A stretch of 64,000 bases of DNA from Crossiella equi. Its GTDB lineage: Bacteria; Actinomycetota; Actinomycetes; Mycobacteriales; Pseudonocardiaceae. Where the stretch lies: positions 2,170,001 through 2,234,000 of the forward strand of contig NZ_JAGIOO010000001.1 in the NCBI RefSeq assembly GCF_017876755.1, written 5' to 3'. Both the position numbers and the translations under genes were made by a program. Positions 1-64,000 of the stretch are shown in pieces (position 1 is the first letter of the stretch; every line of letters starts with the position of its first letter). A model generated the notes under the pieces. The model saw only the letters and a program-made list of their open reading frames with translations. It searched no databases and was not told the DNA's origin.

Positions 1-599
1 CTCAGGCGCGTGGCGATCGCGGCGGTGTCCTCACCCTGCGCGATGAGCTTGAGCACCTCCACCTCACGCACGGTGAGACCACCGGCGGCCAGGCCCTGGG
101 TGGCGAGCAGGTTGCTCTGCACGAACCGGGTCTCGTCCACCAGCCAGCGGGTGAGCTTCTCGGGCAGCACCGCGTGGCCGCCGTGGCTGGCGATCACCGC
201 GCGGGCGACCAGGCGGGCGGTGACGTCGCGGCGGGGCAGGATGCTGACCACACCGGCACCGAAGATCTGGGCGAGGTGCCGCTCGCGCAGCGGCCCGGCC
301 ACCAGGACCATGCACTGCGCGGGGTTCTCGGCGCGCTCGCTCATCAGGGCCAGCTCGGTGACCAGCGCGTCGGTGACCAGCTCGGCCAGCACGAGCACCA
401 CGTCGGCCTGCCCGCTCTCCCCGGCGGGCAGCAGGCGCAGGTCCTGGGACATCGAGAGCACCGGGAGGATGTCGGTGGCCAGCCGCTCGTCCTGGACGTA
501 CACGGCGACCGAGACGCGGTCGGCCGCGCGGGCAGCGGTGGGGGTGGACCGGGCAGCGGCGCGCACGGCGGTCTCGGTCTCGGTGGCGAACGAAGTCAC
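1..599 (-). CDS. LuxR-family transcriptional regulator (partial at window edge)
   Basis: The reading frame starts at a GTG (597-599) with a good AGGAAGGGA ribosome site about nine bases upstream and runs off the left edge. The visible 199 residues have an N-terminal region of about 150 residues that resembles a degenerate receiver. It lacks an obvious phospho-acceptor aspartate followed by the usual receiver motifs. After it comes the first half of a LuxR-type helix-turn-helix (LTVREVEVLKLIAQGED, then TAAIATRL). The protein is likely a DNA-binding regulator, perhaps not controlled by phosphorylation. The recognition helix lies outside the window. Three heptamer repeats sit just upstream of the gene. 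The target is unknown. Confidence 0.8.
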   Translation of the reverse strand, partial: MTSFATETETAVRAAARSTPTAARAADRVSVAVYVQDERLATDILPVLSMSQDLRLLPAGESGQADVVLVLAELVTDALVTELALMSERAENPAQCMVLVAGPLRERHLAQIFGAGVVSILPRRDVTARLVARAVIASHGGHAVLPEKLTRWLVDETRFVQSNLLATQGLAAGGLTVREVEVLKLIAQGEDTAAIATRL

Positions 600-1096
600 G
601 GTGGTGTCCCTTCCTCTGCGGCGACAGCACTTCGCCGCCCCCACAGAGAAACAAGGAGCTGTCAACGCCGTGTCGACGCCGCGTCAACGCGGTATGGACA
701 CGCGTTGAAACAGCAGGTCAACACACAAGAGGGAGTGCGGACAAGGGCGGCGTCGGCAACCTGCCCGAAAAACCAGGAGAACTTTCACTTTCGGAGAACC
801 GCGGGGGCGGATCCTCGGACGAAGTCAGGGGAGCCTTCGTCCAGACCAACCGGAACAAGGGGGTGTCAGCGCAACGCTCCGGCGGTTGCCCGTCCGCCGC
901 CCGCGGTCTCCATACCTCATGCCGCCGGGGGCCTCTTCCCCAAGCACGCCACCCAGCGGCAGGCACCAGCGTGGCGGCGGGCCACCCGCTCGGACCAGTC
1001 CACCCACGGCGCCGGTGTTGTCCGCGCAGGTCAACGGGGGGTTCGAACTTTCCGGTCCGGATTCCGGCGGGGTGGCAGGATGGTCGCGACCACCGA
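600..1096. other. Intergenic region upstream of the LuxR-type gene
   Basis: I see no convincing gene here. Open frames in this stretch are GC-driven and lack ribosome sites. The only structured element is the set of 11-base-spaced repeats at 661-693, which lies where the promoter of the minus-strand regulator should be. Confidence 0.5.
661..693 (-). promoter_or_regulatory. Three direct repeats with 11-base period (SARP-type operator)
   Basis: The heptamers TCAACGC (662-668), TCGACGC (673-679) and TCAACGC (684-690) are each separated by four bases, giving an exact 11-base period. Read on the minus strand they end in TTGACA (660-665), about 60-65 bases upstream of the GTG of the LuxR-type gene. 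SARP activators are known to bind direct heptamers spaced this way and overlapping the -35 region. A SARP-like gene lies at 4759-6171, so control of this regulator by it is a reasonable inference. Confidence 0.5.
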
Positions 1097-1522
1097 TCAG
1101 AGGAGCGAGAACCACCTCGTGCAGAACTCGGTCAGGCCGAGGAGCCAGGCAACGGTCACACCAGCCGCGATGCCTCCCACCAGCTTCAGGGGCAGCGACC
1201 GGATCGCGTTCGCTGCCGCGTGCAGGGCGGCTCGCGCACCTCGGGTCGTCCAGAACACGACCCAGCCCACGGCGCCGCTGTAGAGGTACCCGACAACAGG
1301 TGGCGGCTGACCGCCACGACGCTTCCGCACGCTGACCGCGTACTCAGGCAGGACGACAACCGCGACCACGAGGGTCAACGCGGTCTCCAGCACCTGGGCG
1401 AGAAGCCGGAGCACAGCCGGAATCAACCACCGACTGCCCAGACAGGCCACCACGACCGCGATGAGGACCGGGCCGACACCAGGCGGCACGAGCGGTCCGA
1501 CCCACCGAACCGCCAGGTTCAC
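1097..1522 (-). CDS. Small integral membrane protein, last gene of the SARP operon
   Basis: The product is 141 residues and starts at a GTG whose GTGA overlaps the stop of the preceding gene (1519-1522), so translation is coupled. It has an N-terminal hydrophobic stretch (about 10-30), a second at 35-60, a basic loop with KRRGGQPPP, and two further hydrophobic segments near 85-100 and 115-135. This gives about four membrane passes. I recognise no catalytic motif. As the last gene of an operon with a P-loop-like and an SPFH-like protein, it may be the membrane anchor or pore of that system (inference). Confidence 0.7.
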   Translation of the reverse strand: MNLAVRWVGPLVPPGVGPVLIAVVVACLGSRWLIPAVLRLLAQVLETALTLVVAVVVLPEYAVSVRKRRGGQPPPVVGYLYSGAVGWVVFWTTRGARAALHAAANAIRSLPLKLVGGIAAGVTVAWLLGLTEFCTRWFSLL

Positions 1523-2499
1523 GGTCGACCAGCCCCGTTGCTCCGCGCGATCAGCGGCTCCCGAGGCTTCTCCCCGAACGACACAGATCGCGCCTCGTCG
1601 ACACCGGTGAGCACCTTGAACCCGGACTCGCGCAGCCACTGCAGGGTGGCCCGTACCTGGTCGTCGATCTGCCAGCGGTCGAGCGCGTCCGACTCCAACA
1701 ACCTGGTGACGAAGTCGAACACGGCCTGCCTGTGCGAGTCACGTTCCTGGACCAGCGCCTGCACTACGGCGCTGATGTCCTCCGGTTTCAAGGTGAGCTG
1801 CAGGGCTGCCTGGTCGAAGTCACCCGCTGCGATGATGGACCGGAAATGCTCAAGCTTGCGCTGGATGGCCGCACGTTCCAGCGATGCGCCGTCCATGGCC
1901 ACCCGGACGAAGGCCTGGAGGGACAGCCCGAAGCCCTCGCCGAGGTTCGCCTCGGTCAGCGTCTGGTTCGCCGCGGCTTCGGCGCGCTCAGCCTCGTGGA
2001 CCTCGAATCTCCGGGTGACAGCACGAAGGTGCTGGAGCAGCAGTGGGGTCAGCGACCGCCGCACGTCGGTGAGGCCGGACGCCACCACCTCGGACGGGCG
2101 GACGACGCGCCAGACCAGATCAACGACTGCCCGGAACGTGACCTCGTCCCCCCGGCTGGGCAGTTCGATCTCCACTTGCGACACGTGGCTGCCCATGTCG
2201 ATGTCGTAGACCGTGCGGACGCTGTTCCACAGCAGTTCGCCAGTGGTTGGCTGCCGATCCGGCGGGTACTCGACGAACCTGCCTGAACGCGTGAGGCACA
2301 CCCTGAAGATGCGAGCCCTTGCGGGCAACCGGTGGAAGAGGAGCTCCGCCGCGCGGAAGTGCCGTTCCCCGACAATAGGGTTGGTGAACCCTGGCTCCAC
2401 CTTGGGCGCGGCGGCAGCCTCCTTCTCCACGACGACCTCCTTCTCCGGGGCCTCCGCCGTCTCGCTTGTCTCGTGCTCCTCCTGCTTCTGCCCGTTCAC
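1519..2499 (-). CDS. SPFH/band-7-like protein of the SARP operon
   Basis: The product is 326 residues. The GTG start lies in a GTGA overlap with the upstream stop (2496-2499), and the stop overlaps the next start in the same way. After a charged, low-complexity N-terminus (EKEVVVEKEAAAA) comes a globular region at about 75-200. It has the pattern of a stomatin/prohibitin domain: a beta-rich segment, then FRAVVDLVWRVVRPSEVV, then an Asp-rich turn and a long helix ending in heptad-like AERAEAA. The C-terminus is helical. The assignment is by pattern only. It could scaffold a membrane assembly with the small membrane protein downstream. Confidence 0.55.
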   Translation of the reverse strand: MNGQKQEEHETSETAEAPEKEVVVEKEAAAAPKVEPGFTNPIVGERHFRAAELLFHRLPARARIFRVCLTRSGRFVEYPPDRQPTTGELLWNSVRTVYDIDMGSHVSQVEIELPSRGDEVTFRAVVDLVWRVVRPSEVVASGLTDVRRSLTPLLLQHLRAVTRRFEVHEAERAEAAANQTLTEANLGEGFGLSLQAFVRVAMDGASLERAAIQRKLEHFRSIIAAGDFDQAALQLTLKPEDISAVVQALVQERDSHRQAVFDFVTRLLESDALDRWQIDDQVRATLQWLRESGFKVLTGVDEARSVSFGEKPREPLIARSNGAGRP

Positions 2500-4769
2500 A
2501 GCACTCCCTCCCTTGAGCCCGGCATGGTGATCGCGTTCTCCAGCAGTGCGGCCGGGCGGTCCTTCAACGGATCGCACCAGTCGAGTCGCATGCGCTTGAC
2601 CAGGTGAATGAGCCTGGACGCGTCGCTCTCGTCGCGAATCAGGTTCGGCACGAAACGCACCAGCGCCCGCAGGCAGTCCTGGTCTTTCTCCGCCGCACGG
2701 ATCCACGGACCGAACAACACCTTGGCCATGCGGTCACCGCGTCGTCCCCGCATACCCCAGTAGATGAGACCGGAGATGGGCATCGTCAACCTGGGATCGT
2801 CGTCTTGCAGCGCCAGCAGCAGTGGCCACCGCTCCCTCGTCTGGGGCAGCGGCCGTTCACTCCGCCCCGCGGCTGCGGATGGGCGGTCGAGGTGGAAGCC
2901 GTGCATGTGCATCAGTTGGACCACCACATGCCATGCCAGTTCCCTCAGGCTCTGGCGCTCGCTCGCGGTCCACGAGTCCAGGACGTCGATGACCGGGCCC
3001 ACCTCGCCGAATGCGAACAAGTTGGCGACGCTGTAAGCGGCAGCCACCACCTGGTCGTGGTCCAGGCACTCATCGAGCGCGGCACGCTGTTCGACTGGCG
3101 TCCCCAGAATCCGGAGTTCTTCGAGGGCCACCTCGATTGTCCGGCGCCCGAGGTCATACCCCCAGGCCAGAGCCGCGGTCCAAAGCTCGGCGCCGCTGCC
3201 GTGCCGTCGCCAGTACTTGAGCCTCTCATCCACGGCCTCGGCAACGCGTTCGTCCCGGGCGGCTTGGTCGAGCGCGAGTGCGGCGAACCACCGCCGCTGC
3301 CAGGCCCGCTTCTTGCCCGCGGCCGAGGCACCTTGCCTGATCATGGAGTCGAAGGCGACGTGGAAGTCCAGCGAGCAGAACAGACCTGCCGCCTGCGCCG
3401 CACGAACCCAGATGTGGGGGCGGCTGTCCTTGCTGAGGGCCTTCAGCCAGTCCACCACCGCCAAGCGGAGGTTGTGGTGGTGCTGCCACACATAGCTCAA
3501 CAAGACCACAGGCAGGCGTGGGTCTGAGTACCCGGCGAGACCGACGGGAAGCCGCACCAAGCCGAAGGAGGCGAACCCGTCCACGATCTCGGCGCGTGAG
3601 CTGGGCAGCCTGCTTCTCTGGTCGTCGACGAACACCGCCTGGCGACGCGACGGCTGACTGCCTTGTTCCTCCAGAAACCTGGCGGATAAGACACGGCTCG
3701 CTTCAACGATCATGTGATAGGGGGACTTGTCCAAGACGGCCAAGGCGATGCGGAACGCGGCCAGCTGCAACGCCTCCCTGAGCTCAGTCGACGGCAGCCC
3801 AGCGAGTCCGGCGAACCAGTCGACAACTTGCTGGTGAACCATTCGCGCTGCCTGCTGCTCCACCTCCTCGAGCTCGATCTCGCCGCGGCCGAACTCCGCC
3901 AGCAGTCTGGCCATCTGCGCGGTCTCGGCCGGACGCGGCGCGGGTCCGAGGGCATCAGTCAGCCGACGATTGCTGGCCAACTGGTCCAGCAAGTCCTCGC
4001 CCCTGATCGAGTCGTCCGGGCGGACCTCCTCCGCGAGATGGCGTTCCAGCAACTCATCCCGGTCCGGCGGCGAGCAGTGAACGGCGTAGCCGCCGTGACT
4101 CGCACTGCTGCCCTCCGTGACGAGGACCAGGAAGCTCCCCGATTTCTCCACGAGGTCACGTAGCTTGTCCAGAGCGTTCTCCGGCAGAGCCATCCCGGAG
4201 GCACCTGGCAGCTCCAAGACATACCCACGACCGCTCTCGAAGTCGCTCGCCGTCAGCGAGCCGATGAGCTGCCCGACATCGAACCGGGAAACCCCGTTGG
4301 ACGCGAACTCGTCCAGCAGCCTCACCCCGGTGGTGAAGCGCCCTGTTCCAGGGTGCCCCCACAGCAGGAGCAGTGGCTGCCGCTTCAACGCGCCGCGGAG
4401 ATCCTCATACTCTTTGACCGGGACATAGCGGGCGCGCACCCAGTGCAGTTCCTCCTTCCGCACCGAACCGGAGCTGGGCTTGTTCGCACCACCAGCGGAC
4501 GCGTAGTTGTAGTACCGGTCGCCAACGTGCATCTCCTGGACGTCGGCGTCCCGCATGAAAGCCATCGGTCCGCCGGTGCTGAGCATCCGCCCGCGTTCGT
4601 ACGCTTCGTTGAACGCTCGTTCATCCGGGCCGAGTGGATTCTTGGCTTGCTGGTTCGCCATCCCCCTGCGAGGTGATTCGCCATCAGCGCCTTTCGGCGT
4701 GGCAGCGGCAGGCGACGGCAATTCCGCCACTTTCGGCTCCGGGGCGGGACTGGCCACATCATCGGCCAT
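2496..4769 (-). CDS. Large P-loop-like NTPase-related protein with altered Walker A
   Basis: The product is 757 residues. Its ATG lies inside the 3' end of the SARP-like gene (11-base overlap). The first 60 residues are Pro/Ala-rich and disordered. Residues 80-95 carry a short motif (MHVGDRYYNYA). A P-loop follows at 138-147 (GHPGTGRFTT), where the usual Walker lysine is arginine. A stretch near residue 190-230 ending in FLVLVTEGSS resembles a Walker B strand. The rest is alpha-helical with Trp/Arg-rich repeats and no clear TPR consensus. It resembles the STAND-like or inactive-STAND proteins of actinobacterial conflict systems (family knowledge), but I cannot assign a function. Loss of the lysine suggests weak or no NTP hydrolysis. 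Confidence 0.65.
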   Translation of the reverse strand: MADDVASPAPEPKVAELPSPAAATPKGADGESPRRGMANQQAKNPLGPDERAFNEAYERGRMLSTGGPMAFMRDADVQEMHVGDRYYNYASAGGANKPSSGSVRKEELHWVRARYVPVKEYEDLRGALKRQPLLLLWGHPGTGRFTTGVRLLDEFASNGVSRFDVGQLIGSLTASDFESGRGYVLELPGASGMALPENALDKLRDLVEKSGSFLVLVTEGSSASHGGYAVHCSPPDRDELLERHLAEEVRPDDSIRGEDLLDQLASNRRLTDALGPAPRPAETAQMARLLAEFGRGEIELEEVEQQAARMVHQQVVDWFAGLAGLPSTELREALQLAAFRIALAVLDKSPYHMIVEASRVLSARFLEEQGSQPSRRQAVFVDDQRSRLPSSRAEIVDGFASFGLVRLPVGLAGYSDPRLPVVLLSYVWQHHHNLRLAVVDWLKALSKDSRPHIWVRAAQAAGLFCSLDFHVAFDSMIRQGASAAGKKRAWQRRWFAALALDQAARDERVAEAVDERLKYWRRHGSGAELWTAALAWGYDLGRRTIEVALEELRILGTPVEQRAALDECLDHDQVVAAAYSVANLFAFGEVGPVIDVLDSWTASERQSLRELAWHVVVQLMHMHGFHLDRPSAAAGRSERPLPQTRERWPLLLALQDDDPRLTMPISGLIYWGMRGRRGDRMAKVLFGPWIRAAEKDQDCLRALVRFVPNLIRDESDASRLIHLVKRMRLDWCDPLKDRPAALLENAITMPGSREGVL

Positions 4770-6171
4770 CGGACCTCACCCCGCCGTAGTTGATCACAGA
4801 TGCGTTGAACTGCTTGCCGATCCGAGCCCTGCCCTGCACGATGACCGTCGGACCCCGGCCTGGGTCCGCTTCGGTTCGCTGATGGTCAGTGGGCTTGTCC
4901 ACCGCCGGTTCTGGAGGCATGGAGTAGCCGGGGACACGGACCCATCCCCCGAACTCGTCCTCGTTGCGACGGTACGACCGGCGGTCGTGCGGGAGGCTCC
5001 CTATCACTACTTGGTGGTAGAGCTCATCGGATACCGTGACCACGATCTTCTTCTCACGTGCCGCGTCGAGCACTCTCGAGGAGAAGTCGGAACTTGCCAG
5101 CGAGCGGGCCAGATCCTCATCGGCGAACGCGATGCCGACCAGTGCACGGTACTTCGACATCTTGGCCAGGCTGTCCATGCGAGACCTGAGCACCTCGGGC
5201 GGGTCATTGCCTGGCGGGAGACCGCAGACTACGTGGTCTCCGACAACACTCACGTACTGGTTGTCTACCCGCAGGCATTCGCCGAGCAGTGAACTCAACT
5301 CTTCCTGTTCTCCCGCCTCGAACCTCACCGCCACGACAAGACTGTCCCGTGTGGTCCGTTCAGCGGTCCAGGATCCTTCTGTTGTGCCTGACATCGTCCT
5401 GGGCGGCCCCAATGTTTCATCGTCACGCATGATCCTGGTTTGAAGCTCACGGATCTGCCCGGTGACTTCCAGACCTGCCTCGCGGACGGCATTGTGGTGA
5501 TGGCTGAACACCTCAAGCGCCTCTTTCCGCCGCCCCGCCAGGTACAGGGCGGTCATGTAAAGACCCACGACGTCCGTGTGGTCAGGGTGGTCCACGAAGA
5601 GACGCAGCAGATCGGGAATCAGGTCCCGACAGAGTCCGAGCTGGATTCCAGCCTTGGCGAACCTGATCTGCACCAACAATCTGCGCTCCGCCATCTCACG
5701 TCTGTGAGCACTCGCACGCTGGCTCTGCAGTCCCGCAAGCGCCTCGCCTCCACTGATATTCAGGGAATCCCCCAGCAACTCGAACTCCTTGTGGCGTTCC
5801 GCTGCGCGAGCACGATCGACCAACATCTCGAACCGGCGATGATCAACCCATGCGTCGGGTACAGTGAGGTGGCAAACACGGTTGTGACTGACGAGCGCAT
5901 CGCCAAGGCCGATATCCCTCAGTCTGTTGCGCAATCTGGTCATGAGCTTGTCCAGCTCGGCGTGCGCGGACGGCGGAGGTTCGTCCCACAACCAGCTGGC
6001 CACACGCTCACGCGGCATCGGTTGCCCCCGGCCAACGAGAAGAGCAGCGAGCAGGCCCCGCTCCTTCTCCGTGCCGAACTCAAGCGAGCGACCTCCTCGG
6101 AAAACCCCGACCTGGCCCCAGAGTCTGAGGTCAACCGGGTCTCCCGGGACCTGAACCAGTTGTTCGGACAC
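4759..6171 (-). CDS. SARP-like (BTAD) regulator with unusual C-terminal extension
   Basis: The product is 470 residues from a GTG at 6171, preceded by a GGAGAGGGGG ribosome site at good spacing. An in-frame GTG at 6249 would add 26 residues. Residues 14-90 form the OmpR-like winged helix (LRLWGQVGVF). Residues 105-250 match the bacterial transcriptional activator domain, with helical repeats (LYMTALYLAGRRKEALEVF). Residues 290-420 are an alpha/beta region I cannot name, only loosely like a degenerate nucleotide cyclase. The tail is a short hydrophobic, Asn-rich motif (RARIGKQFNASVINYGG). It heads the four-gene operon and probably activates it or the nearby LuxR-type gene. Confidence 0.75.
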   Translation of the reverse strand: MSEQLVQVPGDPVDLRLWGQVGVFRGGRSLEFGTEKERGLLAALLVGRGQPMPRERVASWLWDEPPPSAHAELDKLMTRLRNRLRDIGLGDALVSHNRVCHLTVPDAWVDHRRFEMLVDRARAAERHKEFELLGDSLNISGGEALAGLQSQRASAHRREMAERRLLVQIRFAKAGIQLGLCRDLIPDLLRLFVDHPDHTDVVGLYMTALYLAGRRKEALEVFSHHHNAVREAGLEVTGQIRELQTRIMRDDETLGPPRTMSGTTEGSWTAERTTRDSLVVAVRFEAGEQEELSSLLGECLRVDNQYVSVVGDHVVCGLPPGNDPPEVLRSRMDSLAKMSKYRALVGIAFADEDLARSLASSDFSSRVLDAAREKKIVVTVSDELYHQVVIGSLPHDRRSYRRNEDEFGGWVRVPGYSMPPEPAVDKPTDHQRTEADPGRGPTVIVQGRARIGKQFNASVINYGGVRSDGR

Positions 6172-6357
6172 GCCTTGAACCCCCTCTCCGGCATCCGCCG
6201 ACCTGGGCGGATGCTTCACGGCCAGTCGTTCACCCAGTCGTTCACCCACCTGTCTCCCCAGTTGCCGGAGGTCAACGGACAGCTGTTTCCCCAGTTGAGG
6301 GGAACAACCTGTTCTCGTCGACGGAAACGGCCCGTCCGCGAGAAACGGAGCAGGGAG

Positions 6358-6555
6358 ATGTCACAGAACGCTCGGGAGTGGAAGAAGAGCTCGTTCAGCG
6401 AAGGCGGCGGCGAATGCGTGGAGGTCGCCCGGGTTGCGGGTGGCGTCCTGGTACGCGATTCCAAGAACCCCGATGGACCTTCGCTGTGGTTCACATCCAT
6501 GGAGTGGATCGCGTTCCTGTACGGCGTACTCGCCGGCGAGTTCGGTCTCCAGTAA
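6358..6555 (+). CDS. DUF397 protein
   Basis: The product is 65 residues, starting at ATG 6358 after GAGCAGGGAG. It shows the DUF397 hallmark sequence order: W-KSSFSEGGGECVEVA near the start, VLVRDSKNPDGP in the middle, and a W-x-x-F at the end. DUF397 proteins are small partners of XRE/DUF5753 regulators in actinomycetes (family knowledge), some linked to development and antibiotic production. Its partner is the convergent XRE gene at 6635-7513, 79 bases away. It diverges from the SARP operon. Confidence 0.9.
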   Translation: MSQNAREWKKSSFSEGGGECVEVARVAGGVLVRDSKNPDGPSLWFTSMEWIAFLYGVLAGEFGLQ

Positions 6556-6634
6556 GAAGGCAGGACAGCAAGCTAGTGAAGTGCTCCAGGGCCGTGGCCA
6601 CTCGGCCGCGGCCCTGCCGCACGTGGTGTTCGGG

Positions 6635-7513
6635 CTACACCTTGGGCGAACGAATGCTCTCCGCGATGCGGAGAACGTGTTCACGAGCCTCGTCACCAAA
6701 AACGGCGGACTGCTGGAGCAGCGCCCAGCGTCGTAGGTAGAGTTCTATGTCTTCAGGGTCACGCACCTCCACATTGGCGTGGATCATCTCAACCGTGACG
6801 AGCGGGCCACCGAACTCAGGCTCACGCTGATAGACCACAAAGCCGTGCGCGGGGGTGGCCAAAGCCTCTCGATCATCCGGCACAACTCCGAACGACACGT
6901 TCTCCAGGGTGCTGAGCGAGAGCAAGTACTGCAGCTGGGCAAGCAACAGCCTCGACGGACCAGGACGCCACCGCAGTGCCGCCTCGGTGACGAGGAAGTC
7001 GAAACGACGCTCGGCTTCGAGGACCTGGATCTGCCTGTGCAGCCGAGCTGCCAGCGCTGCGGCCAAGTCGTTGTTCGCGTACGGCACCTGGAACAACGTG
7101 AACACCCGTCGCGCGTACTCCGCCGTCTGGAGAAGTCCCGGCACAACGGACGGTTGGTACGTCAACACCTGTGAGGCCTGGGCCTCACGTTCCTCGATAT
7201 CGGACTGCAGGTGGCCGCCGCGGTGTAACAACGCCCTCCACGGGTGCACTTCCGTGTAGGCCGTCTTGGTGAGGGACTCAAGGTCTTCTCGAACGTCATC
7301 GGGCGCCTCCAGCGCGGAGCCCCACGCCCACACCTCAGGCATGGTCGGCAGCACAGTGCCTGTCTCGATGCGCGAGACCTTGGACTGGCTGATGCGGATT
7401 CTGCGCCCCAGCTCCCTGCCGGACACCCCGGACAGTTCTCGCAGGTGACGCAGCCTCGCCGCGAGCTGTTCCCGCGCCGATCCACTCTGTCCAGCCTCGC
7501 TGGCCGCCTTCAT
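6635..7513 (-). CDS. XRE-family regulator with DUF5753 domain
   Basis: The product is 292 residues from ATG 7513 with a GGAG ribosome site. Residues 14-70 form an XRE helix-turn-helix (LRHLRELSGVSGRELGRRIRI, then SQSKVSRIETG). Residues 105-285 form the DUF5753 region, with the typical LTYQPSVVPGLLQTAEYAR and a C-terminal LRRWALLQQSAV. It pairs with the DUF397 gene nearby. The upstream region holds TGATTCA repeats and a perfect dyad at 7546-7564, so autoregulation is likely. Confidence 0.92.
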   Translation of the reverse strand: MKAASEAGQSGSAREQLAARLRHLRELSGVSGRELGRRIRISQSKVSRIETGTVLPTMPEVWAWGSALEAPDDVREDLESLTKTAYTEVHPWRALLHRGGHLQSDIEEREAQASQVLTYQPSVVPGLLQTAEYARRVFTLFQVPYANNDLAAALAARLHRQIQVLEAERRFDFLVTEAALRWRPGPSRLLLAQLQYLLSLSTLENVSFGVVPDDREALATPAHGFVVYQREPEFGGPLVTVEMIHANVEVRDPEDIELYLRRWALLQQSAVFGDEAREHVLRIAESIRSPKV

Positions 7514-7525
7514 ACGACTCCGCCG

Positions 7526-7564
7526 TGATTCAATTTAAATCGTTATGATTCATACAGTGAATCA
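7526..7564. promoter_or_regulatory. TGATTCA repeats and dyad between divergent genes
   Basis: TGATTCA occurs at 7526-7532 and 7546-7552, and its complement TGAATCA at 7558-7564. The last two form a perfect inverted repeat with a five-base spacer. The first lies two helical turns away. The stretch is AT-rich, with ATTTAAAT at 7533-7540, in an otherwise GC-rich region. The most likely binder is the adjacent XRE protein. Confidence 0.55.
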
Positions 7565-7670
7565 GGCGCGAAACGGGCTGTCAACGCCTGGCCGGTGGAC
7601 ACCTCGCCTGCACGTCCAGGGCAGGATGACTTCCGGCAGTCATCAACAGACCAGAGGAGCAGGTCCACAC

Positions 7671-8627
7671 ATGACGATGAGCGCGGCCGCCCCGGCGCCC
7701 CGGGTGCTGTACGGGTGCATGGGCCTGGGCGGGGACTGGGCCCCGGGCCCCCACACCGCTGCCGACGTCGACGCCGCCGAGGCCGCCGTGCGGGCGGCGC
7801 TGGAGATCGGGGTGACCGCCTTCGACCACGCCGACATCTACCGGCACGGCAAGGCCGAGTCGGTCTTCGGCGAGGTGCTGGCCCGGGACGCCGGGCTGCG
7901 CGGCCGGGTGCTCGTGCAGACCAAGTGCGGCATCCGCCTGGCCACCGATGAGCGCCCCGGCCTGTACGACCTGCGGTACGACAGCATCCTGGCGCGGGTC
8001 CGGGAGAGCCTGGCGCGGCTGCGCAGCGGGTACGTCGACGTGCTGCTGCTGCACCGCCCGGACCCGCTGGTCTCCCCCGCCGAGATCGCCAAGGCGCTGA
8101 CCACGCTGCGCGCGGACGGCCTGGTGCACCACGTCGGGGTGTCCAACATGAGCGCGGCCCAGATCACCCACCTCCAGGCCCACCTGGACTTCCCCCTGGT
8201 GGCCAACCAGCTGGAGATGAGCCTGGCCAGCCGCGACTGGGTGGAGTCGGGCGTCCTGCTCAACACCACCGAGGCCACCGCCAACGGCTTCCCGCACGGC
8301 ACCCTGGAACACTGCGCCGCCCACGGCATCCAGCTCCAGTCCTGGGGCTCCCTGGCCCAGGGCCGCTACACCGGCGCGGCGAAGACCGAGGCCGAGCACG
8401 CCACCTCCGAGCTCGTGCGCACCCTGGCCGAGGCCAAGGGCACCACCCCGGAGACCGTCGTGCTGTGGTGGCTGCAGCGGCACCCGGCGAACATCGCGCC
8501 GGTGCTGGGCAGCGCGCGGCCGGAGCGGATCCGGGCGTGCGCGGACGCGGTGCGGCGGGAGCCGGAGCTCACCCACGAGGAGTGGTACCGGCTGTGGCTG
8601 ACCGCACGGGGCCACGCCCTGCCGTGA
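7671..8627 (+). CDS. Aldo/keto reductase
   Basis: The product is 318 residues. I chose ATG 7671 (a second ATG is at 7677) because of AGAGGAG about ten bases upstream. The NADPH-dependent aldo/keto reductase fold is recognisable. The catalytic tetrad is an Asp and Tyr in FDHADIY, a Lys in VQTKCG and a His in LLLHRPDP. The C-terminal cofactor region (APVLGSARPERIRACADAV) is also present. It resembles the YdjG-like group that reduces small aldehydes. It is divergent from the XRE gene and may share its operator region. The substrate is unknown. Confidence 0.9.
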   Translation: MTMSAAAPAPRVLYGCMGLGGDWAPGPHTAADVDAAEAAVRAALEIGVTAFDHADIYRHGKAESVFGEVLARDAGLRGRVLVQTKCGIRLATDERPGLYDLRYDSILARVRESLARLRSGYVDVLLLHRPDPLVSPAEIAKALTTLRADGLVHHVGVSNMSAAQITHLQAHLDFPLVANQLEMSLASRDWVESGVLLNTTEATANGFPHGTLEHCAAHGIQLQSWGSLAQGRYTGAAKTEAEHATSELVRTLAEAKGTTPETVVLWWLQRHPANIAPVLGSARPERIRACADAVRREPELTHEEWYRLWLTARGHALP

Positions 8628-8704
8628 TCCGGCATTCGGCGTAGCCGGCCGCCCCGGGGGCTCTACCCTGGGGCGGCTGATCATGCCGAGCACAGGGGGT
8701 GCAC

Positions 8705-9154
8705 ATGTTTCCCGGGAACGGACTCGCCGACCCGGAGCGCTGGATGCGGGAGCAGGAGGAACGCTCCGCACGGCTCCAGGAACAGGCCAACGAGGCGCGC
8801 ACGGCGCTGACCCAGATCATGGCGAGGGAGACCAGCCGCGACGGCGCGGCCGTGGTCACGGTCAACCCGGGCGGCCAGCTGGTGGACCTGGAGTTCACCC
8901 GCCGCGCCGACGACCTGACCCCGACCGCCCTGCGCACGGCGGTCATGGACGCCTACCGCCGGGCCCAGGCCGCGGTGGCCGCCCGCACCGAGGAGGTCAT
9001 GTCCGGGCTGCTGGGCGCGCAGTCGGAGTCGATGGCGTTCCTGCGCAGCACCCTGCCCGCCCCGCCGGTGGACGAGGACACCCCGCCGCCCCCGCCGCGC
9101 CGGGACGACCACGGTGACGAGGGCTTCCAGGGCTTCGGCGAGAGGTCGTGGTGA
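8705..9154 (+). CDS. YbaB/EbfC-like DNA-binding protein
   Basis: The product is 149 residues from ATG 8705 with AGGGGG just upstream. A helical N-terminus (MREQEERSARLQEQANEAR) is followed by the YbaB beta segment (AVVTVNPGGQLVDLEF) and a second long helix (TALRTAVMDAYRRAQAA). The tail is Pro-rich and acidic. Actinomycetes often encode such YbaB relatives beside WXG100-like and type VII secretion substrate genes, as here. The stop overlaps the next gene's GTG, so the four genes 8705-10960 form one coupled operon. Confidence 0.8.
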   Translation: MFPGNGLADPERWMREQEERSARLQEQANEARTALTQIMARETSRDGAAVVTVNPGGQLVDLEFTRRADDLTPTALRTAVMDAYRRAQAAVAARTEEVMSGLLGAQSESMAFLRSTLPAPPVDEDTPPPPPRRDDHGDEGFQGFGERSW

Positions 9155-9468
9155 CCGTGGGCAACCGCTACCGGGTCTCCGACGAGGAGCTGGACCGCCA
9201 CGCCCGGCAGGTCGACGACGTCAAGGCCAAGGTCGGCACCGCGCACGGGGCCGCGCAGCAGGTCGGCATGGGCGGGGTGGGCGCGTACGGGCTGCTCTGC
9301 GGGGCGGTGCTGGTCCCCGCACTGGAGCTCATCCGGGGCGGCACCGACGACGCCCTGGCCAGTGCCGCCGAGTACGCCGACGCCATCGCCGCCGGTCTGC
9401 GCGAGTCGCGTGCGGACTACGGCAGCACCGACGACCAGGTCCGGTCCTGGATGGAGGACATGCGATGA
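9151..9468 (+). CDS. EspC/WXG100-like type VII secretion-associated protein
   Basis: The product is 105 residues and starts at a GTG in a GTGA overlap with the previous stop (an alternative GTG is at 9148). The sequence is two helices separated by a Gly-rich turn (GMGGVGAYG), ending in a Tyr/Asp-rich tail (ADYGSTDDQVRSWMEDM). This is the layout of small secreted EspC/WXG100-like proteins. No export machinery genes lie in the window. It is coupled to the larger protein downstream by ATGA at 9465-9468. Confidence 0.7.
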   Translation: MTVGNRYRVSDEELDRHARQVDDVKAKVGTAHGAAQQVGMGGVGAYGLLCGAVLVPALELIRGGTDDALASAAEYADAIAAGLRESRADYGSTDDQVRSWMEDMR

Positions 9469-10460
9469 GCAACCCGAACCCCCTCATCGCCCAGCCCGAA
9501 CCGGTCGAGGCCACGGCGGGTGCGGGCCTGTACGACAGCGTCACCACCATGTTCAAGGACGTCAACGAAGCCGACGCCAGCCCGCTGGACCTGACCATCG
9601 ACGGCATCTCCGTCGGCTTGGACGTGCTCGCGATCGTCATGAATCCCCTCGGCGAGCTGCTCAAGGCCGGGGTCGGCTGGCTGCTGGAGCACGTCGAGTG
9701 GCTGCGCGAGCCGCTGGAGGTCCTCACCGGTGACCCGAAGCAGGTCAAGGCCATCGCCGACACCTGGGACCGGATCGGCACGCAGCTCCAGGCGGCTGGT
9801 GAGCAGTACCAGGGCGCACTGGGCGGGGTCCGCGGCTGGGAGGGCGAGGCGGCCAACGCCTATCGCGGGGTGGCGGAGGACTACGCGAGCGGGCTGATCC
9901 TCGCGGCCGAGGAAGCCCGGGACACCGCCTCGTGGATCACTGGCGCCGGGGTCGTCGTGGCCACCGCACGGGCGATCATCTTCGACATGATCGCCTCTTT
10001 CATCAGCCGGGTGATCGCCCAGGCGCTGATCGCGGCGGCCACCGCGGTGTTCAGCCTGGGCAGCTCGGTCGCGCTGTTCATCACCAGCGTGGTCACCGAC
10101 GCGGGCATCCTGATGGGCCGGATCACGGCCAAGATCGCCGCGCTGCTGAAGAAGATCGAGCAGTTCATGCGCCGGTTCAAGCTCAAGGGCACCAAGCTCG
10201 GGGACGCGGCCACCGCGATCCAGCACAAAGCCAACAAGATGCGCCGGGAGGCCAACTCGGCGGTTCGCCAGGGCAACCGGGCCAGGGACGCCCTCAAGCC
10301 CCAGGAGGGCTGGCAGAAGACGTACAGCGACTACGTCGACCGCCGGGCGGAGTCCGGACTGGGCAAGTTCAGCGACCACAACGCCACCCGCCTCGGCAAG
10401 GAGGCCGCCAAGGGCTTCAAGGAGCTGAACGGGGAGGACAAGGGAGGCAAGCCGCAGTGA
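9465..10460 (+). CDS. WXG100/PPE-like large substrate protein with hydrophobic core
   Basis: The product is 331 residues. Its ATG sits in ATGA overlap with the preceding stop. Residues 90-150 resemble a WXG-type helical hairpin (GVRGWEGEAANAYRG, where W-E-G takes the place of W-x-G). Two long hydrophobic helices at about 165-220 are followed by a Lys/Arg-rich C-terminal helix (KKIEQFMRRFKLKG). The layout fits a large partner of the small EspC-like protein. I see no toxin domain: the C-terminus is basic and helical rather than enzymatic. Confidence 0.65.
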   Translation: MSNPNPLIAQPEPVEATAGAGLYDSVTTMFKDVNEADASPLDLTIDGISVGLDVLAIVMNPLGELLKAGVGWLLEHVEWLREPLEVLTGDPKQVKAIADTWDRIGTQLQAAGEQYQGALGGVRGWEGEAANAYRGVAEDYASGLILAAEEARDTASWITGAGVVVATARAIIFDMIASFISRVIAQALIAAATAVFSLGSSVALFITSVVTDAGILMGRITAKIAALLKKIEQFMRRFKLKGTKLGDAATAIQHKANKMRREANSAVRQGNRARDALKPQEGWQKTYSDYVDRRAESGLGKFSDHNATRLGKEAAKGFKELNGEDKGGKPQ

Positions 10461-10960
10461 GCCGGGAACCCGGGCTCGGGTACCGCAGTGTGGTGTTCGG
10501 CCTGGTCGGCGTGCTGCTCATCGGCATCCCGTCGATCATGCTGGTCCTCGCCTACTCCTTCCGCATCGGCGCCGACCCCGGGGCCGGGCGCGGGCGGACC
10601 GGCACCGCCGAGATCATCGAGTGCCACCGCGACCCGCTGAGCCTGTGGATCAACCACCGCTGCCGGGCCGCGGTATCGCTGCCCGCCGTGCCCGGACGGC
10701 CCGCCTCCCACCGCGAGGTGAACATGGGTGCCGTCCGGTCGCTGTCCGGGCGGGTGGCGGTGGTCGAGCGGGACAGCGGCGCACGGGGTACCCGGTGGGA
10801 GGTGGTGCCCGCCGACCACCCCACCAGCCAGGGTGGCGGGTTCCTCGTCGACCTCTGGGTGCTGGCTATCGGCCTGACGCTGGCCTCCGTGGTCGGCGGC
10901 ATGTGGCTGGACTACCGGATCAGCAAGAGGTCGGTGAGCCGAGCGGCGGGTTCCGGGTGA
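10457..10960 (+). CDS. Two-pass membrane protein of the type VII-like cassette
   Basis: The product is 167 residues. Its GTG overlaps the preceding stop (GTGA, 10457-10460). There is one hydrophobic segment at about 10-35 and another at 130-152. An extracytoplasmic loop between them contains a Cys pair (IECHRDP and NHRCRAAV) that could form a disulfide. A short basic tail follows. I recognise no family. Its position suggests a role with the secreted-like proteins upstream, for example as an immunity or anchoring protein (inference). Confidence 0.6.
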   Translation: MSREPGLGYRSVVFGLVGVLLIGIPSIMLVLAYSFRIGADPGAGRGRTGTAEIIECHRDPLSLWINHRCRAAVSLPAVPGRPASHREVNMGAVRSLSGRVAVVERDSGARGTRWEVVPADHPTSQGGGFLVDLWVLAIGLTLASVVGGMWLDYRISKRSVSRAAGSG

Positions 10961-10970
10961 GGATGGCCGG

Positions 10971-12434
10971 GTGAGCGCACCCGAGACGAGTTCCGAGCCC
11001 GATCCCCGGCGCTGGCGGGCCTTGGCCGTGACCCTCACCGCCGGGTTCATGGTGTTGCTGGACGTCAGCATCGTGAACGTGGCCCTGCCCTCGATCCAGC
11101 GGGACCTCGGGGCCACCGCCGGTGGGGTGCAGTGGGTGATCTCCGGGTACGCGCTCACCTTCGGGCTGGTGCTCGTGGCCGGGGGGCGGCTGGGGGACGC
11201 GCTCGGGCGGCGGCGGATGTTCCTGGTCGCGTTGACCGGGTTCGTGCTGACCAGTGCGCTGGCCGGGCTGGCCACCGGGCCCGCGATGCTCATCGTGGCC
11301 CGGTTGTCGCAGGGGATGGCCGGGGGGCTGCTCACGCCACAGAACACCGGGTTGATCCAGGAGCTGTTCCGCGGGGCCGAGCGGGGGCGCGCGTTCGGGA
11401 TGTTCGGGGCCGTGGTCGGGATCTCGACCGCCGTCGGGCCCGTGCTCGGCGGGGTCATCCTGGCCGTGTTCGGGGAGCCCGAGGGGTGGCGGTGGGTGTT
11501 CTTCGTCAATATCCCCATCGGGGCGCTGGCCCTGGCGCTGGCCGCGCGGCTGCTGCCCGCCTCGCCCGCCCGGTTGCGCGGGGTGGCCCGTGAGCTGGAC
11601 GCGGTCGGGGCGCTGCTGCTCGGGCTGGCCGTGGTCAGTGTGCTGTTCCCGGTGCTGGAGGCCGAGCAGGGGCGCTTTGCCCAGGTCTGGTGGCTGCTGC
11701 CGGTGGCCGTGGTGCTCGGCGTGGTGTTCGTGTGGTGGGAGCGGCGGCTGGTCCGGCGGGACCGCACTCCCCTGCTGGACCTGCGGCTGTTCACCGGCAC
11801 GCCCGGTTTCGCCTCCGGCGCCACGCTCGGCGCGGTGTACTTCTGCGCCTTCACCGGCATCTTCCTGGTCTTCGCGGTGTACTTCCAGCAGGGCCTCGGG
11901 TTCTCGCCCCTGGAGTCCGGGCTCGCGGTCACGCCGTTCGCGTTCGGCTCGGCCGGGGCGGCCATGGTCGCCGGGCGGCTGGTGTCGCGGTGGGGGCGGC
12001 GGCTCACCGTCACCGGGCTGTCGCTGGTCTTCCTCGGCCTGGCCGCCACCGGCGTGGTCGCGCTGGTGGTACCGCCGGAGTCGATCGCCTGGGCCGCGGC
12101 GCTGCCCCTGCTCGTCGGCGGCATCGGCGGCGGCATGGTCATCTCACCGAACACCACGCTCACCCTGGAGTGCGTGCCCACCCGCCTGGCGGGCGTGGCC
12201 GGGGGCGCGCTGCAGACCGGGCAGCGCATCGGCACCGCGATCGGCACCGCGTTCCTGGCCACGGTCTTCCACACCTCGGCCGACCTGCTCGGTGACCAGG
12301 CCCGGGCCCTGGCCGTCGCGATGGCCTGCGCGGCCGTGCTGACGCTGACCGCCCTGGGCATCGGGGTCTACGAGCTGCGCAAGCGCCGCGTGGTGGTGAA
12401 CCGGGAGCCGGTGCACTCCGGCGACGTAGGCTGA
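10971..12434 (+). CDS. MFS drug exporter, DHA2 (EmrB/QacA) type
   Basis: The product is 487 residues with about 14 hydrophobic segments, the usual DHA2 size. Family motifs are present: DVSIVNVALPSIQ in helix 1, the loop 2-3 motif GGRLGDALGRRRMF, and the antiporter motif C in helix 5 (GAVVGISTAVGPVLGG). It probably exports a hydrophobic toxic compound using the proton gradient. It starts ten bases after the type VII-like cassette and is followed four bases later by the sirtuin gene, so co-transcription is possible. It is far from the biosynthetic cluster. Confidence 0.92.
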   Translation: MSAPETSSEPDPRRWRALAVTLTAGFMVLLDVSIVNVALPSIQRDLGATAGGVQWVISGYALTFGLVLVAGGRLGDALGRRRMFLVALTGFVLTSALAGLATGPAMLIVARLSQGMAGGLLTPQNTGLIQELFRGAERGRAFGMFGAVVGISTAVGPVLGGVILAVFGEPEGWRWVFFVNIPIGALALALAARLLPASPARLRGVARELDAVGALLLGLAVVSVLFPVLEAEQGRFAQVWWLLPVAVVLGVVFVWWERRLVRRDRTPLLDLRLFTGTPGFASGATLGAVYFCAFTGIFLVFAVYFQQGLGFSPLESGLAVTPFAFGSAGAAMVAGRLVSRWGRRLTVTGLSLVFLGLAATGVVALVVPPESIAWAAALPLLVGGIGGGMVISPNTTLTLECVPTRLAGVAGGALQTGQRIGTAIGTAFLATVFHTSADLLGDQARALAVAMACAAVLTLTALGIGVYELRKRRVVVNREPVHSGDVG

Positions 12435-12438
12435 CGGG

Positions 12439-13308
12439 GTGCGCACACGGCCAACCCTGAGCTGGACGCCCACCGGGGACCCGCTCCCCGCCACGACCAG
12501 CCTCGACGAGGTCGCCGACGCGCTGGCGGGCGGCGGCGTGCTGGTGCTCAGCGGCGCCGGGCTCTCCACCGAGTCCGGCATCCCGGACTACCGGGGCAGC
12601 GCGGGCAGCCTGCGCAAGCACACCCCCATGACCTACCAGGAGTTCGCGGCCAGCCCGGCCGGGCGGCAGCGGTACTGGGCTCGCAGCCACCTGGGCTGGC
12701 GCACGATCGCCCGCGCGGAACCCAACGCGGGGCACCGGGCGGTGGCCGAGCTCCAGGCCCGGGGCCACGTCGGCGGCGTGCTCACGCAGAACGTGGACGG
12801 CCTGCACCAGGCGGCGGGCGCGACCGGCGTGGTCGAGCTGCACGGCAGCCTGGACCGGGTGATCTGCCTGTCCTGCAAGGCCCTGACCCCGCGCGAGCAC
12901 CTGGACGAGCGCCTGCGCGCGGCCAACCCGTCCTTCACCTCCGAAGTGGCCCGGGTCAACCCGGACGGCGACGTCGACCTGCCCGCCGCCGACGTCGAGC
13001 GCTTCCACCTCCTCGACTGCCTCGCCTGCGGCGGGGTGCTCAAGCCGGACGTGGTGTTCTTCGGCGAGAACGTGCCCGCCGAACGGGTCCGGGAGTGCTA
13101 CCGGCTGGTCGACGGCGCGCGGGCGGTGCTGGTGCTGGGCTCCTCGCTGACCGTCATGTCCGGGCTGCGCTTCGTCCGGCACGCCGACCGCGCGGGCATC
13201 CCGGTGCTCATCGTCAACCAGGGCCCGACGCGCGGTGACCGGCACGCCCGGGTGCGCGTGGAGCGGCCGCTGGGGGATGCGCTCACTGAGCTGGCCCGGC
13301 GGGTCTGA
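12439..13308 (+). CDS. NAD-dependent protein deacylase, Sir2 family
   Basis: The product is 289 residues from a GTG four bases after the MFS stop. Sirtuin motifs are clear: GAGLSTESGIPDYRG (NAD binding), LTQNVDGLHQ, the catalytic His in VELHGS, a zinc site formed by CLSC and CLAC, and KPDVVFFGENVP followed by GSSLTV. It removes acyl groups from lysines using NAD. The length and the large insert between the Cys pairs (about 40 residues) fit the actinobacterial Sir2 class. Confidence 0.95.
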   Translation: MRTRPTLSWTPTGDPLPATTSLDEVADALAGGGVLVLSGAGLSTESGIPDYRGSAGSLRKHTPMTYQEFAASPAGRQRYWARSHLGWRTIARAEPNAGHRAVAELQARGHVGGVLTQNVDGLHQAAGATGVVELHGSLDRVICLSCKALTPREHLDERLRAANPSFTSEVARVNPDGDVDLPAADVERFHLLDCLACGGVLKPDVVFFGENVPAERVRECYRLVDGARAVLVLGSSLTVMSGLRFVRHADRAGIPVLIVNQGPTRGDRHARVRVERPLGDALTELARRV

Positions 13309-13355
13309 GGCCAGGGTGTGAGCCCGGTCATCGGCCTGCTGGGCGATGACGCGTG

Positions 13356-13373
13356 CCCTACCGCGGCGTAGGG
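13356..13373. promoter_or_regulatory. Near-palindrome upstream of acyl-CoA dehydrogenase
   Basis: An 18-base near-palindrome (CCCTACCGCGGCGTAGGG) lies about 35-50 bases before the acyl-CoA dehydrogenase start. It could be a repressor site of the TetR type common for fatty-acid degradation genes. This is inference only, since no regulator gene sits next to it. Confidence 0.35.
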
Positions 13374-13406
13374 TCAGCGGATTGGCCTGGAGAGGGGAGA
13401 GTGCCT

Positions 13407-15209
<1,803 letters not shown>

Positions 15210-15453
15210 CGTACCGGACCGGCCAACACGAGGTACGCAACCGGCGAACACGAACCCGAAGTTCGCGTTCGACCTCGCCCGGACCCGGCCACACCAGGTT
15301 CACGCGCAGGTCCGGGTCGGTTTCCGGGTGGTCGGAGTGGTTGTGGCAGCCTCGGGTCTCCGTCGTTCCAGGCCCGCACCCCCGGTGCCGAGGACCAGGA
15401 CGGACGTGGCGATCTGGCTCCCGGGTTGAGCCGTGCGGTGCTCCGATCACCAG

Positions 15454-15486
15454 CCCGCGCGGGTGGGTGGCGGCCACCCGCGCGGG
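15454..15486. terminator. Perfect hairpin between convergent genes
   Basis: The arms CCCGCGCGGGTGG (15454-15466) and CCACCCGCGCGGG (15474-15486) pair over 13 bases around a seven-base loop. The hairpin lies seven bases beyond the stop of the minus-strand gene and serves both directions. The rest of 15210-15453 holds nothing else I can support. Confidence 0.75.
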
Positions 15487-15493
15487 GCGGGAC

Positions 15494-16237
15494 TCAGTTG
15501 TTGGCCAGCCACTCCGACAGCGACACCGGACCGATCAGCGCGTCCTCGTCCGGCACGATGGTCTTGGCGTCCAGCAGGGTGCCGAAGTACCAAGCCTTGG
15601 GGTCGGCGACGACGGTGCGCGCGTCGCCGCGCGCGGTCAGCACGGTCTGGATCCAGCCCGCCATGGTGAGCACGTCCGGGCCGCCGATCTCCACGGTGCC
15701 GTTGAGCGGCGCCCCGGCCGAGATCCGCGCGACGGTGGCGGAGACGTCCGCGGCGGCCACCGGCTGTACCCCACCGTCGGGCAGGGTGACCACGCCGTCG
15801 GCGGTGGCTGAGTCGGCGATCGCTCCGGCGAACTCGAAGAACTGGGTGGCGTGCACGATGGAGTAGGGCAGGCCGGAGCCCTTGATCAGGTCCTCCTGCA
15901 CGACCTTGGCGCGCAGGTACCCGGAGTCCGGGGCGCGTTCGGCGCCGACGATGGACAGCGCCACGTAGTGCCCGACACCGGCCTGCCCGGCCGCGCCGAT
16001 GATGTTGGTGGTGGCGGTGCGGAAGAAGGCGAGCACGTCGTCGTCGGCGAAGGACGGCGAGTTGGACACGTCCACGACCACGTCCGCGCCGACGAGCACC
16101 TCGGCGAGGCCCTCCCCGGTGATGGTGTTGACCCCGGTGCCGGGCGCGGCGGCGACCGCGGTGTGCCCGTGCTCGCCGAGCAGGGCCACCACCTCGCGCC
16201 CGATGAGCCCGGTGCCACCGATCACGACGACCTTCAT
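15494..16237 (-). CDS. NmrA/SDR-type NAD(P)-binding protein, ECF41 regulon member
   Basis: The product is 247 residues. ATG 16237 is preceded by GGAGGAGGCA. A promoter at 16292-16318 makes longer starts impossible on that transcript, although the frame stays open back to 16477. The N-terminus is an atypical-SDR Rossmann site (VVIGGTGLIGREVV). Later come VDVSNSPSF, YLRAKVVQEDLIKGSGLPYSIVHATQF and a C-terminal segment typical of NmrA-like epimerase or oxidoreductase proteins. Such enzymes are known targets of ECF41 sigma factors. The substrate is unknown. Confidence 0.88.
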   Translation of the reverse strand: MKVVVIGGTGLIGREVVALLGEHGHTAVAAAPGTGVNTITGEGLAEVLVGADVVVDVSNSPSFADDDVLAFFRTATTNIIGAAGQAGVGHYVALSIVGAERAPDSGYLRAKVVQEDLIKGSGLPYSIVHATQFFEFAGAIADSATADGVVTLPDGGVQPVAAADVSATVARISAGAPLNGTVEIGGPDVLTMAGWIQTVLTARGDARTVVADPKAWYFGTLLDAKTIVPDEDALIGPVSLSEWLANN

Positions 16238-16291
16238 GACTGCCTCCTCCAAGCCTGGTCCCCGGTCCCTCCGGGTGCCCGCACCCGTTAA

Positions 16292-16318
16292 GACCGGACG
16301 CGGTCGCGATGTGTGACA
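16292..16318 (-). promoter_or_regulatory. ECF41-type promoter of the NmrA-like gene
   Basis: On the minus strand TGTCACA (16318-16312) is followed after 15 bases by CGGTC (16296-16292), 55 bases before the ATG. The same pair with the same spacing lies before the genes at 17080 and 18410. ECF41 sigma factors are reported to use a TGTCACA -35 and a CGTC-like -10. Confidence 0.7.
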
Positions 16319-16473
16319 GCGGGCGGCGACCCGGACCGTGCGCTCCCAGCTGGGCACGGCCAGCAGGTGGCAGCCCCGGTGCATGGGCCAGGCGGGCAGC
16401 CCGGTGACGTGGTGGCGGACCGGCACCGGGTCCGCGCCGTCCGGGACGAGCACCACGTGTGTGCCCGGCGCGG

Positions 16474-16899
16474 TCATGCCGCGCAGCCCGGGGCGGGTGC
16501 GTCCTGGGCGAACGGGCTGCCCGCCGGGAGCACGTAGAGCACTTCCAGCACCACCGGTTCGGTGCCCAGGTTGCGGCCGATGTGCACCTCGTCCGGCCCG
16601 GCGGGCTCGACGACGGAGGAGCCCTTCGGGTAGACGCCGTCGACCGCGCAGTCCTTGCCGTAGTGGGTGAGCGTGCCGCCGGTGACCACGCCGTACAGGT
16701 CGCCGTCGTGGAAGTGCCAGCCGGTGTGGCCGCCGGGCGCGATCGTGATGGTGCGGAGGTGGTAGTCCTTGCCGCCGACCGTGGTCTTAGCCCGCTCGAC
16801 GGCGGAGACGCCGGAGCCGGGGGTGGCGCCCGCGACCGGGGCGGTGGCCAGCAGGCAGGTCGCGGCGGCCGCGGCGAGCAGGGTGGTGCGACGTGGCAT
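16474..16899 (-). CDS. Secreted cupin-domain protein
   Basis: The product is 141 residues from ATG 16899. A signal peptide is clear (MPRRTTLLAAAAATCLLATAPVAGA, cleavage near residue 25). A single cupin follows, with metal-binding His residues in GGHTGWHFHDGDLYGVV and a second motif near DEVHIGRNLG. It may bind a metal or small ligand outside the cell. It lies between the divergent NmrA-like and oxidoreductase genes. A TGTCACC at 16965-16959 upstream resembles the regulon -35, but the -10 does not match. Confidence 0.82.
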   Translation of the reverse strand: MPRRTTLLAAAAATCLLATAPVAGATPGSGVSAVERAKTTVGGKDYHLRTITIAPGGHTGWHFHDGDLYGVVTGGTLTHYGKDCAVDGVYPKGSSVVEPAGPDEVHIGRNLGTEPVVLEVLYVLPAGSPFAQDAPAPGCAA

Positions 16900-16993
16900 G
16901 GGGGCTCCCGACTGCGGGGGGGGTGTCTCCCGGCCCATGCTTGGCCGCCCCCTCAGCCGGTGACAAGGACGGGGCGGAACTGGGCAGGAACGA

Positions 16994-17009
16994 GTGTCCT
17001 TTCGGGACA
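16994..17009. promoter_or_regulatory. Inverted repeat between divergent cupin and oxidoreductase genes
   Basis: GTGTCC and GGACAC form an inverted repeat just upstream of the ECF41-type promoter of the FAD oxidoreductase. It could bind a repressor or form a short hairpin. No candidate binder is evident. Confidence 0.3.
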
Positions 17010-17012
17010 CCG

Positions 17013-17040
17013 TGTCGCAACCGGGCGGGCTGCCCGGTCC
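17013..17040 (+). promoter_or_regulatory. ECF41-type promoter of the FAD oxidoreductase
   Basis: TGTCGCA (17013-17019), a 15-base spacer, then CGGTCC (17035-17040). The spacer and -10 share CTGCCCGGTCC with the promoter of the cupin gene at 18410, so the two are nearly the same sequence. Confidence 0.7.
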
Positions 17041-17079
17041 AGGCGGGTGAGCACGTCTGTCCGGATCCGAGGAGCAGCC

Positions 17080-18312
17080 ATGGGGGCAGCACCACTCGTC
17101 ATCGTCGGTGGTGGCGTGGCCGCCGCGCGGGCGGCGCAGGGCCTGGTGGAGGCCGGGGCGCGGCAGGACATCGTCGTGGTCACCGCCGAACCGCACCTGC
17201 CGTACGAGCGCCCGGCGCTGTCCAAGACCTACCTGCGCGGCGAGACCACGCGCGAGGGGCTGTTCCCCCTCACCGAGCCCTGGTACCACGACCACGTCGC
17301 CGAGATCCGCCGCGGCAACGCGGTGGTGGGCCTGGACCCGGGCGCGCACGAGCTGACCCTGGCCGACGGCACCACCCTCCGCTACGGCAAGGTGCTGCTG
17401 GCCACCGGCTCCACCCCGCGCCCCCTGGACGTGCCGGGCGCGGACCTCAAGGGCGTGCACCTGTTGCGCACGGCGGAGAGCGCGGACCTGCTGGCGGCCT
17501 CGCTGCGCACCTCGCTGCGGCACGGCCGGGGCAGGCTCGCGGTGGTGGGCGACGGCTGGGTGGGCATGGAGGTGGCGGCCTCGGCGTGCCGGATGGGCAT
17601 GCGGGTCACCGTCCTGGGCCACGGCGCCCAGCCCCTGCACCGCTGTCTGGGCACCGAGCTGGGCGAGTTCTACGCGACCGTCCACACTGGACACGGCGTG
17701 GAGCTGCGGCGGCGCACCGTGGTGCTGGGCTTCACCGGCGACCGGGGCCGGGTGAGCGGGGTGCTGCTCGGCGACGGCACCGTGCTGCCCGCGGACGTGG
17801 TGGTGGTCGGCATCGGCGCGGTGCCCAACACCGGTCTGGCCGCCGCGGCCGGGATCCCGTTGCGCTCCCCGGCACTCGGCGGCGGCATCGCGGTGGACGG
17901 CACCCTGGCCACGGCCGCGCCGGATGTCTACGCGGCGGGCGACGTGGCCAGCGTGCCCTCACCCCGGTACGGTCTGCCGCTGCGCGGCGAGCACTGGGCC
18001 ACCGCGCGGCACACGGGCGCACACGCGGCCCGCGCGATGCTCGGCAGCACGGCGGCCTACCGGAAGCTGCCCTACTTCTACTCCGACCAGTTCGACATCG
18101 GCATGGAGTTCGCCGGTCGGCGCGAACGCGGGGACGAGGTCGTGGTCAGCGGCTCGGTGCCCGCGCGGTCCTTCGTCGCGTTCTGGGTGCGGGAGGGCCG
18201 GGTGCGGGCCGGGATGGCGGTGAACACCCGGGACCGGATCGGGGAGGTGGTGTCGCTGATCGAGCACGCCGGGCCGGTGCCCAGGGCGGCGCTGCGGGCC
18301 TTCGCGGCCTGA
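17080..18312 (+). CDS. FAD-dependent oxidoreductase, ferredoxin-reductase type
   Basis: The product is 410 residues from ATG 17080 with GAGGAGC upstream. Residues 7-12 carry the FAD GxGxxG-like VGGGVA, and LPYERPALSK is the typical ferredoxin/rubredoxin/putidaredoxin reductase signature. A second Rossmann site is VVGDGWVGMEVA and the FAD end motif is DVYAAGDVA. A reductase C-terminal domain closes the protein (SDQFDIGMEFAG). It transfers electrons from NAD(P)H to a small redox partner. No ferredoxin or P450 lies nearby. It belongs to the ECF41-type promoter set. Confidence 0.93.
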   Translation: MGAAPLVIVGGGVAAARAAQGLVEAGARQDIVVVTAEPHLPYERPALSKTYLRGETTREGLFPLTEPWYHDHVAEIRRGNAVVGLDPGAHELTLADGTTLRYGKVLLATGSTPRPLDVPGADLKGVHLLRTAESADLLAASLRTSLRHGRGRLAVVGDGWVGMEVAASACRMGMRVTVLGHGAQPLHRCLGTELGEFYATVHTGHGVELRRRTVVLGFTGDRGRVSGVLLGDGTVLPADVVVVGIGAVPNTGLAAAAGIPLRSPALGGGIAVDGTLATAAPDVYAAGDVASVPSPRYGLPLRGEHWATARHTGAHAARAMLGSTAAYRKLPYFYSDQFDIGMEFAGRRERGDEVVVSGSVPARSFVAFWVREGRVRAGMAVNTRDRIGEVVSLIEHAGPVPRAALRAFAA

Positions 18313-18348
18313 GGTGCCCGGTGCCGTGCGCCAGGTCACGGAAAGCGT

Positions 18349-18376
18349 TGTCACAACCGGCCCTGCTGCCCGGTCC
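18349..18376 (+). promoter_or_regulatory. ECF41-type promoter of the cupin/sigma operon
   Basis: TGTCACA (18349-18355), 15 bases, CGGTCC (18371-18376), 34 bases before the cupin ATG. The sigma factor gene follows the cupin by 58 bases without its own matching promoter, so this site probably gives positive autoregulation. Confidence 0.72.
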
Positions 18377-18409
18377 TGCCTGGTGACCACCATCCACGGA
18401 GGGATTCCC

Positions 18410-18844
18410 ATGAGCCACGACCACGGCCACCACCTCGCCCACCCGGACTCCGCGGGCCCGCCGCCCGTCATCGACGTCGTGGGCTCCGTGCCCGGCGCGC
18501 CCCAGATCCCGGAGGGCGCCGAGGCGATGACCATCCAGGTGACCCTGCCGCCCGGCAGCCCCGGGGCCCCGCCGCACCGCCACTCCGGGCCCGCCTACGG
18601 CTATGTGGTCAAGGGCGAGATCGTCTTCGAGCTGGAGGGCGAGCCCGCACGGGTGGTGCGGGCCGGGGAGTCCTTCTGGGAGCCCGGCGGCGACGTCATC
18701 CACTACCAGGACGGCAACAACCTCGCCGACGCCGAGTCCCGGTTCGTGGTGACCATGTTCTGCGCGCCCGGCCAGCCCATGCTGACCCTGGTGGAGCCCG
18801 GGGAACTGGCCGCCCGCGCGCACCTCCGGGCTGCCCGGCCGTGA
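18410..18844 (+). CDS. Cupin_2 domain protein, ECF41 regulon member
   Basis: The product is 144 residues from ATG 18410 after GGAGGGATT. The N-terminus is His-rich (MSHDHGHHLAH). The cupin core has metal ligands in PPHRHSGPAYGYVVKGEIVFELEGE and a second motif ending in DVIHYQDGNN. It is cytoplasmic, unlike the secreted cupin at 16474. It is likely a metal-binding or small dioxygenase-like protein. It probably shares a transcript with the sigma factor gene. Confidence 0.88.
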   Translation: MSHDHGHHLAHPDSAGPPPVIDVVGSVPGAPQIPEGAEAMTIQVTLPPGSPGAPPHRHSGPAYGYVVKGEIVFELEGEPARVVRAGESFWEPGGDVIHYQDGNNLADAESRFVVTMFCAPGQPMLTLVEPGELAARAHLRAARP

Positions 18845-18902
18845 GCGGGGTGCCCGGCACCGTGGTTCCATTCGACTGAGGGAAACAGACCGGGAGGACG
18901 TC

Positions 18903-19787
18903 GTGGCCGTGGTGAGGACCGCCGGTACCGACCTCGAGGACGCCGCCGCCGTGTTCGCGCAGGTGCGGCCGCGGCTGTTCGGCATCGCCTACCGCATGCT
19001 GGGCAGCGCCATGGACGCCGAGGACCTGCTCCAGGAGGTGTGGGTGCGCTGGCAGACCGCCGACCGGGCGGCCGTGCTCAACCCCGCCGCCTACCTGGCC
19101 ACGGCGACCACCCGGCTGGCCATCAACGTCAGCACCAGCGCCCGGGCGCGGTACGAGTCCTACGTCGGGCCCTGGCTGCCCGAGCCGGTGGACACCTCGG
19201 CCGACCCGGCGCTGGGCGCCGAGCGGGACTCCGCGCTGGAGGTCGCGGTGCTGTTCCTGCTGGAGAAGCTCACCCCCACCCAGCGGGCCGCCTACGTGCT
19301 GCGCGAGGCCTTCGACTACTCCTACGCGCAGATCGCCGAGATCGTGCGCACCACCGAGACCGCCGCCCGGCAGCTGGTCAGCCGCGCGCGCAAGCACCTG
19401 GCCGCCGAGCGGCGCGCGCCCGTCACCAGCCCCGAGCAGCGGCGGCTGCTCACCGCGTTCGTCGCGGCCGCCCGCGAGGGGGACATGGCGCGGCTGGAGG
19501 AGCTGTTCACGCAGGACGTGGTCAGCTGGGCGGACAGCGGTGGCCTCGCCCGCGCGTCCAAGATCCCGGTGCGCGGTGCGCACGTGGTGGCCAAGTACAT
19601 CCTGGCCTTCCGCAAGCGGTACTGGCCGGGCGTGGAGTTCGATCTGGTCGAAGCCAACGGCGCCACCTGGTTCCGGATGCGCAAGGACGGCGAGACCTTC
19701 GGCCTGGCCACCGTCTCGGCCACCGGGGACGGCATCGAGCGCCTGCTCTGGCAGCTGAACCCGGACAAGCTCGCCGCCTGGCGCTGA
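18903..19787 (+). CDS. ECF41-type sigma factor with SnoaL-like C-terminal domain
   Basis: The product is 294 residues from GTG 18903 with GGGAGG upstream. Region 2 (FGIAYRMLGSAMDAEDLLQE) and region 4 (LTPTQRAAYVLREAFDYSYAQIAEIV, then TTETAARQLVSRARKHL) are clear. About 120 further residues form the SnoaL/NTF2-like domain, replacing a separate anti-sigma factor in this class. Three promoters in the window fit its known recognition pattern. The likely regulon is the NmrA-like protein, the FAD reductase and the cupin. Confidence 0.93.
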   Translation: MAVVRTAGTDLEDAAAVFAQVRPRLFGIAYRMLGSAMDAEDLLQEVWVRWQTADRAAVLNPAAYLATATTRLAINVSTSARARYESYVGPWLPEPVDTSADPALGAERDSALEVAVLFLLEKLTPTQRAAYVLREAFDYSYAQIAEIVRTTETAARQLVSRARKHLAAERRAPVTSPEQRRLLTAFVAAAREGDMARLEELFTQDVVSWADSGGLARASKIPVRGAHVVAKYILAFRKRYWPGVEFDLVEANGATWFRMRKDGETFGLATVSATGDGIERLLWQLNPDKLAAWR

Positions 19788-19919
19788 CCGCTTGCGGCCA
19801 GCAATCTGATCAGGCATCTGATCTCAATTATTGGATCCTCGTTGCCGCGCTCCGGCGGCCGTGGCGAGGGTGGGGTTGCGCACCGGCGCAGTCCCGCCTC
19901 CGCCCTCGAAGGGGGTCCC

Positions 19920-22010
19920 ATGACCGTCCGCTCCGTCACCGCCCTCGGGGTGGCCCTGGCCGTGCTCGTCGCGAGCTGTGGTCACCCGGAGAGCGGTCAG
20001 GCGCCGCCCCCGCCGTTCACGCTCCAGGAGGCGAGCATCGCCGACGTGGCGCGGGCGCTGGGCTCCGGCGCGCTGACCAGCGTCGAGCTGACCGCGCTGT
20101 ACCTCAACCGCATCCAGGCCTACGACGCCAACGGCATCAAGCTCAACTCGGTGGTGGTGCCGAACCCGGAGGCGCTGGCCGAGGCCGCGGCCTCCGACGC
20201 CCGCCGGGCCGCGGGCAAGGCGCTGGGCCCCCTGGACGGCGTGCCGTACACGGTCAAGGACAGCTACATGGTCAAGGGCTTGACCGTGGCCTCCGGCTCC
20301 CCCGCCTTCGCCGGGCTGACCGCGGGCAGTGACGCGTTCACCGTGCGAAAGCTGCGCGAGGCGGGCGGGGTGCTGCTGGGCAAGACGAACATGCCGCCGA
20401 TGGCCGCCGGGGGCATGCAGCGCGGGCTCTACGGCCGCCCGGAGAGCCCGTACAACCGGGAGTACCTGGCCGCCGCCTGGGGTTCGGGCTCCTCCAACGG
20501 TTCCGCGGTGGCCACCGCGGCGAACATCGGCGTGTTCGGCATGGGCGAGGAGACCGTGTCCTCGGGCCGCTCCCCCGCCTCCAACAACGCGCTGGTCAAC
20601 TACACGCCCTCGCGCGGTCTGCTCTCCATCCGGGGCAACTGGCCGCTGTGGCCCATCTCGGACGTGATCTCCCCGCACACCCGCCGCGTCGAGGACCTGC
20701 TGACGCTGCTGAACACCATCGCGGTCAAGGACCCCACCACCGCCAACGACTTCTGGCGCGACCAGCGCGCGGTGACCCTGCCGCAGGTCGACCAGGTGCG
20801 CCCGGGCGACTACCTGTCCCTGCGCGACTCCCAGGCGCTCAAGGGCGTGCGGCTCGGCGTGCCGAGGATGTACGTCGGCGACGACCTCGGCGGCAACAAC
20901 CCGATCGAGACCCGGCCCTCCATCCGGGCGCTGTGGCTCAAGGCCGCCGACGACCTGCGCAGGCTGGGCGCGGAGGTCGTGCCGGTGGACTTCCCGGTGA
21001 TGTACAACCAGGAGTGGGACCGGGTCGGCGCGGTGTCCCCGCACGAACGCGGCCTGATGCCGCCGAACTCCTTCCAGGTCACCGACAAGGTCAACGCCTA
21101 CGGCGCGGAGAAGTTCCTCCAGTCCGTCGGCGACCCGAAGCTGAGGTCGTGGTCCCAGGTCGACATCGGCAAGGTCTTCCCCAACCCGCCGGGCTCGCTC
21201 GCGGAGAAGGAGGGCCTGGTCGAGGCCCCGTTCTTCCGCGACTTCGCCAAGGTGATCGCCGCCGGGGTGCCGGAGAAGTGGGAGGACGTGCCGGGCCTGG
21301 CGGAGACGCTGAAGGGCCTGGAGCAGACCCGGAAGACCGACTTCGAGGACTGGCTGCGCGGCAAGGGCCTGGCCGGGGTGGTGTTCCCGGCGAACTCCGA
21401 GATCGGGCGCGCGAACTCCGATGTGGACAAGGCCGAGAACACGCACGCCCACCGCAACGGCGCCCGGTTCTCCAACATGAACCTGGCCATGCGGCTGCTG
21501 GGCATCCCGAGCGTGTCCGTCCCCATGGGACTGATGGAGGACACCCGGATGCCGGTGAACCTGACCTTCGCGGGCCCGGCGTACCAGGACAACAAGCTGC
21601 TGTCCTTCGCGCACGCCTACGAGCAGGGCACACGCCACCGGGTGGCCCCGAGCCGCACCGCGCCGCTGGTGGACGAGACGGTGGCCCTGGCGGGCAGCCA
21701 GTTCCCGGCGCCGGACAAGCGCCCGGAGCAGGAGGCCCCCCGGGCCGAGCTCACCGCGGCCGTGCAGGGCAAGACGATCAAGCTCTCCGGCACCTCCGCG
21801 GACCCGAGCGGGATCGCCTGGGCCCGGGTCTACCTCAACGGCGAGCGCCTGACCACCACGGGCGGCGACGCCGCCTGGTCGGCGGAGGTGCCGGTGGCGA
21901 AGTACACCGCGCCCGGCGCGTTCAAGGCCGACAGCCTGCTCGCGGTGGTCGTGGTGAAGGACCGGCACGGCAACACGACGGTCAAGACGAGCCTCGTGCG
22001 GCTGGGCTGA
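19920..22010 (+). CDS. Lipoprotein amidase, amidase-signature family
   Basis: The product is 696 residues from ATG 19920. The N-terminus is a lipoprotein signal with lipobox VASC (Cys near residue 20). The amidase-signature triad is visible: Lys in PYTVKDSYM, Ser in WGSGSSNGSAVA and the nucleophile Ser in EETVSSGRSPASNNA. After the catalytic domain (ending about residue 590) a beta-sandwich-like C-terminus carries ARVYLNGERLTTTGG, perhaps a carbohydrate or wall-binding module. It is probably anchored on the outer face of the membrane and hydrolyses an amide. It is larger than most family members (about 450-500). Confidence 0.9.
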   Translation: MTVRSVTALGVALAVLVASCGHPESGQAPPPPFTLQEASIADVARALGSGALTSVELTALYLNRIQAYDANGIKLNSVVVPNPEALAEAAASDARRAAGKALGPLDGVPYTVKDSYMVKGLTVASGSPAFAGLTAGSDAFTVRKLREAGGVLLGKTNMPPMAAGGMQRGLYGRPESPYNREYLAAAWGSGSSNGSAVATAANIGVFGMGEETVSSGRSPASNNALVNYTPSRGLLSIRGNWPLWPISDVISPHTRRVEDLLTLLNTIAVKDPTTANDFWRDQRAVTLPQVDQVRPGDYLSLRDSQALKGVRLGVPRMYVGDDLGGNNPIETRPSIRALWLKAADDLRRLGAEVVPVDFPVMYNQEWDRVGAVSPHERGLMPPNSFQVTDKVNAYGAEKFLQSVGDPKLRSWSQVDIGKVFPNPPGSLAEKEGLVEAPFFRDFAKVIAAGVPEKWEDVPGLAETLKGLEQTRKTDFEDWLRGKGLAGVVFPANSEIGRANSDVDKAENTHAHRNGARFSNMNLAMRLLGIPSVSVPMGLMEDTRMPVNLTFAGPAYQDNKLLSFAHAYEQGTRHRVAPSRTAPLVDETVALAGSQFPAPDKRPEQEAPRAELTAAVQGKTIKLSGTSADPSGIAWARVYLNGERLTTTGGDAAWSAEVPVAKYTAPGAFKADSLLAVVVVKDRHGNTTVKTSLVRLG

Positions 22011-22016
22011 ACGGGC

Positions 22017-22046
22017 GCCGGGACCGGGCGCGCACCCGGTCCCGGC
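22017..22046. terminator. Perfect 12-base hairpin after the amidase gene
   Basis: GCCGGGACCGGG (22017-22028) and CCCGGTCCCGGC (22035-22046) pair around a six-base loop, between the convergent amidase gene and the small membrane protein gene. Confidence 0.75.
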
Positions 22047-22091
22047 TCACTCGAACACCTGGGGCGCCGGCCACCAAGACCCCCGACGCGC

Positions 22092-22436
22092 TCACCGGGG
22101 CGGCTCCTCGGTGTCGGGGTCGCGCTCGCCCAGGGTGATGCCGCCCTGGATGTCGCCCGCCTGGATGACGGTTCCGCTCACGGTGCCGGTGACCTGGTTG
22201 TGCACGCCGCCCCGCGGCTGGCCGCCCTGGCGGATGGCGACCCACAGCGCGACCGCCGCGACCAGGAGCCCGAGGACCGCGGCCACCCAGCTCAGGCCCT
22301 CCAGCACGGGACGGGCCGGGTTCTTCTCGTCGCTGAGCCAGGAGGTGCCCGCGAACCAGAGCAGCGCCCACGCGCCGCCGCCCAGCACCAGCGCACCGCC
22401 GAGTACCCACCACGCCCGGTTCCGCCGCTCCGCCAC
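22092..22436 (-). CDS. Small membrane protein with C-terminal amyloid-signalling-like motif
   Basis: The product is 114 residues from a GTG at 22436. Two hydrophobic segments (about 9-30 and 48-70) are followed by a short C-terminal region. That region contains VTGTVSGTVIQAGDIQGGI, a Gly-punctuated beta pattern with a central V-I-Q-A-G. It closely resembles the Gln/Gly motifs of bacterial amyloid signalling sequences (RHIM-like BASS motifs) found at the ends of effectors in actinomycetes (family knowledge). A membrane effector triggered by a partner with the same motif is my inference. No such partner lies beside it. Confidence 0.65.
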   Translation of the reverse strand: MAERRNRAWWVLGGALVLGGGAWALLWFAGTSWLSDEKNPARPVLEGLSWVAAVLGLLVAAVALWVAIRQGGQPRGGVHNQVTGTVSGTVIQAGDIQGGITLGERDPDTEEPPR

Positions 22437-22445
22437 CCAGACCCC

Positions 22446-22891
22446 TCACGCCGTCGAGGGCACCGATGCTGCCACTCCGGGGGCCCGCGCGAGGCGGAAC
22501 CCCCGGAGTCGGGGACGGTGCCGATCCCGCACCCGGATCCCGGAGGCGTGGCACACCGCGTCGGCCACGCCGGTCGCCGGGGGGCCAGCGGGAAGCGTTC
22601 CACCAGCGCGCCGCGCAGGGCGAAGGTGATGCCGCCGCTGGCCCGGGTCGAGGTGTGCACCACCGCGCCGCCCGTTCACCAGGACGGTGCACGCCCGCGC
22701 GCACCTTGGTCACACCCCATTTTCGTGCCGGTGAGCCCCAGGTGCTCCCGGAGGGTGAACGCGGTCGGCTCGGGTGCGGGCGGTGCCGGGTCCTGGGTCG
22801 CGGCCGTGGCGACGGGTGTGGTCGCCACGGCCGCGGTGGCCGCGCTGCCGATCAGGAAACCCCGGCGGGAGGTGTGCCCGTTCGGGGACAT
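22446..22891 (-). pseudogene. Collapsed xanthine-dehydrogenase-type oxidoreductase remnant
   Basis: The frame starts at ATG 22891 with a Tat signal (SRRGFLIGSAATA). It continues into the 2Fe-2S subunit pattern TLREHLGLTGTKMGCDQG, then shifts frame and stops near 22676. In a second frame TVLVNGRR (the expected continuation) appears. Farther along, ATGVADAVCHASGIRVRD (about 22515-22570) matches the C-terminal end of the large molybdenum subunit, and GGITFALRGALVE in another frame resembles an earlier part of it. So the start of the small subunit and the end of the large subunit are joined by a large deletion, with frameshifts. No function is expected. Confidence 0.75.
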
Positions 22892-22981
22892 GGTGTGTCT
22901 CCTGCGCGAGAAGAGTGGTGGAGCGCCGATGTTAGGGGCAGCTCCCGGTGGGTGTCCCTGAAGAAGGACTGAAGCTCAAAC

Positions 22982-22997
22982 CTGGAGCGCACTCCAG
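22982..22997. promoter_or_regulatory. MerR-type dyad without a regulator gene nearby
   Basis: CTGGAGCGCACTCCAG is a near-perfect dyad of the kind bound by MerR-family regulators between -35 and -10. It lies between the oxidoreductase remnant and the TetR gene. No MerR gene or intact target is adjacent, so it may be a leftover promoter of the degraded locus. Confidence 0.4.
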
Positions 22998-23053
22998 CTT
23001 TCGCCACGCCACAACCGTTGTGCCGGAAGGGAACCGCGACGGGACCGGGGTGC

Positions 23054-23464
23054 TCAGCCCGCCTTCAGGTAGCCGGTGACCATCGCCACCAGCTCGTTCT
23101 CCAGGCGAGTGGTGTCGATCGAGCCGGGCGCGGCGATGAGCTGGTGCACGGTCATCTCCACCGTGGTCGCGACCAGGCGCGCGGCGGTGTCGGTGTCGCG
23201 CACCCGGACCACCTCGGCGCCCTGGTCGCCGTCGAGGTGGCGGGTGGGCAGCTCGGCCAGGATCGCGTCCTTGTCCGGGCAGTACTGGTACAGCGAGCCG
23301 ATGGAGATCCGCGCGCGCTCGGCGATGCGGTTCGTGGTGCCCGCGGCGTAGCCGTGCTCGCCGAAGGCGTGGGCGGCGGCGGTGCGGATGCGCTGCCGGG
23401 TGGGCTCGGCGCGGGCCTGGCGCGGCTGCTCGCGGGGTGCGATCCGGCGCTGCTCCGACGTCAT
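23054..23464 (-). CDS. TetR-family regulator, short form
   Basis: The product is 136 residues from ATG 23464 (GTG 23479 is possible; neither has a strong ribosome site). Residues 15-65 hold a clear TetR helix-turn-helix (TRQRIRTAAAHAFGEHGYAAG, then RISIGSLYQYCPDKDAIL). The ligand-binding half is only about 70 residues instead of about 130. It keeps a plausible final helix (RLENELVAMVTGYL), which suggests an internal deletion. DNA binding could persist, but effector sensing and dimer formation are doubtful. It lies next to the degraded oxidoreductase, which may have been its target. Confidence 0.75.
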   Translation of the reverse strand: MTSEQRRIAPREQPRQARAEPTRQRIRTAAAHAFGEHGYAAGTTNRIAERARISIGSLYQYCPDKDAILAELPTRHLDGDQGAEVVRVRDTDTAARLVATTVEMTVHQLIAAPGSIDTTRLENELVAMVTGYLKAG

Positions 23465-23479
23465 GGCCCATGGTGCCAC

Positions 23480-24163
23480 GGCCAGCGTGCGCCTCCCGTG
23501 TCACGAACCGGCCTGGCGTCCCAGGGAATACCGGTGTACCCACGCGCGCGAGTGCGCGCAATCCACTTTCCGGGAATGCACGTACCACTGGGGCGTTCAT
23601 TCGGGAACATGTGGTGGCCACTTCGGGCAAGTGATTATCCTTCAGCGGCACCGGGCGGAGACCGAACGACGGCGACCTGCGGCCACCCGACATCACGACA
23701 AGGCTCGTTTCCGCAGTTCAGGGGAAGTATCGGCGACACCGATGGTACTCATAGCGAATTGATGGCTTGCCCCTCGACCGAACCCGCTCCTAACCTCGGT
23801 CACCACACGGGACGCGTCCGATTACCCACCTGCCCGTGTATCGTCAAACCGCCATGAGCAGGGAGTTTTGCCGTGCCCACAGGTCCGTCCGCCTCCACCG
23901 GGGCCCGGTCCGCCGGGCATTCCGGCAAGGCCATTCGGACCACCGGCTTTCACCCAGAAAAATGGACCACAGGGCCCACTGTGGAGGTACCGAAGGATCC
24001 ATGTGATCCGGGTCACAACAACAGGGCATACGCGGTGTTCTGGCTGCGTAACTGAAGGCGGGACCCACCGACAGGAACCACCAGCTTTCGAGAATTGCCG
24101 GTTCTCCATTTCGGGAATCGACTCCACGCAGACCGCACGGCAACACACAACAGGGAGTTCTGG
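23480..24163. other. Long leader before the biosynthetic cluster, possible small ORF
   Basis: About 680 bases separate the TetR gene from the first cluster gene. A 60-codon frame at 23873-24055 has a GTG behind CAGGGAG at good spacing and ends shortly before the BVMO gene, but its third-position GC is lower than in real genes here and it matches nothing I know. I give it low weight. Otherwise the stretch is less GC-rich than the coding regions and presumably holds the cluster promoter. I cannot point to a specific one. Confidence 0.35.
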
Positions 24164-26749
24164 ATGGTCAGCCAGGCATCGACGTCCTCCGGCACGGTCC
24201 ACGGCACCACCGAGGTGCTGGACGCCGTGGTGGTCGGCGCGGGCTTCGCGGGGCTCTACCTCGTGCACCGCCTGAACCGCCTCGGTTTCAGCGTGCGGGC
24301 GTTCGAGGCGGGCGAGGACGTCGGCGGCACCTGGTTCTGGAACCGGTACCCGGGCGCCCGCTGCGACACCGACAGCGTCGACTACTCCTACTCCTTCGAC
24401 GAGGACCTCCAGCAGGAGTGGACCTGGAGCGAGCGCTTCGCCTCGCAGCCGGAGATCCTGGCCTACCTGCGGCACGTCGCGGACCGCTTCGACCTGCGAC
24501 GGCACTTCTCCTTCGGCACCCGCGTGCGGCGCTGCGAGTTCGACGAGGCCACCGACACCTGGACCGTGCGCACCGACCGCGGCGACCTCGTGCGCGGCCG
24601 CTACCTGCTGGCGGCGACCGGTTCCCTGTCCGAGGCGAACATCCCGGACCTGCCCGGCCTGGCCGACTACCGCGGGCAGACCTACCACACCGGCAGCTGG
24701 CCCGCGACCGACGTCGACTTCACCGGCAAGACCGTCGGCGTGCTCGGCACCGGCTCCTCGGGCGTCCAGGTCATCCCGGCCATCGCGGCGCGGGCCGCGA
24801 GCCTGCACGTCTTCCAGCGCACCGCGAACTTCACCGTGCCCGCCCGGAACGCGCCCCTGGACGAGGCCTTCAGCAAGCAGGTCAAGGCCGGCTACGCCGC
24901 CCGCCGCCTGGACACCCGGACCTCCGACGCCGGTTTCCCCAACGTGCACCCGGACCGGTCCGCGCTGGCGGACACCCCCGAGCAGCGGGAGCGGACCTAC
25001 GCCGCGGGCTGGCAGGCGGGCGGGGTGCCCGGCATCCTCGGCGCCTACACCGACATCTTCCTCAGCCCGGAGGCCAACGAGACCGCGGCCGAGTTCGTGC
25101 GGGACCGCATCCGCGAGACCGTCACCGACCCGGCGGTCGCGGCCAGGCTGCTGCCCGGCAAGTTCCCGATCGGCGCCAAGCGGCTGTGCCTGGGCACCGA
25201 CTACTACGAGACCTTCAACCGCGACAACGTCACCCTGGTCGACCTGACCGCCAACCCGATCACCGGGCTGACCACCGAGGGCGTCCGCACCGCCGACGGG
25301 GACATCCCCCTGGACGCGATCGTCTTCGCCACCGGCTTCGACGCGATGACCGGTGCCCTGCTGAAGATGGACATCGTCGGCGCGAACGGCGCCAGCCTGC
25401 GCGAGGAGTGGGCGGAAGGCCCCGCGACCTACCTCGGCCTGGCCACGCACGGCTTCCCGAACCTGTTCTTCCTGACCGGCCCGGGCAGCCCGTCCGTGCT
25501 CGGCAACCTGGTCCCCTCGATCGAGCAGCACGTCGAGTGGATCACCGACTACCTGGACGTGCTGCGCGGGCGCGGCGTCACCCGGGTCGAGGCCGACCGC
25601 ACCGCGCAGGAGGTCTGGGGCGAGCACGTCGCCACCGCGGCCTCCTTCACCGTCTACCCGCTGGCCGACACCTGGTACTCCGGCGCGAACATCGACGGCA
25701 AGCCCCGCGCCTTCATGCCCTACGCGGGCGGCATCGGCACCTACCGCCGGATCAGCGACGACGTGGCGGCCAAGGGCTACCCGGGCTTCGTCGAGCACGG
25801 CGGTGCCGCCGCGACCAAGGCGCGGCTGGACCCCGGCGCGCAGGGCCTGATCTACCTGCTGACCGCGCTGGGCGACCCGAACCCGGAGGACCAGCCGGTG
25901 GCAGAGGCCCGCGCGGGGCTGGCCGCGGCGATCGGCCAGGTCGACCTGCCCGGCGAGGAGATGGCCGCGGTGGCACAGCTCCGGGTCCCGGTGGCCGGGC
26001 GCGAGGTCCCGGCCCGCCTGTACACCCCGCACGGTGGTGAGACCGGCCCGGTCGTCGCGTACTTCCACGGCGGCTGCTGGGTCCTCGGTGACCTGGAGAC
26101 CCACGACGGCTTCTGCCGCCACCTGGCCGACCGGCTCAAGCTGCGCGTGCTCGCCGTGGACTACCGCCGGGCGCCCGAGCACCGGTTCCCGGCCGCGCAC
26201 GAGGACTGCCTGGACGTCACCACCTGGCTGGCCGGTTCGCCGGGAGAGGTCGGGGCGCCGGTGGACGGCGTGGTCGTCGCGGGCGACAGCGTCGGCGGGA
26301 ACATGGCCGCGGCCGTCTCGGCCTCCGGGCTGGTCCCCGGCCTGCGCGCCCAGCTGCTGCTGTGCCCGGTGACCGACGTGTCCCGGCAGAGCGCCTCCTA
26401 CGCCGAGTTCGCCGAGGGCTACCTGATGGACCGGAGCACCATGGAGGCCTTCCGCGACGCCTACGCCCCGGACCCGGCCACGCACACCGACCCCCGGCTC
26501 TCGCCGCTGCTGGCGGAGGACCTGGGCTCGGTACCGCCGAGCGTGGTCCTGGTCTGCGGGTTCGACATCTTCCGCGACGAGGGCCGCGCCTACGCCGAGC
26601 GCCTCGCCGCGGCGGGCGTGCCCACCCGCTGCCACGAGGCGCCCTCGCTGATCCACGGTCCGACCATGATGCGCGCCGCCGTGCCCGCCGGGGCCGAGGT
26701 GCTGGACCGCTGCGTCGACGACCTGGGCCGCCTGCTCGCCCGGCCCTGA
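24164..26749 (+). CDS. Baeyer-Villiger monooxygenase fused to alpha/beta hydrolase
   Basis: The product is 861 residues from ATG 24164 with CAGGGAG upstream. Residues 25-30 are the FAD site (GAGFAG) and GTWFWNRYPGARCD follows. The BVMO fingerprint is Y169-RGQTYHTGSW-P180 with His175 and Trp179. The NADPH site begins at Gly195 (GTGSSG). From about residue 590 an HSL-type hydrolase follows: oxyanion motif H635-GGCW, nucleophile Ser709 in GDSVGG, Asp801 in FDIFRDEG and His831. One chain can therefore oxidise a ketone to an ester or lactone and hydrolyse it. It is the first gene of the cluster. Confidence 0.93.
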   Translation: MVSQASTSSGTVHGTTEVLDAVVVGAGFAGLYLVHRLNRLGFSVRAFEAGEDVGGTWFWNRYPGARCDTDSVDYSYSFDEDLQQEWTWSERFASQPEILAYLRHVADRFDLRRHFSFGTRVRRCEFDEATDTWTVRTDRGDLVRGRYLLAATGSLSEANIPDLPGLADYRGQTYHTGSWPATDVDFTGKTVGVLGTGSSGVQVIPAIAARAASLHVFQRTANFTVPARNAPLDEAFSKQVKAGYAARRLDTRTSDAGFPNVHPDRSALADTPEQRERTYAAGWQAGGVPGILGAYTDIFLSPEANETAAEFVRDRIRETVTDPAVAARLLPGKFPIGAKRLCLGTDYYETFNRDNVTLVDLTANPITGLTTEGVRTADGDIPLDAIVFATGFDAMTGALLKMDIVGANGASLREEWAEGPATYLGLATHGFPNLFFLTGPGSPSVLGNLVPSIEQHVEWITDYLDVLRGRGVTRVEADRTAQEVWGEHVATAASFTVYPLADTWYSGANIDGKPRAFMPYAGGIGTYRRISDDVAAKGYPGFVEHGGAAATKARLDPGAQGLIYLLTALGDPNPEDQPVAEARAGLAAAIGQVDLPGEEMAAVAQLRVPVAGREVPARLYTPHGGETGPVVAYFHGGCWVLGDLETHDGFCRHLADRLKLRVLAVDYRRAPEHRFPAAHEDCLDVTTWLAGSPGEVGAPVDGVVVAGDSVGGNMAAAVSASGLVPGLRAQLLLCPVTDVSRQSASYAEFAEGYLMDRSTMEAFRDAYAPDPATHTDPRLSPLLAEDLGSVPPSVVLVCGFDIFRDEGRAYAERLAAAGVPTRCHEAPSLIHGPTMMRAAVPAGAEVLDRCVDDLGRLLARP

Positions 26750-26798
26750 CCTCGCTCCGTCCGCCCACGCTGACCGCCGAATTGGATGTAGACGGGAT

Positions 26799-28622
26799 AT
26801 GAACCAGAACCGCCCTGAACGGCTGCCCCACCTGGAGTTCGAGAGGCAGGCCGCGGCCACGCCGGACCGCGTCGCCTGCGAGTCCGAGCGCACGAGCCTC
26901 ACCTACAGCGAGCTGAACGCCCGCGCCAACCGGCTGGCCCGCGTGCTGCGCGACCGGCTGGGCGTGGGCACCGGGGACAGCGTTGGTGTGTGCACCGACC
27001 AGGAGCCCGACCTGCTCATCGCGCTGCTGGCCGTGCTCAAGTGCGGTGCGGTCTACGTGCCGATGGACGCCGCGCACCCGGTCGAGCGGATCCGCTACAT
27101 GGCCGAGAAGGCCAAGGCGGACAAGGTCCTCGTCTCCGGCACCGAGGTCGTGGCGCCGTTCGCCGAGGCCGGGGTCGACCAGCACGGCCTGGCCGCGCTG
27201 GAGCAGGCGGGCGCCGGGCTGGACGCGGGCAACCTGACCGGTGCCCCGCCCGCGGCCAGCCGCATGTACATCATCTTCACCTCGGGTTCGACCGGGCGGC
27301 CCAAGGCGGTGGAGTCCTCGCACGCCGCGCTGCTCAACAACCTGGACTGGTTCACCGGCCAGAGCGGCCTGCGCGAGGACGACTGCTGGCTGCAGACGAT
27401 CAACCCGTGCTTCGACCCCTCGCTGTACGTGCTGCTGCCCTTGGTGATGGGCGCCCGGGTGGCGTTCCTGGGTGGCAAGCGGCGCATCGACGGCGACACC
27501 ATCGTCGAGGCCCTGCGGCCCCACGGCGGCACGCACCTGATGGTGGTGGCCACGCTGCTCAAGGTGGTGGCGGCCCACCCCGGGTTCGCCGGGTGCGACC
27601 GCCTGCGCCAGGTCATCACCGGCGGCGAGATCGTGCGCCCCTCGGTCGTGGACCAGGTCCGCCAGGTGCACCCGGCGGTCGGCGTGCAGAACATCTACGG
27701 GCCGACCGAGACCACGATCATCACCAGCGCCTGGAACTACCACCAGGACTGGCGCGACCGGAACCCGGCGGCGCAGTCCCTGCCCATCGGTCCGGCGCAG
27801 CCCGGCACCGAGTACTTCCTACGCGACCCGGACGGCCGCTTCCACCACCTGGCCCCCGGGCTGGAGGGCGAGCTGTGCACGGCGGGCGCGGCGCTGGCGA
27901 TCGGCTACGTGGACGACGTCGACGCGACCGAGGCGGCCTTCCCCCGGGTCGCGCTGCCCGGACACGAGACGCCGCAACGGGTCTACCTCACCGGCGACCT
28001 GTGCGGAGTGGACGACGCGGGTGAGCTGTACGTGCTGGGCCGCATCGACGACCAGGTCAAGGTCAACGGCCAGCGGGTCGAGCTCGGCGAGATCGAGTCG
28101 GTGCTGGACTCGGTGCCCGGGGTGCGCGAGGCCACCGCCTTCATCGCCGGGGACCGCCTGCTGGCGGCCGTGGTCCGCGCCGGGGACGCGGACGGGCTGG
28201 CCGAGAGGACGGTGCTGGCGAAGGTGGCACAGCACCTGCCCGCCGCCTGGGTGCCCCGCCGGATCCTGTTCCTGACCGAGATCCCCCGGCAGCTCGTCAG
28301 CGGCAAGGCCGACCGCGGGCAACTCGCGGCCCTGGCCGCCGAACCGGCCCGGCCGGTGCTCGCCCACGTCCCGGCCACCGAGGACGTGCCGGAGGTCGTC
28401 GCCGCGACCCTGGCCGGGCTCATCGGAGTGGCCGCCGCCGAGGTGCCGGTCGACGAGCCCTTCGCCGACCTCGGCCTGGACTCGGTCGGCGTGCTGAAGA
28501 TGGCCCTGGAACTGGGGCGGAGGTTCGACATCAGCGTGCGCGCGGAAGAGCTGTTCGAGTTCTACACGGTGACCCTGCTCGCCGAGATGATCGAGACCCG
28601 CACCGCGGCGGTGGCCCGATGA
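26799..28622 (+). CDS. Free-standing NRPS adenylation-thiolation didomain
   Basis: The product is 607 residues. The adenylation domain spans about 10-515, with IIFTSGSTGRPK, YGPTETTI, the YLTGDL motif and the catalytic Lys503 (SGKADRG). The carrier domain follows, with phosphopantetheine Ser562 in LGLDSVG. The Asp that binds the substrate amino group is present in FDPSLY, so an alpha-amino acid is expected. I do not recognise the rest of the code. It starts 49 bases after the BVMO gene, and its stop overlaps the start of the amine oxidase (ATGA), suggesting the tethered amino acid is the oxidase substrate or the starter unit. Confidence 0.93.
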   Translation: MNQNRPERLPHLEFERQAAATPDRVACESERTSLTYSELNARANRLARVLRDRLGVGTGDSVGVCTDQEPDLLIALLAVLKCGAVYVPMDAAHPVERIRYMAEKAKADKVLVSGTEVVAPFAEAGVDQHGLAALEQAGAGLDAGNLTGAPPAASRMYIIFTSGSTGRPKAVESSHAALLNNLDWFTGQSGLREDDCWLQTINPCFDPSLYVLLPLVMGARVAFLGGKRRIDGDTIVEALRPHGGTHLMVVATLLKVVAAHPGFAGCDRLRQVITGGEIVRPSVVDQVRQVHPAVGVQNIYGPTETTIITSAWNYHQDWRDRNPAAQSLPIGPAQPGTEYFLRDPDGRFHHLAPGLEGELCTAGAALAIGYVDDVDATEAAFPRVALPGHETPQRVYLTGDLCGVDDAGELYVLGRIDDQVKVNGQRVELGEIESVLDSVPGVREATAFIAGDRLLAAVVRAGDADGLAERTVLAKVAQHLPAAWVPRRILFLTEIPRQLVSGKADRGQLAALAAEPARPVLAHVPATEDVPEVVAATLAGLIGVAAAEVPVDEPFADLGLDSVGVLKMALELGRRFDISVRAEELFEFYTVTLLAEMIETRTAAVAR

Positions 28623-30097
28623 GCACCCACACCGACATCGCGGTCTGCGGCGGCGGCATCTCCGGCCTGTACACCGCCTACCAGCTCAAGAAGCGGCAGC
28701 CCGAGCTCCAGGTCAGCGTGTACGAGGCGACCGGGCGGTTCGGCGGCAAGATCCAGACCGTGCCGATGCTCGGCGGCGCCTTCCACGCCGAGTACGGCGG
28801 GGTGCGGGTCGAACCCGACCTCCAGACCACCGTGGACGCGTTCGTGCGCGAGCTGGGCCTGCCGGTGCGGGAGATCACCTCGCACGAGGCCGGGTCCACC
28901 GGTCTGCGGCCCGCGCTGGAGCGGCTGACCGAGCAGGAACGCGAGCTGGCCACGCTGCACCTGGACGGCGACATCGCCCTGGCGCTGCTGGTGCACGCGC
29001 TGGAGACCATCGTCGGCGACCAGTGGCCGATGGCGACCGACTCGCTGGACCGGCCGGGCCGCGAGCAGGACCGCGCACGCTTCTGCCGCGAGGCCGTCTT
29101 CGACGGCAAACCCCTGTACCAGCAGGGCATCTGGAACGTCCTGGCCGAGGTGCTCAGCTACGAGGCGGTGGAGTTCTGCCGCGAGAAGGGCACCTTCTAC
29201 AACATCAAGAACCAGAACCAGAACGCGGCCGAGTGGATCGCGCAGCTGCTGGACATGCTGCTCCTGGAGCAGCCGTCCTACCTGCCGGTCGGCGGCATGG
29301 AAGCCCTGCCGAGGCACGTGGTCGAGGTGCTGCGCACCATGGGCGTGCACCTGCACACCGGCCACCGCCTCATCACCCTGACCGAGACCGCCGACGGTGA
29401 ACGCCTCACGCTGGGGCTGCGCCGCGCCGACGGCGAGACCGTCGAGGTGACGGCCGGACGGGTCGTGCTCGCCCTGCCGCAGCAGCCGTTGCGGCGCCTG
29501 GCCTCCCAGCTGCCCGGGCAGGTGACGCGCTGCCTGGACGCGGTGCTGCCCTTCCACATGACCTGGGCCTGCTGCGTGGTCGAGGACCCGTGGTGGGACG
29601 CCGACACCCTGCCCGCCAACGGCGAGCGCACCCCGGTCCGCGCGGTGCACTTCGAGGTCAGCCCGGACGCACGCCACGGCATGGCGATGTTCTACTGCGA
29701 CGAGCCGTGGATCACCTACTGGCGCAACCTGGTCGAGGACGGGTCGGGCGAGCTGCTTTTCGAGCAGACCGAGCCGCTCACCAACACCGGGGCGCGCCTG
29801 CGCCGCGAGCTGGAACGCGCGCTGCGGACCACCTTCGACCGCACCGGGACGCCACGGATCGTCGAGTGGGGCATCCGCGACTGGAGCCTGCCCCCCTACG
29901 GCGGTGGCGCCCACCTGTGGCAGCCCGGCGTGGACACCGAGGGCGTCATGCACACCCTGGAGGCCTTCTCGCTCGGCTCCGGCAAGACCAACGTCCACAT
30001 CTGCGGCGAGGCCTACTCGACCTGCCAGGGATTCATGGAAGGTGCCCTGCGCTCCGCGGAGCGCGTGCTGGCCGCCATCGATCGCGACGGCAAGTAG
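28619..30097 (+). CDS. FAD-dependent amine oxidase
   Basis: The product is 492 residues. Its ATG lies in an ATGA overlap with the A-T gene. Residues 11-16 form the dinucleotide site (GGGISG), the ribose-binding Glu is in VYEATGRFGGKI with the double-Gly motif, and the C-terminus has the amine-oxidase FAD closure (HICGEAYSTCQGFMEGALRSAE). This is the monoamine-oxidase/L-amino-acid-oxidase fold. It would convert an amine to an imine, giving a ketone after hydrolysis. Its tight coupling with the A-T gene suggests action on the carrier-bound amino acid or on a released aminoketone, which would create a substrate for the BVMO. Confidence 0.9.
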   Translation: MSTHTDIAVCGGGISGLYTAYQLKKRQPELQVSVYEATGRFGGKIQTVPMLGGAFHAEYGGVRVEPDLQTTVDAFVRELGLPVREITSHEAGSTGLRPALERLTEQERELATLHLDGDIALALLVHALETIVGDQWPMATDSLDRPGREQDRARFCREAVFDGKPLYQQGIWNVLAEVLSYEAVEFCREKGTFYNIKNQNQNAAEWIAQLLDMLLLEQPSYLPVGGMEALPRHVVEVLRTMGVHLHTGHRLITLTETADGERLTLGLRRADGETVEVTAGRVVLALPQQPLRRLASQLPGQVTRCLDAVLPFHMTWACCVVEDPWWDADTLPANGERTPVRAVHFEVSPDARHGMAMFYCDEPWITYWRNLVEDGSGELLFEQTEPLTNTGARLRRELERALRTTFDRTGTPRIVEWGIRDWSLPPYGGGAHLWQPGVDTEGVMHTLEAFSLGSGKTNVHICGEAYSTCQGFMEGALRSAERVLAAIDRDGK

Positions 30098-30125
30098 CCA
30101 GGCCATCGAGAGGAACCGGTTTCTC

Positions 30126-33100
30126 ATGAACAGCTTCGACACGGGGTCCGCGGAGACCGCGATCATCGGCATGGCCTGCCGGCTGCCCGGTGCCGCCCAC
30201 GACCTGGACGGCCTGGCCGAGGTGGTGCTGGGTGCGCTCGACGCCACCTCGGACCTGCCCGCCGACCGCTACGCCGCCCGCACCCAGGACCTGCCCGCGC
30301 CCGTGCGGCACGGCGGGTTCCTCGCCGACTCGCCGTGGCTGTTCGACCACGCGGCCTTCGCCATCTCGCTGAAGGAGGCCACCTACACCGATCCGCAGCA
30401 CCGCCTGCTGCTGGAGGTCGCCTACCACGCGCTGGAGGACGCGGGCATCGACCCGTCCTCGCTGCGCGGCACCCGCACCGGCGTGTTCGTCGGACTGTCC
30501 ACCCAGGACTACGCCCGCCGGATGGCCGAGGGCGGGGAGTACAACGGCTTCTTCGCCCGCGGCTCGGGCGGCTGCATGGCGGCCGGGCGCATCTCCTACC
30601 ACCTCGGCCTGGAGGGCCCGAGCGTCGTGGTGGACACCGCCTGCTCCTCCTCGCTGGTCGCGGTGCACCAGGCCCGCGCGGCCCTGGCCTCCGGCGAGTG
30701 CGACCTGGCGATCGTGGCCGGGGTGACGCTGCTGCTCTCCCACGACTACGGCGTGGACTTCGACCAGGCGGGCATGCTGGCCGCGGACGGCCGCTGCAAG
30801 CCGTTCACCACCAGGGCGGACGGCTTCGCCCGCGGTGAGGGTGTCGGCGCGGTCGTGCTGACCCGCCCCGAGCTGGCCCGCGCGCAGGGGCGGCGGGTGC
30901 ACGCCTGCGTCCTGGGCAGCGCGGTCAACAGCGACGGGCGCAGCAACGGCATCACCGCGCCCTCGCAGAAGTCGCAGCGCCGGGTGATCACCGACGCGAT
31001 GGCCGACGCGGGCGTGCGCGCCGAGCAGGTCGCCTACGTGGAGACGCACGGCACCGGCACCGACCTCGGCGACCGCATCGAGCTCTCCGCCCTGGCCGAG
31101 GTCTTCGGCGGCCGCGAGACCCCGCTGCACCTGGGCGCGCTCAAGGCCAACCTGGCGCACACCGAGAGCGCGGCGGGCATCGCCAACCTGATCAAGGCCG
31201 CGTTCTGCGTGAGCCGGGGCTTCTTCCCGCCGCACGCCTTCCACACCGACGTCGACAACGGCCTGGCCCTGGACCGCTTCCACGGCACGATCCCGGGCAC
31301 CCCCGTGGCCTGGCCGGAGACCGACCGGCGGATCGGCGGCGTCAGCTCCTTCGGCATCAGCGGCACCAACGCGCACGTCATCGTCGGCAACCCGGAATCC
31401 CGGGAGACCCGGCCGAGCGAGTCCACTGTGGACGTACCGGGGCACGTGCTGCACCTGTCCGCGCGCACGGCCCCGGCCCTGCGGGCGCTGGCGGTGCGCT
31501 ACGCCGAGCACCTGGCGCGCACGCCCGCCGTCGACCTGGGCGCCCTGGGCGAGGCGGTGCTGCGGCAGCGGCAGGTCTGGCCGCACCACCGCCTGTCGGT
31601 CACCGGCCGGGACGCGGCCGAGCTGGCCGCGGCGCTGCGGGCCCGGGCCGAGGACGGCGTGGTGCCCTCGCCCACCCGCAAGGTCCTGTTCCACCTCGGC
31701 GGCCAGGGCCACGAGCTCGCCGCCTACCCGGGTCTCCAGGCCGTGTTCGAGGACTGCGCGGCCCGCGTAGGAGCCCTGGCGGGCGGTGACTCGCCGCTGC
31801 TGTCCCGGTTCCTGCACGACTACGCGCTGGGCACGTTCTGGCTGTCCCTGGGCGTGCGGCCGCACGCGGTGCTCGGCCACGGCGCCGGGCGGTACGCCGC
31901 GGCCTGCCTCACCGGCGAGCTGGACCTGGAGACCGCGGTCCGCGAGCTGCTCGCCGACACCCCGGCCGAGACCCCGGACGCGGCGGCCGTCCTCCAGGCC
32001 GCCCTCGACGCCGAGGCCGAGATCGTCCTCGACCTGGGCGCCACCCCGGAGTCCTCGGCCCGGGGCAAGGCCCTCGCGGACGGGCGGGTGCGCTGGCTGG
32101 CCACCGTCGAAGAAGCCTTGGCCGGACTCGTCGAGTACCGCAGGCTCGACCCCCGCGCCGCACACCGGGCCCTGTGGGGCGAGGAGCCGGTGGCGCACCA
32201 CGTCGACCTGCCGCACTACCCGTTCGACCGCGCCCTGCTGGTCCCGCCGTCCTGGACCGCCGAGCCCGCCCCGGCCCGGCCCGAGGTCGCGCCCCTGCTC
32301 ACCTCCGGCACCCCCGGCGCGGGCAGCCAGGACCTCGTGGTGGACGCGGGCAGCGCCGCACAGGCCTGGGTCACCCAGCACCGCGTCGGCGGCCAGGCCG
32401 TGCTGCCCGGCACCTTCTCCCTGACCGCCGCGCTGGAGCTGTCCGCCCGCTGGCTCTCCCTCGGCGGCACCCCGACCGCGCCGGAAGCGCTGGAGATCAG
32501 CAACCTCACCCTGCAACGGCCGGTCGTCTTCGCCGAGGACACCGCCACCCGGCGGCTGCGGTTCACCTTCGAGGCGGCCAACGCCTCGGGCCGCCACACC
32601 GTCCGCCTGCTGGACGCCGACCAGCCGGAGCTCCCGGTCTGCGTCGACGCGCAGGTCGGCCTCGCCCCGGCCGCCCAGCCCTCCCCCGGCCCGGTCCTGG
32701 CCGACGGGACCGCCTGGGAGAGCTCGGAGCCCTTCTACACCCAGTACGCCCGGCACGGCGTCGAGTACGGCGAGCTGTTCCGCCGCGTCACCCGCTTCCA
32801 CCGCGTCGGCCCGACCGAGATCGTGGCCCGGATCGAGCCCCCGGCCGCCACCGGGCTCGCCGTGACGCACCCGGCCTTCCTGGACAGCTGCCTGCACACC
32901 CTCGGCATGTGCGTCGGCCTGCCCGACCGCGCCTACGCGCCGGTCTCGGTCAGCACGGTGCGGATCCACGACCACCGCGCCTGGGACCAACCGCTGCACT
33001 CCCACGTGGTGCTGCGCGCGGTCACCCCGCAGCTGTCCGAGGGCGACCTCCGGGTCTACACCGAGCAGGGCACGCTGGTCGCCGAGCTGCTCGGCGTCAC

Positions 33101-36100
33101 CTGCCGCGGCATCGCCGACTCCGGCTTCGAGCAGCGCCCCCGCGTCCACCACGACCTGGTCTGGGAGCCGCGCACCCCGGCCGCCCCCGACGCCCTGGCC
33201 GGACAGACCTGGCTGCTGGCCGACTTCGACTCCCCCGAACGCCAGGTCGGCCTCTTCGACGAGCTCGAACGCGGCGGCGCGCACGCCGTACCCCTGGAGC
33301 TGGGCACGTGGTACCCGGACGCGCGGCCCGGTTTCCCCGTCGCCTGGCGCGCCATCCCGGCCGTGCACACCCTGGTCGTCGGCGGCCTCGGCTCGGTGTC
33401 CGCGACCGGACCGGAGCAGGTCGCCGAGACGCTGGCCTCCTACCTCAAGACCCTGCACGCCCTGGTCGGCTTCCTGGAGGACCGCCACCCCGGCGCGCTG
33501 CGGCAGCTGTGCCTGCTGCACGAGCCGAGCCCCGCGGCGGGCGAGACCAGCGACATGCTGGCGGCCGGACTGGCCCACGCCGTGGCGCTGGCCTTCCCCA
33601 CCGAGTTCCCCCGGCTGCGCGCCGGGGTCCTCTCCGGTGACACCGCGGTCACCGGGACCGCCCAGGCGATCGCGGGCATGCGCGAGCACCCGGCCGAGCC
33701 GGTCCCGGACGGCCTGCGCACCCCGTTCTGGCGGTACGCGGCGGGCGAGCTCGCCCAGCAGTGCACCCGGCCCGTCGCGGGCGGGGCCACCGAGGCCTTC
33801 CAGTGCCACCCCGACGGGGTCTACGCCGTCACCGGCGCCTTCGGCGGGATCGGCCGCCTGGTCGTCGAGTCGCTGGTCCGCGACCACGGCTGCACCCGGC
33901 TGCTCCTGCTCACCCGCGCCGCGGAGCCGACCGACGCGGAGCGGATCGCCTGGTGCGACTCGCTGCGCGCCCGCTACGGCGTGCACCTGGGCCTGGTCCC
34001 CTGCGACCTGGCGGACCCGGCGTCGGTGACCGCGGCGCTGTCGCTGGTGCGCACCACGCTGCGCGGGGTGTTCCACCTCGCCGGTACCACCGACGACCGG
34101 TCGCTGGGCAACACCGACGCCGCCCAGCTGCGCCGCGTCCTGGCCGGGAAGGCCTGGGGCGCCTGGGCCCTGCACCAGGCCACCCGCGACTTCCCCCGGC
34201 TCGACGTGTTCGCCCTGTTCTCCTCCGTCGCCGCCCTGGTGCCCTCGCCCGGTCAGCTCACCTACGCGCTGGCCAACACCTGCCTGGCCCACCTCGCCGA
34301 CCGGCGGGCCGAACGCGGCCTGCCCGCGACCGTCCTGCACTGGGGCTCCTGGGCGGGCACCGGCATGATGGGCGAGGCCGCGCCCAGGACCAGGTCCGCG
34401 GCGATGCGCGCCCTGCGGCAGCTGGACCCGGCCGAGGCCACCGGGCTGCTGTTCCAGGCCCTCGCCGACAACCGCCCGGTGGCGCAGGCCGTCTTCGCCA
34501 CCAACGACTCCGCGGCCACCGCACCCCGGCCCACCGCACCGCGCCCGGCCGCCGCACCCGAGCGGACCGCCAGCGCACCGGCCGCCGAGGAAGGCCTGGA
34601 CGCCGTCCTGCTGGCGCTGATCGCGACCGAGACCGGCGAGGCCGCCGACGGCATCGACGCCGAGGTCTCCCTGGAGGACCTGGGCGTCGACTCGGTCAGC
34701 ACCATCCGCATCCGCGGCGAGCTCCAGGACCGCTACCAGGTCTCCATCCCGGCCACGCTGTTCCTGGAGACCAAGACCGTGCGCGCCATCCGCGACGAGC
34801 TCGCCGCGATCATCGAACCGGCGGCGGGCACCACCCCCGAGCCGGTCGCCGACGTGTGCGAGAGCGTGCAGCGCTTCGACACCGCGGTCCAGCTGCCGCT
34901 CTCGCTCAACCAGTTCGCCCTCTGGTACGAGCAGCTGCGGGTCCCGGACAACCACGCCTACCACTGCGCGGTCGGCTGGCGGATCGAGGGCGATGACCTG
35001 CACGTCGACGCGCTGCGCGAGACCTGGGCGGGCCTGCTGGCCGAGCACGAGCTGCTGCGCGCCACCTTCGACGGCGTGGACGGCGAACCGTCCTACTACG
35101 TGCACGGCGTGGGCTCCGTGCCCGAGGTCGCCGAGATCCACCTCGAAACCCTGCCCGGCGCCGAGGACGTCCAGCCGCGCGTCCAGGCGCTGCTGCGCGC
35201 CGAGATGCCCCTGGACCGGGTGCCGCCCACGCGGGTGCGCCTGCTCCGGGTCCCGGGCGAGGCCACCTACCTGGTGTTCCTGTCCCACCACGTGGTCATG
35301 GACGCCGAGGCCATGTTCCACGTCGGCGTCCAGCTGCTCCGCGCCCTGGTCGGCGAGGAGGTCCCCGCCGGGACCGCCAGCACGCCCTACCGCGAGTTCG
35401 TGCAGGCGCAGCGCGCCATCACCCCGGCCCGCCTGGACGCCGCCGTCGAGCACACGCTGCGCAGCCTGGTCACCGAGGACGGCGACCTGGTCCGGCTGGA
35501 GCTGCCGACCGACCGCCCCCGGCCGACCGAGCCCACCCCGGCGGGCGGCTCGGTGGCCTTCGTGCCCAGCCCCGAGGCCGCCGCGGCCCTGGCCGCCGTG
35601 CCCGCCGGACGCCGCACCGCGCTGTGCCTGGGCACCTGGCTGCTGCTGCTCGCCCGCTACACCGGCCAGCAGCGCCTGGTCACCGGGATCGCGCTCAACG
35701 GCCGGTCCCAGCAGCGGTGGATGGACACCGTCGGGCACTTCGTCAACGTCCTGCCCCTGGGACTGACCGTCGACGAGCGCGCGATGACTGTGGACGGTCT
35801 GGTCGCCTCGGTCCGCGAGGCGCTGCTCAACTGCGTGGAGCACCAGGACGTGCCGCTGGCCGTCCTCGCCCGCGACCAGCGCCTGCGCTCGGCCCAGGGC
35901 CAGAGCGAGCTGCTCCAGACCTACTTCAACTACTTCGACGCCTCCGCCATGGCCCGGGCCGCCGGTGCCGCGGCCGACCAGGTCAGCCCGCTGCTGATCC
36001 CGCAGCAGGAAGCCCAGTTCGACGTCAGCCTGTGGGTGACCCAGCTGGCCGGGTCCTTCCGCTTCGAGCTGAAGTACCGGGCCGACCTCTACGACGAGGA

Positions 36101-39100
36101 CACCATCGCCCGGATGGGCGCCCACTACGACCGGCTGCTGACCGGCCTGGCCGACCCGGCGCACAACGGCAGCACGCTGTCCGGGCTGCCCATGCTGGCC
36201 CCGGCCGAGCTCGCCCCGCTCGCCGCGGGCACCGGGCCCCTGGGCGGCGAGGTGCGGCCGCTGCCCGCCCCGGCGAAGCTCACGCACGAGATCTTCGAGG
36301 AGCACGTCCTCGCCACCCCCGACGCGATCGCGGTCGAGTGGGGCACGCACACCCTGACCTACGCGGAGCTGGACGCCGCGGCCAACACCCTCGCGGAGTC
36401 GTTGCGGGGCCTGGGCATCGGGCTGGAGGACCGGGTCGGGCTGCTGCTGCCCCGCTTCGGCAGCCCGGAGACCGCCATCGCCATGCTGGCCATCTGGAAG
36501 TGCCGGGCGGCCTACGTGGCCCTGGACCTCAAGCACCCGGCGGCCCGCACCGGCTACATGCTGGACACCGCCTCCTGCACCGCGGTCGTGGTGCGCACCG
36601 GCGCGCTGAGCGAGCAGGCCCGCGAGGCCCTGGCCCAGCGCCCGGAGCTGGCGCGGGTGGCGGTCCGCCTCGACCCGGCCAGCCGCGAGCTGGCCGTGCG
36701 GGCCCCGGAGAACCCGGTGCCCGCCAAGGCCCCGGCGGTGACCGAGCGGGAGAAGTCCGGCCGCCTGGCCTACGTGCTCTACACCTCCGGCAGCACCGGC
36801 AACCCCAAGGGCGTCATGGTCGAGCACGGCGGCCTGGTCGAGCGCCTGGAGTGGATGCGCGAGTACTTCTCCTTCGGCCCGGCGGACAAGTTCCTGCAGG
36901 GCACGGTGATCACCTTCGACATCTCGGTGCCCGAGTTCTTCCTGCCGCTCATCGCCGGGGGTGCCATGGTGCTCTTCGCCGAGGACGACAACGAGCACTC
37001 CCACCCCGCCGTCTGCGACCGGCACGGCGTGACGCTGATGAGCACCGTGCCCTCGCTGATCAACGTCCTGGTCGACCGGCTGGTGCGCTGCGCCTCGCTG
37101 CGCGATGTGATCTCCGTCGGAGAGATCCTGATGGCCCCGGTGGTCAACGCCTGGCTCGCCTCCGGCACCCGGGCACGGCTGCAGAACCTGTACGGCCCCA
37201 CCGAGGCCACCATCTACGCCACCTACCACCACTGCGACACTCCCCCGGCCGGGACCGGCGCCCTGATCGGCGTGGCCTGCGAGGGCGTGCTCTGCTGGGT
37301 GCTCGACCCGCTCGGGCGGCCGGTGCCGGTGGGTGTGCCCGGTGAGCTGTACCTGGGCGGCAGCGGCGTGGCCCGCGGCTACCTCGGCGCGGCGGCCAAC
37401 CCGTTCGCGGACAACCCCGGCCAGGCCGAGGGCGAGCGGATGTACAAGACCGGCGACCTGGTCCGCTGGCTCGCCGACGGCACCCTGGAGTACATCGGGC
37501 GCAACGACTTCCGCGTGAAGCTGCGCGGCCAGCTCATCGAGCTGGGCGAGATCGACCACGCGCTGATGGACGTCCCGGGCGTGCGGCACGCCACCACGCT
37601 GGTGCTGGAGGACCCGAGCCAGGGCAAGCAGCTGCTCGCCGCGGTGATCGGCGACGGGCTGGTCGAGGCCGACCTCCAGGCCGTGCTCGGGCAACGCCTG
37701 CCGGTGTACATGGTCCCGTGGCGGATCCTGTCCTACGAGGAGTTCCCGCTCAACAGCAGCGGCAAGGTCGACCGCAAGGCCCTGGGCGCCCGGCTGCTCG
37801 CCGACGTCGCCGCCTCCCTGGAGGAGTCCGCGCGGGACTCCGGCACCGCCCCGGCCACCGGCGCCGAACGCGCGGTCGCCGAGCTGTGGAGCCGCCTGCT
37901 GGGCATCCCGGACATCGGGGTGGCGCAGAGCTTCTTCCGCCTCGGCGGCAACTCGCTGACGCTGACCAAGATGGTCCTGGAGGCCGAGCGCGAGCTCGGG
38001 CTGGGCGTCGACCTCGGCCGCTTCCTCCAGTCCCCCGACATCCGCGGTTTCCTCGCCGCCACCGGCCAGGGCACCGCCCCGGCCGCCACGGCACCGTGGC
38101 GGGCGGACCTGGCGGACCTGGCCCCGGCCCGCGCCTTCCCCGGGACCACGGTGAAACCGGACGGCGCGTACCTGCTGACCGGTGCCACCGGACACCTCGG
38201 CACGCACCTGCTCAAGCAGCTGCTGACCCGCACCGGCGCGCACGTCTACGCCGTGGTCCGGGCGGCCGACGACGAGCAGGCCGGGCAGCGGCTGGCCCAG
38301 CGCTACGCCGAGGTCTTCGCCGGGACCTACGACCACCGGCGGGTCACCGCGCTCGCCGCCGACCTCGGTACACCGCGGTTCGGGCTCTCCCCGGAGCGCT
38401 ACGCGGAGCTGACCGGGCGGGTGTCGCGGATCGTGCACAGCGCGGCCCACGTCAACCACTCCGCCGACTACCAGACCATGCGCACCGGCAACGTCACCGC
38501 CACCCGGCACGTGCTCGCCTTCGCCGCCGACGCCGGGGTGGAACACCTCCACTTCGTCTCCACCCAGTACGCGGGCCTGCCCGAGCTGACCGAGCGGTGG
38601 GCCGACGAGCGCACCCTGGAAGGCCTGGAAGGCGGCTACGAGCAGACCAAGTACGTCGCCGAGCTCCTGGCCCGGCACGCGGCCGCCGCGGGCTACCCGG
38701 TCTCGGCCTACCGCCTGCCGCTGCTCATCGACGGCACGGACACCCGCTCGCACGAGCAGAACCACTTCGTGATGTTCGCGCTGAAGTGCCTGGCGATCCG
38801 CGCCTACCCCGAGATCCCCCTGGAGACCGCGATCGTGCCCACCGAGCACGCCGCGGAGTTCCTGGTGGCACGGTCCACGACCGTGGCGCCCAGCGCCGTG
38901 CGCAACCCCCACCTGGGGCGTCTGTCCACAGAGGACGTGATGGTGGCGCTGTCGGAGACCTCCCCCATGAAGTCCCTGCCCTACGAGGAATGGCTGGCCC
39001 GGGTCAAGAGCGAGACCCTGGAGACCGAGCCGTTCTTCCGAGTCCTCCCGTTGTACACGGGGATCGGCGACCTGACCGGCATCCGCCCCGTGGGCAGCGC

Positions 39101-39215
39101 CGGGTACGACGCCGATGTCCGCCTCGGCGACGTCGAGGCGATCACCAGCACCGAGGCACTGCTCGACCGCGTCGTGGACTGTCTGCGCCGTCTCGCGGAA
39201 CCGCACCAGGACTAG
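30126..39215 (+). CDS. Hybrid PKS-NRPS: KS-(AT0)-DH-KR-ACP-C-A-T-R
   Basis: The product is 3029 residues from ATG 30126 (GAGAGGA upstream). KS: about 9-425 with Cys173, His308 and His345. A short AT-like stretch (about 515-660) reads GHGAG at 584-588, with Gly586 in place of the nucleophile Ser. DH: His752 and Asp920. KR: TGAFGGIG from 1236 and Tyr1380. ACP: Ser1523. C: His1721-His1722 and Asp1726. A: about 2060-2545 with the core at 2220 and Asp in FDISVP. T: Ser2610. Terminal reductase: Gly2686 site, Tyr2838 and Lys2842, predicting release as aldehyde or alcohol. One polyketide extension to an enoyl unit is followed by one amino acid. The acyl donor must come from elsewhere. Confidence 0.95.
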   Translation: MNSFDTGSAETAIIGMACRLPGAAHDLDGLAEVVLGALDATSDLPADRYAARTQDLPAPVRHGGFLADSPWLFDHAAFAISLKEATYTDPQHRLLLEVAYHALEDAGIDPSSLRGTRTGVFVGLSTQDYARRMAEGGEYNGFFARGSGGCMAAGRISYHLGLEGPSVVVDTACSSSLVAVHQARAALASGECDLAIVAGVTLLLSHDYGVDFDQAGMLAADGRCKPFTTRADGFARGEGVGAVVLTRPELARAQGRRVHACVLGSAVNSDGRSNGITAPSQKSQRRVITDAMADAGVRAEQVAYVETHGTGTDLGDRIELSALAEVFGGRETPLHLGALKANLAHTESAAGIANLIKAAFCVSRGFFPPHAFHTDVDNGLALDRFHGTIPGTPVAWPETDRRIGGVSSFGISGTNAHVIVGNPESRETRPSESTVDVPGHVLHLSARTAPALRALAVRYAEHLARTPAVDLGALGEAVLRQRQVWPHHRLSVTGRDAAELAAALRARAEDGVVPSPTRKVLFHLGGQGHELAAYPGLQAVFEDCAARVGALAGGDSPLLSRFLHDYALGTFWLSLGVRPHAVLGHGAGRYAAACLTGELDLETAVRELLADTPAETPDAAAVLQAALDAEAEIVLDLGATPESSARGKALADGRVRWLATVEEALAGLVEYRRLDPRAAHRALWGEEPVAHHVDLPHYPFDRALLVPPSWTAEPAPARPEVAPLLTSGTPGAGSQDLVVDAGSAAQAWVTQHRVGGQAVLPGTFSLTAALELSARWLSLGGTPTAPEALEISNLTLQRPVVFAEDTATRRLRFTFEAANASGRHTVRLLDADQPELPVCVDAQVGLAPAAQPSPGPVLADGTAWESSEPFYTQYARHGVEYGELFRRVTRFHRVGPTEIVARIEPPAATGLAVTHPAFLDSCLHTLGMCVGLPDRAYAPVSVSTVRIHDHRAWDQPLHSHVVLRAVTPQLSEGDLRVYTEQGTLVAELLGVTCRGIADSGFEQRPRVHHDLVWEPRTPAAPDALAGQTWLLADFDSPERQVGLFDELERGGAHAVPLELGTWYPDARPGFPVAWRAIPAVHTLVVGGLGSVSATGPEQVAETLASYLKTLHALVGFLEDRHPGALRQLCLLHEPSPAAGETSDMLAAGLAHAVALAFPTEFPRLRAGVLSGDTAVTGTAQAIAGMREHPAEPVPDGLRTPFWRYAAGELAQQCTRPVAGGATEAFQCHPDGVYAVTGAFGGIGRLVVESLVRDHGCTRLLLLTRAAEPTDAERIAWCDSLRARYGVHLGLVPCDLADPASVTAALSLVRTTLRGVFHLAGTTDDRSLGNTDAAQLRRVLAGKAWGAWALHQATRDFPRLDVFALFSSVAALVPSPGQLTYALANTCLAHLADRRAERGLPATVLHWGSWAGTGMMGEAAPRTRSAAMRALRQLDPAEATGLLFQALADNRPVAQAVFATNDSAATAPRPTAPRPAAAPERTASAPAAEEGLDAVLLALIATETGEAADGIDAEVSLEDLGVDSVSTIRIRGELQDRYQVSIPATLFLETKTVRAIRDELAAIIEPAAGTTPEPVADVCESVQRFDTAVQLPLSLNQFALWYEQLRVPDNHAYHCAVGWRIEGDDLHVDALRETWAGLLAEHELLRATFDGVDGEPSYYVHGVGSVPEVAEIHLETLPGAEDVQPRVQALLRAEMPLDRVPPTRVRLLRVPGEATYLVFLSHHVVMDAEAMFHVGVQLLRALVGEEVPAGTASTPYREFVQAQRAITPARLDAAVEHTLRSLVTEDGDLVRLELPTDRPRPTEPTPAGGSVAFVPSPEAAAALAAVPAGRRTALCLGTWLLLLARYTGQQRLVTGIALNGRSQQRWMDTVGHFVNVLPLGLTVDERAMTVDGLVASVREALLNCVEHQDVPLAVLARDQRLRSAQGQSELLQTYFNYFDASAMARAAGAAADQVSPLLIPQQEAQFDVSLWVTQLAGSFRFELKYRADLYDEDTIARMGAHYDRLLTGLADPAHNGSTLSGLPMLAPAELAPLAAGTGPLGGEVRPLPAPAKLTHEIFEEHVLATPDAIAVEWGTHTLTYAELDAAANTLAESLRGLGIGLEDRVGLLLPRFGSPETAIAMLAIWKCRAAYVALDLKHPAARTGYMLDTASCTAVVVRTGALSEQAREALAQRPELARVAVRLDPASRELAVRAPENPVPAKAPAVTEREKSGRLAYVLYTSGSTGNPKGVMVEHGGLVERLEWMREYFSFGPADKFLQGTVITFDISVPEFFLPLIAGGAMVLFAEDDNEHSHPAVCDRHGVTLMSTVPSLINVLVDRLVRCASLRDVISVGEILMAPVVNAWLASGTRARLQNLYGPTEATIYATYHHCDTPPAGTGALIGVACEGVLCWVLDPLGRPVPVGVPGELYLGGSGVARGYLGAAANPFADNPGQAEGERMYKTGDLVRWLADGTLEYIGRNDFRVKLRGQLIELGEIDHALMDVPGVRHATTLVLEDPSQGKQLLAAVIGDGLVEADLQAVLGQRLPVYMVPWRILSYEEFPLNSSGKVDRKALGARLLADVAASLEESARDSGTAPATGAERAVAELWSRLLGIPDIGVAQSFFRLGGNSLTLTKMVLEAERELGLGVDLGRFLQSPDIRGFLAATGQGTAPAATAPWRADLADLAPARAFPGTTVKPDGAYLLTGATGHLGTHLLKQLLTRTGAHVYAVVRAADDEQAGQRLAQRYAEVFAGTYDHRRVTALAADLGTPRFGLSPERYAELTGRVSRIVHSAAHVNHSADYQTMRTGNVTATRHVLAFAADAGVEHLHFVSTQYAGLPELTERWADERTLEGLEGGYEQTKYVAELLARHAAAAGYPVSAYRLPLLIDGTDTRSHEQNHFVMFALKCLAIRAYPEIPLETAIVPTEHAAEFLVARSTTVAPSAVRNPHLGRLSTEDVMVALSETSPMKSLPYEEWLARVKSETLETEPFFRVLPLYTGIGDLTGIRPVGSAGYDADVRLGDVEAITSTEALLDRVVDCLRRLAEPHQD

Positions 39216-39244
39216 CCCACTCCCACCAGAAGAAGGTGACCACC

Positions 39245-40429
39245 ATGCACGTCAGCAAGACGCGCCACATCAGCTTTTTCGACACCACCCTCCGCGACGG
39301 CGAGCAGGCCCCGGGGTACGCGCTGACCATCGACCAGAAGATCGCGCTGGCCGAGACCAACGAGCGCCTCGGGATGAACGTCATCGAGACCGGCTTCCCG
39401 ATCTCCTCCCCGGCCGACTTCGAGGCCACCCGGCAGATCAGCCAGCTGCTGAAGAAGGCCAAGCCCTGCGGCTTCTCCCGGCTGCTCAAGGACGACATCG
39501 ACGCCTGCGCGGACTCGATGGTCGGCCACCACCCGGACCCGCAGATCGAGCTGCTGGTCTCCTCCTCCGACATCCACATCCGCTACAAGCAGGGCTCCAC
39601 CCGCGAGGCGATCACCGAGCAGACCCGGGCCGCGGTGCGCCACGCCAAGGAGCGCGGCTTCACCGACATCTCGCTGGCCCTGGAGGACGCCACCCGCGCG
39701 GACGTCGCCTTCCTCAAGGAGCTGTCCGGGCACGCCATCGACGAGGGCGTGACCACGCTGGCCGTCCCGGACACCGTGGGCTGCGCGCTGCCCGGCGAGT
39801 ACAAGGAGCTGATCAGCGAGATCCGCGCGTTCGTCGGTGAGGACATCACGGTGTCCGTGCACACCCACGACGACCTCGGCCTGGCCGTGGCCAACAGCCT
39901 CGCCGGTCTGGAGGGCGGCGCGAACGAGGTGCAGACCACGCTGTGCGGCATCGGCGAGCGGGCGGGCAACTGCTCCTTCGAGGAGATGGTCGCGATCCTG
40001 GCGAACAAGCAGCACCAGCTGGGCATGACCTACGACATCGTGCAGCACCGCATCCACCAGGCCACCGCCCAGCTCGCCGAGTACGTGAACCTGCGGCTGC
40101 CGCGGCACAAGTCCATCATCGGCGAGAACGCCTTCGCCACCGCCGCGGGCATCCACCAGCAGGGCGTGATGAAGTACCGCTTCATCTACGAGTTCATGCG
40201 CGCCGAGGACTTCGGCGGCGAGTCGCGGATCGTCGTCGGCCGCCACAGCGGGCGCAGCATCCTGCGCCAGCGCCTCAACGAGGCCGGGATCAAGGACATC
40301 GAGCCCACCCGGCTGGACGCCCTCTACGCCACGGTGATGACCTCCGGCCGCGCCGAGGACTACAACGACGCGAAGCTGCTGGCCGACCTGTACGCCGGGC
40401 TCGACGCCGACGTCGACCTGGCCTCCTAG
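39245..40429 (+). CDS. Short 2-isopropylmalate synthase-like enzyme (no regulatory domain)
   Basis: The product is 394 residues from ATG 39245. The DRE-TIM barrel is intact: FFDTTLRDGEQAPG at the start, VPDTVGCALPGEY, the metal-binding HTHDDLGLAVAN, and GIGERAGNCSFEE. It ends near residue 394, whereas full LeuA enzymes are about 500-600 residues with a C-terminal leucine-binding domain. It thus resembles homocitrate-synthase-like or pathway-specific enzymes that escape feedback. It would condense acetyl-CoA with a 2-oxoacid to start one-carbon chain extension, completed by the next four genes. The actual 2-oxoacid is unknown. Confidence 0.9.
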   Translation: MHVSKTRHISFFDTTLRDGEQAPGYALTIDQKIALAETNERLGMNVIETGFPISSPADFEATRQISQLLKKAKPCGFSRLLKDDIDACADSMVGHHPDPQIELLVSSSDIHIRYKQGSTREAITEQTRAAVRHAKERGFTDISLALEDATRADVAFLKELSGHAIDEGVTTLAVPDTVGCALPGEYKELISEIRAFVGEDITVSVHTHDDLGLAVANSLAGLEGGANEVQTTLCGIGERAGNCSFEEMVAILANKQHQLGMTYDIVQHRIHQATAQLAEYVNLRLPRHKSIIGENAFATAAGIHQQGVMKYRFIYEFMRAEDFGGESRIVVGRHSGRSILRQRLNEAGIKDIEPTRLDALYATVMTSGRAEDYNDAKLLADLYAGLDADVDLAS

Positions 40430-40439
40430 GAAGAAGCGC

Positions 40440-41384
40440 ATGAACACCGACTTCATCTGGCACAACGGCAGCATCAAGCCCTGGGCCGAGGCCACCGTCA
40501 ACGTCAGCGCGCACGCCCTGCACTACGGCTCCTCGGTCTTCGAGGGCGAGCGGGTGTACCAGACCCCCGACGGCCCGGCCTTCTTCCGCCTGGCCGAGCA
40601 CACCCGCCGCCTGTTCTTCTCGGCCAAGGTGCACGGGATCGAGATCCCGTACGCCCCCGAGGAGATCGACGCGGCCTGCCACCGGGTGGTCGCGGCCAAC
40701 GGGCTGGAGTCGGCGTACCTGCGCCCCATCGCCTTCCGTGGTGCGGGCAGCCTGGAGGTGGTGCCCAAGCGCGGCGGCCCGGTGGACGTGGCCGTCATCG
40801 CGCTGAGGCTGGGCGCCTACCTGGGCGACGCGGTCGAGCACGGCGCCGACGTGTGCGTCTCCTCCTGGCACCGCCCCGCGCCCAACACCTTCCCCGCCTG
40901 GGCCAAGGCCGGTGGCAACTACCTGTCCAGCCAGCTGATCAGCCAGGAGGCCTACCGCAACGGCTACGACGAGGGCATCGCCCTGGGCCACAACGGGATG
41001 CTCGGCGAAGGCGCGGGGGAGAACGTGTTCCTGGTGCGGCAGGGCACGCTGCTGACCCCGTCGGGCGGCTCCGGCATCCTGGCCGGGATCACCCGGGACA
41101 CGGTGCTCACCCTCGCCGGGGAGCTGGGTGTGCCCGTCCAGGAGTGCGACCTGCCCCGCGAGGCGCTCTACGCCGCCGACGAGGTGTTCATGACCGGCAC
41201 CGCCGTCGAGATCACCCCGGTCCGCTCCGTCGACCGCAAGCCGGTCGGCGAGGGCAAGCCGGGCCCCGTGACCCAAGCCCTGCAACAGGCCTTCCACGGC
41301 CTGTTCGACGGGCGCACCGAAGACCGTTGGGGCTGGCTGACACCGCTCGACCCCGACCACGCCGCTGGAGGAGACCTCTCATGA
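40440..41384 (+). CDS. ilvE: Branched-chain aminotransferase, IlvE type
   Basis: The product is 314 residues from ATG 40440, ten bases after the synthase. The PLP lysine is Lys156 in [12 protein letters not shown]. Other fold-type IV motifs are [23 protein letters not shown] and [12 protein letters not shown]. The length and the ending ([10 protein letters not shown]) are of the enterobacterial IlvE kind, shorter than the roughly 360-residue enzyme usual in actinomycetes (from memory). It makes the amino acid from the extended 2-oxoacid. Its stop overlaps the leuC start (ATGA). Confidence 0.92.
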
Positions 41385-42787
41385 GCAAGCCACGCACCCT
41401 GTTCGAGAAGATCTGGGACGCCCACCTGGTCGCCCCGGAGAGCACCGAGACCCCCGCGGTGCTCTACATCGACCTGCACCTGGTGCACGAGGTCACCTCG
41501 CCACAGGCCTTCACCGAGCTGCGCGACCGGGGCCTGACGCCGCGCCGCCCGGACCGCATGCTGGCCACGGTGGACCACTCCACGCCCACCCTGCCCGTCG
41601 CCGCCGACGGGGAGCGGCCCTATGTCAGCGACGGCGCCCGGAGCCAGGTCGCGCAGCTGGAGCGCAACTGCGAGGAGTTCGGCGTCGAGCTGCACAGCTG
41701 GAACAGCGACGAGCGCGGCATCATCCACGTGATCGCACCGGAGCTGGGCGCCACCCAGCCGGGCATGACCATCGTGTGCGGGGACAGCCACACCTCCACG
41801 CACGGCGCGTTCGGCGCGCTGGCCTTCGGCATCGGCACCACCGAGGTCGGGCACGTGATGGCCACGCAGTGCCTGTTGCAGCGCAAGCCGCAGACCTTCG
41901 CCATCCACGTCGACGGCGAGCTGCCGAAGGGCGTCGGGGCCAAGGACCTGATCCTGCACATCATCGGCCAGATCGGCATGAACGGCGGCACCGGCTACGT
42001 GCTGGAGTACCGCGGCCCGGCCATCGAGGCGCTGTCCATGGAGCAGCGCATGACCGTGTGCAATATGTCGATCGAAGCAGGCGCGCGAGCGGGTCTGATC
42101 GCGCCCGACGAGACCACCTTCGCCTGGCTGAAGGGCCGGGCACGGGCGCCGAAGGGTGCGGACTGGGACGCCGCGGTGGCCCGGTGGTCGGAGCTGCGCA
42201 GCGACGAGGGCGCGCGCTACGACCGCGAAGTGCGCATCGACGCCAGCAAGATCACCCCGACCGTCACCTACGGCACCAACCCGGGCATGGCGATCGCGAT
42301 CGACCTGCCGGTGCCCACCGCGCGCACCCCGCAGGAGCAGAGCGCCCTGGACTACATGGGCAGCGAGCCGGGCAAGCCGATGCGCGGCACGCCGGTGGAC
42401 ATGGTGTTCGTGGGCAGCTGCACCAACTCGCGGCTGGGTGACCTGCGCGAGGCGGCCGAGGTGCTGCGCGGTCGCAAGGTCGCGCCGGGTGTGCGCATGC
42501 TGGTGGTCCCGGGCTCGGAGGCGGTGCGCCGGGACGCCGAGCGCGAGGGCCTGCACGAGGTGTTCACCGCGGCCGGTGCGGAGTGGCGCATCCCGGGCTG
42601 CTCGATGTGCATCGCCATGAACGGTGACCTGGCCCAGCCCGGCCAGCTGGTGGTGAGCACGTCCAACCGCAACTTCGAGGGCCGCCAGGGCAAGGGTGCC
42701 CGCACCGTGCTGGCCAGCCCGGCCACCGCGGCGGCCTCAGCCCTGGCGGGCGTGGTCTCCGACGCCCGCGCCTACCTCGCGTCCTGA
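41381..42787 (+). CDS. leuC: 3-isopropylmalate dehydratase, large subunit
   Basis: The product is 468 residues from ATG 41381, overlapping the aminotransferase stop. The 4Fe-4S ligands are Cys347 (GSCTNSR), Cys407 and Cys410 (PGCSMC). Aconitase-family substrate motifs include [13 protein letters not shown] and [12 protein letters not shown]. With the small subunit it isomerises 2-alkylmalate to 3-alkylmalate. In this cluster it may act on a non-leucine homologue. Confidence 0.95.
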
Positions 42788-42821
42788 GGCCCCCTCCCAC
42801 CACACTGCTTGGAGCTCTCGC

Positions 42822-43406
42822 ATGGAACCCGTCACCCGCATCCAGTCGCGCACGGCGGTGCTGCTGGACGAGAACATCGACACCGACCGCATCATCCCGG
42901 CGCGCTTCCTCACCGTCACCGACCGCGCGGGCCTGGGCAAGCTGTGCTTCCACGACTGGCGCTACCAGCCGGACGGCACGGACAACCCGGACTTCCCGCT
43001 CAACGAGGTCGACATCAACACCAGCTCGATCCTGGTGGCGGGCCGCAACTTCGGCTGTGGCTCCTCCCGCGAGCACGCCCCCTGGGCCCTGCTCGACTAC
43101 GGGATCCAGGCGGTGCTGTGCAACGAGATCGCGGACATCTTCTGCAACAACGCCCTGAAGAACGGCCTGCTGGCGATCGTCCTCGGTGACGAGCAGCACC
43201 AGTGGCTGTTGGACAATCCCGGGGTGTCCCTGAGCATCGATGTCGAAGCGCAGCGCATCGAACTGCCCGACGGCAGCCACTTCGCGTTCACCCTCGAACC
43301 GTTCGCGCGGCACTGCCTGCTCAACGGCGTCGACCAGCTCGGGTTCCTCTCCCAGCACGCTGACGCGATCAGCGCCTACGAACAGCAGATGGAGAAGTCC
43401 GCATGA
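42822..43406 (+). CDS. leuD: 3-isopropylmalate dehydratase, small subunit
   Basis: The product is 194 residues from ATG 42822 with TTGGAG upstream. It shows [14 protein letters not shown], the swivel-domain motif [14 protein letters not shown] and [14 protein letters not shown]. The size matches the bacterial LeuD family. It is the partner of the preceding leuC. Its stop overlaps the next start (ATGA at 43403-43406). Confidence 0.95.
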
Positions 43407-44458
43407 AGGCACAGATCGTCACCCTGCCCGGCGACGGCGTGGGCCCGGAGGTCACGGCCGCGGCGGTGGCCGTCCTCGAGGCCGTGGCCACCCGCCACGG
43501 GCACGAGCTCACCTTCCAGGAGCACCTGATCGGGGGCGCGGCGATCGACGCCACGGGCGACCCGCTCCCCCCGGCCACGGCGGAGGCGGCCCAGTCCGCC
43601 GACGCGATCCTGCTGGGCGCGGTGGGCGGCCCGAAGTGGTCGGACCCGAACGCCCCGGTCCGCCCGGAACAGGGCCTGCTGGCCCTGCGCAAGCTCCTGG
43701 GCGTCTACGCCAACCTGCGCCCCCTGACCGTCCACCCGGCCCTGGCCGACCTCTCCCCGCTGAAGAACGAGAAGCTCCAGGGCGTTGACGTCCTCTTCGT
43801 CCGCGAGCTCACGGGCGGCGCCTACTTCGGCACCAAGACCCGCACCGGGGACCTGGCCACCGACGAGTGCCGCTACACGGTCGCCGAGGTCGAACGGGTC
43901 ACCCGCCGCGCCTTCGAGCTGGCACGCCTGCGCCGCAACCACGTCACCTCGGTCGACAAGGCCAACGTGATGGAGACCTCCAGGCTGTGGCGCGACACGG
44001 TCCAGCGCGTGGCCAAGGACTACCCGGACGTGACGCTCGAACACCAGCTGGTCGACTCGATGGCCATGCTCATGCTCTCCCGCCCGTCCACCTACGACGT
44101 GGTCGTCACCGAGAACATGTTCGGCGACATCCTCACCGACGAAGCCGCGGCCCTGGCCGGCTCCCTGGGCCTGCTCCCCTCCGCCTCCCTGGGTGAGGGC
44201 ACCAAGGGCCTCTACGAACCGATCCACGGCTCGGCCCCGGACATCGCGGGCCAGGGTGTGGCCAACCCGACCGGCACCATCCTCTCGGCAGCCCTCCTGC
44301 TCCGCTACTCCCTGGGCCTCCAGCAGGAAGCGGCGGCGGTGGAATCGGCGGTGCACCACGTCCTCGCCGAGGGCCCCCGCACCCGGGACATCGGCGGCAC
44401 CGCCACCACCCAGGAGGTCGTGGACGCGGTCCTGAAGGCCCTCACCGAGACCCGGTGA
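43403..44458 (+). CDS. leuB: 3-isopropylmalate dehydrogenase
   Basis: The product is 351 residues from ATG 43403. Motifs include [20 protein letters not shown], the substrate-binding [26 protein letters not shown] and [12 protein letters not shown]. This is the longer IPMDH form with [11 protein letters not shown]. Housekeeping enzymes of actinomycetes are usually the shorter form (from memory). It oxidises and decarboxylates the 3-alkylmalate to the one-carbon-longer 2-oxoacid. It is the last gene of the cluster and is followed by a perfect hairpin. Confidence 0.95.
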
Positions 44459-44464
44459 CAGCAC

Positions 44465-44494
44465 GGGGCACCAGACCACCGGGTCTGGTGCCCC
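44465..44494. terminator. Perfect 13-base hairpin at the end of the cluster
   Basis: GGGGCACCAGACC (44465-44477) and GGTCTGGTGCCCC (44482-44494) flank a four-base loop. The hairpin lies between leuB and the convergent HNH-like gene and can end both transcripts. It marks the right limit of the biosynthetic cluster. Confidence 0.88.
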
Positions 44495-44500
44495 GCCCCC

Positions 44501-44941
44501 TCAGCGCCGTCCGGTGGTGAGCACGACGAGGAACTGCCCGCCCCCGGCCTCAACCGTGGCGCTGACCGCCAACCCGGGCACCAGCCGGGAGAACCGGTCC
44601 TCCAGCCACTCGACGGCCTCCTGCGCGTCCTGCCGGGTGGGACACCGGGCCACCATCTCCCGGCCCCCCTTGCGCTCCAACCGCCCGGCCACGGTCAGCA
44701 GCGGCGCGGGATCAGCCACGTGCAGGCGCTCGGGCCAGGCGATGACCACCTTCACCGCCCCCTTGCGCGAGTTGCACCCCCGGTGCGCGAGCCGCTCGGC
44801 CACCTTGGCCTTCCGGTCGGCGGTCCGGCTGTCCACACTGGGCCCGAGCGAGTCGTTCACCGACACACCCGGATCCACCGGCTCATCGCAGACCCAGCAC
44901 CGCCAGCCATCACGCTCGGCCACATCATCGAGAAGACTCAC
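44501..44941 (-). CDS. HNH-like zinc-motif protein
   Basis: The product is 146 residues from a GTG at 44941. The first 65 residues carry an HNH-type pattern, RDGWRCWVCDEPVDPG followed by LAHRGCNSRKG, with Cys pairs that would bind zinc and a His before Cys-Asn. The remaining residues are a small alpha/beta region. It may be a small nuclease or a zinc-binding protein. The motif is shorter than in typical HNH nucleases and the function is uncertain. It is convergent with the cluster. Confidence 0.7.
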   Translation of the reverse strand: MSLLDDVAERDGWRCWVCDEPVDPGVSVNDSLGPSVDSRTADRKAKVAERLAHRGCNSRKGAVKVVIAWPERLHVADPAPLLTVAGRLERKGGREMVARCPTRQDAQEAVEWLEDRFSRLVPGLAVSATVEAGGGQFLVVLTTGRR

Positions 44942-44986
44942 CCGAGCAACCTAGCTCCCGGCCACCCCAGGCGACGCGACCACCCG

Positions 44987-45385
44987 CTACGCCGCCCCCA
45001 CGGCCCGATACGCCACACGAACAGCGGGCACCATGAGGAAGCAGCCCCCGAGCACCAGGACCGACGCCTGGGATCCGGTGAACAACGTGGCGACGGCGAA
45101 CACCAGCCCGAGCCCCGCCGCCAGCCCCAGCAACCCCACGGCGGCCACCCGCCAGGACCGGGACAGGCGCTCGGCCAGCCCGGTCAGCACCAGCCCCACC
45201 ACCAACGCCCCCAGCACGACCCCGACGACCACCGCGGACCCGACCAGCCCGAACGCCGCCTCCCCGGCCTCGGTCCGGCTCACGGCCCAGACCAACGGCG
45301 CGGAACTGAACGCGATCACCGCGGCCACCCCACCGGTCACCGCGTCCTGCCGCTCGGCACGAGGACTCCGGTCGATGAAAGGCAT
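44987..45385 (-). CDS. Four-helix membrane protein of unknown function
   Basis: The product is 132 residues from ATG 45385, with GGAGA upstream. Four hydrophobic segments lie at about 17-38, 45-70, 80-102 and 106-128, with short charged loops. I recognise no family motif. It is the last gene on the chromosome side before the tRNA-Pro fragment and lies just beyond the tRNA terminator. Confidence 0.7.
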   Translation of the reverse strand: MPFIDRSPRAERQDAVTGGVAAVIAFSSAPLVWAVSRTEAGEAAFGLVGSAVVVGVVLGALVVGLVLTGLAERLSRSWRVAAVGLLGLAAGLGLVFAVATLFTGSQASVLVLGGCFLMVPAVRVAYRAVGAA

Positions 45386-45419
45386 GTGCTCTCCATTCCC
45401 CCTGAACAGCCACAAAGCA

Positions 45420-45462
45420 AAAGGTCCGCTGAACAACCATCAGGCTGTTCAACGGACCTTTT
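45420..45462 (-). terminator. Terminator of the tRNA-Pro locus
   Basis: A long hairpin (AAGGTCCG...TGAACA pairing with TGTTCA...CGGACCTT, loop ATCA) ends in a run of T on the plus strand and of A on its left side. It lies seven bases beyond the 3' end of the tRNA-Pro fragment, as expected for the native tRNA terminator. Confidence 0.75.
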
Positions 45463-45468
45463 CAGACC

Positions 45469-45511
45469 GTCGGGACGACAGGATTTGAACCTGCGAGCCC
45501 TTGACCCCCAG
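45469..45511 (-). other. 3' fragment of tRNA-Pro(GGG), probable attachment site
   Basis: On the minus strand 43 bases from the anticodon loop (CTGGGGG) to the acceptor end match a proline tRNA. They include the right anticodon arm, TCGCAGGTTCAAATCCTGT and the acceptor strand GTCCCGAC. The 5' half is absent. Upstream sequence departs at the anticodon stem and cannot form a D arm. Integrative elements that insert in tRNA genes leave such a 3' copy at one end. The native terminator lies beyond it, so the inserted DNA is to the right. Confidence 0.75.
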
Positions 45512-45789
45512 GGTCGCCCCAATCACGGCTCTACCTGCGAAAACACCGAAACAGCAGGTGGCGGAAATGCGATTGCGCGTAGCTCGATACGTCTGGGCGC
45601 CGTTGTAGCTCAATGGATCCTCCCATTTTGCTCCCACCACCAGCCTGCACGCTCGTCAGACATCGCCTTGCGATAGCGGTACATATCGGCAACCACGACG
45701 ATGTCACCCCACAGACTGGGGCACCACTCGGCTGACAGGCCGTGGGGTGGCTGCCGACACAGCCACCCCACGTACGGCCGAGAACCAGC
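45512..45789. other. Gene-free start of the putative island
   Basis: No gene is visible. TGGGAG occurs twice on the minus strand (45620-45625 and 45631-45636) with an 11-base period about 110 bases from the tRNA fragment, possibly arm-type recombinase sites. The protease terminator hairpin is at its right end. No integrase gene is in this stretch. Confidence 0.4.
45742..45771 (-). terminator. Perfect 12-base hairpin after the protease gene
   Basis: GTGGGGTGGCTG (45742-45753) and CAGCCACCCCAC (45760-45771) pair around CCGACA, 18 bases beyond the stop of the minus-strand protease gene. Confidence 0.75.
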
Positions 45790-48700
45790 TCAGGTGGCCC
45801 TGGCGGTCAGCCCCCAGCGCTGCTGGGGCGGTGCCTGGCACGTGTGGAGAAACACCTTGTCTCCGCTACCCGCGTCAAGGCACTTGTCCGACAGGTTGTT
45901 TACCAGGGTGCCGTTGGGGCGCATCGCCCACTGCTGCGTGTTGCTGCCGTTGCAGTCGAACAGCAGGACCGGGGTGAACTCCGGGAAGGACTGTCCCTCC
46001 GCCACGCCGAGGCACCGGCCGTAGGCCCGCAGGGTGCCGTCGTTGTGCACGGACACCGACCAGTTCTGCGCGCTGTTGCCGTTGCAGGAGTAAACCCAGA
46101 CCTCGCTGCTGGCGGGCACACCACCCTTCACGTCGAGGCACTTGCCTTCGGCCGCGTCGATCGGGTGTGTCGTTGCCGTGCCCTGGCGCAGGATCTGGGC
46201 GGCCAGGCGCCAGGTCTGCGCCGGCCTGCCGTCACAGGCCTCCAGGGTGATCTTGGCGCGCTCGTTCCCGTTCTCCGAGGTGGCGCACAGCCCGGACGGT
46301 GGGTTGATCAGAGCGCCGTCGGCACGCAGTTCCCACTGCTGAGGTTTGCCGCCGTGGCAGTCCCAGAACATCACCGCGGTGCCCGGTGTGGTGCCGCCGT
46401 TGCGCACGTCCAGGCAGCGGCCGTAGGCACGGATGGTGCTGTCCTCGACCGCGCTCCACGCCTGCGGGTTGCCCGCCGTGCAGCGGTACAGGAGCACCTC
46501 GGTGCCGTTCGGGTCGCCGCCCGCGACATCCAGGCACTGGTTGTTCATCCCGACCAGCGCACCCGTCATGGCCTTCTTCAGCTCCGCTCGCCAGGACTGC
46601 TCGGGCCGTCCGTCGCAGGGCTCCAGCCTGATGGCCGCACCGTCGGAGCCACTGGCGGCGGTCAGGCACAGCCCCGAGCGGACGCTGACCACGCTCCGGT
46701 CCGCGCGCACGATCCACTGCTGTGCGTCCCATTCGTTGCAGTCGGCCAGCTGCACCGTGGCACCGGGCTGGGTGGCCGCGTCCCGGACGTCGAGGCAGCG
46801 GCCGTAGGCACGCACGGTGCCGTCGCCGGACAGCGTCCAGCTCTGCGGACGCTGGCCGTTGCAGCCCCACATGCGGACCGAGTTCAGCGCGGGGTTGGCG
46901 TCGGTGACATCAAGGCATCTGCCGTTGACTCCGGCGAAGGCGCCAACGCCGGTGACCGCGTTGCGCCGTACGCGGATGTCGCGGAAGCGCACCTGGCCTG
47001 CCGTTGCGCTGTTCTGCACGCCGATGAAGCTCGGGGTGGTCAGCCGCGACCGGTTGCCGACGGTGTACTCGTTGACCTTCTGCTGGTTGAGGAACACCGT
47101 GATCTTGTCGCCGGACACCGTGATCTCGTACGAGTTCCACTCACCGGTCGGCTTGGCCGCATCAACGAACGGCTCCCGCAGCCCGACCAGGCCGCCAGTC
47201 CTCAGCGTCCCCTGCGCTCCGCGCGGGGCGATCTGGACCTCCACGCCGCTGGCGGCTGGGATCTCGGCGCGGCCGACGGGGTGTGGGAAGCCCACGAGCA
47301 CACCCGAGTCCGCGTTGTCCGAGGTTGCCTTGTAGTCGAGTTTGACCGTGTAGTCGCTGCCGAAGCTGGTCGTCGAGTACCAGGAGACGCCGGTGCCACC
47401 GCCGTTCAGGAGCTCGCAGCCGTCCTGGGTGGGGAAGCTTCCCCCGGCCTGCTGCCAGCCGACCAGCCCCGTCTCCACCCGGCCGTCGAAGGCCGGGGTG
47501 AACCCGGACTCACCGATGATCGCCGGACAACCGGCGGCGGGCACCACCGGTGTGCCACCGATGAAGTAACCGTTGACGTCCACGGTGACCTGGGCGTTGC
47601 CCCGCTCGTTGCGCAGGTTCACCTTCCCGCTGCCACCGAGGGGCGTCAGGGTGGACGCGGCCATGGTCTGCGCCTGGCCGATGCCCACCTGGGTCACCGG
47701 GTACTGGCCGAGCTCGGTGGGGGCGAGCGACAGCTCGGTGCCCAGGTAATCCTCGGTACCGGTGACGGTCAGCGCCACCGCGGTCGCGTTCGGACTCACC
47801 CCGGCCAGCCCGCTGATCTGCACCGGTGTGCTCGAGGCCGCGCCGAGTGCGGCCCTGGCCAGACCGGTGCCCGAGCGGGTGTCCACCACGCGGGCGGCTT
47901 CCCGGAGCGGGACGTACTTCGCGCCCTGCCCAGGACCGAACCAGCCGACGATGTCGACGATCACGTTGACCGCACCCGCCTGGTTCCGCAGCTTGACGGT
48001 GTCGTCCCCGTCGACCCGCACGACGGCGAGGTTGGACCGCCGCTCGCCCCGCCGCAGGTTCAGCGAGGAGGTGCCGCTCAGTGTGTGGGTGTAGGCGGAG
48101 ATCCAGGTCTCCTCGGTGGCCTCCAGGGCAGTGATATTCACCGCCACCGCCGTCGCCTCAGCAGGTACGCCGTACGCCTTCCGGACCGGCACGGAGACGG
48201 TCTCACCTGCGTTCAGGTGTTCCCGCCTGCCACCAGCGAAGCCCCGGGTGTCAAGAACGCGTTCCGGGGTCGTCTTGGCGAAGTAGGAGGAGGCCCCGCC
48301 GCCGGAGAAGTAGCCGAGCATGTCGACCACGACATAGGTGTTGCCGGACTTGTTCCGGAACCACACCGTCTTGTCGGTGACCGTCGCGACCACCGACACC
48401 GCCGTGAACCCATTGCCAGGACGCACCTTGAGGTTGGTGGTCCGGCTGGCCGACTGCGCCGGATTGACGGAGAAGACGTCGACACTGGTCTCCGCGTCCG
48501 ACCGTGCGGCCAGGTTCAGCACCAGTGCCGTGGTGTCGGCGGGAACCTCGTCCGCGGTCACGGCGAGGGTCTCACCGGGAGCGAGCGCTCGCGGGGCGTT
48601 CCAGAGGCGTTTCGGGTCCGGCAGGGCGGTGTAACCGTTGCCGTCGACCTCCAGCGGGCGTCGTGGATCGCCGAGGCGCAGCCGCCCGTTGCCGCGCTGG

Positions 48701-50244
48701 TTGTCCGGCGGGCGCTGTCCGGCATCCTCCCTTGCCCGGTTGACGACGAGGGCCTCCAGCTGCGCGGCGTTGAGCGCGTTGTTGGCCGACTTGAGCACGG
48801 CTGCGGCACCGGCGACATGCGCCGCGGCCGCAGAGGTCCCGATGAAGGAGGCTCGTCCGCCGGTGAAGGTGCTCACTTTGGTGTAACCGGCCAGGTCGGG
48901 CTTGATCCTGCCGTCCACGGTGGGTCCTTGTCCGGAGTAGTGCTCCACCGACTCCGCGTTCGCCGTCATGGCTCCCACCGCCAACGCGTACGGCGAACTG
49001 GCGGGCTCGGTGATGCTTCCCGCCGGGGTGGGGAACTGCAGCCCGGTACTGGACTGTGCGGCGGCCGGGCCGAGCACCGAGATCTCGAACGGGGTGGTCG
49101 CCGGTGCGTTGTGGTTCTTGACGTAGATCCAGTACGTCGTGGCGGCCGAGGCCTTGTTCAGGGTCACCTGTTCGGTCGGCTCCCCGGCGGCGTCCCGTTG
49201 GCGGGTGAGGCTGGCGCCCGCGATGGTCGGGTCGCCGTCCGCTGGCGGCTTCTCGCTGGTGGTGACGTAGAGGTCGAGGTCCTTGGCCGTGGTCGGCCAG
49301 GCGTCCCACCGCAGCGACACCGTGACCTGCTCGCCGGGGCGCACGCTGAAGGAGTTGCCTTGGGCGGAGGTGCCATCGAACTCGACCCAGCCGTCGTTCG
49401 TACGGTCCACGGCCTGCCCGGCGTAGTGGAGCTGGGCCTGGTTGCCCGCCGCCACCGACCATAGGATTCCCGCCTCGCGGAGGCGCTTGACCACCGCGGT
49501 AGGGCTGTCCGGCCGGACCCCGGTACCGTCGCCGCGCCCGCTCATGCCGAAGCCGATCGCGGCCGAGATCACCGAAACGCCTTGCTGTTTCAGCCAGTCC
49601 GCGGCAGCGGCGAAACCGACCGTGTCATCCACACAGGCCAGCACCAGACCGGCCTCCGGCGCCATGTCGTGCACGACCTCGGCGACCTTGGTGCCGTGGT
49701 CCTCGTTGCGGGTGGAGTCGACGCAGTTGTCGTTGTTGACGACGAGCTTGGCTCCGGTGGGCAGCTCTCCAGCTTCCTGGGCCTCGGTCAGACCGCCGAA
49801 GCCGACGTCGATCACCCCGACCTTGACCCCGGCACCCTTCTTGCCCGCCGCGATCCACTCATTCGCCTGTGACGCGGCCACCCCCTCGGAGGTCATGGCC
49901 ATGGGCACGGCGCGGTCGGGTCGACGGATCTGCCGCACACCAGCAGAGGTGGCCAGCTCGTCGAGCTTGTCCTCACTGACCGCCGCACGCACTCGTCCAG
50001 CCACACCGCCAGTCACCGAACCGCCGACCTTGGCCACCGCGTCCCGCAGCGCCTGGTCCTGGGTACCGTCGACGTAGACGAGGGACCGCCCGTCCTTGGC
50101 CTTCGGCACCGCTTCCTGCCGCCCGCTGGAGGCGATCCGTGCCGGGTTCGAATCCGCTGGCGCCGCTCCTGCCGGAACTGCGACGGCACTCGCCCCCACC
50201 ACCATTCCCATGGCCACTACGACTGCACGTCGCAACAATTTCAC
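45790..50244 (-). CDS. Secreted subtilisin-like protease with DUF1080 and ricin-type repeats
   Basis: The product is 1484 residues from GTG 50244 (GGAG five bases upstream; GTG 50250 lacks spacing). A signal peptide spans about 1-28. The S8 triad is Asp146 (GVIDVG), His183 (EDHGT) and Ser471 (GTSAAAAHVAG). A beta insert between the His and Ser resembles a pre-peptidase C-terminal domain. Then come several repeats ending in RVLDTRGF/VVDTRSG and VDVNGYF-like lines, a DUF1080-like lectin domain (about 905-1090) and three ricin-B-type modules with QxW motifs. It is extracellular and probably binds polysaccharide. Confidence 0.9.
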   Translation of the reverse strand: MKLLRRAVVVAMGMVVGASAVAVPAGAAPADSNPARIASSGRQEAVPKAKDGRSLVYVDGTQDQALRDAVAKVGGSVTGGVAGRVRAAVSEDKLDELATSAGVRQIRRPDRAVPMAMTSEGVAASQANEWIAAGKKGAGVKVGVIDVGFGGLTEAQEAGELPTGAKLVVNNDNCVDSTRNEDHGTKVAEVVHDMAPEAGLVLACVDDTVGFAAAADWLKQQGVSVISAAIGFGMSGRGDGTGVRPDSPTAVVKRLREAGILWSVAAGNQAQLHYAGQAVDRTNDGWVEFDGTSAQGNSFSVRPGEQVTVSLRWDAWPTTAKDLDLYVTTSEKPPADGDPTIAGASLTRQRDAAGEPTEQVTLNKASAATTYWIYVKNHNAPATTPFEISVLGPAAAQSSTGLQFPTPAGSITEPASSPYALAVGAMTANAESVEHYSGQGPTVDGRIKPDLAGYTKVSTFTGGRASFIGTSAAAAHVAGAAAVLKSANNALNAAQLEALVVNRAREDAGQRPPDNQRGNGRLRLGDPRRPLEVDGNGYTALPDPKRLWNAPRALAPGETLAVTADEVPADTTALVLNLAARSDAETSVDVFSVNPAQSASRTTNLKVRPGNGFTAVSVVATVTDKTVWFRNKSGNTYVVVDMLGYFSGGGASSYFAKTTPERVLDTRGFAGGRREHLNAGETVSVPVRKAYGVPAEATAVAVNITALEATEETWISAYTHTLSGTSSLNLRRGERRSNLAVVRVDGDDTVKLRNQAGAVNVIVDIVGWFGPGQGAKYVPLREAARVVDTRSGTGLARAALGAASSTPVQISGLAGVSPNATAVALTVTGTEDYLGTELSLAPTELGQYPVTQVGIGQAQTMAASTLTPLGGSGKVNLRNERGNAQVTVDVNGYFIGGTPVVPAAGCPAIIGESGFTPAFDGRVETGLVGWQQAGGSFPTQDGCELLNGGGTGVSWYSTTSFGSDYTVKLDYKATSDNADSGVLVGFPHPVGRAEIPAASGVEVQIAPRGAQGTLRTGGLVGLREPFVDAAKPTGEWNSYEITVSGDKITVFLNQQKVNEYTVGNRSRLTTPSFIGVQNSATAGQVRFRDIRVRRNAVTGVGAFAGVNGRCLDVTDANPALNSVRMWGCNGQRPQSWTLSGDGTVRAYGRCLDVRDAATQPGATVQLADCNEWDAQQWIVRADRSVVSVRSGLCLTAASGSDGAAIRLEPCDGRPEQSWRAELKKAMTGALVGMNNQCLDVAGGDPNGTEVLLYRCTAGNPQAWSAVEDSTIRAYGRCLDVRNGGTTPGTAVMFWDCHGGKPQQWELRADGALINPPSGLCATSENGNERAKITLEACDGRPAQTWRLAAQILRQGTATTHPIDAAEGKCLDVKGGVPASSEVWVYSCNGNSAQNWSVSVHNDGTLRAYGRCLGVAEGQSFPEFTPVLLFDCNGSNTQQWAMRPNGTLVNNLSDKCLDAGSGDKVFLHTCQAPPQQRWGLTARAT

Positions 50245-50374
50245 TCTCACTCCACACGGTCAGCTACCTCCGGCGCGGAGGCAGCACGAACGTGTCGATC
50301 CGTTACGAATCGACAAACCTATCTTATTTTCTCTACCCAGCTACTCCGGCAGCTACGGCGCCCCGGAAGACAAC

Positions 50375-51634
50375 TCAGCCAGCAGGAACAAAGATGGCCG
50401 AACCACCGTCCTGGTTCTCTACTCCCCGCAACATGGAGACATCGCCGGACTCACCCGAGATGTATCCGAGAAGCAGCTCCGACATGGACTTGGTGAAGAT
50501 GCTCATGCCGCCGAACTCCACTGGCACCGAAACAACAGGCCATCGATTCGGGTCGCCCCCAACCGGTGCCCAAGCGAGCCAGCGTTCGTAACCGTCCTTG
50601 ACGAAGGCCCCCCAGACCACTAGTCCGCGCTCGTCAGGGTGAACAGGCAGCCGGAACTGGGTCGCCTCGGCTCGGGCCCGGTTCGCGGAGTCAGTGATCA
50701 CAGCCCACTTGCGGGTTATATCGAAGTCGTCGACAGGAGCGTCCGGGGAGAACAGCCTGACTCCCGACAGGGTTCCCGCGCCGAGCGAGTTGAGGAGGTT
50801 CTTGTAGTCATCCGGCAGACGAACGGACGCGTCCACCTCGAACTCCTCCCACAAGATCCCGCGGTCACCCTCGGCCACCCCGAGGAGATCGAGCAGCTCT
50901 GCCGACCGATCGTGGTCTTCGTGCGACAGCTCGCGAGCGAGAGACCGGTTCCAGTAGCCGGGATCCGGCTGGGTGGCCATGGAGGTGTCGTGGTCACCCG
51001 AGTACGCGACCCCGGTCGCCTCGAAGACTGGACCAGCGAAGTCGTCGTCGATCGGGATGAGGTTGGTGCGCAACGCGCCGGAGATCAGATCCCGCAAGAA
51101 CGCCGTGGCCGAGCCGTCGTACTCGCCCCACTCCTCGAAGTCGGCAGTCGCGTACACCACCTTCCAGCTGTCTGGATCGTCTCCGCTGAACAGCCAGAAG
51201 AAGGTCCCGTTCTCCTCGGTCCTCCCCCAGGGGATCAGACCGTTCGGCTCCGGGTGCAACGCGTACGGGACGATCTCCGGCTTGTGTTCCCGCCACCCCT
51301 TTGCCCGGTCCAACACATCGAAGAAGTCGGCGTGGAACCCATCCCAGGCAGGCTCGCTCTCAATGGGGTTGTCGAGCCCGATGATTCCGAGGTAGGTCCC
51401 CGAAGGAACTGCCTCCATGAGGCTCTTGTAGTCGGCAGGCAGCCTGGTGTTCAGCTCAGCTTCAACACTGTGCCAATCCTGAAAAGAATCACCAGAGCGA
51501 CGCCACCCAATCAGCTCAACCAACTCGGCACCAGCATCGTCCACTACAGCCAAACCCCTTCCATCACTACAGCAAGCGGCACCATCCGGCCGAGATTCAC
51601 TTCCCGGAACCAAGAAGAACGACTCACCCTCCAA
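50375..51634 (-). CDS. Tandem SMI1/KNR4-domain protein
   Basis: The product is 419 residues. Two SMI1/KNR4 units are visible. The first is around 50-200 (WHSVEAELNTRLPADYKSLMEAVPSGTY, then GLIPWGRTEENGTFFWLFSG). The second is around 255-400 (WEEFEVDASVRLPDDYKNLL, then GLVVWGAFVKDGYERWLAW). The family provides immunity against secreted nucleases and other polymorphic toxins. A duplicated unit could neutralise two toxins. It lies two genes from the RHS toxin. Confidence 0.88.
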   Translation of the reverse strand: MEGESFFLVPGSESRPDGAACCSDGRGLAVVDDAGAELVELIGWRRSGDSFQDWHSVEAELNTRLPADYKSLMEAVPSGTYLGIIGLDNPIESEPAWDGFHADFFDVLDRAKGWREHKPEIVPYALHPEPNGLIPWGRTEENGTFFWLFSGDDPDSWKVVYATADFEEWGEYDGSATAFLRDLISGALRTNLIPIDDDFAGPVFEATGVAYSGDHDTSMATQPDPGYWNRSLARELSHEDHDRSAELLDLLGVAEGDRGILWEEFEVDASVRLPDDYKNLLNSLGAGTLSGVRLFSPDAPVDDFDITRKWAVITDSANRARAEATQFRLPVHPDERGLVVWGAFVKDGYERWLAWAPVGGDPNRWPVVSVPVEFGGMSIFTKSMSELLLGYISGESGDVSMLRGVENQDGGSAIFVPAG

Positions 51635-51709
51635 ACCGCTCGTCCAGTACAGGATTCCACCCTGATCCCGGACAATCAGATAAGGAATCAGACCGGGTTC
51701 ACCGTACTC

Positions 51710-51955
51710 TCATTCACACATGCACTCCACAGATAGCTGCACGCGACCCGAGGCAAACTTGGACGCGCACTCCTTATAATCACCAGAAGAGACTGGACAC
51801 CCAGCGCTTCCTTTTGAATTGTCGAGCCACGCGAAATTCGGGTAGATGCCGCCGGGAAACGCTTCCATCAGACACCCGACCACTCGGCACCCGAAATCCC
51901 GCATCCTTCTCGATCTACTCTCAATCCCGGAAGAAGTGAGAACACATGACAGCAA
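51710..51955 (-). pseudogene. Decayed SMI1/KNR4 fragment
   Basis: The 81-residue frame contains LMEAFPGGIYPNFAWLDN, matching the helix-turn-strand of SMI1 domains (compare LMEAVPSGTYLGIIGLDN in the neighbour). The parts before and after do not fit, and the frame ends early. It is a fragment of an immunity gene between two intact ones. Base composition is lower in GC than the RHS core. Confidence 0.5.
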
Positions 51956-51957
51956 AG

Positions 51958-52500
51958 CTAACTAAAGTAAACCCCTGACGGCCTGAAGTGAGACTCTTCT
52001 TCAACTTCGCCAAGATCAAGAAAGTCGGCAGACACATTTCCCCTGACGAAGTCAAGCAAAAACTCAGAAATAAGCCCATTGTAAACTACCCAGGCGCTGA
52101 AGTCATCGTTGCAGAAAGCGACAAATCCCGCACCGTTGCCATCAATGGGCACCCAGTAGAACCCTTGTCCCTCTTTGCCGTAACCCCACAAGAACATTCC
52201 ACCTTCTTCAGGGGCGATCGGGTAAGGAATCCTGCCTACTTCAAACTCGCGCCACGCACGAAGATTCTCTACCGAATCAGTGAACTCGTGCACGAACGTA
52301 TTGACAGCAACCTCGCTCTCAACTGGATTCACGCACGCAATGAAGCCCCGGAAGAAACCTGACGGAAACTTGGTCATAAGGTACTTGTAGTCGTCCGGGA
52401 AGCGAATCCCTAGCTCCTGCTCAAGTGAGCCCCAATCACGAACTACAGGAGACACATACTCCCAATCAAGCTCGGATACCAGCGCGTCAACTGCAGCCAA
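51958..52500 (-). CDS. SMI1/KNR4 immunity protein paired with the RHS toxin
   Basis: The product is 180 residues. The start is a TTG at 52500, inside the last codons of the toxin gene (14-base overlap), with GGAGAAG eight bases upstream. The SMI1 signature is clear (WGSLEQELGIRFPDDYKYLMTKFPSGFFRGFI, then GGMFLWGYGKEGQGFYWV). Its position directly behind a nuclease-tipped RHS gene is the standard place for the cognate immunity gene. GC content is visibly lower than in the core of the toxin gene. Confidence 0.9.
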   Translation of the reverse strand: MAAVDALVSELDWEYVSPVVRDWGSLEQELGIRFPDDYKYLMTKFPSGFFRGFIACVNPVESEVAVNTFVHEFTDSVENLRAWREFEVGRIPYPIAPEEGGMFLWGYGKEGQGFYWVPIDGNGAGFVAFCNDDFSAWVVYNGLISEFLLDFVRGNVSADFLDLGEVEEESHFRPSGVYFS

Positions 52501-55500
52501 TTTTCTTCTCCACCTTAGGATCCGACTGGACGTTGGAAATCACCATATGACAGTAGTAGCTGCCATTATCGCCCATCGCCCTGATGTGCACCTTACTTGG
52601 CCCCGGGCCAGCGTAGTCACCATACTCCGGCACCACACTGTAGAAGACAGCTTTAGATCGCCCGCTCTTCATCCTAGTGACAATCGGGGTCTCGACCTCA
52701 TGGAGCATAATCGGGTTATTCACCCGGTTGACCATGGTGACAATATTGTTTCTGTTTTTCGTTCCATAGAACGCATGGGCAATCAGATGTCCCCGATGAA
52801 ATCCGCCACCAACGACGAAGTCATTCGGCGTACCCGGCGGCTTTCGAGGAGCCCCTCGGGTCTGAGTGATACAAGCGAATCCGCCAGTCGCCCGCCCATT
52901 CATCATTGGACCGTACACAACTCGATGCCCGGCCTTCCCGGAAAGGCAGTCGGCTTCGTCCCATTCCCAGTTCGGATCACTTGGATCCATCTTCTTCTCC
53001 CAGTGACCATCCGGAACTTCTTGGGTGATCTTGGATGAGTCAGCCTCCCAGACCTCAGCAAGGTCCATGATGTTCATGTTTCGATAATCCTCGAAGATCT
53101 CCGACAGCGAGTCGCTGATGGTCTCGCCCGCAGACAGGACCTTCAGAGCCCTCTTGGCGTTCTTGAGCCAGTCGGGATCGGGGTTGGGCACCTTAATGCC
53201 GCCACCGCCCTTGCCACCGCCCTTGCCACCTCCGCCGCCGCCGCCACCCCCACCGCCGCAGCGCACGAGGCAGCCGCCTCCAGCTGCTGCCGCCGCGGCT
53301 GCGGCAGCGGCGGCTGCGGTAGCGGTGCCAGCGACATCCCTCGTCGAAGTTGGCTCCAGAACACGATCGATCACCGCGATACCGGCTGCGAGAGCCGCCA
53401 TCGCTGCTACCCCCGCAGCAACTCCTTCCATGATCGCGGGGATCGCGGGCAGCAAGGGGATGAGGAAGGCCCAGTGACCGCTGGGATCGTTGTGTGTCAA
53501 TGGGTTGGCGTTGGCGTAGGTGTACCGGTTGGCCGCCACGGCAGGCGTGGGTTCGAGCGTCCAGTCGTCCCGGCTCAGGAAGTTGCCGCCCGTCGGTGAG
53601 TACCAGCGCGCGGTCATGTTGACCTCGCCGGAGTCCCGGTCGGTCCAGTCCCCCTGGTATCCCAGCGGGGAGACGTCCCCGGTGCTGCTCAGCGTCTTGC
53701 CGAACGGGTCCATGGTGCGGAAGCCGGTCATGGCGACGTTGAGGTAGCGGCCGGTCACATCGCCCCGTCGGTCCGCGTAGAGCAGGCGGGCCGAGTTCGC
53801 CGTGGCGGTGCTGCCCCGGTCGGACAGGGCGGTGCCGTCCGGCAGCCGGGTGATCAACCGGGTGCCGTCGGAGACGGCCTCGTTGGTCGTGCCCTGGTAC
53901 TGGAACTTCACGCCGTCCCGGTCGGCGACCCGGTCCAGGCTGTCGTAGCCGTACTTGGCCGTGCCGCTGGTGACCATGCGGTCGAAGGCGTCGAAGCCGT
54001 AGTTTTTCGTGCGGCCGTTCTCCGTGGTGGACGCCTTGGTGCCGCGTGCGGTGTAGGTGTGTGTCGCGCCCGCGCCGGAGAGCAGGCGGTTACGTTCGTC
54101 GTAGGTGAAGGTGTCCGCACCCGCCTTGGTCCGGTTGCCCGCGCCGTCCCACTCATAGGAGGTGGTTGTGTCCCCGGTGGTCCAGGACTTCAGCCGGGCG
54201 GCACCGTCGTAGGTGTAGCTGTTGACCGTGATCTCGTTGCGCTGGTTGGTGGTCTTCGTCTTGACCTGATCGTCCTTGTCGTAGGTGTACTCCACGCCCA
54301 TACGCACCTCGACCGGGCCGCCGGAGCTCGGGGCGCTCTCCACGTTGTCGGCCTTGAGCCTGCCCAGGTCGTCGTAGTACATGCGCTGGGTCAGGCTCGG
54401 GCTGACCAGCTGGTCGGCCTTGTACACCTGCCGTCCGGCCTCGTCGTAGGCGTACTCGATGGTGCGGCCGGTCAGCGGGTCGGCGACGGTGGCCAGCCGG
54501 TCCGCGCCGTCGTAGGTGAAACTCGCCTTGCCCGCGGCGTCGGTGCGTTCGGCGACGGTGCCGTTGCCGTGGTAGCGGTAGGTCGCGCTGCCCGCGGCAC
54601 CCTGCGTCTCCAGGAGGTTGTCCCGGTCGTCGTAGCGGAAGGTGGTCTCGCCGGTGACTCCGGTGATCCGCACCGTTCGCCCCGCCGGGTCGTAGCCGAA
54701 CTCACGGATCGTCGTGGCCACCTCCGCGCCGGAACCGGTCTCGGTGGTCAGCTGGCCCTGGGGGTCGTAGGCGCGTTCCCGCACCACACCGCCGGGCGCG
54801 GTGAGCTTGCTGGGCTTACCGATCGCGTTGTAGCTGGTCATCCAGGTGCGGTCGGGCAGTTCCCTGGCGGTGCTGGTCGCCGGTTCGACCACCGACTCGG
54901 CCAGCCCCCAGGGGTTGAAGGTGTAGCTGGTGACGTTGCCGTTGCCGTCGACCAGGCGCGTCCGGTTGCCCGCCGCGTCGTAGCCGAAGGAGGTGTTGAC
55001 GGTCTTGCTCTGCTCGACGTACTCGGTCTGGCTGATCATCCGGTCCAGCGCGTCGAAGCCGTACGTCGTGCGCCGGCCCTCCGGCGTGATCTTCTCGATG
55101 ACGTTGCCCCGGGGGTCGTACTTCGTCGTCCAGGCCCGGAGCTCGCTGTCGCCGACCAGGTGAGCGGTTCGGTAGGCGCGGCCGATGTGGTCGTAGGTGG
55201 TCCGGGTGGTCAGGCCCTTCGGGTCGGTCTCGGTCAGCTGGCGCCCGGCGTCGTCGTGGCTGTACCGCCAAGTCCGCTTGGTCGGATCGGTCCGGGTGAG
55301 GATCTCCCCGGCCGCGTTGTGGGTGAAGGTGCTCTGCTGCCCCTCTGGCCTGGTGACCGTGACCAGGTTGCCCGCGTCGTCGTAGCTGTTGCGGGTGGTG
55401 AAGTAGGCCAGCGGACCGGGGTGGCGCTCCACGGCGGTCGTGGAGCGGAGCCGGTCGAAGTCGTCGTAGGTGTACTGCGTGACCGCACCGGTCGGGTCAA

Positions 55501-58500
55501 CGCGCTCCCGAGGCTGCCCGTTGCCGTAGTAGCGGGTCTCCGTGGTGCTGGGCATCGGACCGACCTTCGGCAGCGTCTGGCTGAGCAGCCGCCCGTACGG
55601 GTCGAAGCTGCTCGCGGTGACGTTGTTCGCCGGGTCGGTCACCACCGCGGGGTTGCCCGCGGCATCGTACTGGGTACGCGTGGTCGCGAGGACCGGCTGA
55701 CCACCCTGCGGGATGTAGGTGGGCAGTGTGTTCGCGGTGCGGCGTCCCATGGTGTCGAACTCCGAGACGGTCACCCCGCCCCGGGTGTCCCGCACCTCGG
55801 TCAGGTCGCCGAAGGCGTTGTAGCCATTGGTGGTCTCGGGGGTGACGTCCTTGCGGAGCTGCCCGTTCTCCCACACGTCCACCGCCGGGTCGGTCTTGGT
55901 GCTCAAGCGTCCGACGGCGTCGTAGGTGCGGAAGGTGTACCAGGACCGCCGGTCCTGCTCCCGCACCACCAGGCCTCGTTCGTCCCGGTGGAAGACCCGG
56001 GACACCGTCGCCCCTTCACGGTTGGTCTCGGCGTCCTCGCGTGCGAGCTGGTTGGCCGGGTCGTAGCTGAAGTTGACCACCTCAACCCGGTTCGGGTCGG
56101 TGGCGCCGGTGACCTCGGTGCGGACGATGTTGCCGTCGCCATCACGCTTGTGCCGGGCGGTGCGCTTGAGCTTGTCCGGGTCCAGCGTGGTGCTGGTCAG
56201 GTACGCGGCGGCGTCGTAGGTGAAGGTGCGCTTCACCCCGCCTGCGGTGATCTCCTCACTGAGGTTGCCCGCCGCGTCGTAGGAGCGCTGGGTGAGCAGC
56301 ACGTCGCGGCGGTTGCCGGTGCCGTCGTCAGCCTGCATCCGGGTGCTGGTCGCGAGGAGCCCGTCGTCGTAGTAGGTGTGCCGGGTCCGGCGCCCCATCG
56401 CGTCGGAGGTCTCGAACAGCCGCCCGGCCGGGTCGTAGGTGTTGGCCTCGTGGCGCAGCAAGCCCTCGGCTTCCGGCTCCTCCGGGTTGGCCCCCTTGCC
56501 GACGGCGTTGCGGATGAGCAGCCTGCCCTCGGAGTCAAAGCGCGAGATCCAGGTCAGCCCCCGGACGTCGGTCACGCTGACCTCCAGGCCCTCGGCCGCG
56601 TAGGAGCGCGTTTCGCTCGCCTTGTCCGGGAATGTGGTTTTCCTCAACCGGTTGTACTCGTCGAAGACGTACTCGGTCCTGCGTGGCGGGGTGCCGCCCG
56701 CCTCGACCGGCAGGGTGTCGGTCAGGACGGTCTCCACAACGTTGCCGTCGGCGTCGTAGCGGTGCGTGGTGACCTGTGCGTGGGTCTTGCCGCTGACCGG
56801 GTTGGCCACCGGGGGCGCGGTGATGGTTTCCACCTGGGACATGGGCGTGTAGGTGTAGGTGGTCGCGCCGAAGGTCCCGCTGGTCAGGCCGCCGAGGGTC
56901 TCGGAGGTCTTCCGCCCGGCCCAGTCGTAGTCGTAGCGGGTGCGCAGGCCGACGGGCGAGACGACTTCGTACAGGTCGCCGTTGCGGCGGTAGCTGTAGC
57001 TGGTCTCCTGACCGCGGCGGCCGCTCTCCTTGAGCAGCAAGCCCGCGGGCACCTTGCCCTCGTCGGCGGCGGGCTCCTCACCGGTGGTGTAGCGGCGGGT
57101 CTCGGTGACCGGCGCGCCGACCCCGTGTGGCGCGGGCCGGGTGGTGACCGTCAGGCGCCCGGCCGGGTCGTACTCGTAACTGGTCCGGTACCGGGTGTCC
57201 TTGTCGTCGGCGGAGCGGGCGTCCGAGCTGGAGCGCAGCTTGTCCGTGCGCGGGTCCAGCGGGTTGCCGGGAACCGGCGGGTAGTAGCTGAAGTAGCTGG
57301 TGTTGCAGGACTTCTCCGCCCGGCAGGTGGTGCGGGAGAGCACGTTGCCCCTGGCGTCGGTGGTCGTGGTGGTGCGGTGGCCGTTCTCGTCGATCACCGC
57401 GGCGGGAAAGCCCTCCTTGTTGTACTCGTGCTTGCGGCTGTAGCCGTTGTGTTCCCGCTTCTTCAGTCGACCGCCATTGTCAGCGTCGTAGATGTAGGTG
57501 CGGTCGCCGTAACTGACGGGCGCGCGCAGTACCACGCTCCGCTCAGCGTCGTTGTTCTTCGGGGTGTCGAGGTGCCAGGTGCGGCCGACGTTGTCTCGCA
57601 GGCTGGCCACCCGTTCGCGCGGGTTGTCGTAGGTCAGCTTGGCGAACACGCGCTTGTTCTCGGGCAGCTCGATGCCGGTGAGCTGCTGGGTCTCCGTGGC
57701 CACCTCGAGGTGCTGCCGGACCGCCAGGTCGCCGAGAGCCCTGGTGTAGACGGCGACTTCGTCGATCTGGCCGGAGAAGTAGAAGTCTCCGCCGTTGGTC
57801 GCGGGCCAGCCCTGGCCCCGGCCGGAGCCAATGGTGAGGTGGCGCTGGTTGCGGTGGTCCACCAGGCCCTTGATCTCCTCGCCCTGTACCTGACCGTCGA
57901 GGTAGAGCTTCTGCCGGTTGATCGAGGCGGACAGGACCACGTGGTGCCACCTGCCGTCGTTGACCTTGTCCCGGCTGATGGCCTGCCTCGGCCCCTCCGG
58001 GTCGCGCACGGCGAACCCGCCATACAGCAGGCCGTCGGTACCGACGTAGAGCAGCGGGGTCGAGGAGACCTTGTCGTTGCCACCGGGGAAGGGCTGGTCC
58101 GCGTAGCTGGCGAGGATGCCGTCCTGGGTGGTCTTGAACCACAGCTCGACCGAGGCGGACATGGTCTCGGTGGTCAGCTTCTCCGGCAGGGTCACGTAGC
58201 TGACATCGCCGGAGAAGGTGGCCGAGCCGTCCTGGCCGCCCCCGACGGCTCCGTCCGTGGTGAAAGACAGGGCGTGGTAGGCCGCCTGCTCCGCCCCGTC
58301 CCGGCGAGCCGCGACGTTGGGCAGCTGCCCGTTCTGTGGCTCGTACATGCGCCAGTAGCCCTTGGGCCGGTCGTCCATCACCGAGCTGCGGTACCGCGAG
58401 CTTGACTCGTAGCGGTAGACGGTGCACTTCTCGGTCTGCCCCGGGGCGCACGCCTTCACCAGGCGGTCGCCCTCGTAGCCGTAAGTCCAGTCCAGCGAGG

Positions 58501-61336
58501 GCTCGCCGAGCTTGCCCGGCGGGGTGCTGATCTTGGTGACGTGGCCGTTCTGCCACTCCAAGTGGATGGTGCGGCCGCTGACCTGGTTACGGATGGAGAA
58601 AATCTGGCCGTCCTGGTAGTTCAGCCGGACGGTGAGCCCAGCCGGGTCGGTGATCTCCTCCAGGCGGCCGGTCGCGCTGAACAGCCACTTGCCCGCACTC
58701 GCGTCCCGCAAGGTGTAGGTGCCCGCGCCGGAGTCGTGAACCAGGGTCGCGTTCTGCCCCATCGGCGGCGCGAAGGACCCGTCGGGGTTCTGGCCGAACC
58801 GTACCTGCCTGCCGTTCGGGTAGGTCAGCACGACGTTGCCGGTGCCGTCCCCGTCCTTGTCCAGCCGCATGTCCAGCCTGGACGACCAACCCGCGCCGAA
58901 CGCCGCCTTCCTGCGGGGATCCAGGCTGTTGTACGTACGCGTCACCGTGAGGTCCGGCCCAGCGGTGGGCACCGAGGCCTCGGTCGTGGAGGTGGTGTAG
59001 TTGCCGACCTGGGGGTCGACACCTGGTGCCTCGGCGGCATTGTCGGTGCCGGCCAGGTGCGAGGTGATCTGCGGTTGAGGCACCCTGGTCGTCAGCGCCA
59101 ATGGGCCGATCCAGTCCGCTGACGGATCCCAGGTGTCGTGGACCTTCACCCACCAGTAGTAGGTCTTGCTCCACTCCAGCCGGCCCGGCGACGGTGTCCA
59201 GGACTGTGTGCCGATCCAGTTCGACTCCTCGCAGCCCTGGGTGCGTTCGACGTTGGCGCACAGGAGGAAGTTGTACTTGAACCCCTTGCCCGGCCAGTTG
59301 TCGGAGTCGTTGGCCTCGGCGTACAGGGTCGGGGTCAGCGACTCCACCACTCCGCCGTTGCCCGGCTGCTGGTAGTTGGAGCCCGGCGGCACGTTCTTCA
59401 CGGTGAGGTCGAAGGTGGCGTACGGGACCTGGTACTCGACGAAGAAGTCCCGGTCGACGCCCAGGTCCCACATGGTCAGGTAGACCCGGTAGGTGTCGGG
59501 CTGGATCCGCGCGATCGGCACGTCGAACACGACCGTCCCGGACGGGCCGACATCGTGCGCGGGCTTGAACACCGGCGAGGTCTGCCGGAACTCGTCGCCC
59601 TTCTTGATCATGAAGCGAAAGCCGAAGTTTCCGTTCGGCGTCCACGTGGTGGTGCCGCGGTTGGTCGCCACCACGCGCAGCCTGCCCTCGTGCCCGTTGT
59701 CCGGGATGGTGACGTCGGTGACCTCGAACTTGGCTCCCTGGGGCGCGTACCTGATGTCGAGGTAGGGGCGGTTGCTCGCCTGTGGGCCGTTGTAGGAGTG
59801 GAAGCGTTTGAACGCCGCACTGTCCCGCTCGTTGGCCGCGCGCAGGCTCACGCCGTGGAAACGCTCAGGCCGGTGGGCCCAGTCGGTCACGGTCTCGGGG
59901 TCGAGCGGGAACACCGCCCAGCTGGGCGCTCCGCCCGGACAGCCGTGTGCGAAGGACTGGGTCGTCAGCGCACGCCCCACCGCGGGGCCCGGCCACTTCA
60001 GATCCGCGCCTCGCCAGGGCTGATCGACCTCGAAGAGGGTGACCGGGCGCGGTGAACAGCTCTGCGACCAGGTGTTGTCCACCACGACGCTGGCACCGAG
60101 GATGAAGTGGTTGCGCAGCCGCGCACCGAGCTGACCGAAGTGCAGGTAGGACCGGGAGATGGTCCGGCCGCCGTTGGGCGAGCCGACCTTCAGCGACGCG
60201 GTCTCACTGCGATCCCCGTCGGACTGGACGTAACCGTCGTCCTCCTCGGTTGTCAGCTTGGTCTCGAACGTCGGGTCCACGGTGACCGGGAACTGTCGCT
60301 CGGGCGCACGCAGCCAGTTCCGGTCCAGCTCCATGGTGAAGGCCCACAGGCCAGAACCCCGCTCCTGCAGCTGATACCGGACGCCGGTTGACCGGGCTCC
60401 TTCCCCGGTAGCTGGGTCGACGCGGGAGTCGACCATGAATCCCGGTGGAATGACCGCACGCCGCTGCCCGGACGTGTCGAGCAGCGCCACACTGCCGTCC
60501 TGGGCGCGAAGCTCCGGACGGAGCCCCCTGAGGCGCAGGAGGAACTCGTAGGAGGAGGACGCCTCCGGCGAGTGCAGCACCAGCTCTTCCTTGAGCCCGT
60601 TCGCCGTCGCGGTCAGCCTCAGGTCAACGGCATCGCGGACCGCCGGGTAGGTGACCGCGGCGCCATCGCGCTGTCCGCGCACCGCGGTCGCGCCGGAGAG
60701 CTGGAACGACGCGGTGTGCTCGCCGTCGAGCTCAAAACGGGCCAGCTCCGGTGAGGCACTGTCCACAGCCATGCTTGTCCGGCCTGGCGCGGTCTCCGGC
60801 TTCAGCCGATCGGCGCCGTCCGGCACCAGCCTGAGGTCGATCCCCTTGAGCGCCCCATCGCCCTGGCGAACGTGGGTCGGTCCGTTGTGGATCCGCAGGG
60901 TCCGGCTGCCGTCGGAGTTCTGGAAGGTCTGCGTAGTCTCCGTCCGGTCGGAGACGAGTTCCGTGGCCCGGCTGTCGAGCGTCGGCACCGGCGCGGCGGT
61001 GGCGACCGGCGGGTTGTGCAACGTGCCCAGTGCCCGGTCCGGACGGCGGATCTCCGGCGGTGTGTCCGGCTTGTCCGGCACCGCGTTCCCTGGGCGGACA
61101 AAGCCCCTGTCAGGCAACGCGATCCGCGCGCGGGCGACCTGCGCCGAGTCAGCTCTGGCCGGATCGCCCGTGCCGCGCGCCTGCCGGGGTGCACTCGTCT
61201 CCGCGCCAGAGGGCCACCATGGGGCGTCCGCCACCGGACCGGGAAAGCTGCTGGAGGCGCCCATCTGGGCGATCAGCGACAACGACAGCAGAAATGCCAC
61301 GGGCACGACAAAAAACCGCACGCGGACAGAGCGCAC
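52487..61336 (-). CDS. RHS-repeat polymorphic toxin with DNA/RNA nuclease C-terminus
   Basis: The product is 2949 residues from GTG 61336 (AGGGGGGAAG upstream; GTG 61354 is possible). A signal segment lies at about 5-30. A beta-rich N-terminal half holds a LamG-like lectin domain near 1010-1205 (WHHVVLSASINRQKLYLDG). Dozens of YD repeats (YDAAGNL type) follow, and the RHS core ends at TYANANPLTHNDPSGHW near 2615. The tip begins with hydrophobic, poly-Ala and poly-Gly stretches and ends in a nuclease with HRGHLIAHAFYGTKNRNN (His-Me, NS-type). It is a secreted toxin against other cells. Confidence 0.93.
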   Translation of the reverse strand: MRSVRVRFFVVPVAFLLSLSLIAQMGASSSFPGPVADAPWWPSGAETSAPRQARGTGDPARADSAQVARARIALPDRGFVRPGNAVPDKPDTPPEIRRPDRALGTLHNPPVATAAPVPTLDSRATELVSDRTETTQTFQNSDGSRTLRIHNGPTHVRQGDGALKGIDLRLVPDGADRLKPETAPGRTSMAVDSASPELARFELDGEHTASFQLSGATAVRGQRDGAAVTYPAVRDAVDLRLTATANGLKEELVLHSPEASSSYEFLLRLRGLRPELRAQDGSVALLDTSGQRRAVIPPGFMVDSRVDPATGEGARSTGVRYQLQERGSGLWAFTMELDRNWLRAPERQFPVTVDPTFETKLTTEEDDGYVQSDGDRSETASLKVGSPNGGRTISRSYLHFGQLGARLRNHFILGASVVVDNTWSQSCSPRPVTLFEVDQPWRGADLKWPGPAVGRALTTQSFAHGCPGGAPSWAVFPLDPETVTDWAHRPERFHGVSLRAANERDSAAFKRFHSYNGPQASNRPYLDIRYAPQGAKFEVTDVTIPDNGHEGRLRVVATNRGTTTWTPNGNFGFRFMIKKGDEFRQTSPVFKPAHDVGPSGTVVFDVPIARIQPDTYRVYLTMWDLGVDRDFFVEYQVPYATFDLTVKNVPPGSNYQQPGNGGVVESLTPTLYAEANDSDNWPGKGFKYNFLLCANVERTQGCEESNWIGTQSWTPSPGRLEWSKTYYWWVKVHDTWDPSADWIGPLALTTRVPQPQITSHLAGTDNAAEAPGVDPQVGNYTTSTTEASVPTAGPDLTVTRTYNSLDPRRKAAFGAGWSSRLDMRLDKDGDGTGNVVLTYPNGRQVRFGQNPDGSFAPPMGQNATLVHDSGAGTYTLRDASAGKWLFSATGRLEEITDPAGLTVRLNYQDGQIFSIRNQVSGRTIHLEWQNGHVTKISTPPGKLGEPSLDWTYGYEGDRLVKACAPGQTEKCTVYRYESSSRYRSSVMDDRPKGYWRMYEPQNGQLPNVAARRDGAEQAAYHALSFTTDGAVGGGQDGSATFSGDVSYVTLPEKLTTETMSASVELWFKTTQDGILASYADQPFPGGNDKVSSTPLLYVGTDGLLYGGFAVRDPEGPRQAISRDKVNDGRWHHVVLSASINRQKLYLDGQVQGEEIKGLVDHRNQRHLTIGSGRGQGWPATNGGDFYFSGQIDEVAVYTRALGDLAVRQHLEVATETQQLTGIELPENKRVFAKLTYDNPRERVASLRDNVGRTWHLDTPKNNDAERSVVLRAPVSYGDRTYIYDADNGGRLKKREHNGYSRKHEYNKEGFPAAVIDENGHRTTTTTDARGNVLSRTTCRAEKSCNTSYFSYYPPVPGNPLDPRTDKLRSSSDARSADDKDTRYRTSYEYDPAGRLTVTTRPAPHGVGAPVTETRRYTTGEEPAADEGKVPAGLLLKESGRRGQETSYSYRRNGDLYEVVSPVGLRTRYDYDWAGRKTSETLGGLTSGTFGATTYTYTPMSQVETITAPPVANPVSGKTHAQVTTHRYDADGNVVETVLTDTLPVEAGGTPPRRTEYVFDEYNRLRKTTFPDKASETRSYAAEGLEVSVTDVRGLTWISRFDSEGRLLIRNAVGKGANPEEPEAEGLLRHEANTYDPAGRLFETSDAMGRRTRHTYYDDGLLATSTRMQADDGTGNRRDVLLTQRSYDAAGNLSEEITAGGVKRTFTYDAAAYLTSTTLDPDKLKRTARHKRDGDGNIVRTEVTGATDPNRVEVVNFSYDPANQLAREDAETNREGATVSRVFHRDERGLVVREQDRRSWYTFRTYDAVGRLSTKTDPAVDVWENGQLRKDVTPETTNGYNAFGDLTEVRDTRGGVTVSEFDTMGRRTANTLPTYIPQGGQPVLATTRTQYDAAGNPAVVTDPANNVTASSFDPYGRLLSQTLPKVGPMPSTTETRYYGNGQPRERVDPTGAVTQYTYDDFDRLRSTTAVERHPGPLAYFTTRNSYDDAGNLVTVTRPEGQQSTFTHNAAGEILTRTDPTKRTWRYSHDDAGRQLTETDPKGLTTRTTYDHIGRAYRTAHLVGDSELRAWTTKYDPRGNVIEKITPEGRRTTYGFDALDRMISQTEYVEQSKTVNTSFGYDAAGNRTRLVDGNGNVTSYTFNPWGLAESVVEPATSTARELPDRTWMTSYNAIGKPSKLTAPGGVVRERAYDPQGQLTTETGSGAEVATTIREFGYDPAGRTVRITGVTGETTFRYDDRDNLLETQGAAGSATYRYHGNGTVAERTDAAGKASFTYDGADRLATVADPLTGRTIEYAYDEAGRQVYKADQLVSPSLTQRMYYDDLGRLKADNVESAPSSGGPVEVRMGVEYTYDKDDQVKTKTTNQRNEITVNSYTYDGAARLKSWTTGDTTTSYEWDGAGNRTKAGADTFTYDERNRLLSGAGATHTYTARGTKASTTENGRTKNYGFDAFDRMVTSGTAKYGYDSLDRVADRDGVKFQYQGTTNEAVSDGTRLITRLPDGTALSDRGSTATANSARLLYADRRGDVTGRYLNVAMTGFRTMDPFGKTLSSTGDVSPLGYQGDWTDRDSGEVNMTARWYSPTGGNFLSRDDWTLEPTPAVAANRYTYANANPLTHNDPSGHWAFLIPLLPAIPAIMEGVAAGVAAMAALAAGIAVIDRVLEPTSTRDVAGTATAAAAAAAAAAAAGGGCLVRCGGGGGGGGGGGKGGGKGGGGIKVPNPDPDWLKNAKRALKVLSAGETISDSLSEIFEDYRNMNIMDLAEVWEADSSKITQEVPDGHWEKKMDPSDPNWEWDEADCLSGKAGHRVVYGPMMNGRATGGFACITQTRGAPRKPPGTPNDFVVGGGFHRGHLIAHAFYGTKNRNNIVTMVNRVNNPIMLHEVETPIVTRMKSGRSKAVFYSVVPEYGDYAGPGPSKVHIRAMGDNGSYYCHMVISNVQSDPKVEKKIGCS

Positions 61337-61675
61337 GCGTTCTTCCCCCCTCACAGTGCCACCTCGGTGGCAACGAACCATGCGGGAGGCACCCTTGCAC
61401 AGGAGAAAGATCAACACTAGATACGTGAGTTGATCCACACGAAATGCGGTCACCGGTAACGTCCGCTCCGAGGTCATTCAGTTCAGGAGCAGCGCGAGCT
61501 GTAACGTAGCGGGACCCGATGGCGATAAACGTCAAATTTTCCACACAAGGCAGCGTTGATCGAAGTTGCGACTTGGCACGAATGCGTTTTGTCCCTGTAC
61601 GTGCCGAGAAATACGTCCGGGCAGGTCAGCAGGCATCAGCGTATGACCGGTCACCATCCGGCATGATCGCGGCTC

Positions 61676-62040
61676 GTGCTGGTCCGCTTCACCTACCTCG
61701 CCGTCGCCCACGCCTTCGCCGCGCTGCGGCTATTGCGCATGACTGACCACGAGAAGGACATCGAGATCCTTGCGTTACGACATCAACTCACGATCTTGCA
61801 GAGACAACTCGGCAATCAGCGACCACGACTGCGGCCTGAGGACAGGGCTTTGCTCGCGGCCCTGCTCATGCCACTGGCCCGCGCGACATTGCGCCGGCTC
61901 CGGCTGCTGGTCAGCCCGGACACGGTGCTGCGGCGGCATCGCGACTGGTGAGGAGCTGCCATGCCCGCACGAGCATGAACCGAGGGCCCGGGCGCCCACG
62001 CACGGTCGCCTCGATCCACCGTCTCGTCCTGCGCCTGGCA
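61676..62040 (+). pseudogene. Insertion-sequence transposase remnant
   Basis: The first 91 residues (MLVRFTYLAVAHAFAALRLL, then EILALRHQLTILQRQLG) are the N-terminal part of a common actinomycete integrase-core transposase. The frame ends at 61951. The continuation appears in another frame (RGPGRPRTVASIHRLVLRLA, ending near 62040), so there is a frameshift at about 61946-61950. The catalytic DDE core is missing. The remnant runs directly into the pPIWI-type gene fragment. Confidence 0.72.
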
Positions 62041-63548
62041 ACCGACGCACAGGCAGTCGGCAGCACGCCGCTGGATCCCGCTGATGGGGAACCGGTGGCC
62101 CTGTACGGTGAGGCGATCAGCGCGGTCCTCCACCGTGTCCCCGGCTTCCTCGCCCACGGCCCCGATTCCGGCAGCAGTGAGGCGATCGCACACATCGCAC
62201 TCGACTGCGGCCCCGACACTCTGGTGGGTGTCTGGGCCGAGACCGAGTTCACCCGACGCGGCGACGAGGAGGACTACGAAGACGAGGACGAGGCCGGGAT
62301 CGAGGACGCCGTCACCGAACAGACAGCCAGTATCCGGGAGGACGAGGACGCCAAGTTCCGCGGCCGCCGCACCCTGGCTCGCCTCGGTATCGACTCCCAG
62401 TACATGACCCCGCGCAAGCCACGCAAACCCCGCAAGGGGCAGAAGGCCCGCGACTACCCCGTGATCCACTCGCTGCTGGACCTGCACCGGAGCCTGGGCA
62501 TCATCGACCGGCGCATCACCAACGTCATCGTCGACCGGCTCGGCCCCCACGCCCCCACCGACCTGGCCCACTGCGCCGTCCACATCCGGCGCCAGAGCAA
62601 GCGAGGCAAAGACCGCACCGCCAAGATCTGCATCACCGCCACCGTGCTCAAACCACCCGCCCACCCCGGTCAGGCATGGACGCTGCACGGCTGGAGCTAC
62701 ACCGATCCGACCTGGCGTCCCTATCACCAAGCCCAGGCCGCCTTCCACGCCAAGGACTACCCGACCGGCAAGATGACCGAACTCCAGGACGACAACGCCG
62801 GGTACAAGAAGGTCACCACCCGTATCGATGACGCCTTGGCCGCACTCGTCCGCTACCTCGACGGCATGCCCTACACCCTCACCGTCGACGCCTTCGGCTC
62901 CCGTCGACTGTGGAGCGGGCTCAACAACAACAAGCAAGGTGAACCCGAGCGCCCCGGCACCACTTGGCTGCCCGGTTCGACCATCCACGCCTACGACCGT
63001 CCCCGCGCCACCATCCGCGCCAACAACAACGCCGATGAGATGTTCCGTGCGTTGGGCGTCACCCTCCTTGAGGAGGACGACACGAAGGCACGAGACGGCA
63101 ACAAGACGACCAACAGTCTGTACCGCATCGAATCCGACTTCGGGCCGGACTCCTTCGCCCTGATCACCGTTCCCCACCAGTACGACGGGCAAGGAGCGGG
63201 CAGGCTGGGCAGCGACAAGACGCGGTGGTCGGCTGATCACGGGTCCGACGTCGAGGGCGAACTGCGGCGCAACGAGATGAAGGACAACTGGTACTCCATG
63301 ACGACGCTGGGCATATTCCCGTGGCCGTCAAAGATGGGATCGCTCCCGCCACGCTCGCGGTCATGACCGCTAGGCTTTGCCACCAAGCCCTGGCCTGGGC
63401 CGGGTGCACCACCTACCCCGCTCACCTGCACGCGGCCGCGAAGATGGACCTCGATCACCCTCAGTATCGCCGTACCGCGCTGCCCGCCGACTCCGCTGTT
63501 CCCGGCTCGCCCAACGACGACTCGCTCGGCTCCGACGAGCTGCCGTGA
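62041..63548 (+). pseudogene. Truncated, frameshifted pPIWI_RE-type defence gene
   Basis: About 500 residues of the C-terminal half remain. The frame contains LTVDAFGSRRLWSGLNN and later RNEMKDNWYSMTTLGIFP. After a one-base loss near 63320 it continues in another frame with ATLAVMTARLCHQALAW and MDLDHPQYRRT. These fit the RNase H-like end of the prokaryotic PIWI_RE module (family knowledge). The N-terminal half is absent and replaced by the transposase remnant. The partner nuclease and helicase genes of such systems are not visible. Confidence 0.62.
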
Positions 63549-63552
63549 GTGC

Positions 63553-63587
63553 CATGTGGGTGACAGGATGCTCCTGTCACCCACATG
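63553..63587. terminator. Perfect 16-base hairpin after the pPIWI fragment
   Basis: CATGTGGGTGACAGGA (63553-63568) and TCCTGTCACCCACATG (63572-63587) pair completely around TGC, five bases after the stop. It is probably the original terminator of the defence gene. Confidence 0.8.
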
Positions 63588-64000
63588 AACGCAGCGACTG
63601 GCCCTGACAGTTACCGGTCCGTCCCATGTGGATGCCGGATAGCGGCACTGGGCCTCAGCCGAAAGATGCCCGTTGTCAGCACCTGCCAGGCCGCCACACG
63701 GTGAGCGGTAGAAGCAGCATCCGACCTGCCATGAGATCCGGCAGGCGCCGCACGTGGCCAGTCCGGAGACAGCTCAGTAGTGGCACGTCAGCTATGCCAC
63801 ACCGATTGGTTCCTCGATGGTCACCATCCCCGCTTACGATGGCCGCTGGAGTCACCACTGCTGATGATCGGGAGACAGGGGCCTGCCCCAAGCCAAGGTC
63901 GCTGCGGGCGACTTGACCACAGCCAGCGCCAGGTAACCCCGGTCATGATCGAAGCTGGCTGAGGTATGGCGGCAGTTCCGCCAGTGCCTCAGCCCTGCTG
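63588..64000. other. Gene-free end of the window with a second hairpin
   Basis: I see no supportable gene. The short frames have no family match or ribosome site. A hairpin at 63957-63994 (GGCTGAGG arm with CCTCAGCC, extended by GGCGG with CCGCC) may be a terminator for a gene beyond the window. Confidence 0.4.

Follow-up and report, generated by a model that had tools for sequence, protein, structure and literature searches.

A candidate NRPS-PKS-NRPS cluster of Crossiella equi with its own amino acid homologation genes and a decayed acyltransferase

The actinomycete Crossiella equi carries a compact gene cluster that is probably an orphan NRPS-PKS-NRPS system, predicted to make its own homologated amino acid and to release a small product reductively. 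The cluster lies in a 64,000-nt window, which is the whole stretch of DNA analysed here (GCF_017876755.1, contig NZ_JAGIOO010000001.1, 2,170,001-2,234,000), and all positions below refer to this window. Two features carry the reading, namely a complete leucine-type homologation gene set whose first enzyme has a changed side-chain pocket, and a megasynthase, g4, whose acyltransferase (AT) has decayed and which ends in a reductase.

Nine plus-strand genes, several of them overlapping, had been proposed at 24164-44458 from the letters alone, and open reading frames together with Pfam and NCBIfam matches confirm them (Table 1). The two outer limits are taken from that sequence-only reading, and the start codons are our own choice. 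The layout is operon-like, with co-directional genes, intergenic gaps of at most 49 bp and three 4-bp overlaps (g2/g3, g6/g7 and g8/g9). Every frame is open until a single terminal stop and has a Pfam or NCBIfam match at E 1.1e-26 or better. The GC content is 0.94-0.99 at the third codon position and 0.40-0.52 at the second, a bias that is not the rule among the chance frames of the window, some of which pass a similar filter. By Pfam, no MbtH, PPTase, transporter or regulator was found among g1-g9. Just upstream of the operon stand a truncated TetR gene and a broken Tat-signal reading frame. The compactness of the cluster, 20 kb and nine genes, suits heterologous expression.

Table 1. Genes and domains of the cluster, in window positions
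Feature	Position	Strand	Reading	Basis or motif
g1	24164..26749	+	Baeyer-Villiger-type flavin monooxygenase (BVMO) fused to alpha/beta hydrolase; pathway membership uncertain	Pfam/NCBIfam
g2	26799..28622	+	stand-alone A-T didomain without C domain (initiation module)	hand-read code DPYMIGIIIK
g3	28619..30097	+	FAD L-amino-acid-oxidase-like enzyme	Pfam/NCBIfam and PDB alignments
g4	30126..39215	+	megasynthase KS-(AT remnant)-DH-KR-ACP-C-A-T-R, 3029 aa	
g4 KS	30159..31235	+	ketosynthase	Cys-His-His motifs present
g4 decayed AT	31824..31949	+	Pfam-recognised stretch	profile 72-113 of 319, below cut-off
g4 DH	32292..33116	+	dehydratase	H...G....P and DxxxH present
g4 KR	33816..34355	+	ketoreductase	S-Y-N present; TDD
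g4 ACP	34605..34790	+	carrier	domain match and motif
g4 C	34893..36158	+	condensation domain	HHVVMDA
g4 A	36294..37766	+	adenylation domain	hand-read code DIPSIVLIYK
g4 second carrier	37941..37955	+	carrier	motif LGGNS
g4 R	38175..38858	+	thioester reductase, release	Pfam/NCBIfam and motifs
g5	39245..40429	+	LeuA-like Claisen enzyme, 394 aa, without C-terminal LeuA regulatory domain	pocket F-S-A-A-Q
g6	40440..41384	+	branched-chain aminotransferase type I (IlvE), class IV	NCBIfam
g7	41381..42787	+	LeuC	Pfam/NCBIfam
g8	42822..43406	+	LeuD	Pfam/NCBIfam
g9	43403..44458	+	LeuB with loop EQGLLALR	NCBIfam

The genes g5-g9 encode a Claisen enzyme, a two-subunit isomerase, a decarboxylating dehydrogenase and an aminotransferase, and the gene set for leucine-type homologation is thus complete. 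All members of the LeuABCD/IlvE set reported earlier were recovered; their order needed correction, as the aminotransferase stands between LeuA and LeuC. In Pfam, g5 matches only HMGL-like and HCS_D2, and its best NCBIfam LeuA model gives 382 bits where the cut-off is 532. The side-chain pocket of isopropylmalate synthases consists of L, E, S, N and E (PMC12961565, Table 1), and g5 has F, S, A, A and Q, a difference at all five listed positions. We placed the pocket at E. coli LeuA L73, E137, S139, N167 and E226 from residue identities and their spacing; the least certain of these is L73, with 64 residues to the second position against 84 in HphA, and without it four of four positions are changed. 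His97 is changed in g5 as well. Among the best 80 of at least 587 LeuAs from genome_contigs, 56 have exactly LESNE, and 79 keep both Asn167 and His97. As the g5 pocket is changed relative to true LeuA, homologation is supported and a mere source of extra leucine is unlikely. The E. coli LeuA mutants S139G, H97A and N167A were not found in the literature text searched, and the pocket argument is independent of them.

The enzyme is not alone in this change. Eleven related actinomycete LeuAs have four or five pocket positions changed, and seven of them lie near NRPS genes. Across 12 actinomycete LeuAs the signature reads F/L, S/T/A, A/G, A/V/I/P and Q, where only locus L042 has Ala in second place and Pro in fourth; such a signature could serve to find homologation pathways in genomes. 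In a tree, g5 and the 11 relatives fall on one branch (support 100/100), apart from the other 80 (best of at least 587), although g5 sits on a long branch (1.08) and, by a warning of the tree program, may be misplaced. The nearest g5 paralogue in the genome lies at 6.338 Mb, with 28-30% identity. Further leuC, leuD and leuB genes exist elsewhere in the genome, which, together with the changed pocket and the missing regulatory domain, favours the earlier claim of a putatively dedicated 2-oxoacid extension pathway. The g9 loop differs from that of the LeuBs of related blocks; we take it to be canonical for isopropylmalate dehydrogenase, so nothing in g9 speaks for an unusual side chain.

The gene g3 may feed this pathway. 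It had been called an amine oxidase, which holds at the level of the FAD amine oxidase family (PF01593, E 9.6e-29) and is put more exactly as L-amino-acid-oxidase-like (LAAO-like), since the enzyme combines membership of that family with a putative carboxylate-binding Arg. Arg63 aligns with the Arg of a G(G/P)MR stretch in all five PDB alignments listed, which include two near-identical pairs, and this Arg is presumably the binder of the free carboxylate in LAAOs; its retention links g3 to the oxidases of free amino acids. The best NCBIfam model, VioA, scores 86 bits, so far under its cut-off of 600 that no substrate is assigned. The best PDB matches are 8zb2 and 8zf8, for which no publication was found in the open-access literature. 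A structure prediction of g3 from the single sequence gave a mean pLDDT of 36.8 and was discarded as evidence.

Judged by its sequence, g4 is a PKS module without a functional AT. The domain string KS-DH-KR-ACP-C-A-T-R given earlier was right in the domains that it lists and omitted the decayed AT after the KS. In the remnant, GHGAG at 31875-31889 replaces GHSxG and the serine is lost. PF00698 scores 22.6 bits against a cut-off of 32.7, about 120 residues are gone, and GHGAG stands 111 residues before the post-AT LPxYxF, a distance that measures 228-245 residues in 13 further ATs from this genome. With its own AT decayed, the module would have to receive malonyl loading in trans. Two discrete ATs (open frames below 600 residues) occur in the genome, both outside the window; one is a FabD-like frame (contig positions 3158632-3159564) with a FabH-like frame directly after it, both names being our reading. 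FabD is reported to load the AT-lacking vinylogous-amino-acid PKS of barnesin biosynthesis (PMC13096860); that module has no AT, whereas g4 keeps a visible, decayed one. In g4, a PKS module would have kept its place in the line while its AT decayed in situ.

Elsewhere in the assembly line, motif reading finds the catalytic motifs in KS, DH, KR, C, A, T and R. B-type KRs have LDD at the position where the g4 KR has TDD. The A-domain codes of g2 and g4, with the register set by hand, matched no nameable substrate. We infer a hand-over from g2 to g4, which would place an NRPS module before KS, DH, KR and a carrier without ER, the arrangement expected for a vinylogous amino acid. With regard to the classical trans-AT PKS lineage, the KS linker of g4 matches the CurL-like family above cut-off, and the RhiE-like family only at E 0.17. 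A thioesterase of the barnesin type is absent, and the chain ends in the R domain instead. This domain matches PF07993 at E 4.7e-50 and the NCBIfam thioester reductase TIGR01746 at 212.2 bits, just below the cut-off of 213.35. With its Rossmann and YxxxK motifs it supports g4 as a putative reductive-release NRPS, in agreement with the release implied by the earlier product guess.

From these parts, a most likely pathway can be proposed. The oxidase g3 would turn a free L-amino acid into the corresponding 2-oxo acid, which g5, g7-g8 and g9 would lengthen by one carbon through a leucine-type cycle, and g6 would re-aminate the product to an L-homo-amino acid, activated by g2 or possibly by the g4 A domain. 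The KS of g4 would then add a malonyl unit, loaded in trans by FabD or another discrete AT, to the aminoacyl group on g2; KR and DH would give a 4-amino-2-enoyl chain (a vinylogous amino acid), and C-A-T would join a second amino acid. The R domain would release an aldehyde, and closure on the free N-terminal amine would give a cyclic imine. If g1 belongs to the pathway, it may perform a late step that oxidises or cleaves a ketone or aldehyde. The most specific form of the proposal is tentative, and we hold it unlikely as a whole: a LAAO-LeuA-LeuCD-LeuB-IlvE loop that oxidises, extends and re-aminates, and a FabD-dependent PKS, would yield a vinylogous homo-amino acid, released as an unsaturated medium-ring imine or a reactive dipeptide aldehyde, an undescribed scaffold resembling protease inhibitors. 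In the proposed pathway at large, the product would carry two electrophiles, an alpha,beta-unsaturated amide and an aldehyde, groups through which known covalent inhibitors of proteases and the proteasome act.

Other readings of the same genes were considered. The oxidase g3 and the fusion protein g1 could act in tailoring rather than in precursor supply: g3 would oxidise the amino group on the g2 carrier, or after release, to a keto or imine function, the BVMO half of g1 would oxidise a ketone to an ester, and the hydrolase half would cleave it. The position of g3, which overlaps g2 by 4 bp and directly precedes g4, suits this, and as a BVMO requires a ketone or aldehyde, an amine oxidase could supply one. 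The BVMO assignment itself draws on a Pfam match at E 2.1e-10 and an NCBIfam match at E 5.1e-85, the latter falling far short of the model's curated threshold. Against tailoring, g3 keeps the presumed carboxylate-binding Arg, and relatives of g1, with BVMO and hydrolase fused or as neighbours, occur outside such clusters; both records examined place them away from PKS/NRPS loci. We consider this tailoring role unlikely.

A simple boost of 2-oxoisocaproate or leucine supply, free of feedback control and leading to no unusual residue, would explain why g5 lacks the regulatory domain and why g9 and g6 look canonical, but it leaves the altered pocket and His97 of g5 without a place, when nearly all of the LeuAs compared keep Asn167 and His97; we rate it as improbable. 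Decay of the whole cluster, with the lost AT killing the PKS module, is a poor prospect. The gene fragments upstream and the presence of g3 in its own genome only, among five of the genus, would fit decay along with the AT itself. Nine open frames with high GC3 and catalytic motifs present at the other sites checked speak against it, as do AT-lacking modules served in trans, which are known (PMC13096860). Homologation with reductive release stays our preferred reading.

Each step of the cluster has known relatives; the combination was found nowhere else in searches of limited sensitivity. In the many-genome searches, which scored the best two to four candidates per genome and could therefore overlook relatives where PKS genes abound, g3 was found in its own genome only among 5 genomes of the genus and 390 of the family (E <= 1e-25), and in its own plus three others (30-32% identity) among 396 of the phylum; the region from AT remnant to KR was confined to its own genome among the 390 family (E <= 1e-60) and 397 order genomes (E <= 1e-40). 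In genome_contigs, 21 pattern matches to g3 gave no confirmed one. Among plasmids, g3 matched 13 records (best 34%), the KS-to-ACP part of g4 matched 15 at E <= 1e-100, none covering 80%, and g2 matched three at E <= 1e-60. The neighbourhoods of four g3-matching plasmids held no such cluster in three annotations and no further match in the unannotated fourth (L009). Around the best 80 of at least 587 LeuA relatives in genome_contigs, one flank matched g1-g4, namely the hydrolase part of g1. No described cluster with this gene set was named among the literature matches listed (open-access, titles and abstract starts). The cluster had been called undescribed-looking, and the searches agree, but its theme recurs: of the 390 family genomes, 5 others carry leuA-leuC-leuD blocks next to NRPS adenylation domains, as do two Streptomyces plasmids.

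Among known systems, homoleucine formation in mycoplanecin biosynthesis has been reconstituted as a leucine-type cycle of MypK and MypL with primary LeuB and LeuC, as PMC10817943 reports. Both are actinomycete NRPS clusters in which LeuA-like and LeuD-aminotransferase enzymes add one carbon, or would here, to 2-oxo acids. The present cluster differs in holding all of LeuA, LeuC, LeuD and LeuB, a class IV aminotransferase as a protein of its own and the L-amino-acid-oxidase-like enzyme, and in a quite different assembly line; the comparison is by description rather than by alignment to MypK. The HphA/HphCD/HphB system of anabaenopeptin homophenylalanine and homotyrosine likewise redirects the leucine-type cycle to amino acid homologation, and HphA shares with g5 an Ala at the pocket Ser of isopropylmalate synthases. 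Its pocket is otherwise distinct (A, D, A, M, S against F, S, A, A, Q, from the Table 1 residues and not from an alignment; PMC12961565). As in the barnesin and syrbactin vinylogous lines, an aminoacyl chain would be extended by a KS/DH/KR/carrier module; unlike barnesin, whose PKS ends in a thioesterase (PMC13096860), the line here starts with a bare A-T didomain and ends in R.

Among the closest loci are those on plasmids of Streptomyces sp. NBC_00868 and S. violaceusniger Tu 4113, where the same kind of LeuA (43-44% identity to g5) heads a homologation block beside NRPS genes in the order leuA-leuC-leuD-aminotransferase-leuB. Neither locus matched the g4 KS, the g4 R or g3, a soft absence because the g4 C query also missed the NRPS modules there. 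Among the related LeuA loci, L032, L033 and L038 share the FSAAQ pocket of g5. L033 and L038, one A domain read in each, have DAWTVAAVCK, which we take to be a phenylalanine-type code and which weakly hints at an aromatic substrate; the A-domain codes of L032 are DALAIGGVFK and DFWNLGMVHK. In L035, another related LeuA locus, a weak KS-like match (29%) lies 7 kb from the LeuA.

Between 24164 and 44458 the plus strand is filled by nine open frames, g1 to g9, with intergenic gaps of at most 49 bp and three 4-bp overlaps. The genome is a single contig of 9.44 Mb, of which the window covers 2170001-2234000; among plasmid records its 16S is closest to Tsukamurella (92%), as would suit a member of the order Mycobacteriales. 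The nine-gene PKS-NRPS/leu-type set described by the sequence-only reading was confirmed by ORFs, Pfam and NCBIfam, with its outer coordinates unchanged. The cluster is real, well formed and probably functional, and we infer an aldehyde or imine as its product.

Genes of the cluster, assigned with Pfam and NCBIfam
Gene	Position	Strand	Assignment
g1	24164-26749	+	flavin monooxygenase-alpha/beta hydrolase fusion; closest NCBIfam model is pentalenolactone D synthase PtlE, below cut-off
g2	26799-28622	+	A-T
g3	28619-30097	+	flavin amine oxidase
g4	30126-39215	+	KS, DH, KR, two carriers, C, A, thioester reductase
g5	39245-40429	+	LeuA-like
g6	40440-41384	+	IlvE type I
g7	41381-42787	+	LeuC
g8	42822-43406	+	LeuD
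g9	43403-44458	+	LeuB

The 0.6 kb or so 5' of the operon (23500-24160) has reduced GC (about 0.60-0.65) and is likely a promoter region; no sigma-70 promoter match was found in it. Directly upstream and divergent lies the N-terminal part of a TetR/ScbR-like regulator with an early end (23054-23479, minus strand, 141 aa), whose best profile covers 1-96 of 191 at a score far below cut-off. At about 22400-22920 (minus strand), a Tat-signal-like start is followed by a motif that we liken to a 2Fe-2S subunit and then by a stop, with similar residues resuming in another frame; this looks like a broken gene.

The megasynthase g4 retains the catalytic motifs of its KS (DTACSSS, HGTGT, KANLAH), DH (HRVGGQAVLP, DSCLH), KR (GAFGGIG, S...Y...N), C (HHVVMD) and R (TGATGHLG, YEQTK) domains, and those of the A domain and both carriers are also present. 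Between KS and DH there is a short acyltransferase (AT) remnant, matching PF00698 positions 72-113 of 319 at 22.6 bits (cut-off 32.7), the only one of 19 matches in the genome to fall below cut-off. Its serine motif is GHGAG, while 17 of the 18 other matches carry GHSxG (L134 is the exception). The His motif xA[F/S]Hx, found 93-109 residues past GHSxG in 15 of 17 ATs (the pattern misses L130 and L138), was not seen at that distance in the remnant. The spacing from GHSxG to the post-AT LPxYxF is 228-245 residues in those 13 of the 17 ATs where both motifs were found and 111 in g4, so about 120 residues are gone, with inexact borders since the alignment sets the remnant tail against the His-motif region. 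Because of this loss and the changed serine motif, the PKS module would need malonyl from outside.

In PMC13096860, FabD is reported to serve the AT-lacking KS-KR-DH PKS of barnesin A, which makes a vinylogous amino acid; here the AT is decayed, and elsewhere in the genome lies a FabD-like ORF (310 aa) with a FabH-like ORF directly after it. A second discrete AT, a 590-residue open frame at 9.115 Mb (L137), adjoins an enoyl-CoA-hydratase-like frame and suggests a second pathway of trans-AT type in this genome; the neighbour names (FabH-like, hydratase-like) are our own reading of the matches.

Matches of the oxidase g3 are to L-amino acid oxidases, to an L-lysine oxidase and to VioA, and its best two PDB matches (8zf8, 8zb2) are named just "FAD-binding protein". 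In all five printed PDB alignments, two near-identical pairs among them, Arg63 of g3 lines up with the G(G/P)MR Arg. Since this Arg presumably binds the substrate carboxylate, g3 would act on a free amino acid, which points to a role in precursor supply. The g3 gene sits between the A-T gene and the megasynthase gene, so g3 may instead oxidise a carrier-bound residue, whereas Arg63 is taken to indicate the free substrate.

Other leuC (64% identity), leuB (45%) and leuD (38%) genes lie around 6.33-6.35 Mb, so the cluster copies are extra. Additionally, g5 lacks the LeuA regulatory domain (Pfam, NCBIfam). According to PMC12961565, the isopropylmalate synthase pocket is Leu, Glu, Ser, Asn, Glu and that of HphA is Ala, Asp, Ala, Met, Ser. 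In g5 the pocket reads F, S, A, A, Q, with Ala at the third position as in HphA, and residue 97 is Glu. The five positions were set on E. coli LeuA (L73, E137, S139, N167, E226) through residue identity and spacing, so the agreement of E. coli LeuA is no independent check, and confidence is lowest for the first position. The placement is supported by conservation among the best 80 of at least 587 relatives in genome_contigs: 56 have all five pocket residues, 79 keep Asn167 and His97, and only L042 (Streptomyces sindenensis) departs in the manner of g5. Ten short actinomycete LeuAs, seven from family genomes and three from Streptomyces plasmids, have at least four of the five positions changed, and three of the ten (L032, L033, L038) carry the FSAAQ of g5. 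In a 92-row LeuA tree, a branch of 100/100 support unites g5, these ten and L042, g5 being a long branch for which the program warns that such joins may be false.

The g9 LeuB loop, EQGLLALR, which we take to be canonical, differs from the LeuBs of related blocks; it would be a point against an exotic side chain and leaves LeuA as the one source of evidence for altered specificity. The proposal that the cluster has its own 2-oxoacid extension (homologation) pathway has gained strength from the g5 pocket changes, the missing regulatory domain and the extra leu copies, and homologation by the leu-type block is now a better supported prediction.

NRPS adenylation domains occur in the examined stretches of seven of 11 LeuA relatives (L024, L025, L032, L033, L035, L036, L038), making a homologation block beside NRPS genes a recurrent actinomycete theme; none occur in those of L026, L034, L037 and L042, and a g3-like gene is found in none of the 11 stretches. 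Biochemistry for an NRPS-linked homologation block is given for mycoplanecin in PMC10817943; the theme is the same, and the block here is unusually complete. The NRPS loci L024 and L025 (Streptomyces plasmids) share the order leuA-leuC-leuD-aminotransferase-leuB. After the L042 LeuA (pocket L-A-G-P-Q) come matches resembling IlvE, LeuC and LeuD, the arrangement seen here, with no g1-g4 matches in the surrounding 21 kb.

Each module is of a known type; what is new is how the genes are combined, that the AT has decayed, and that an oxidase accompanies a complete homologation block. No whole-cluster relative was found in searches that scored few candidates per genome at rather strict cut-offs, and no published description among the titles and abstract beginnings listed. 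With the own genome included each time, g3 was found in 1 genome of 5 in the genus, 1 of 390 in the family and 4 of 396 in the phylum; the part from AT remnant through DH to KR was found in 1 of 390 family and 1 of 397 order genomes, the own genome both times. The KS-to-ACP part matched 15 plasmid records, none above 80% coverage. For g1, 132 plasmid records matched, four covering at least 80% as a single gene or two neighbours, and no NRPS/PKS genes are annotated near its relatives in two neighbourhoods (Bradyrhizobium, Roseomonas); g1 may have been recruited as a tailoring enzyme, or may be a mere bystander.

Elsewhere in the window, 45790-50250 (minus strand) encodes 1486 aa that combine subtilase and 3-keto-disaccharide hydrolase domains with several lectin domains of the ricin type. 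GC drops to 0.60-0.61 at 50-54 kb. An RHS-repeat protein of 2996 aa (52487-61477, minus strand) carries DUF6531, Laminin_G and a C-terminal Endonuclea_NS_2. At 61948-63366 (plus strand), a protein with RNaseH_pPIWI_RE and MID_pPIWI_RE domains forms a Piwi-like module, a type linked to defence.
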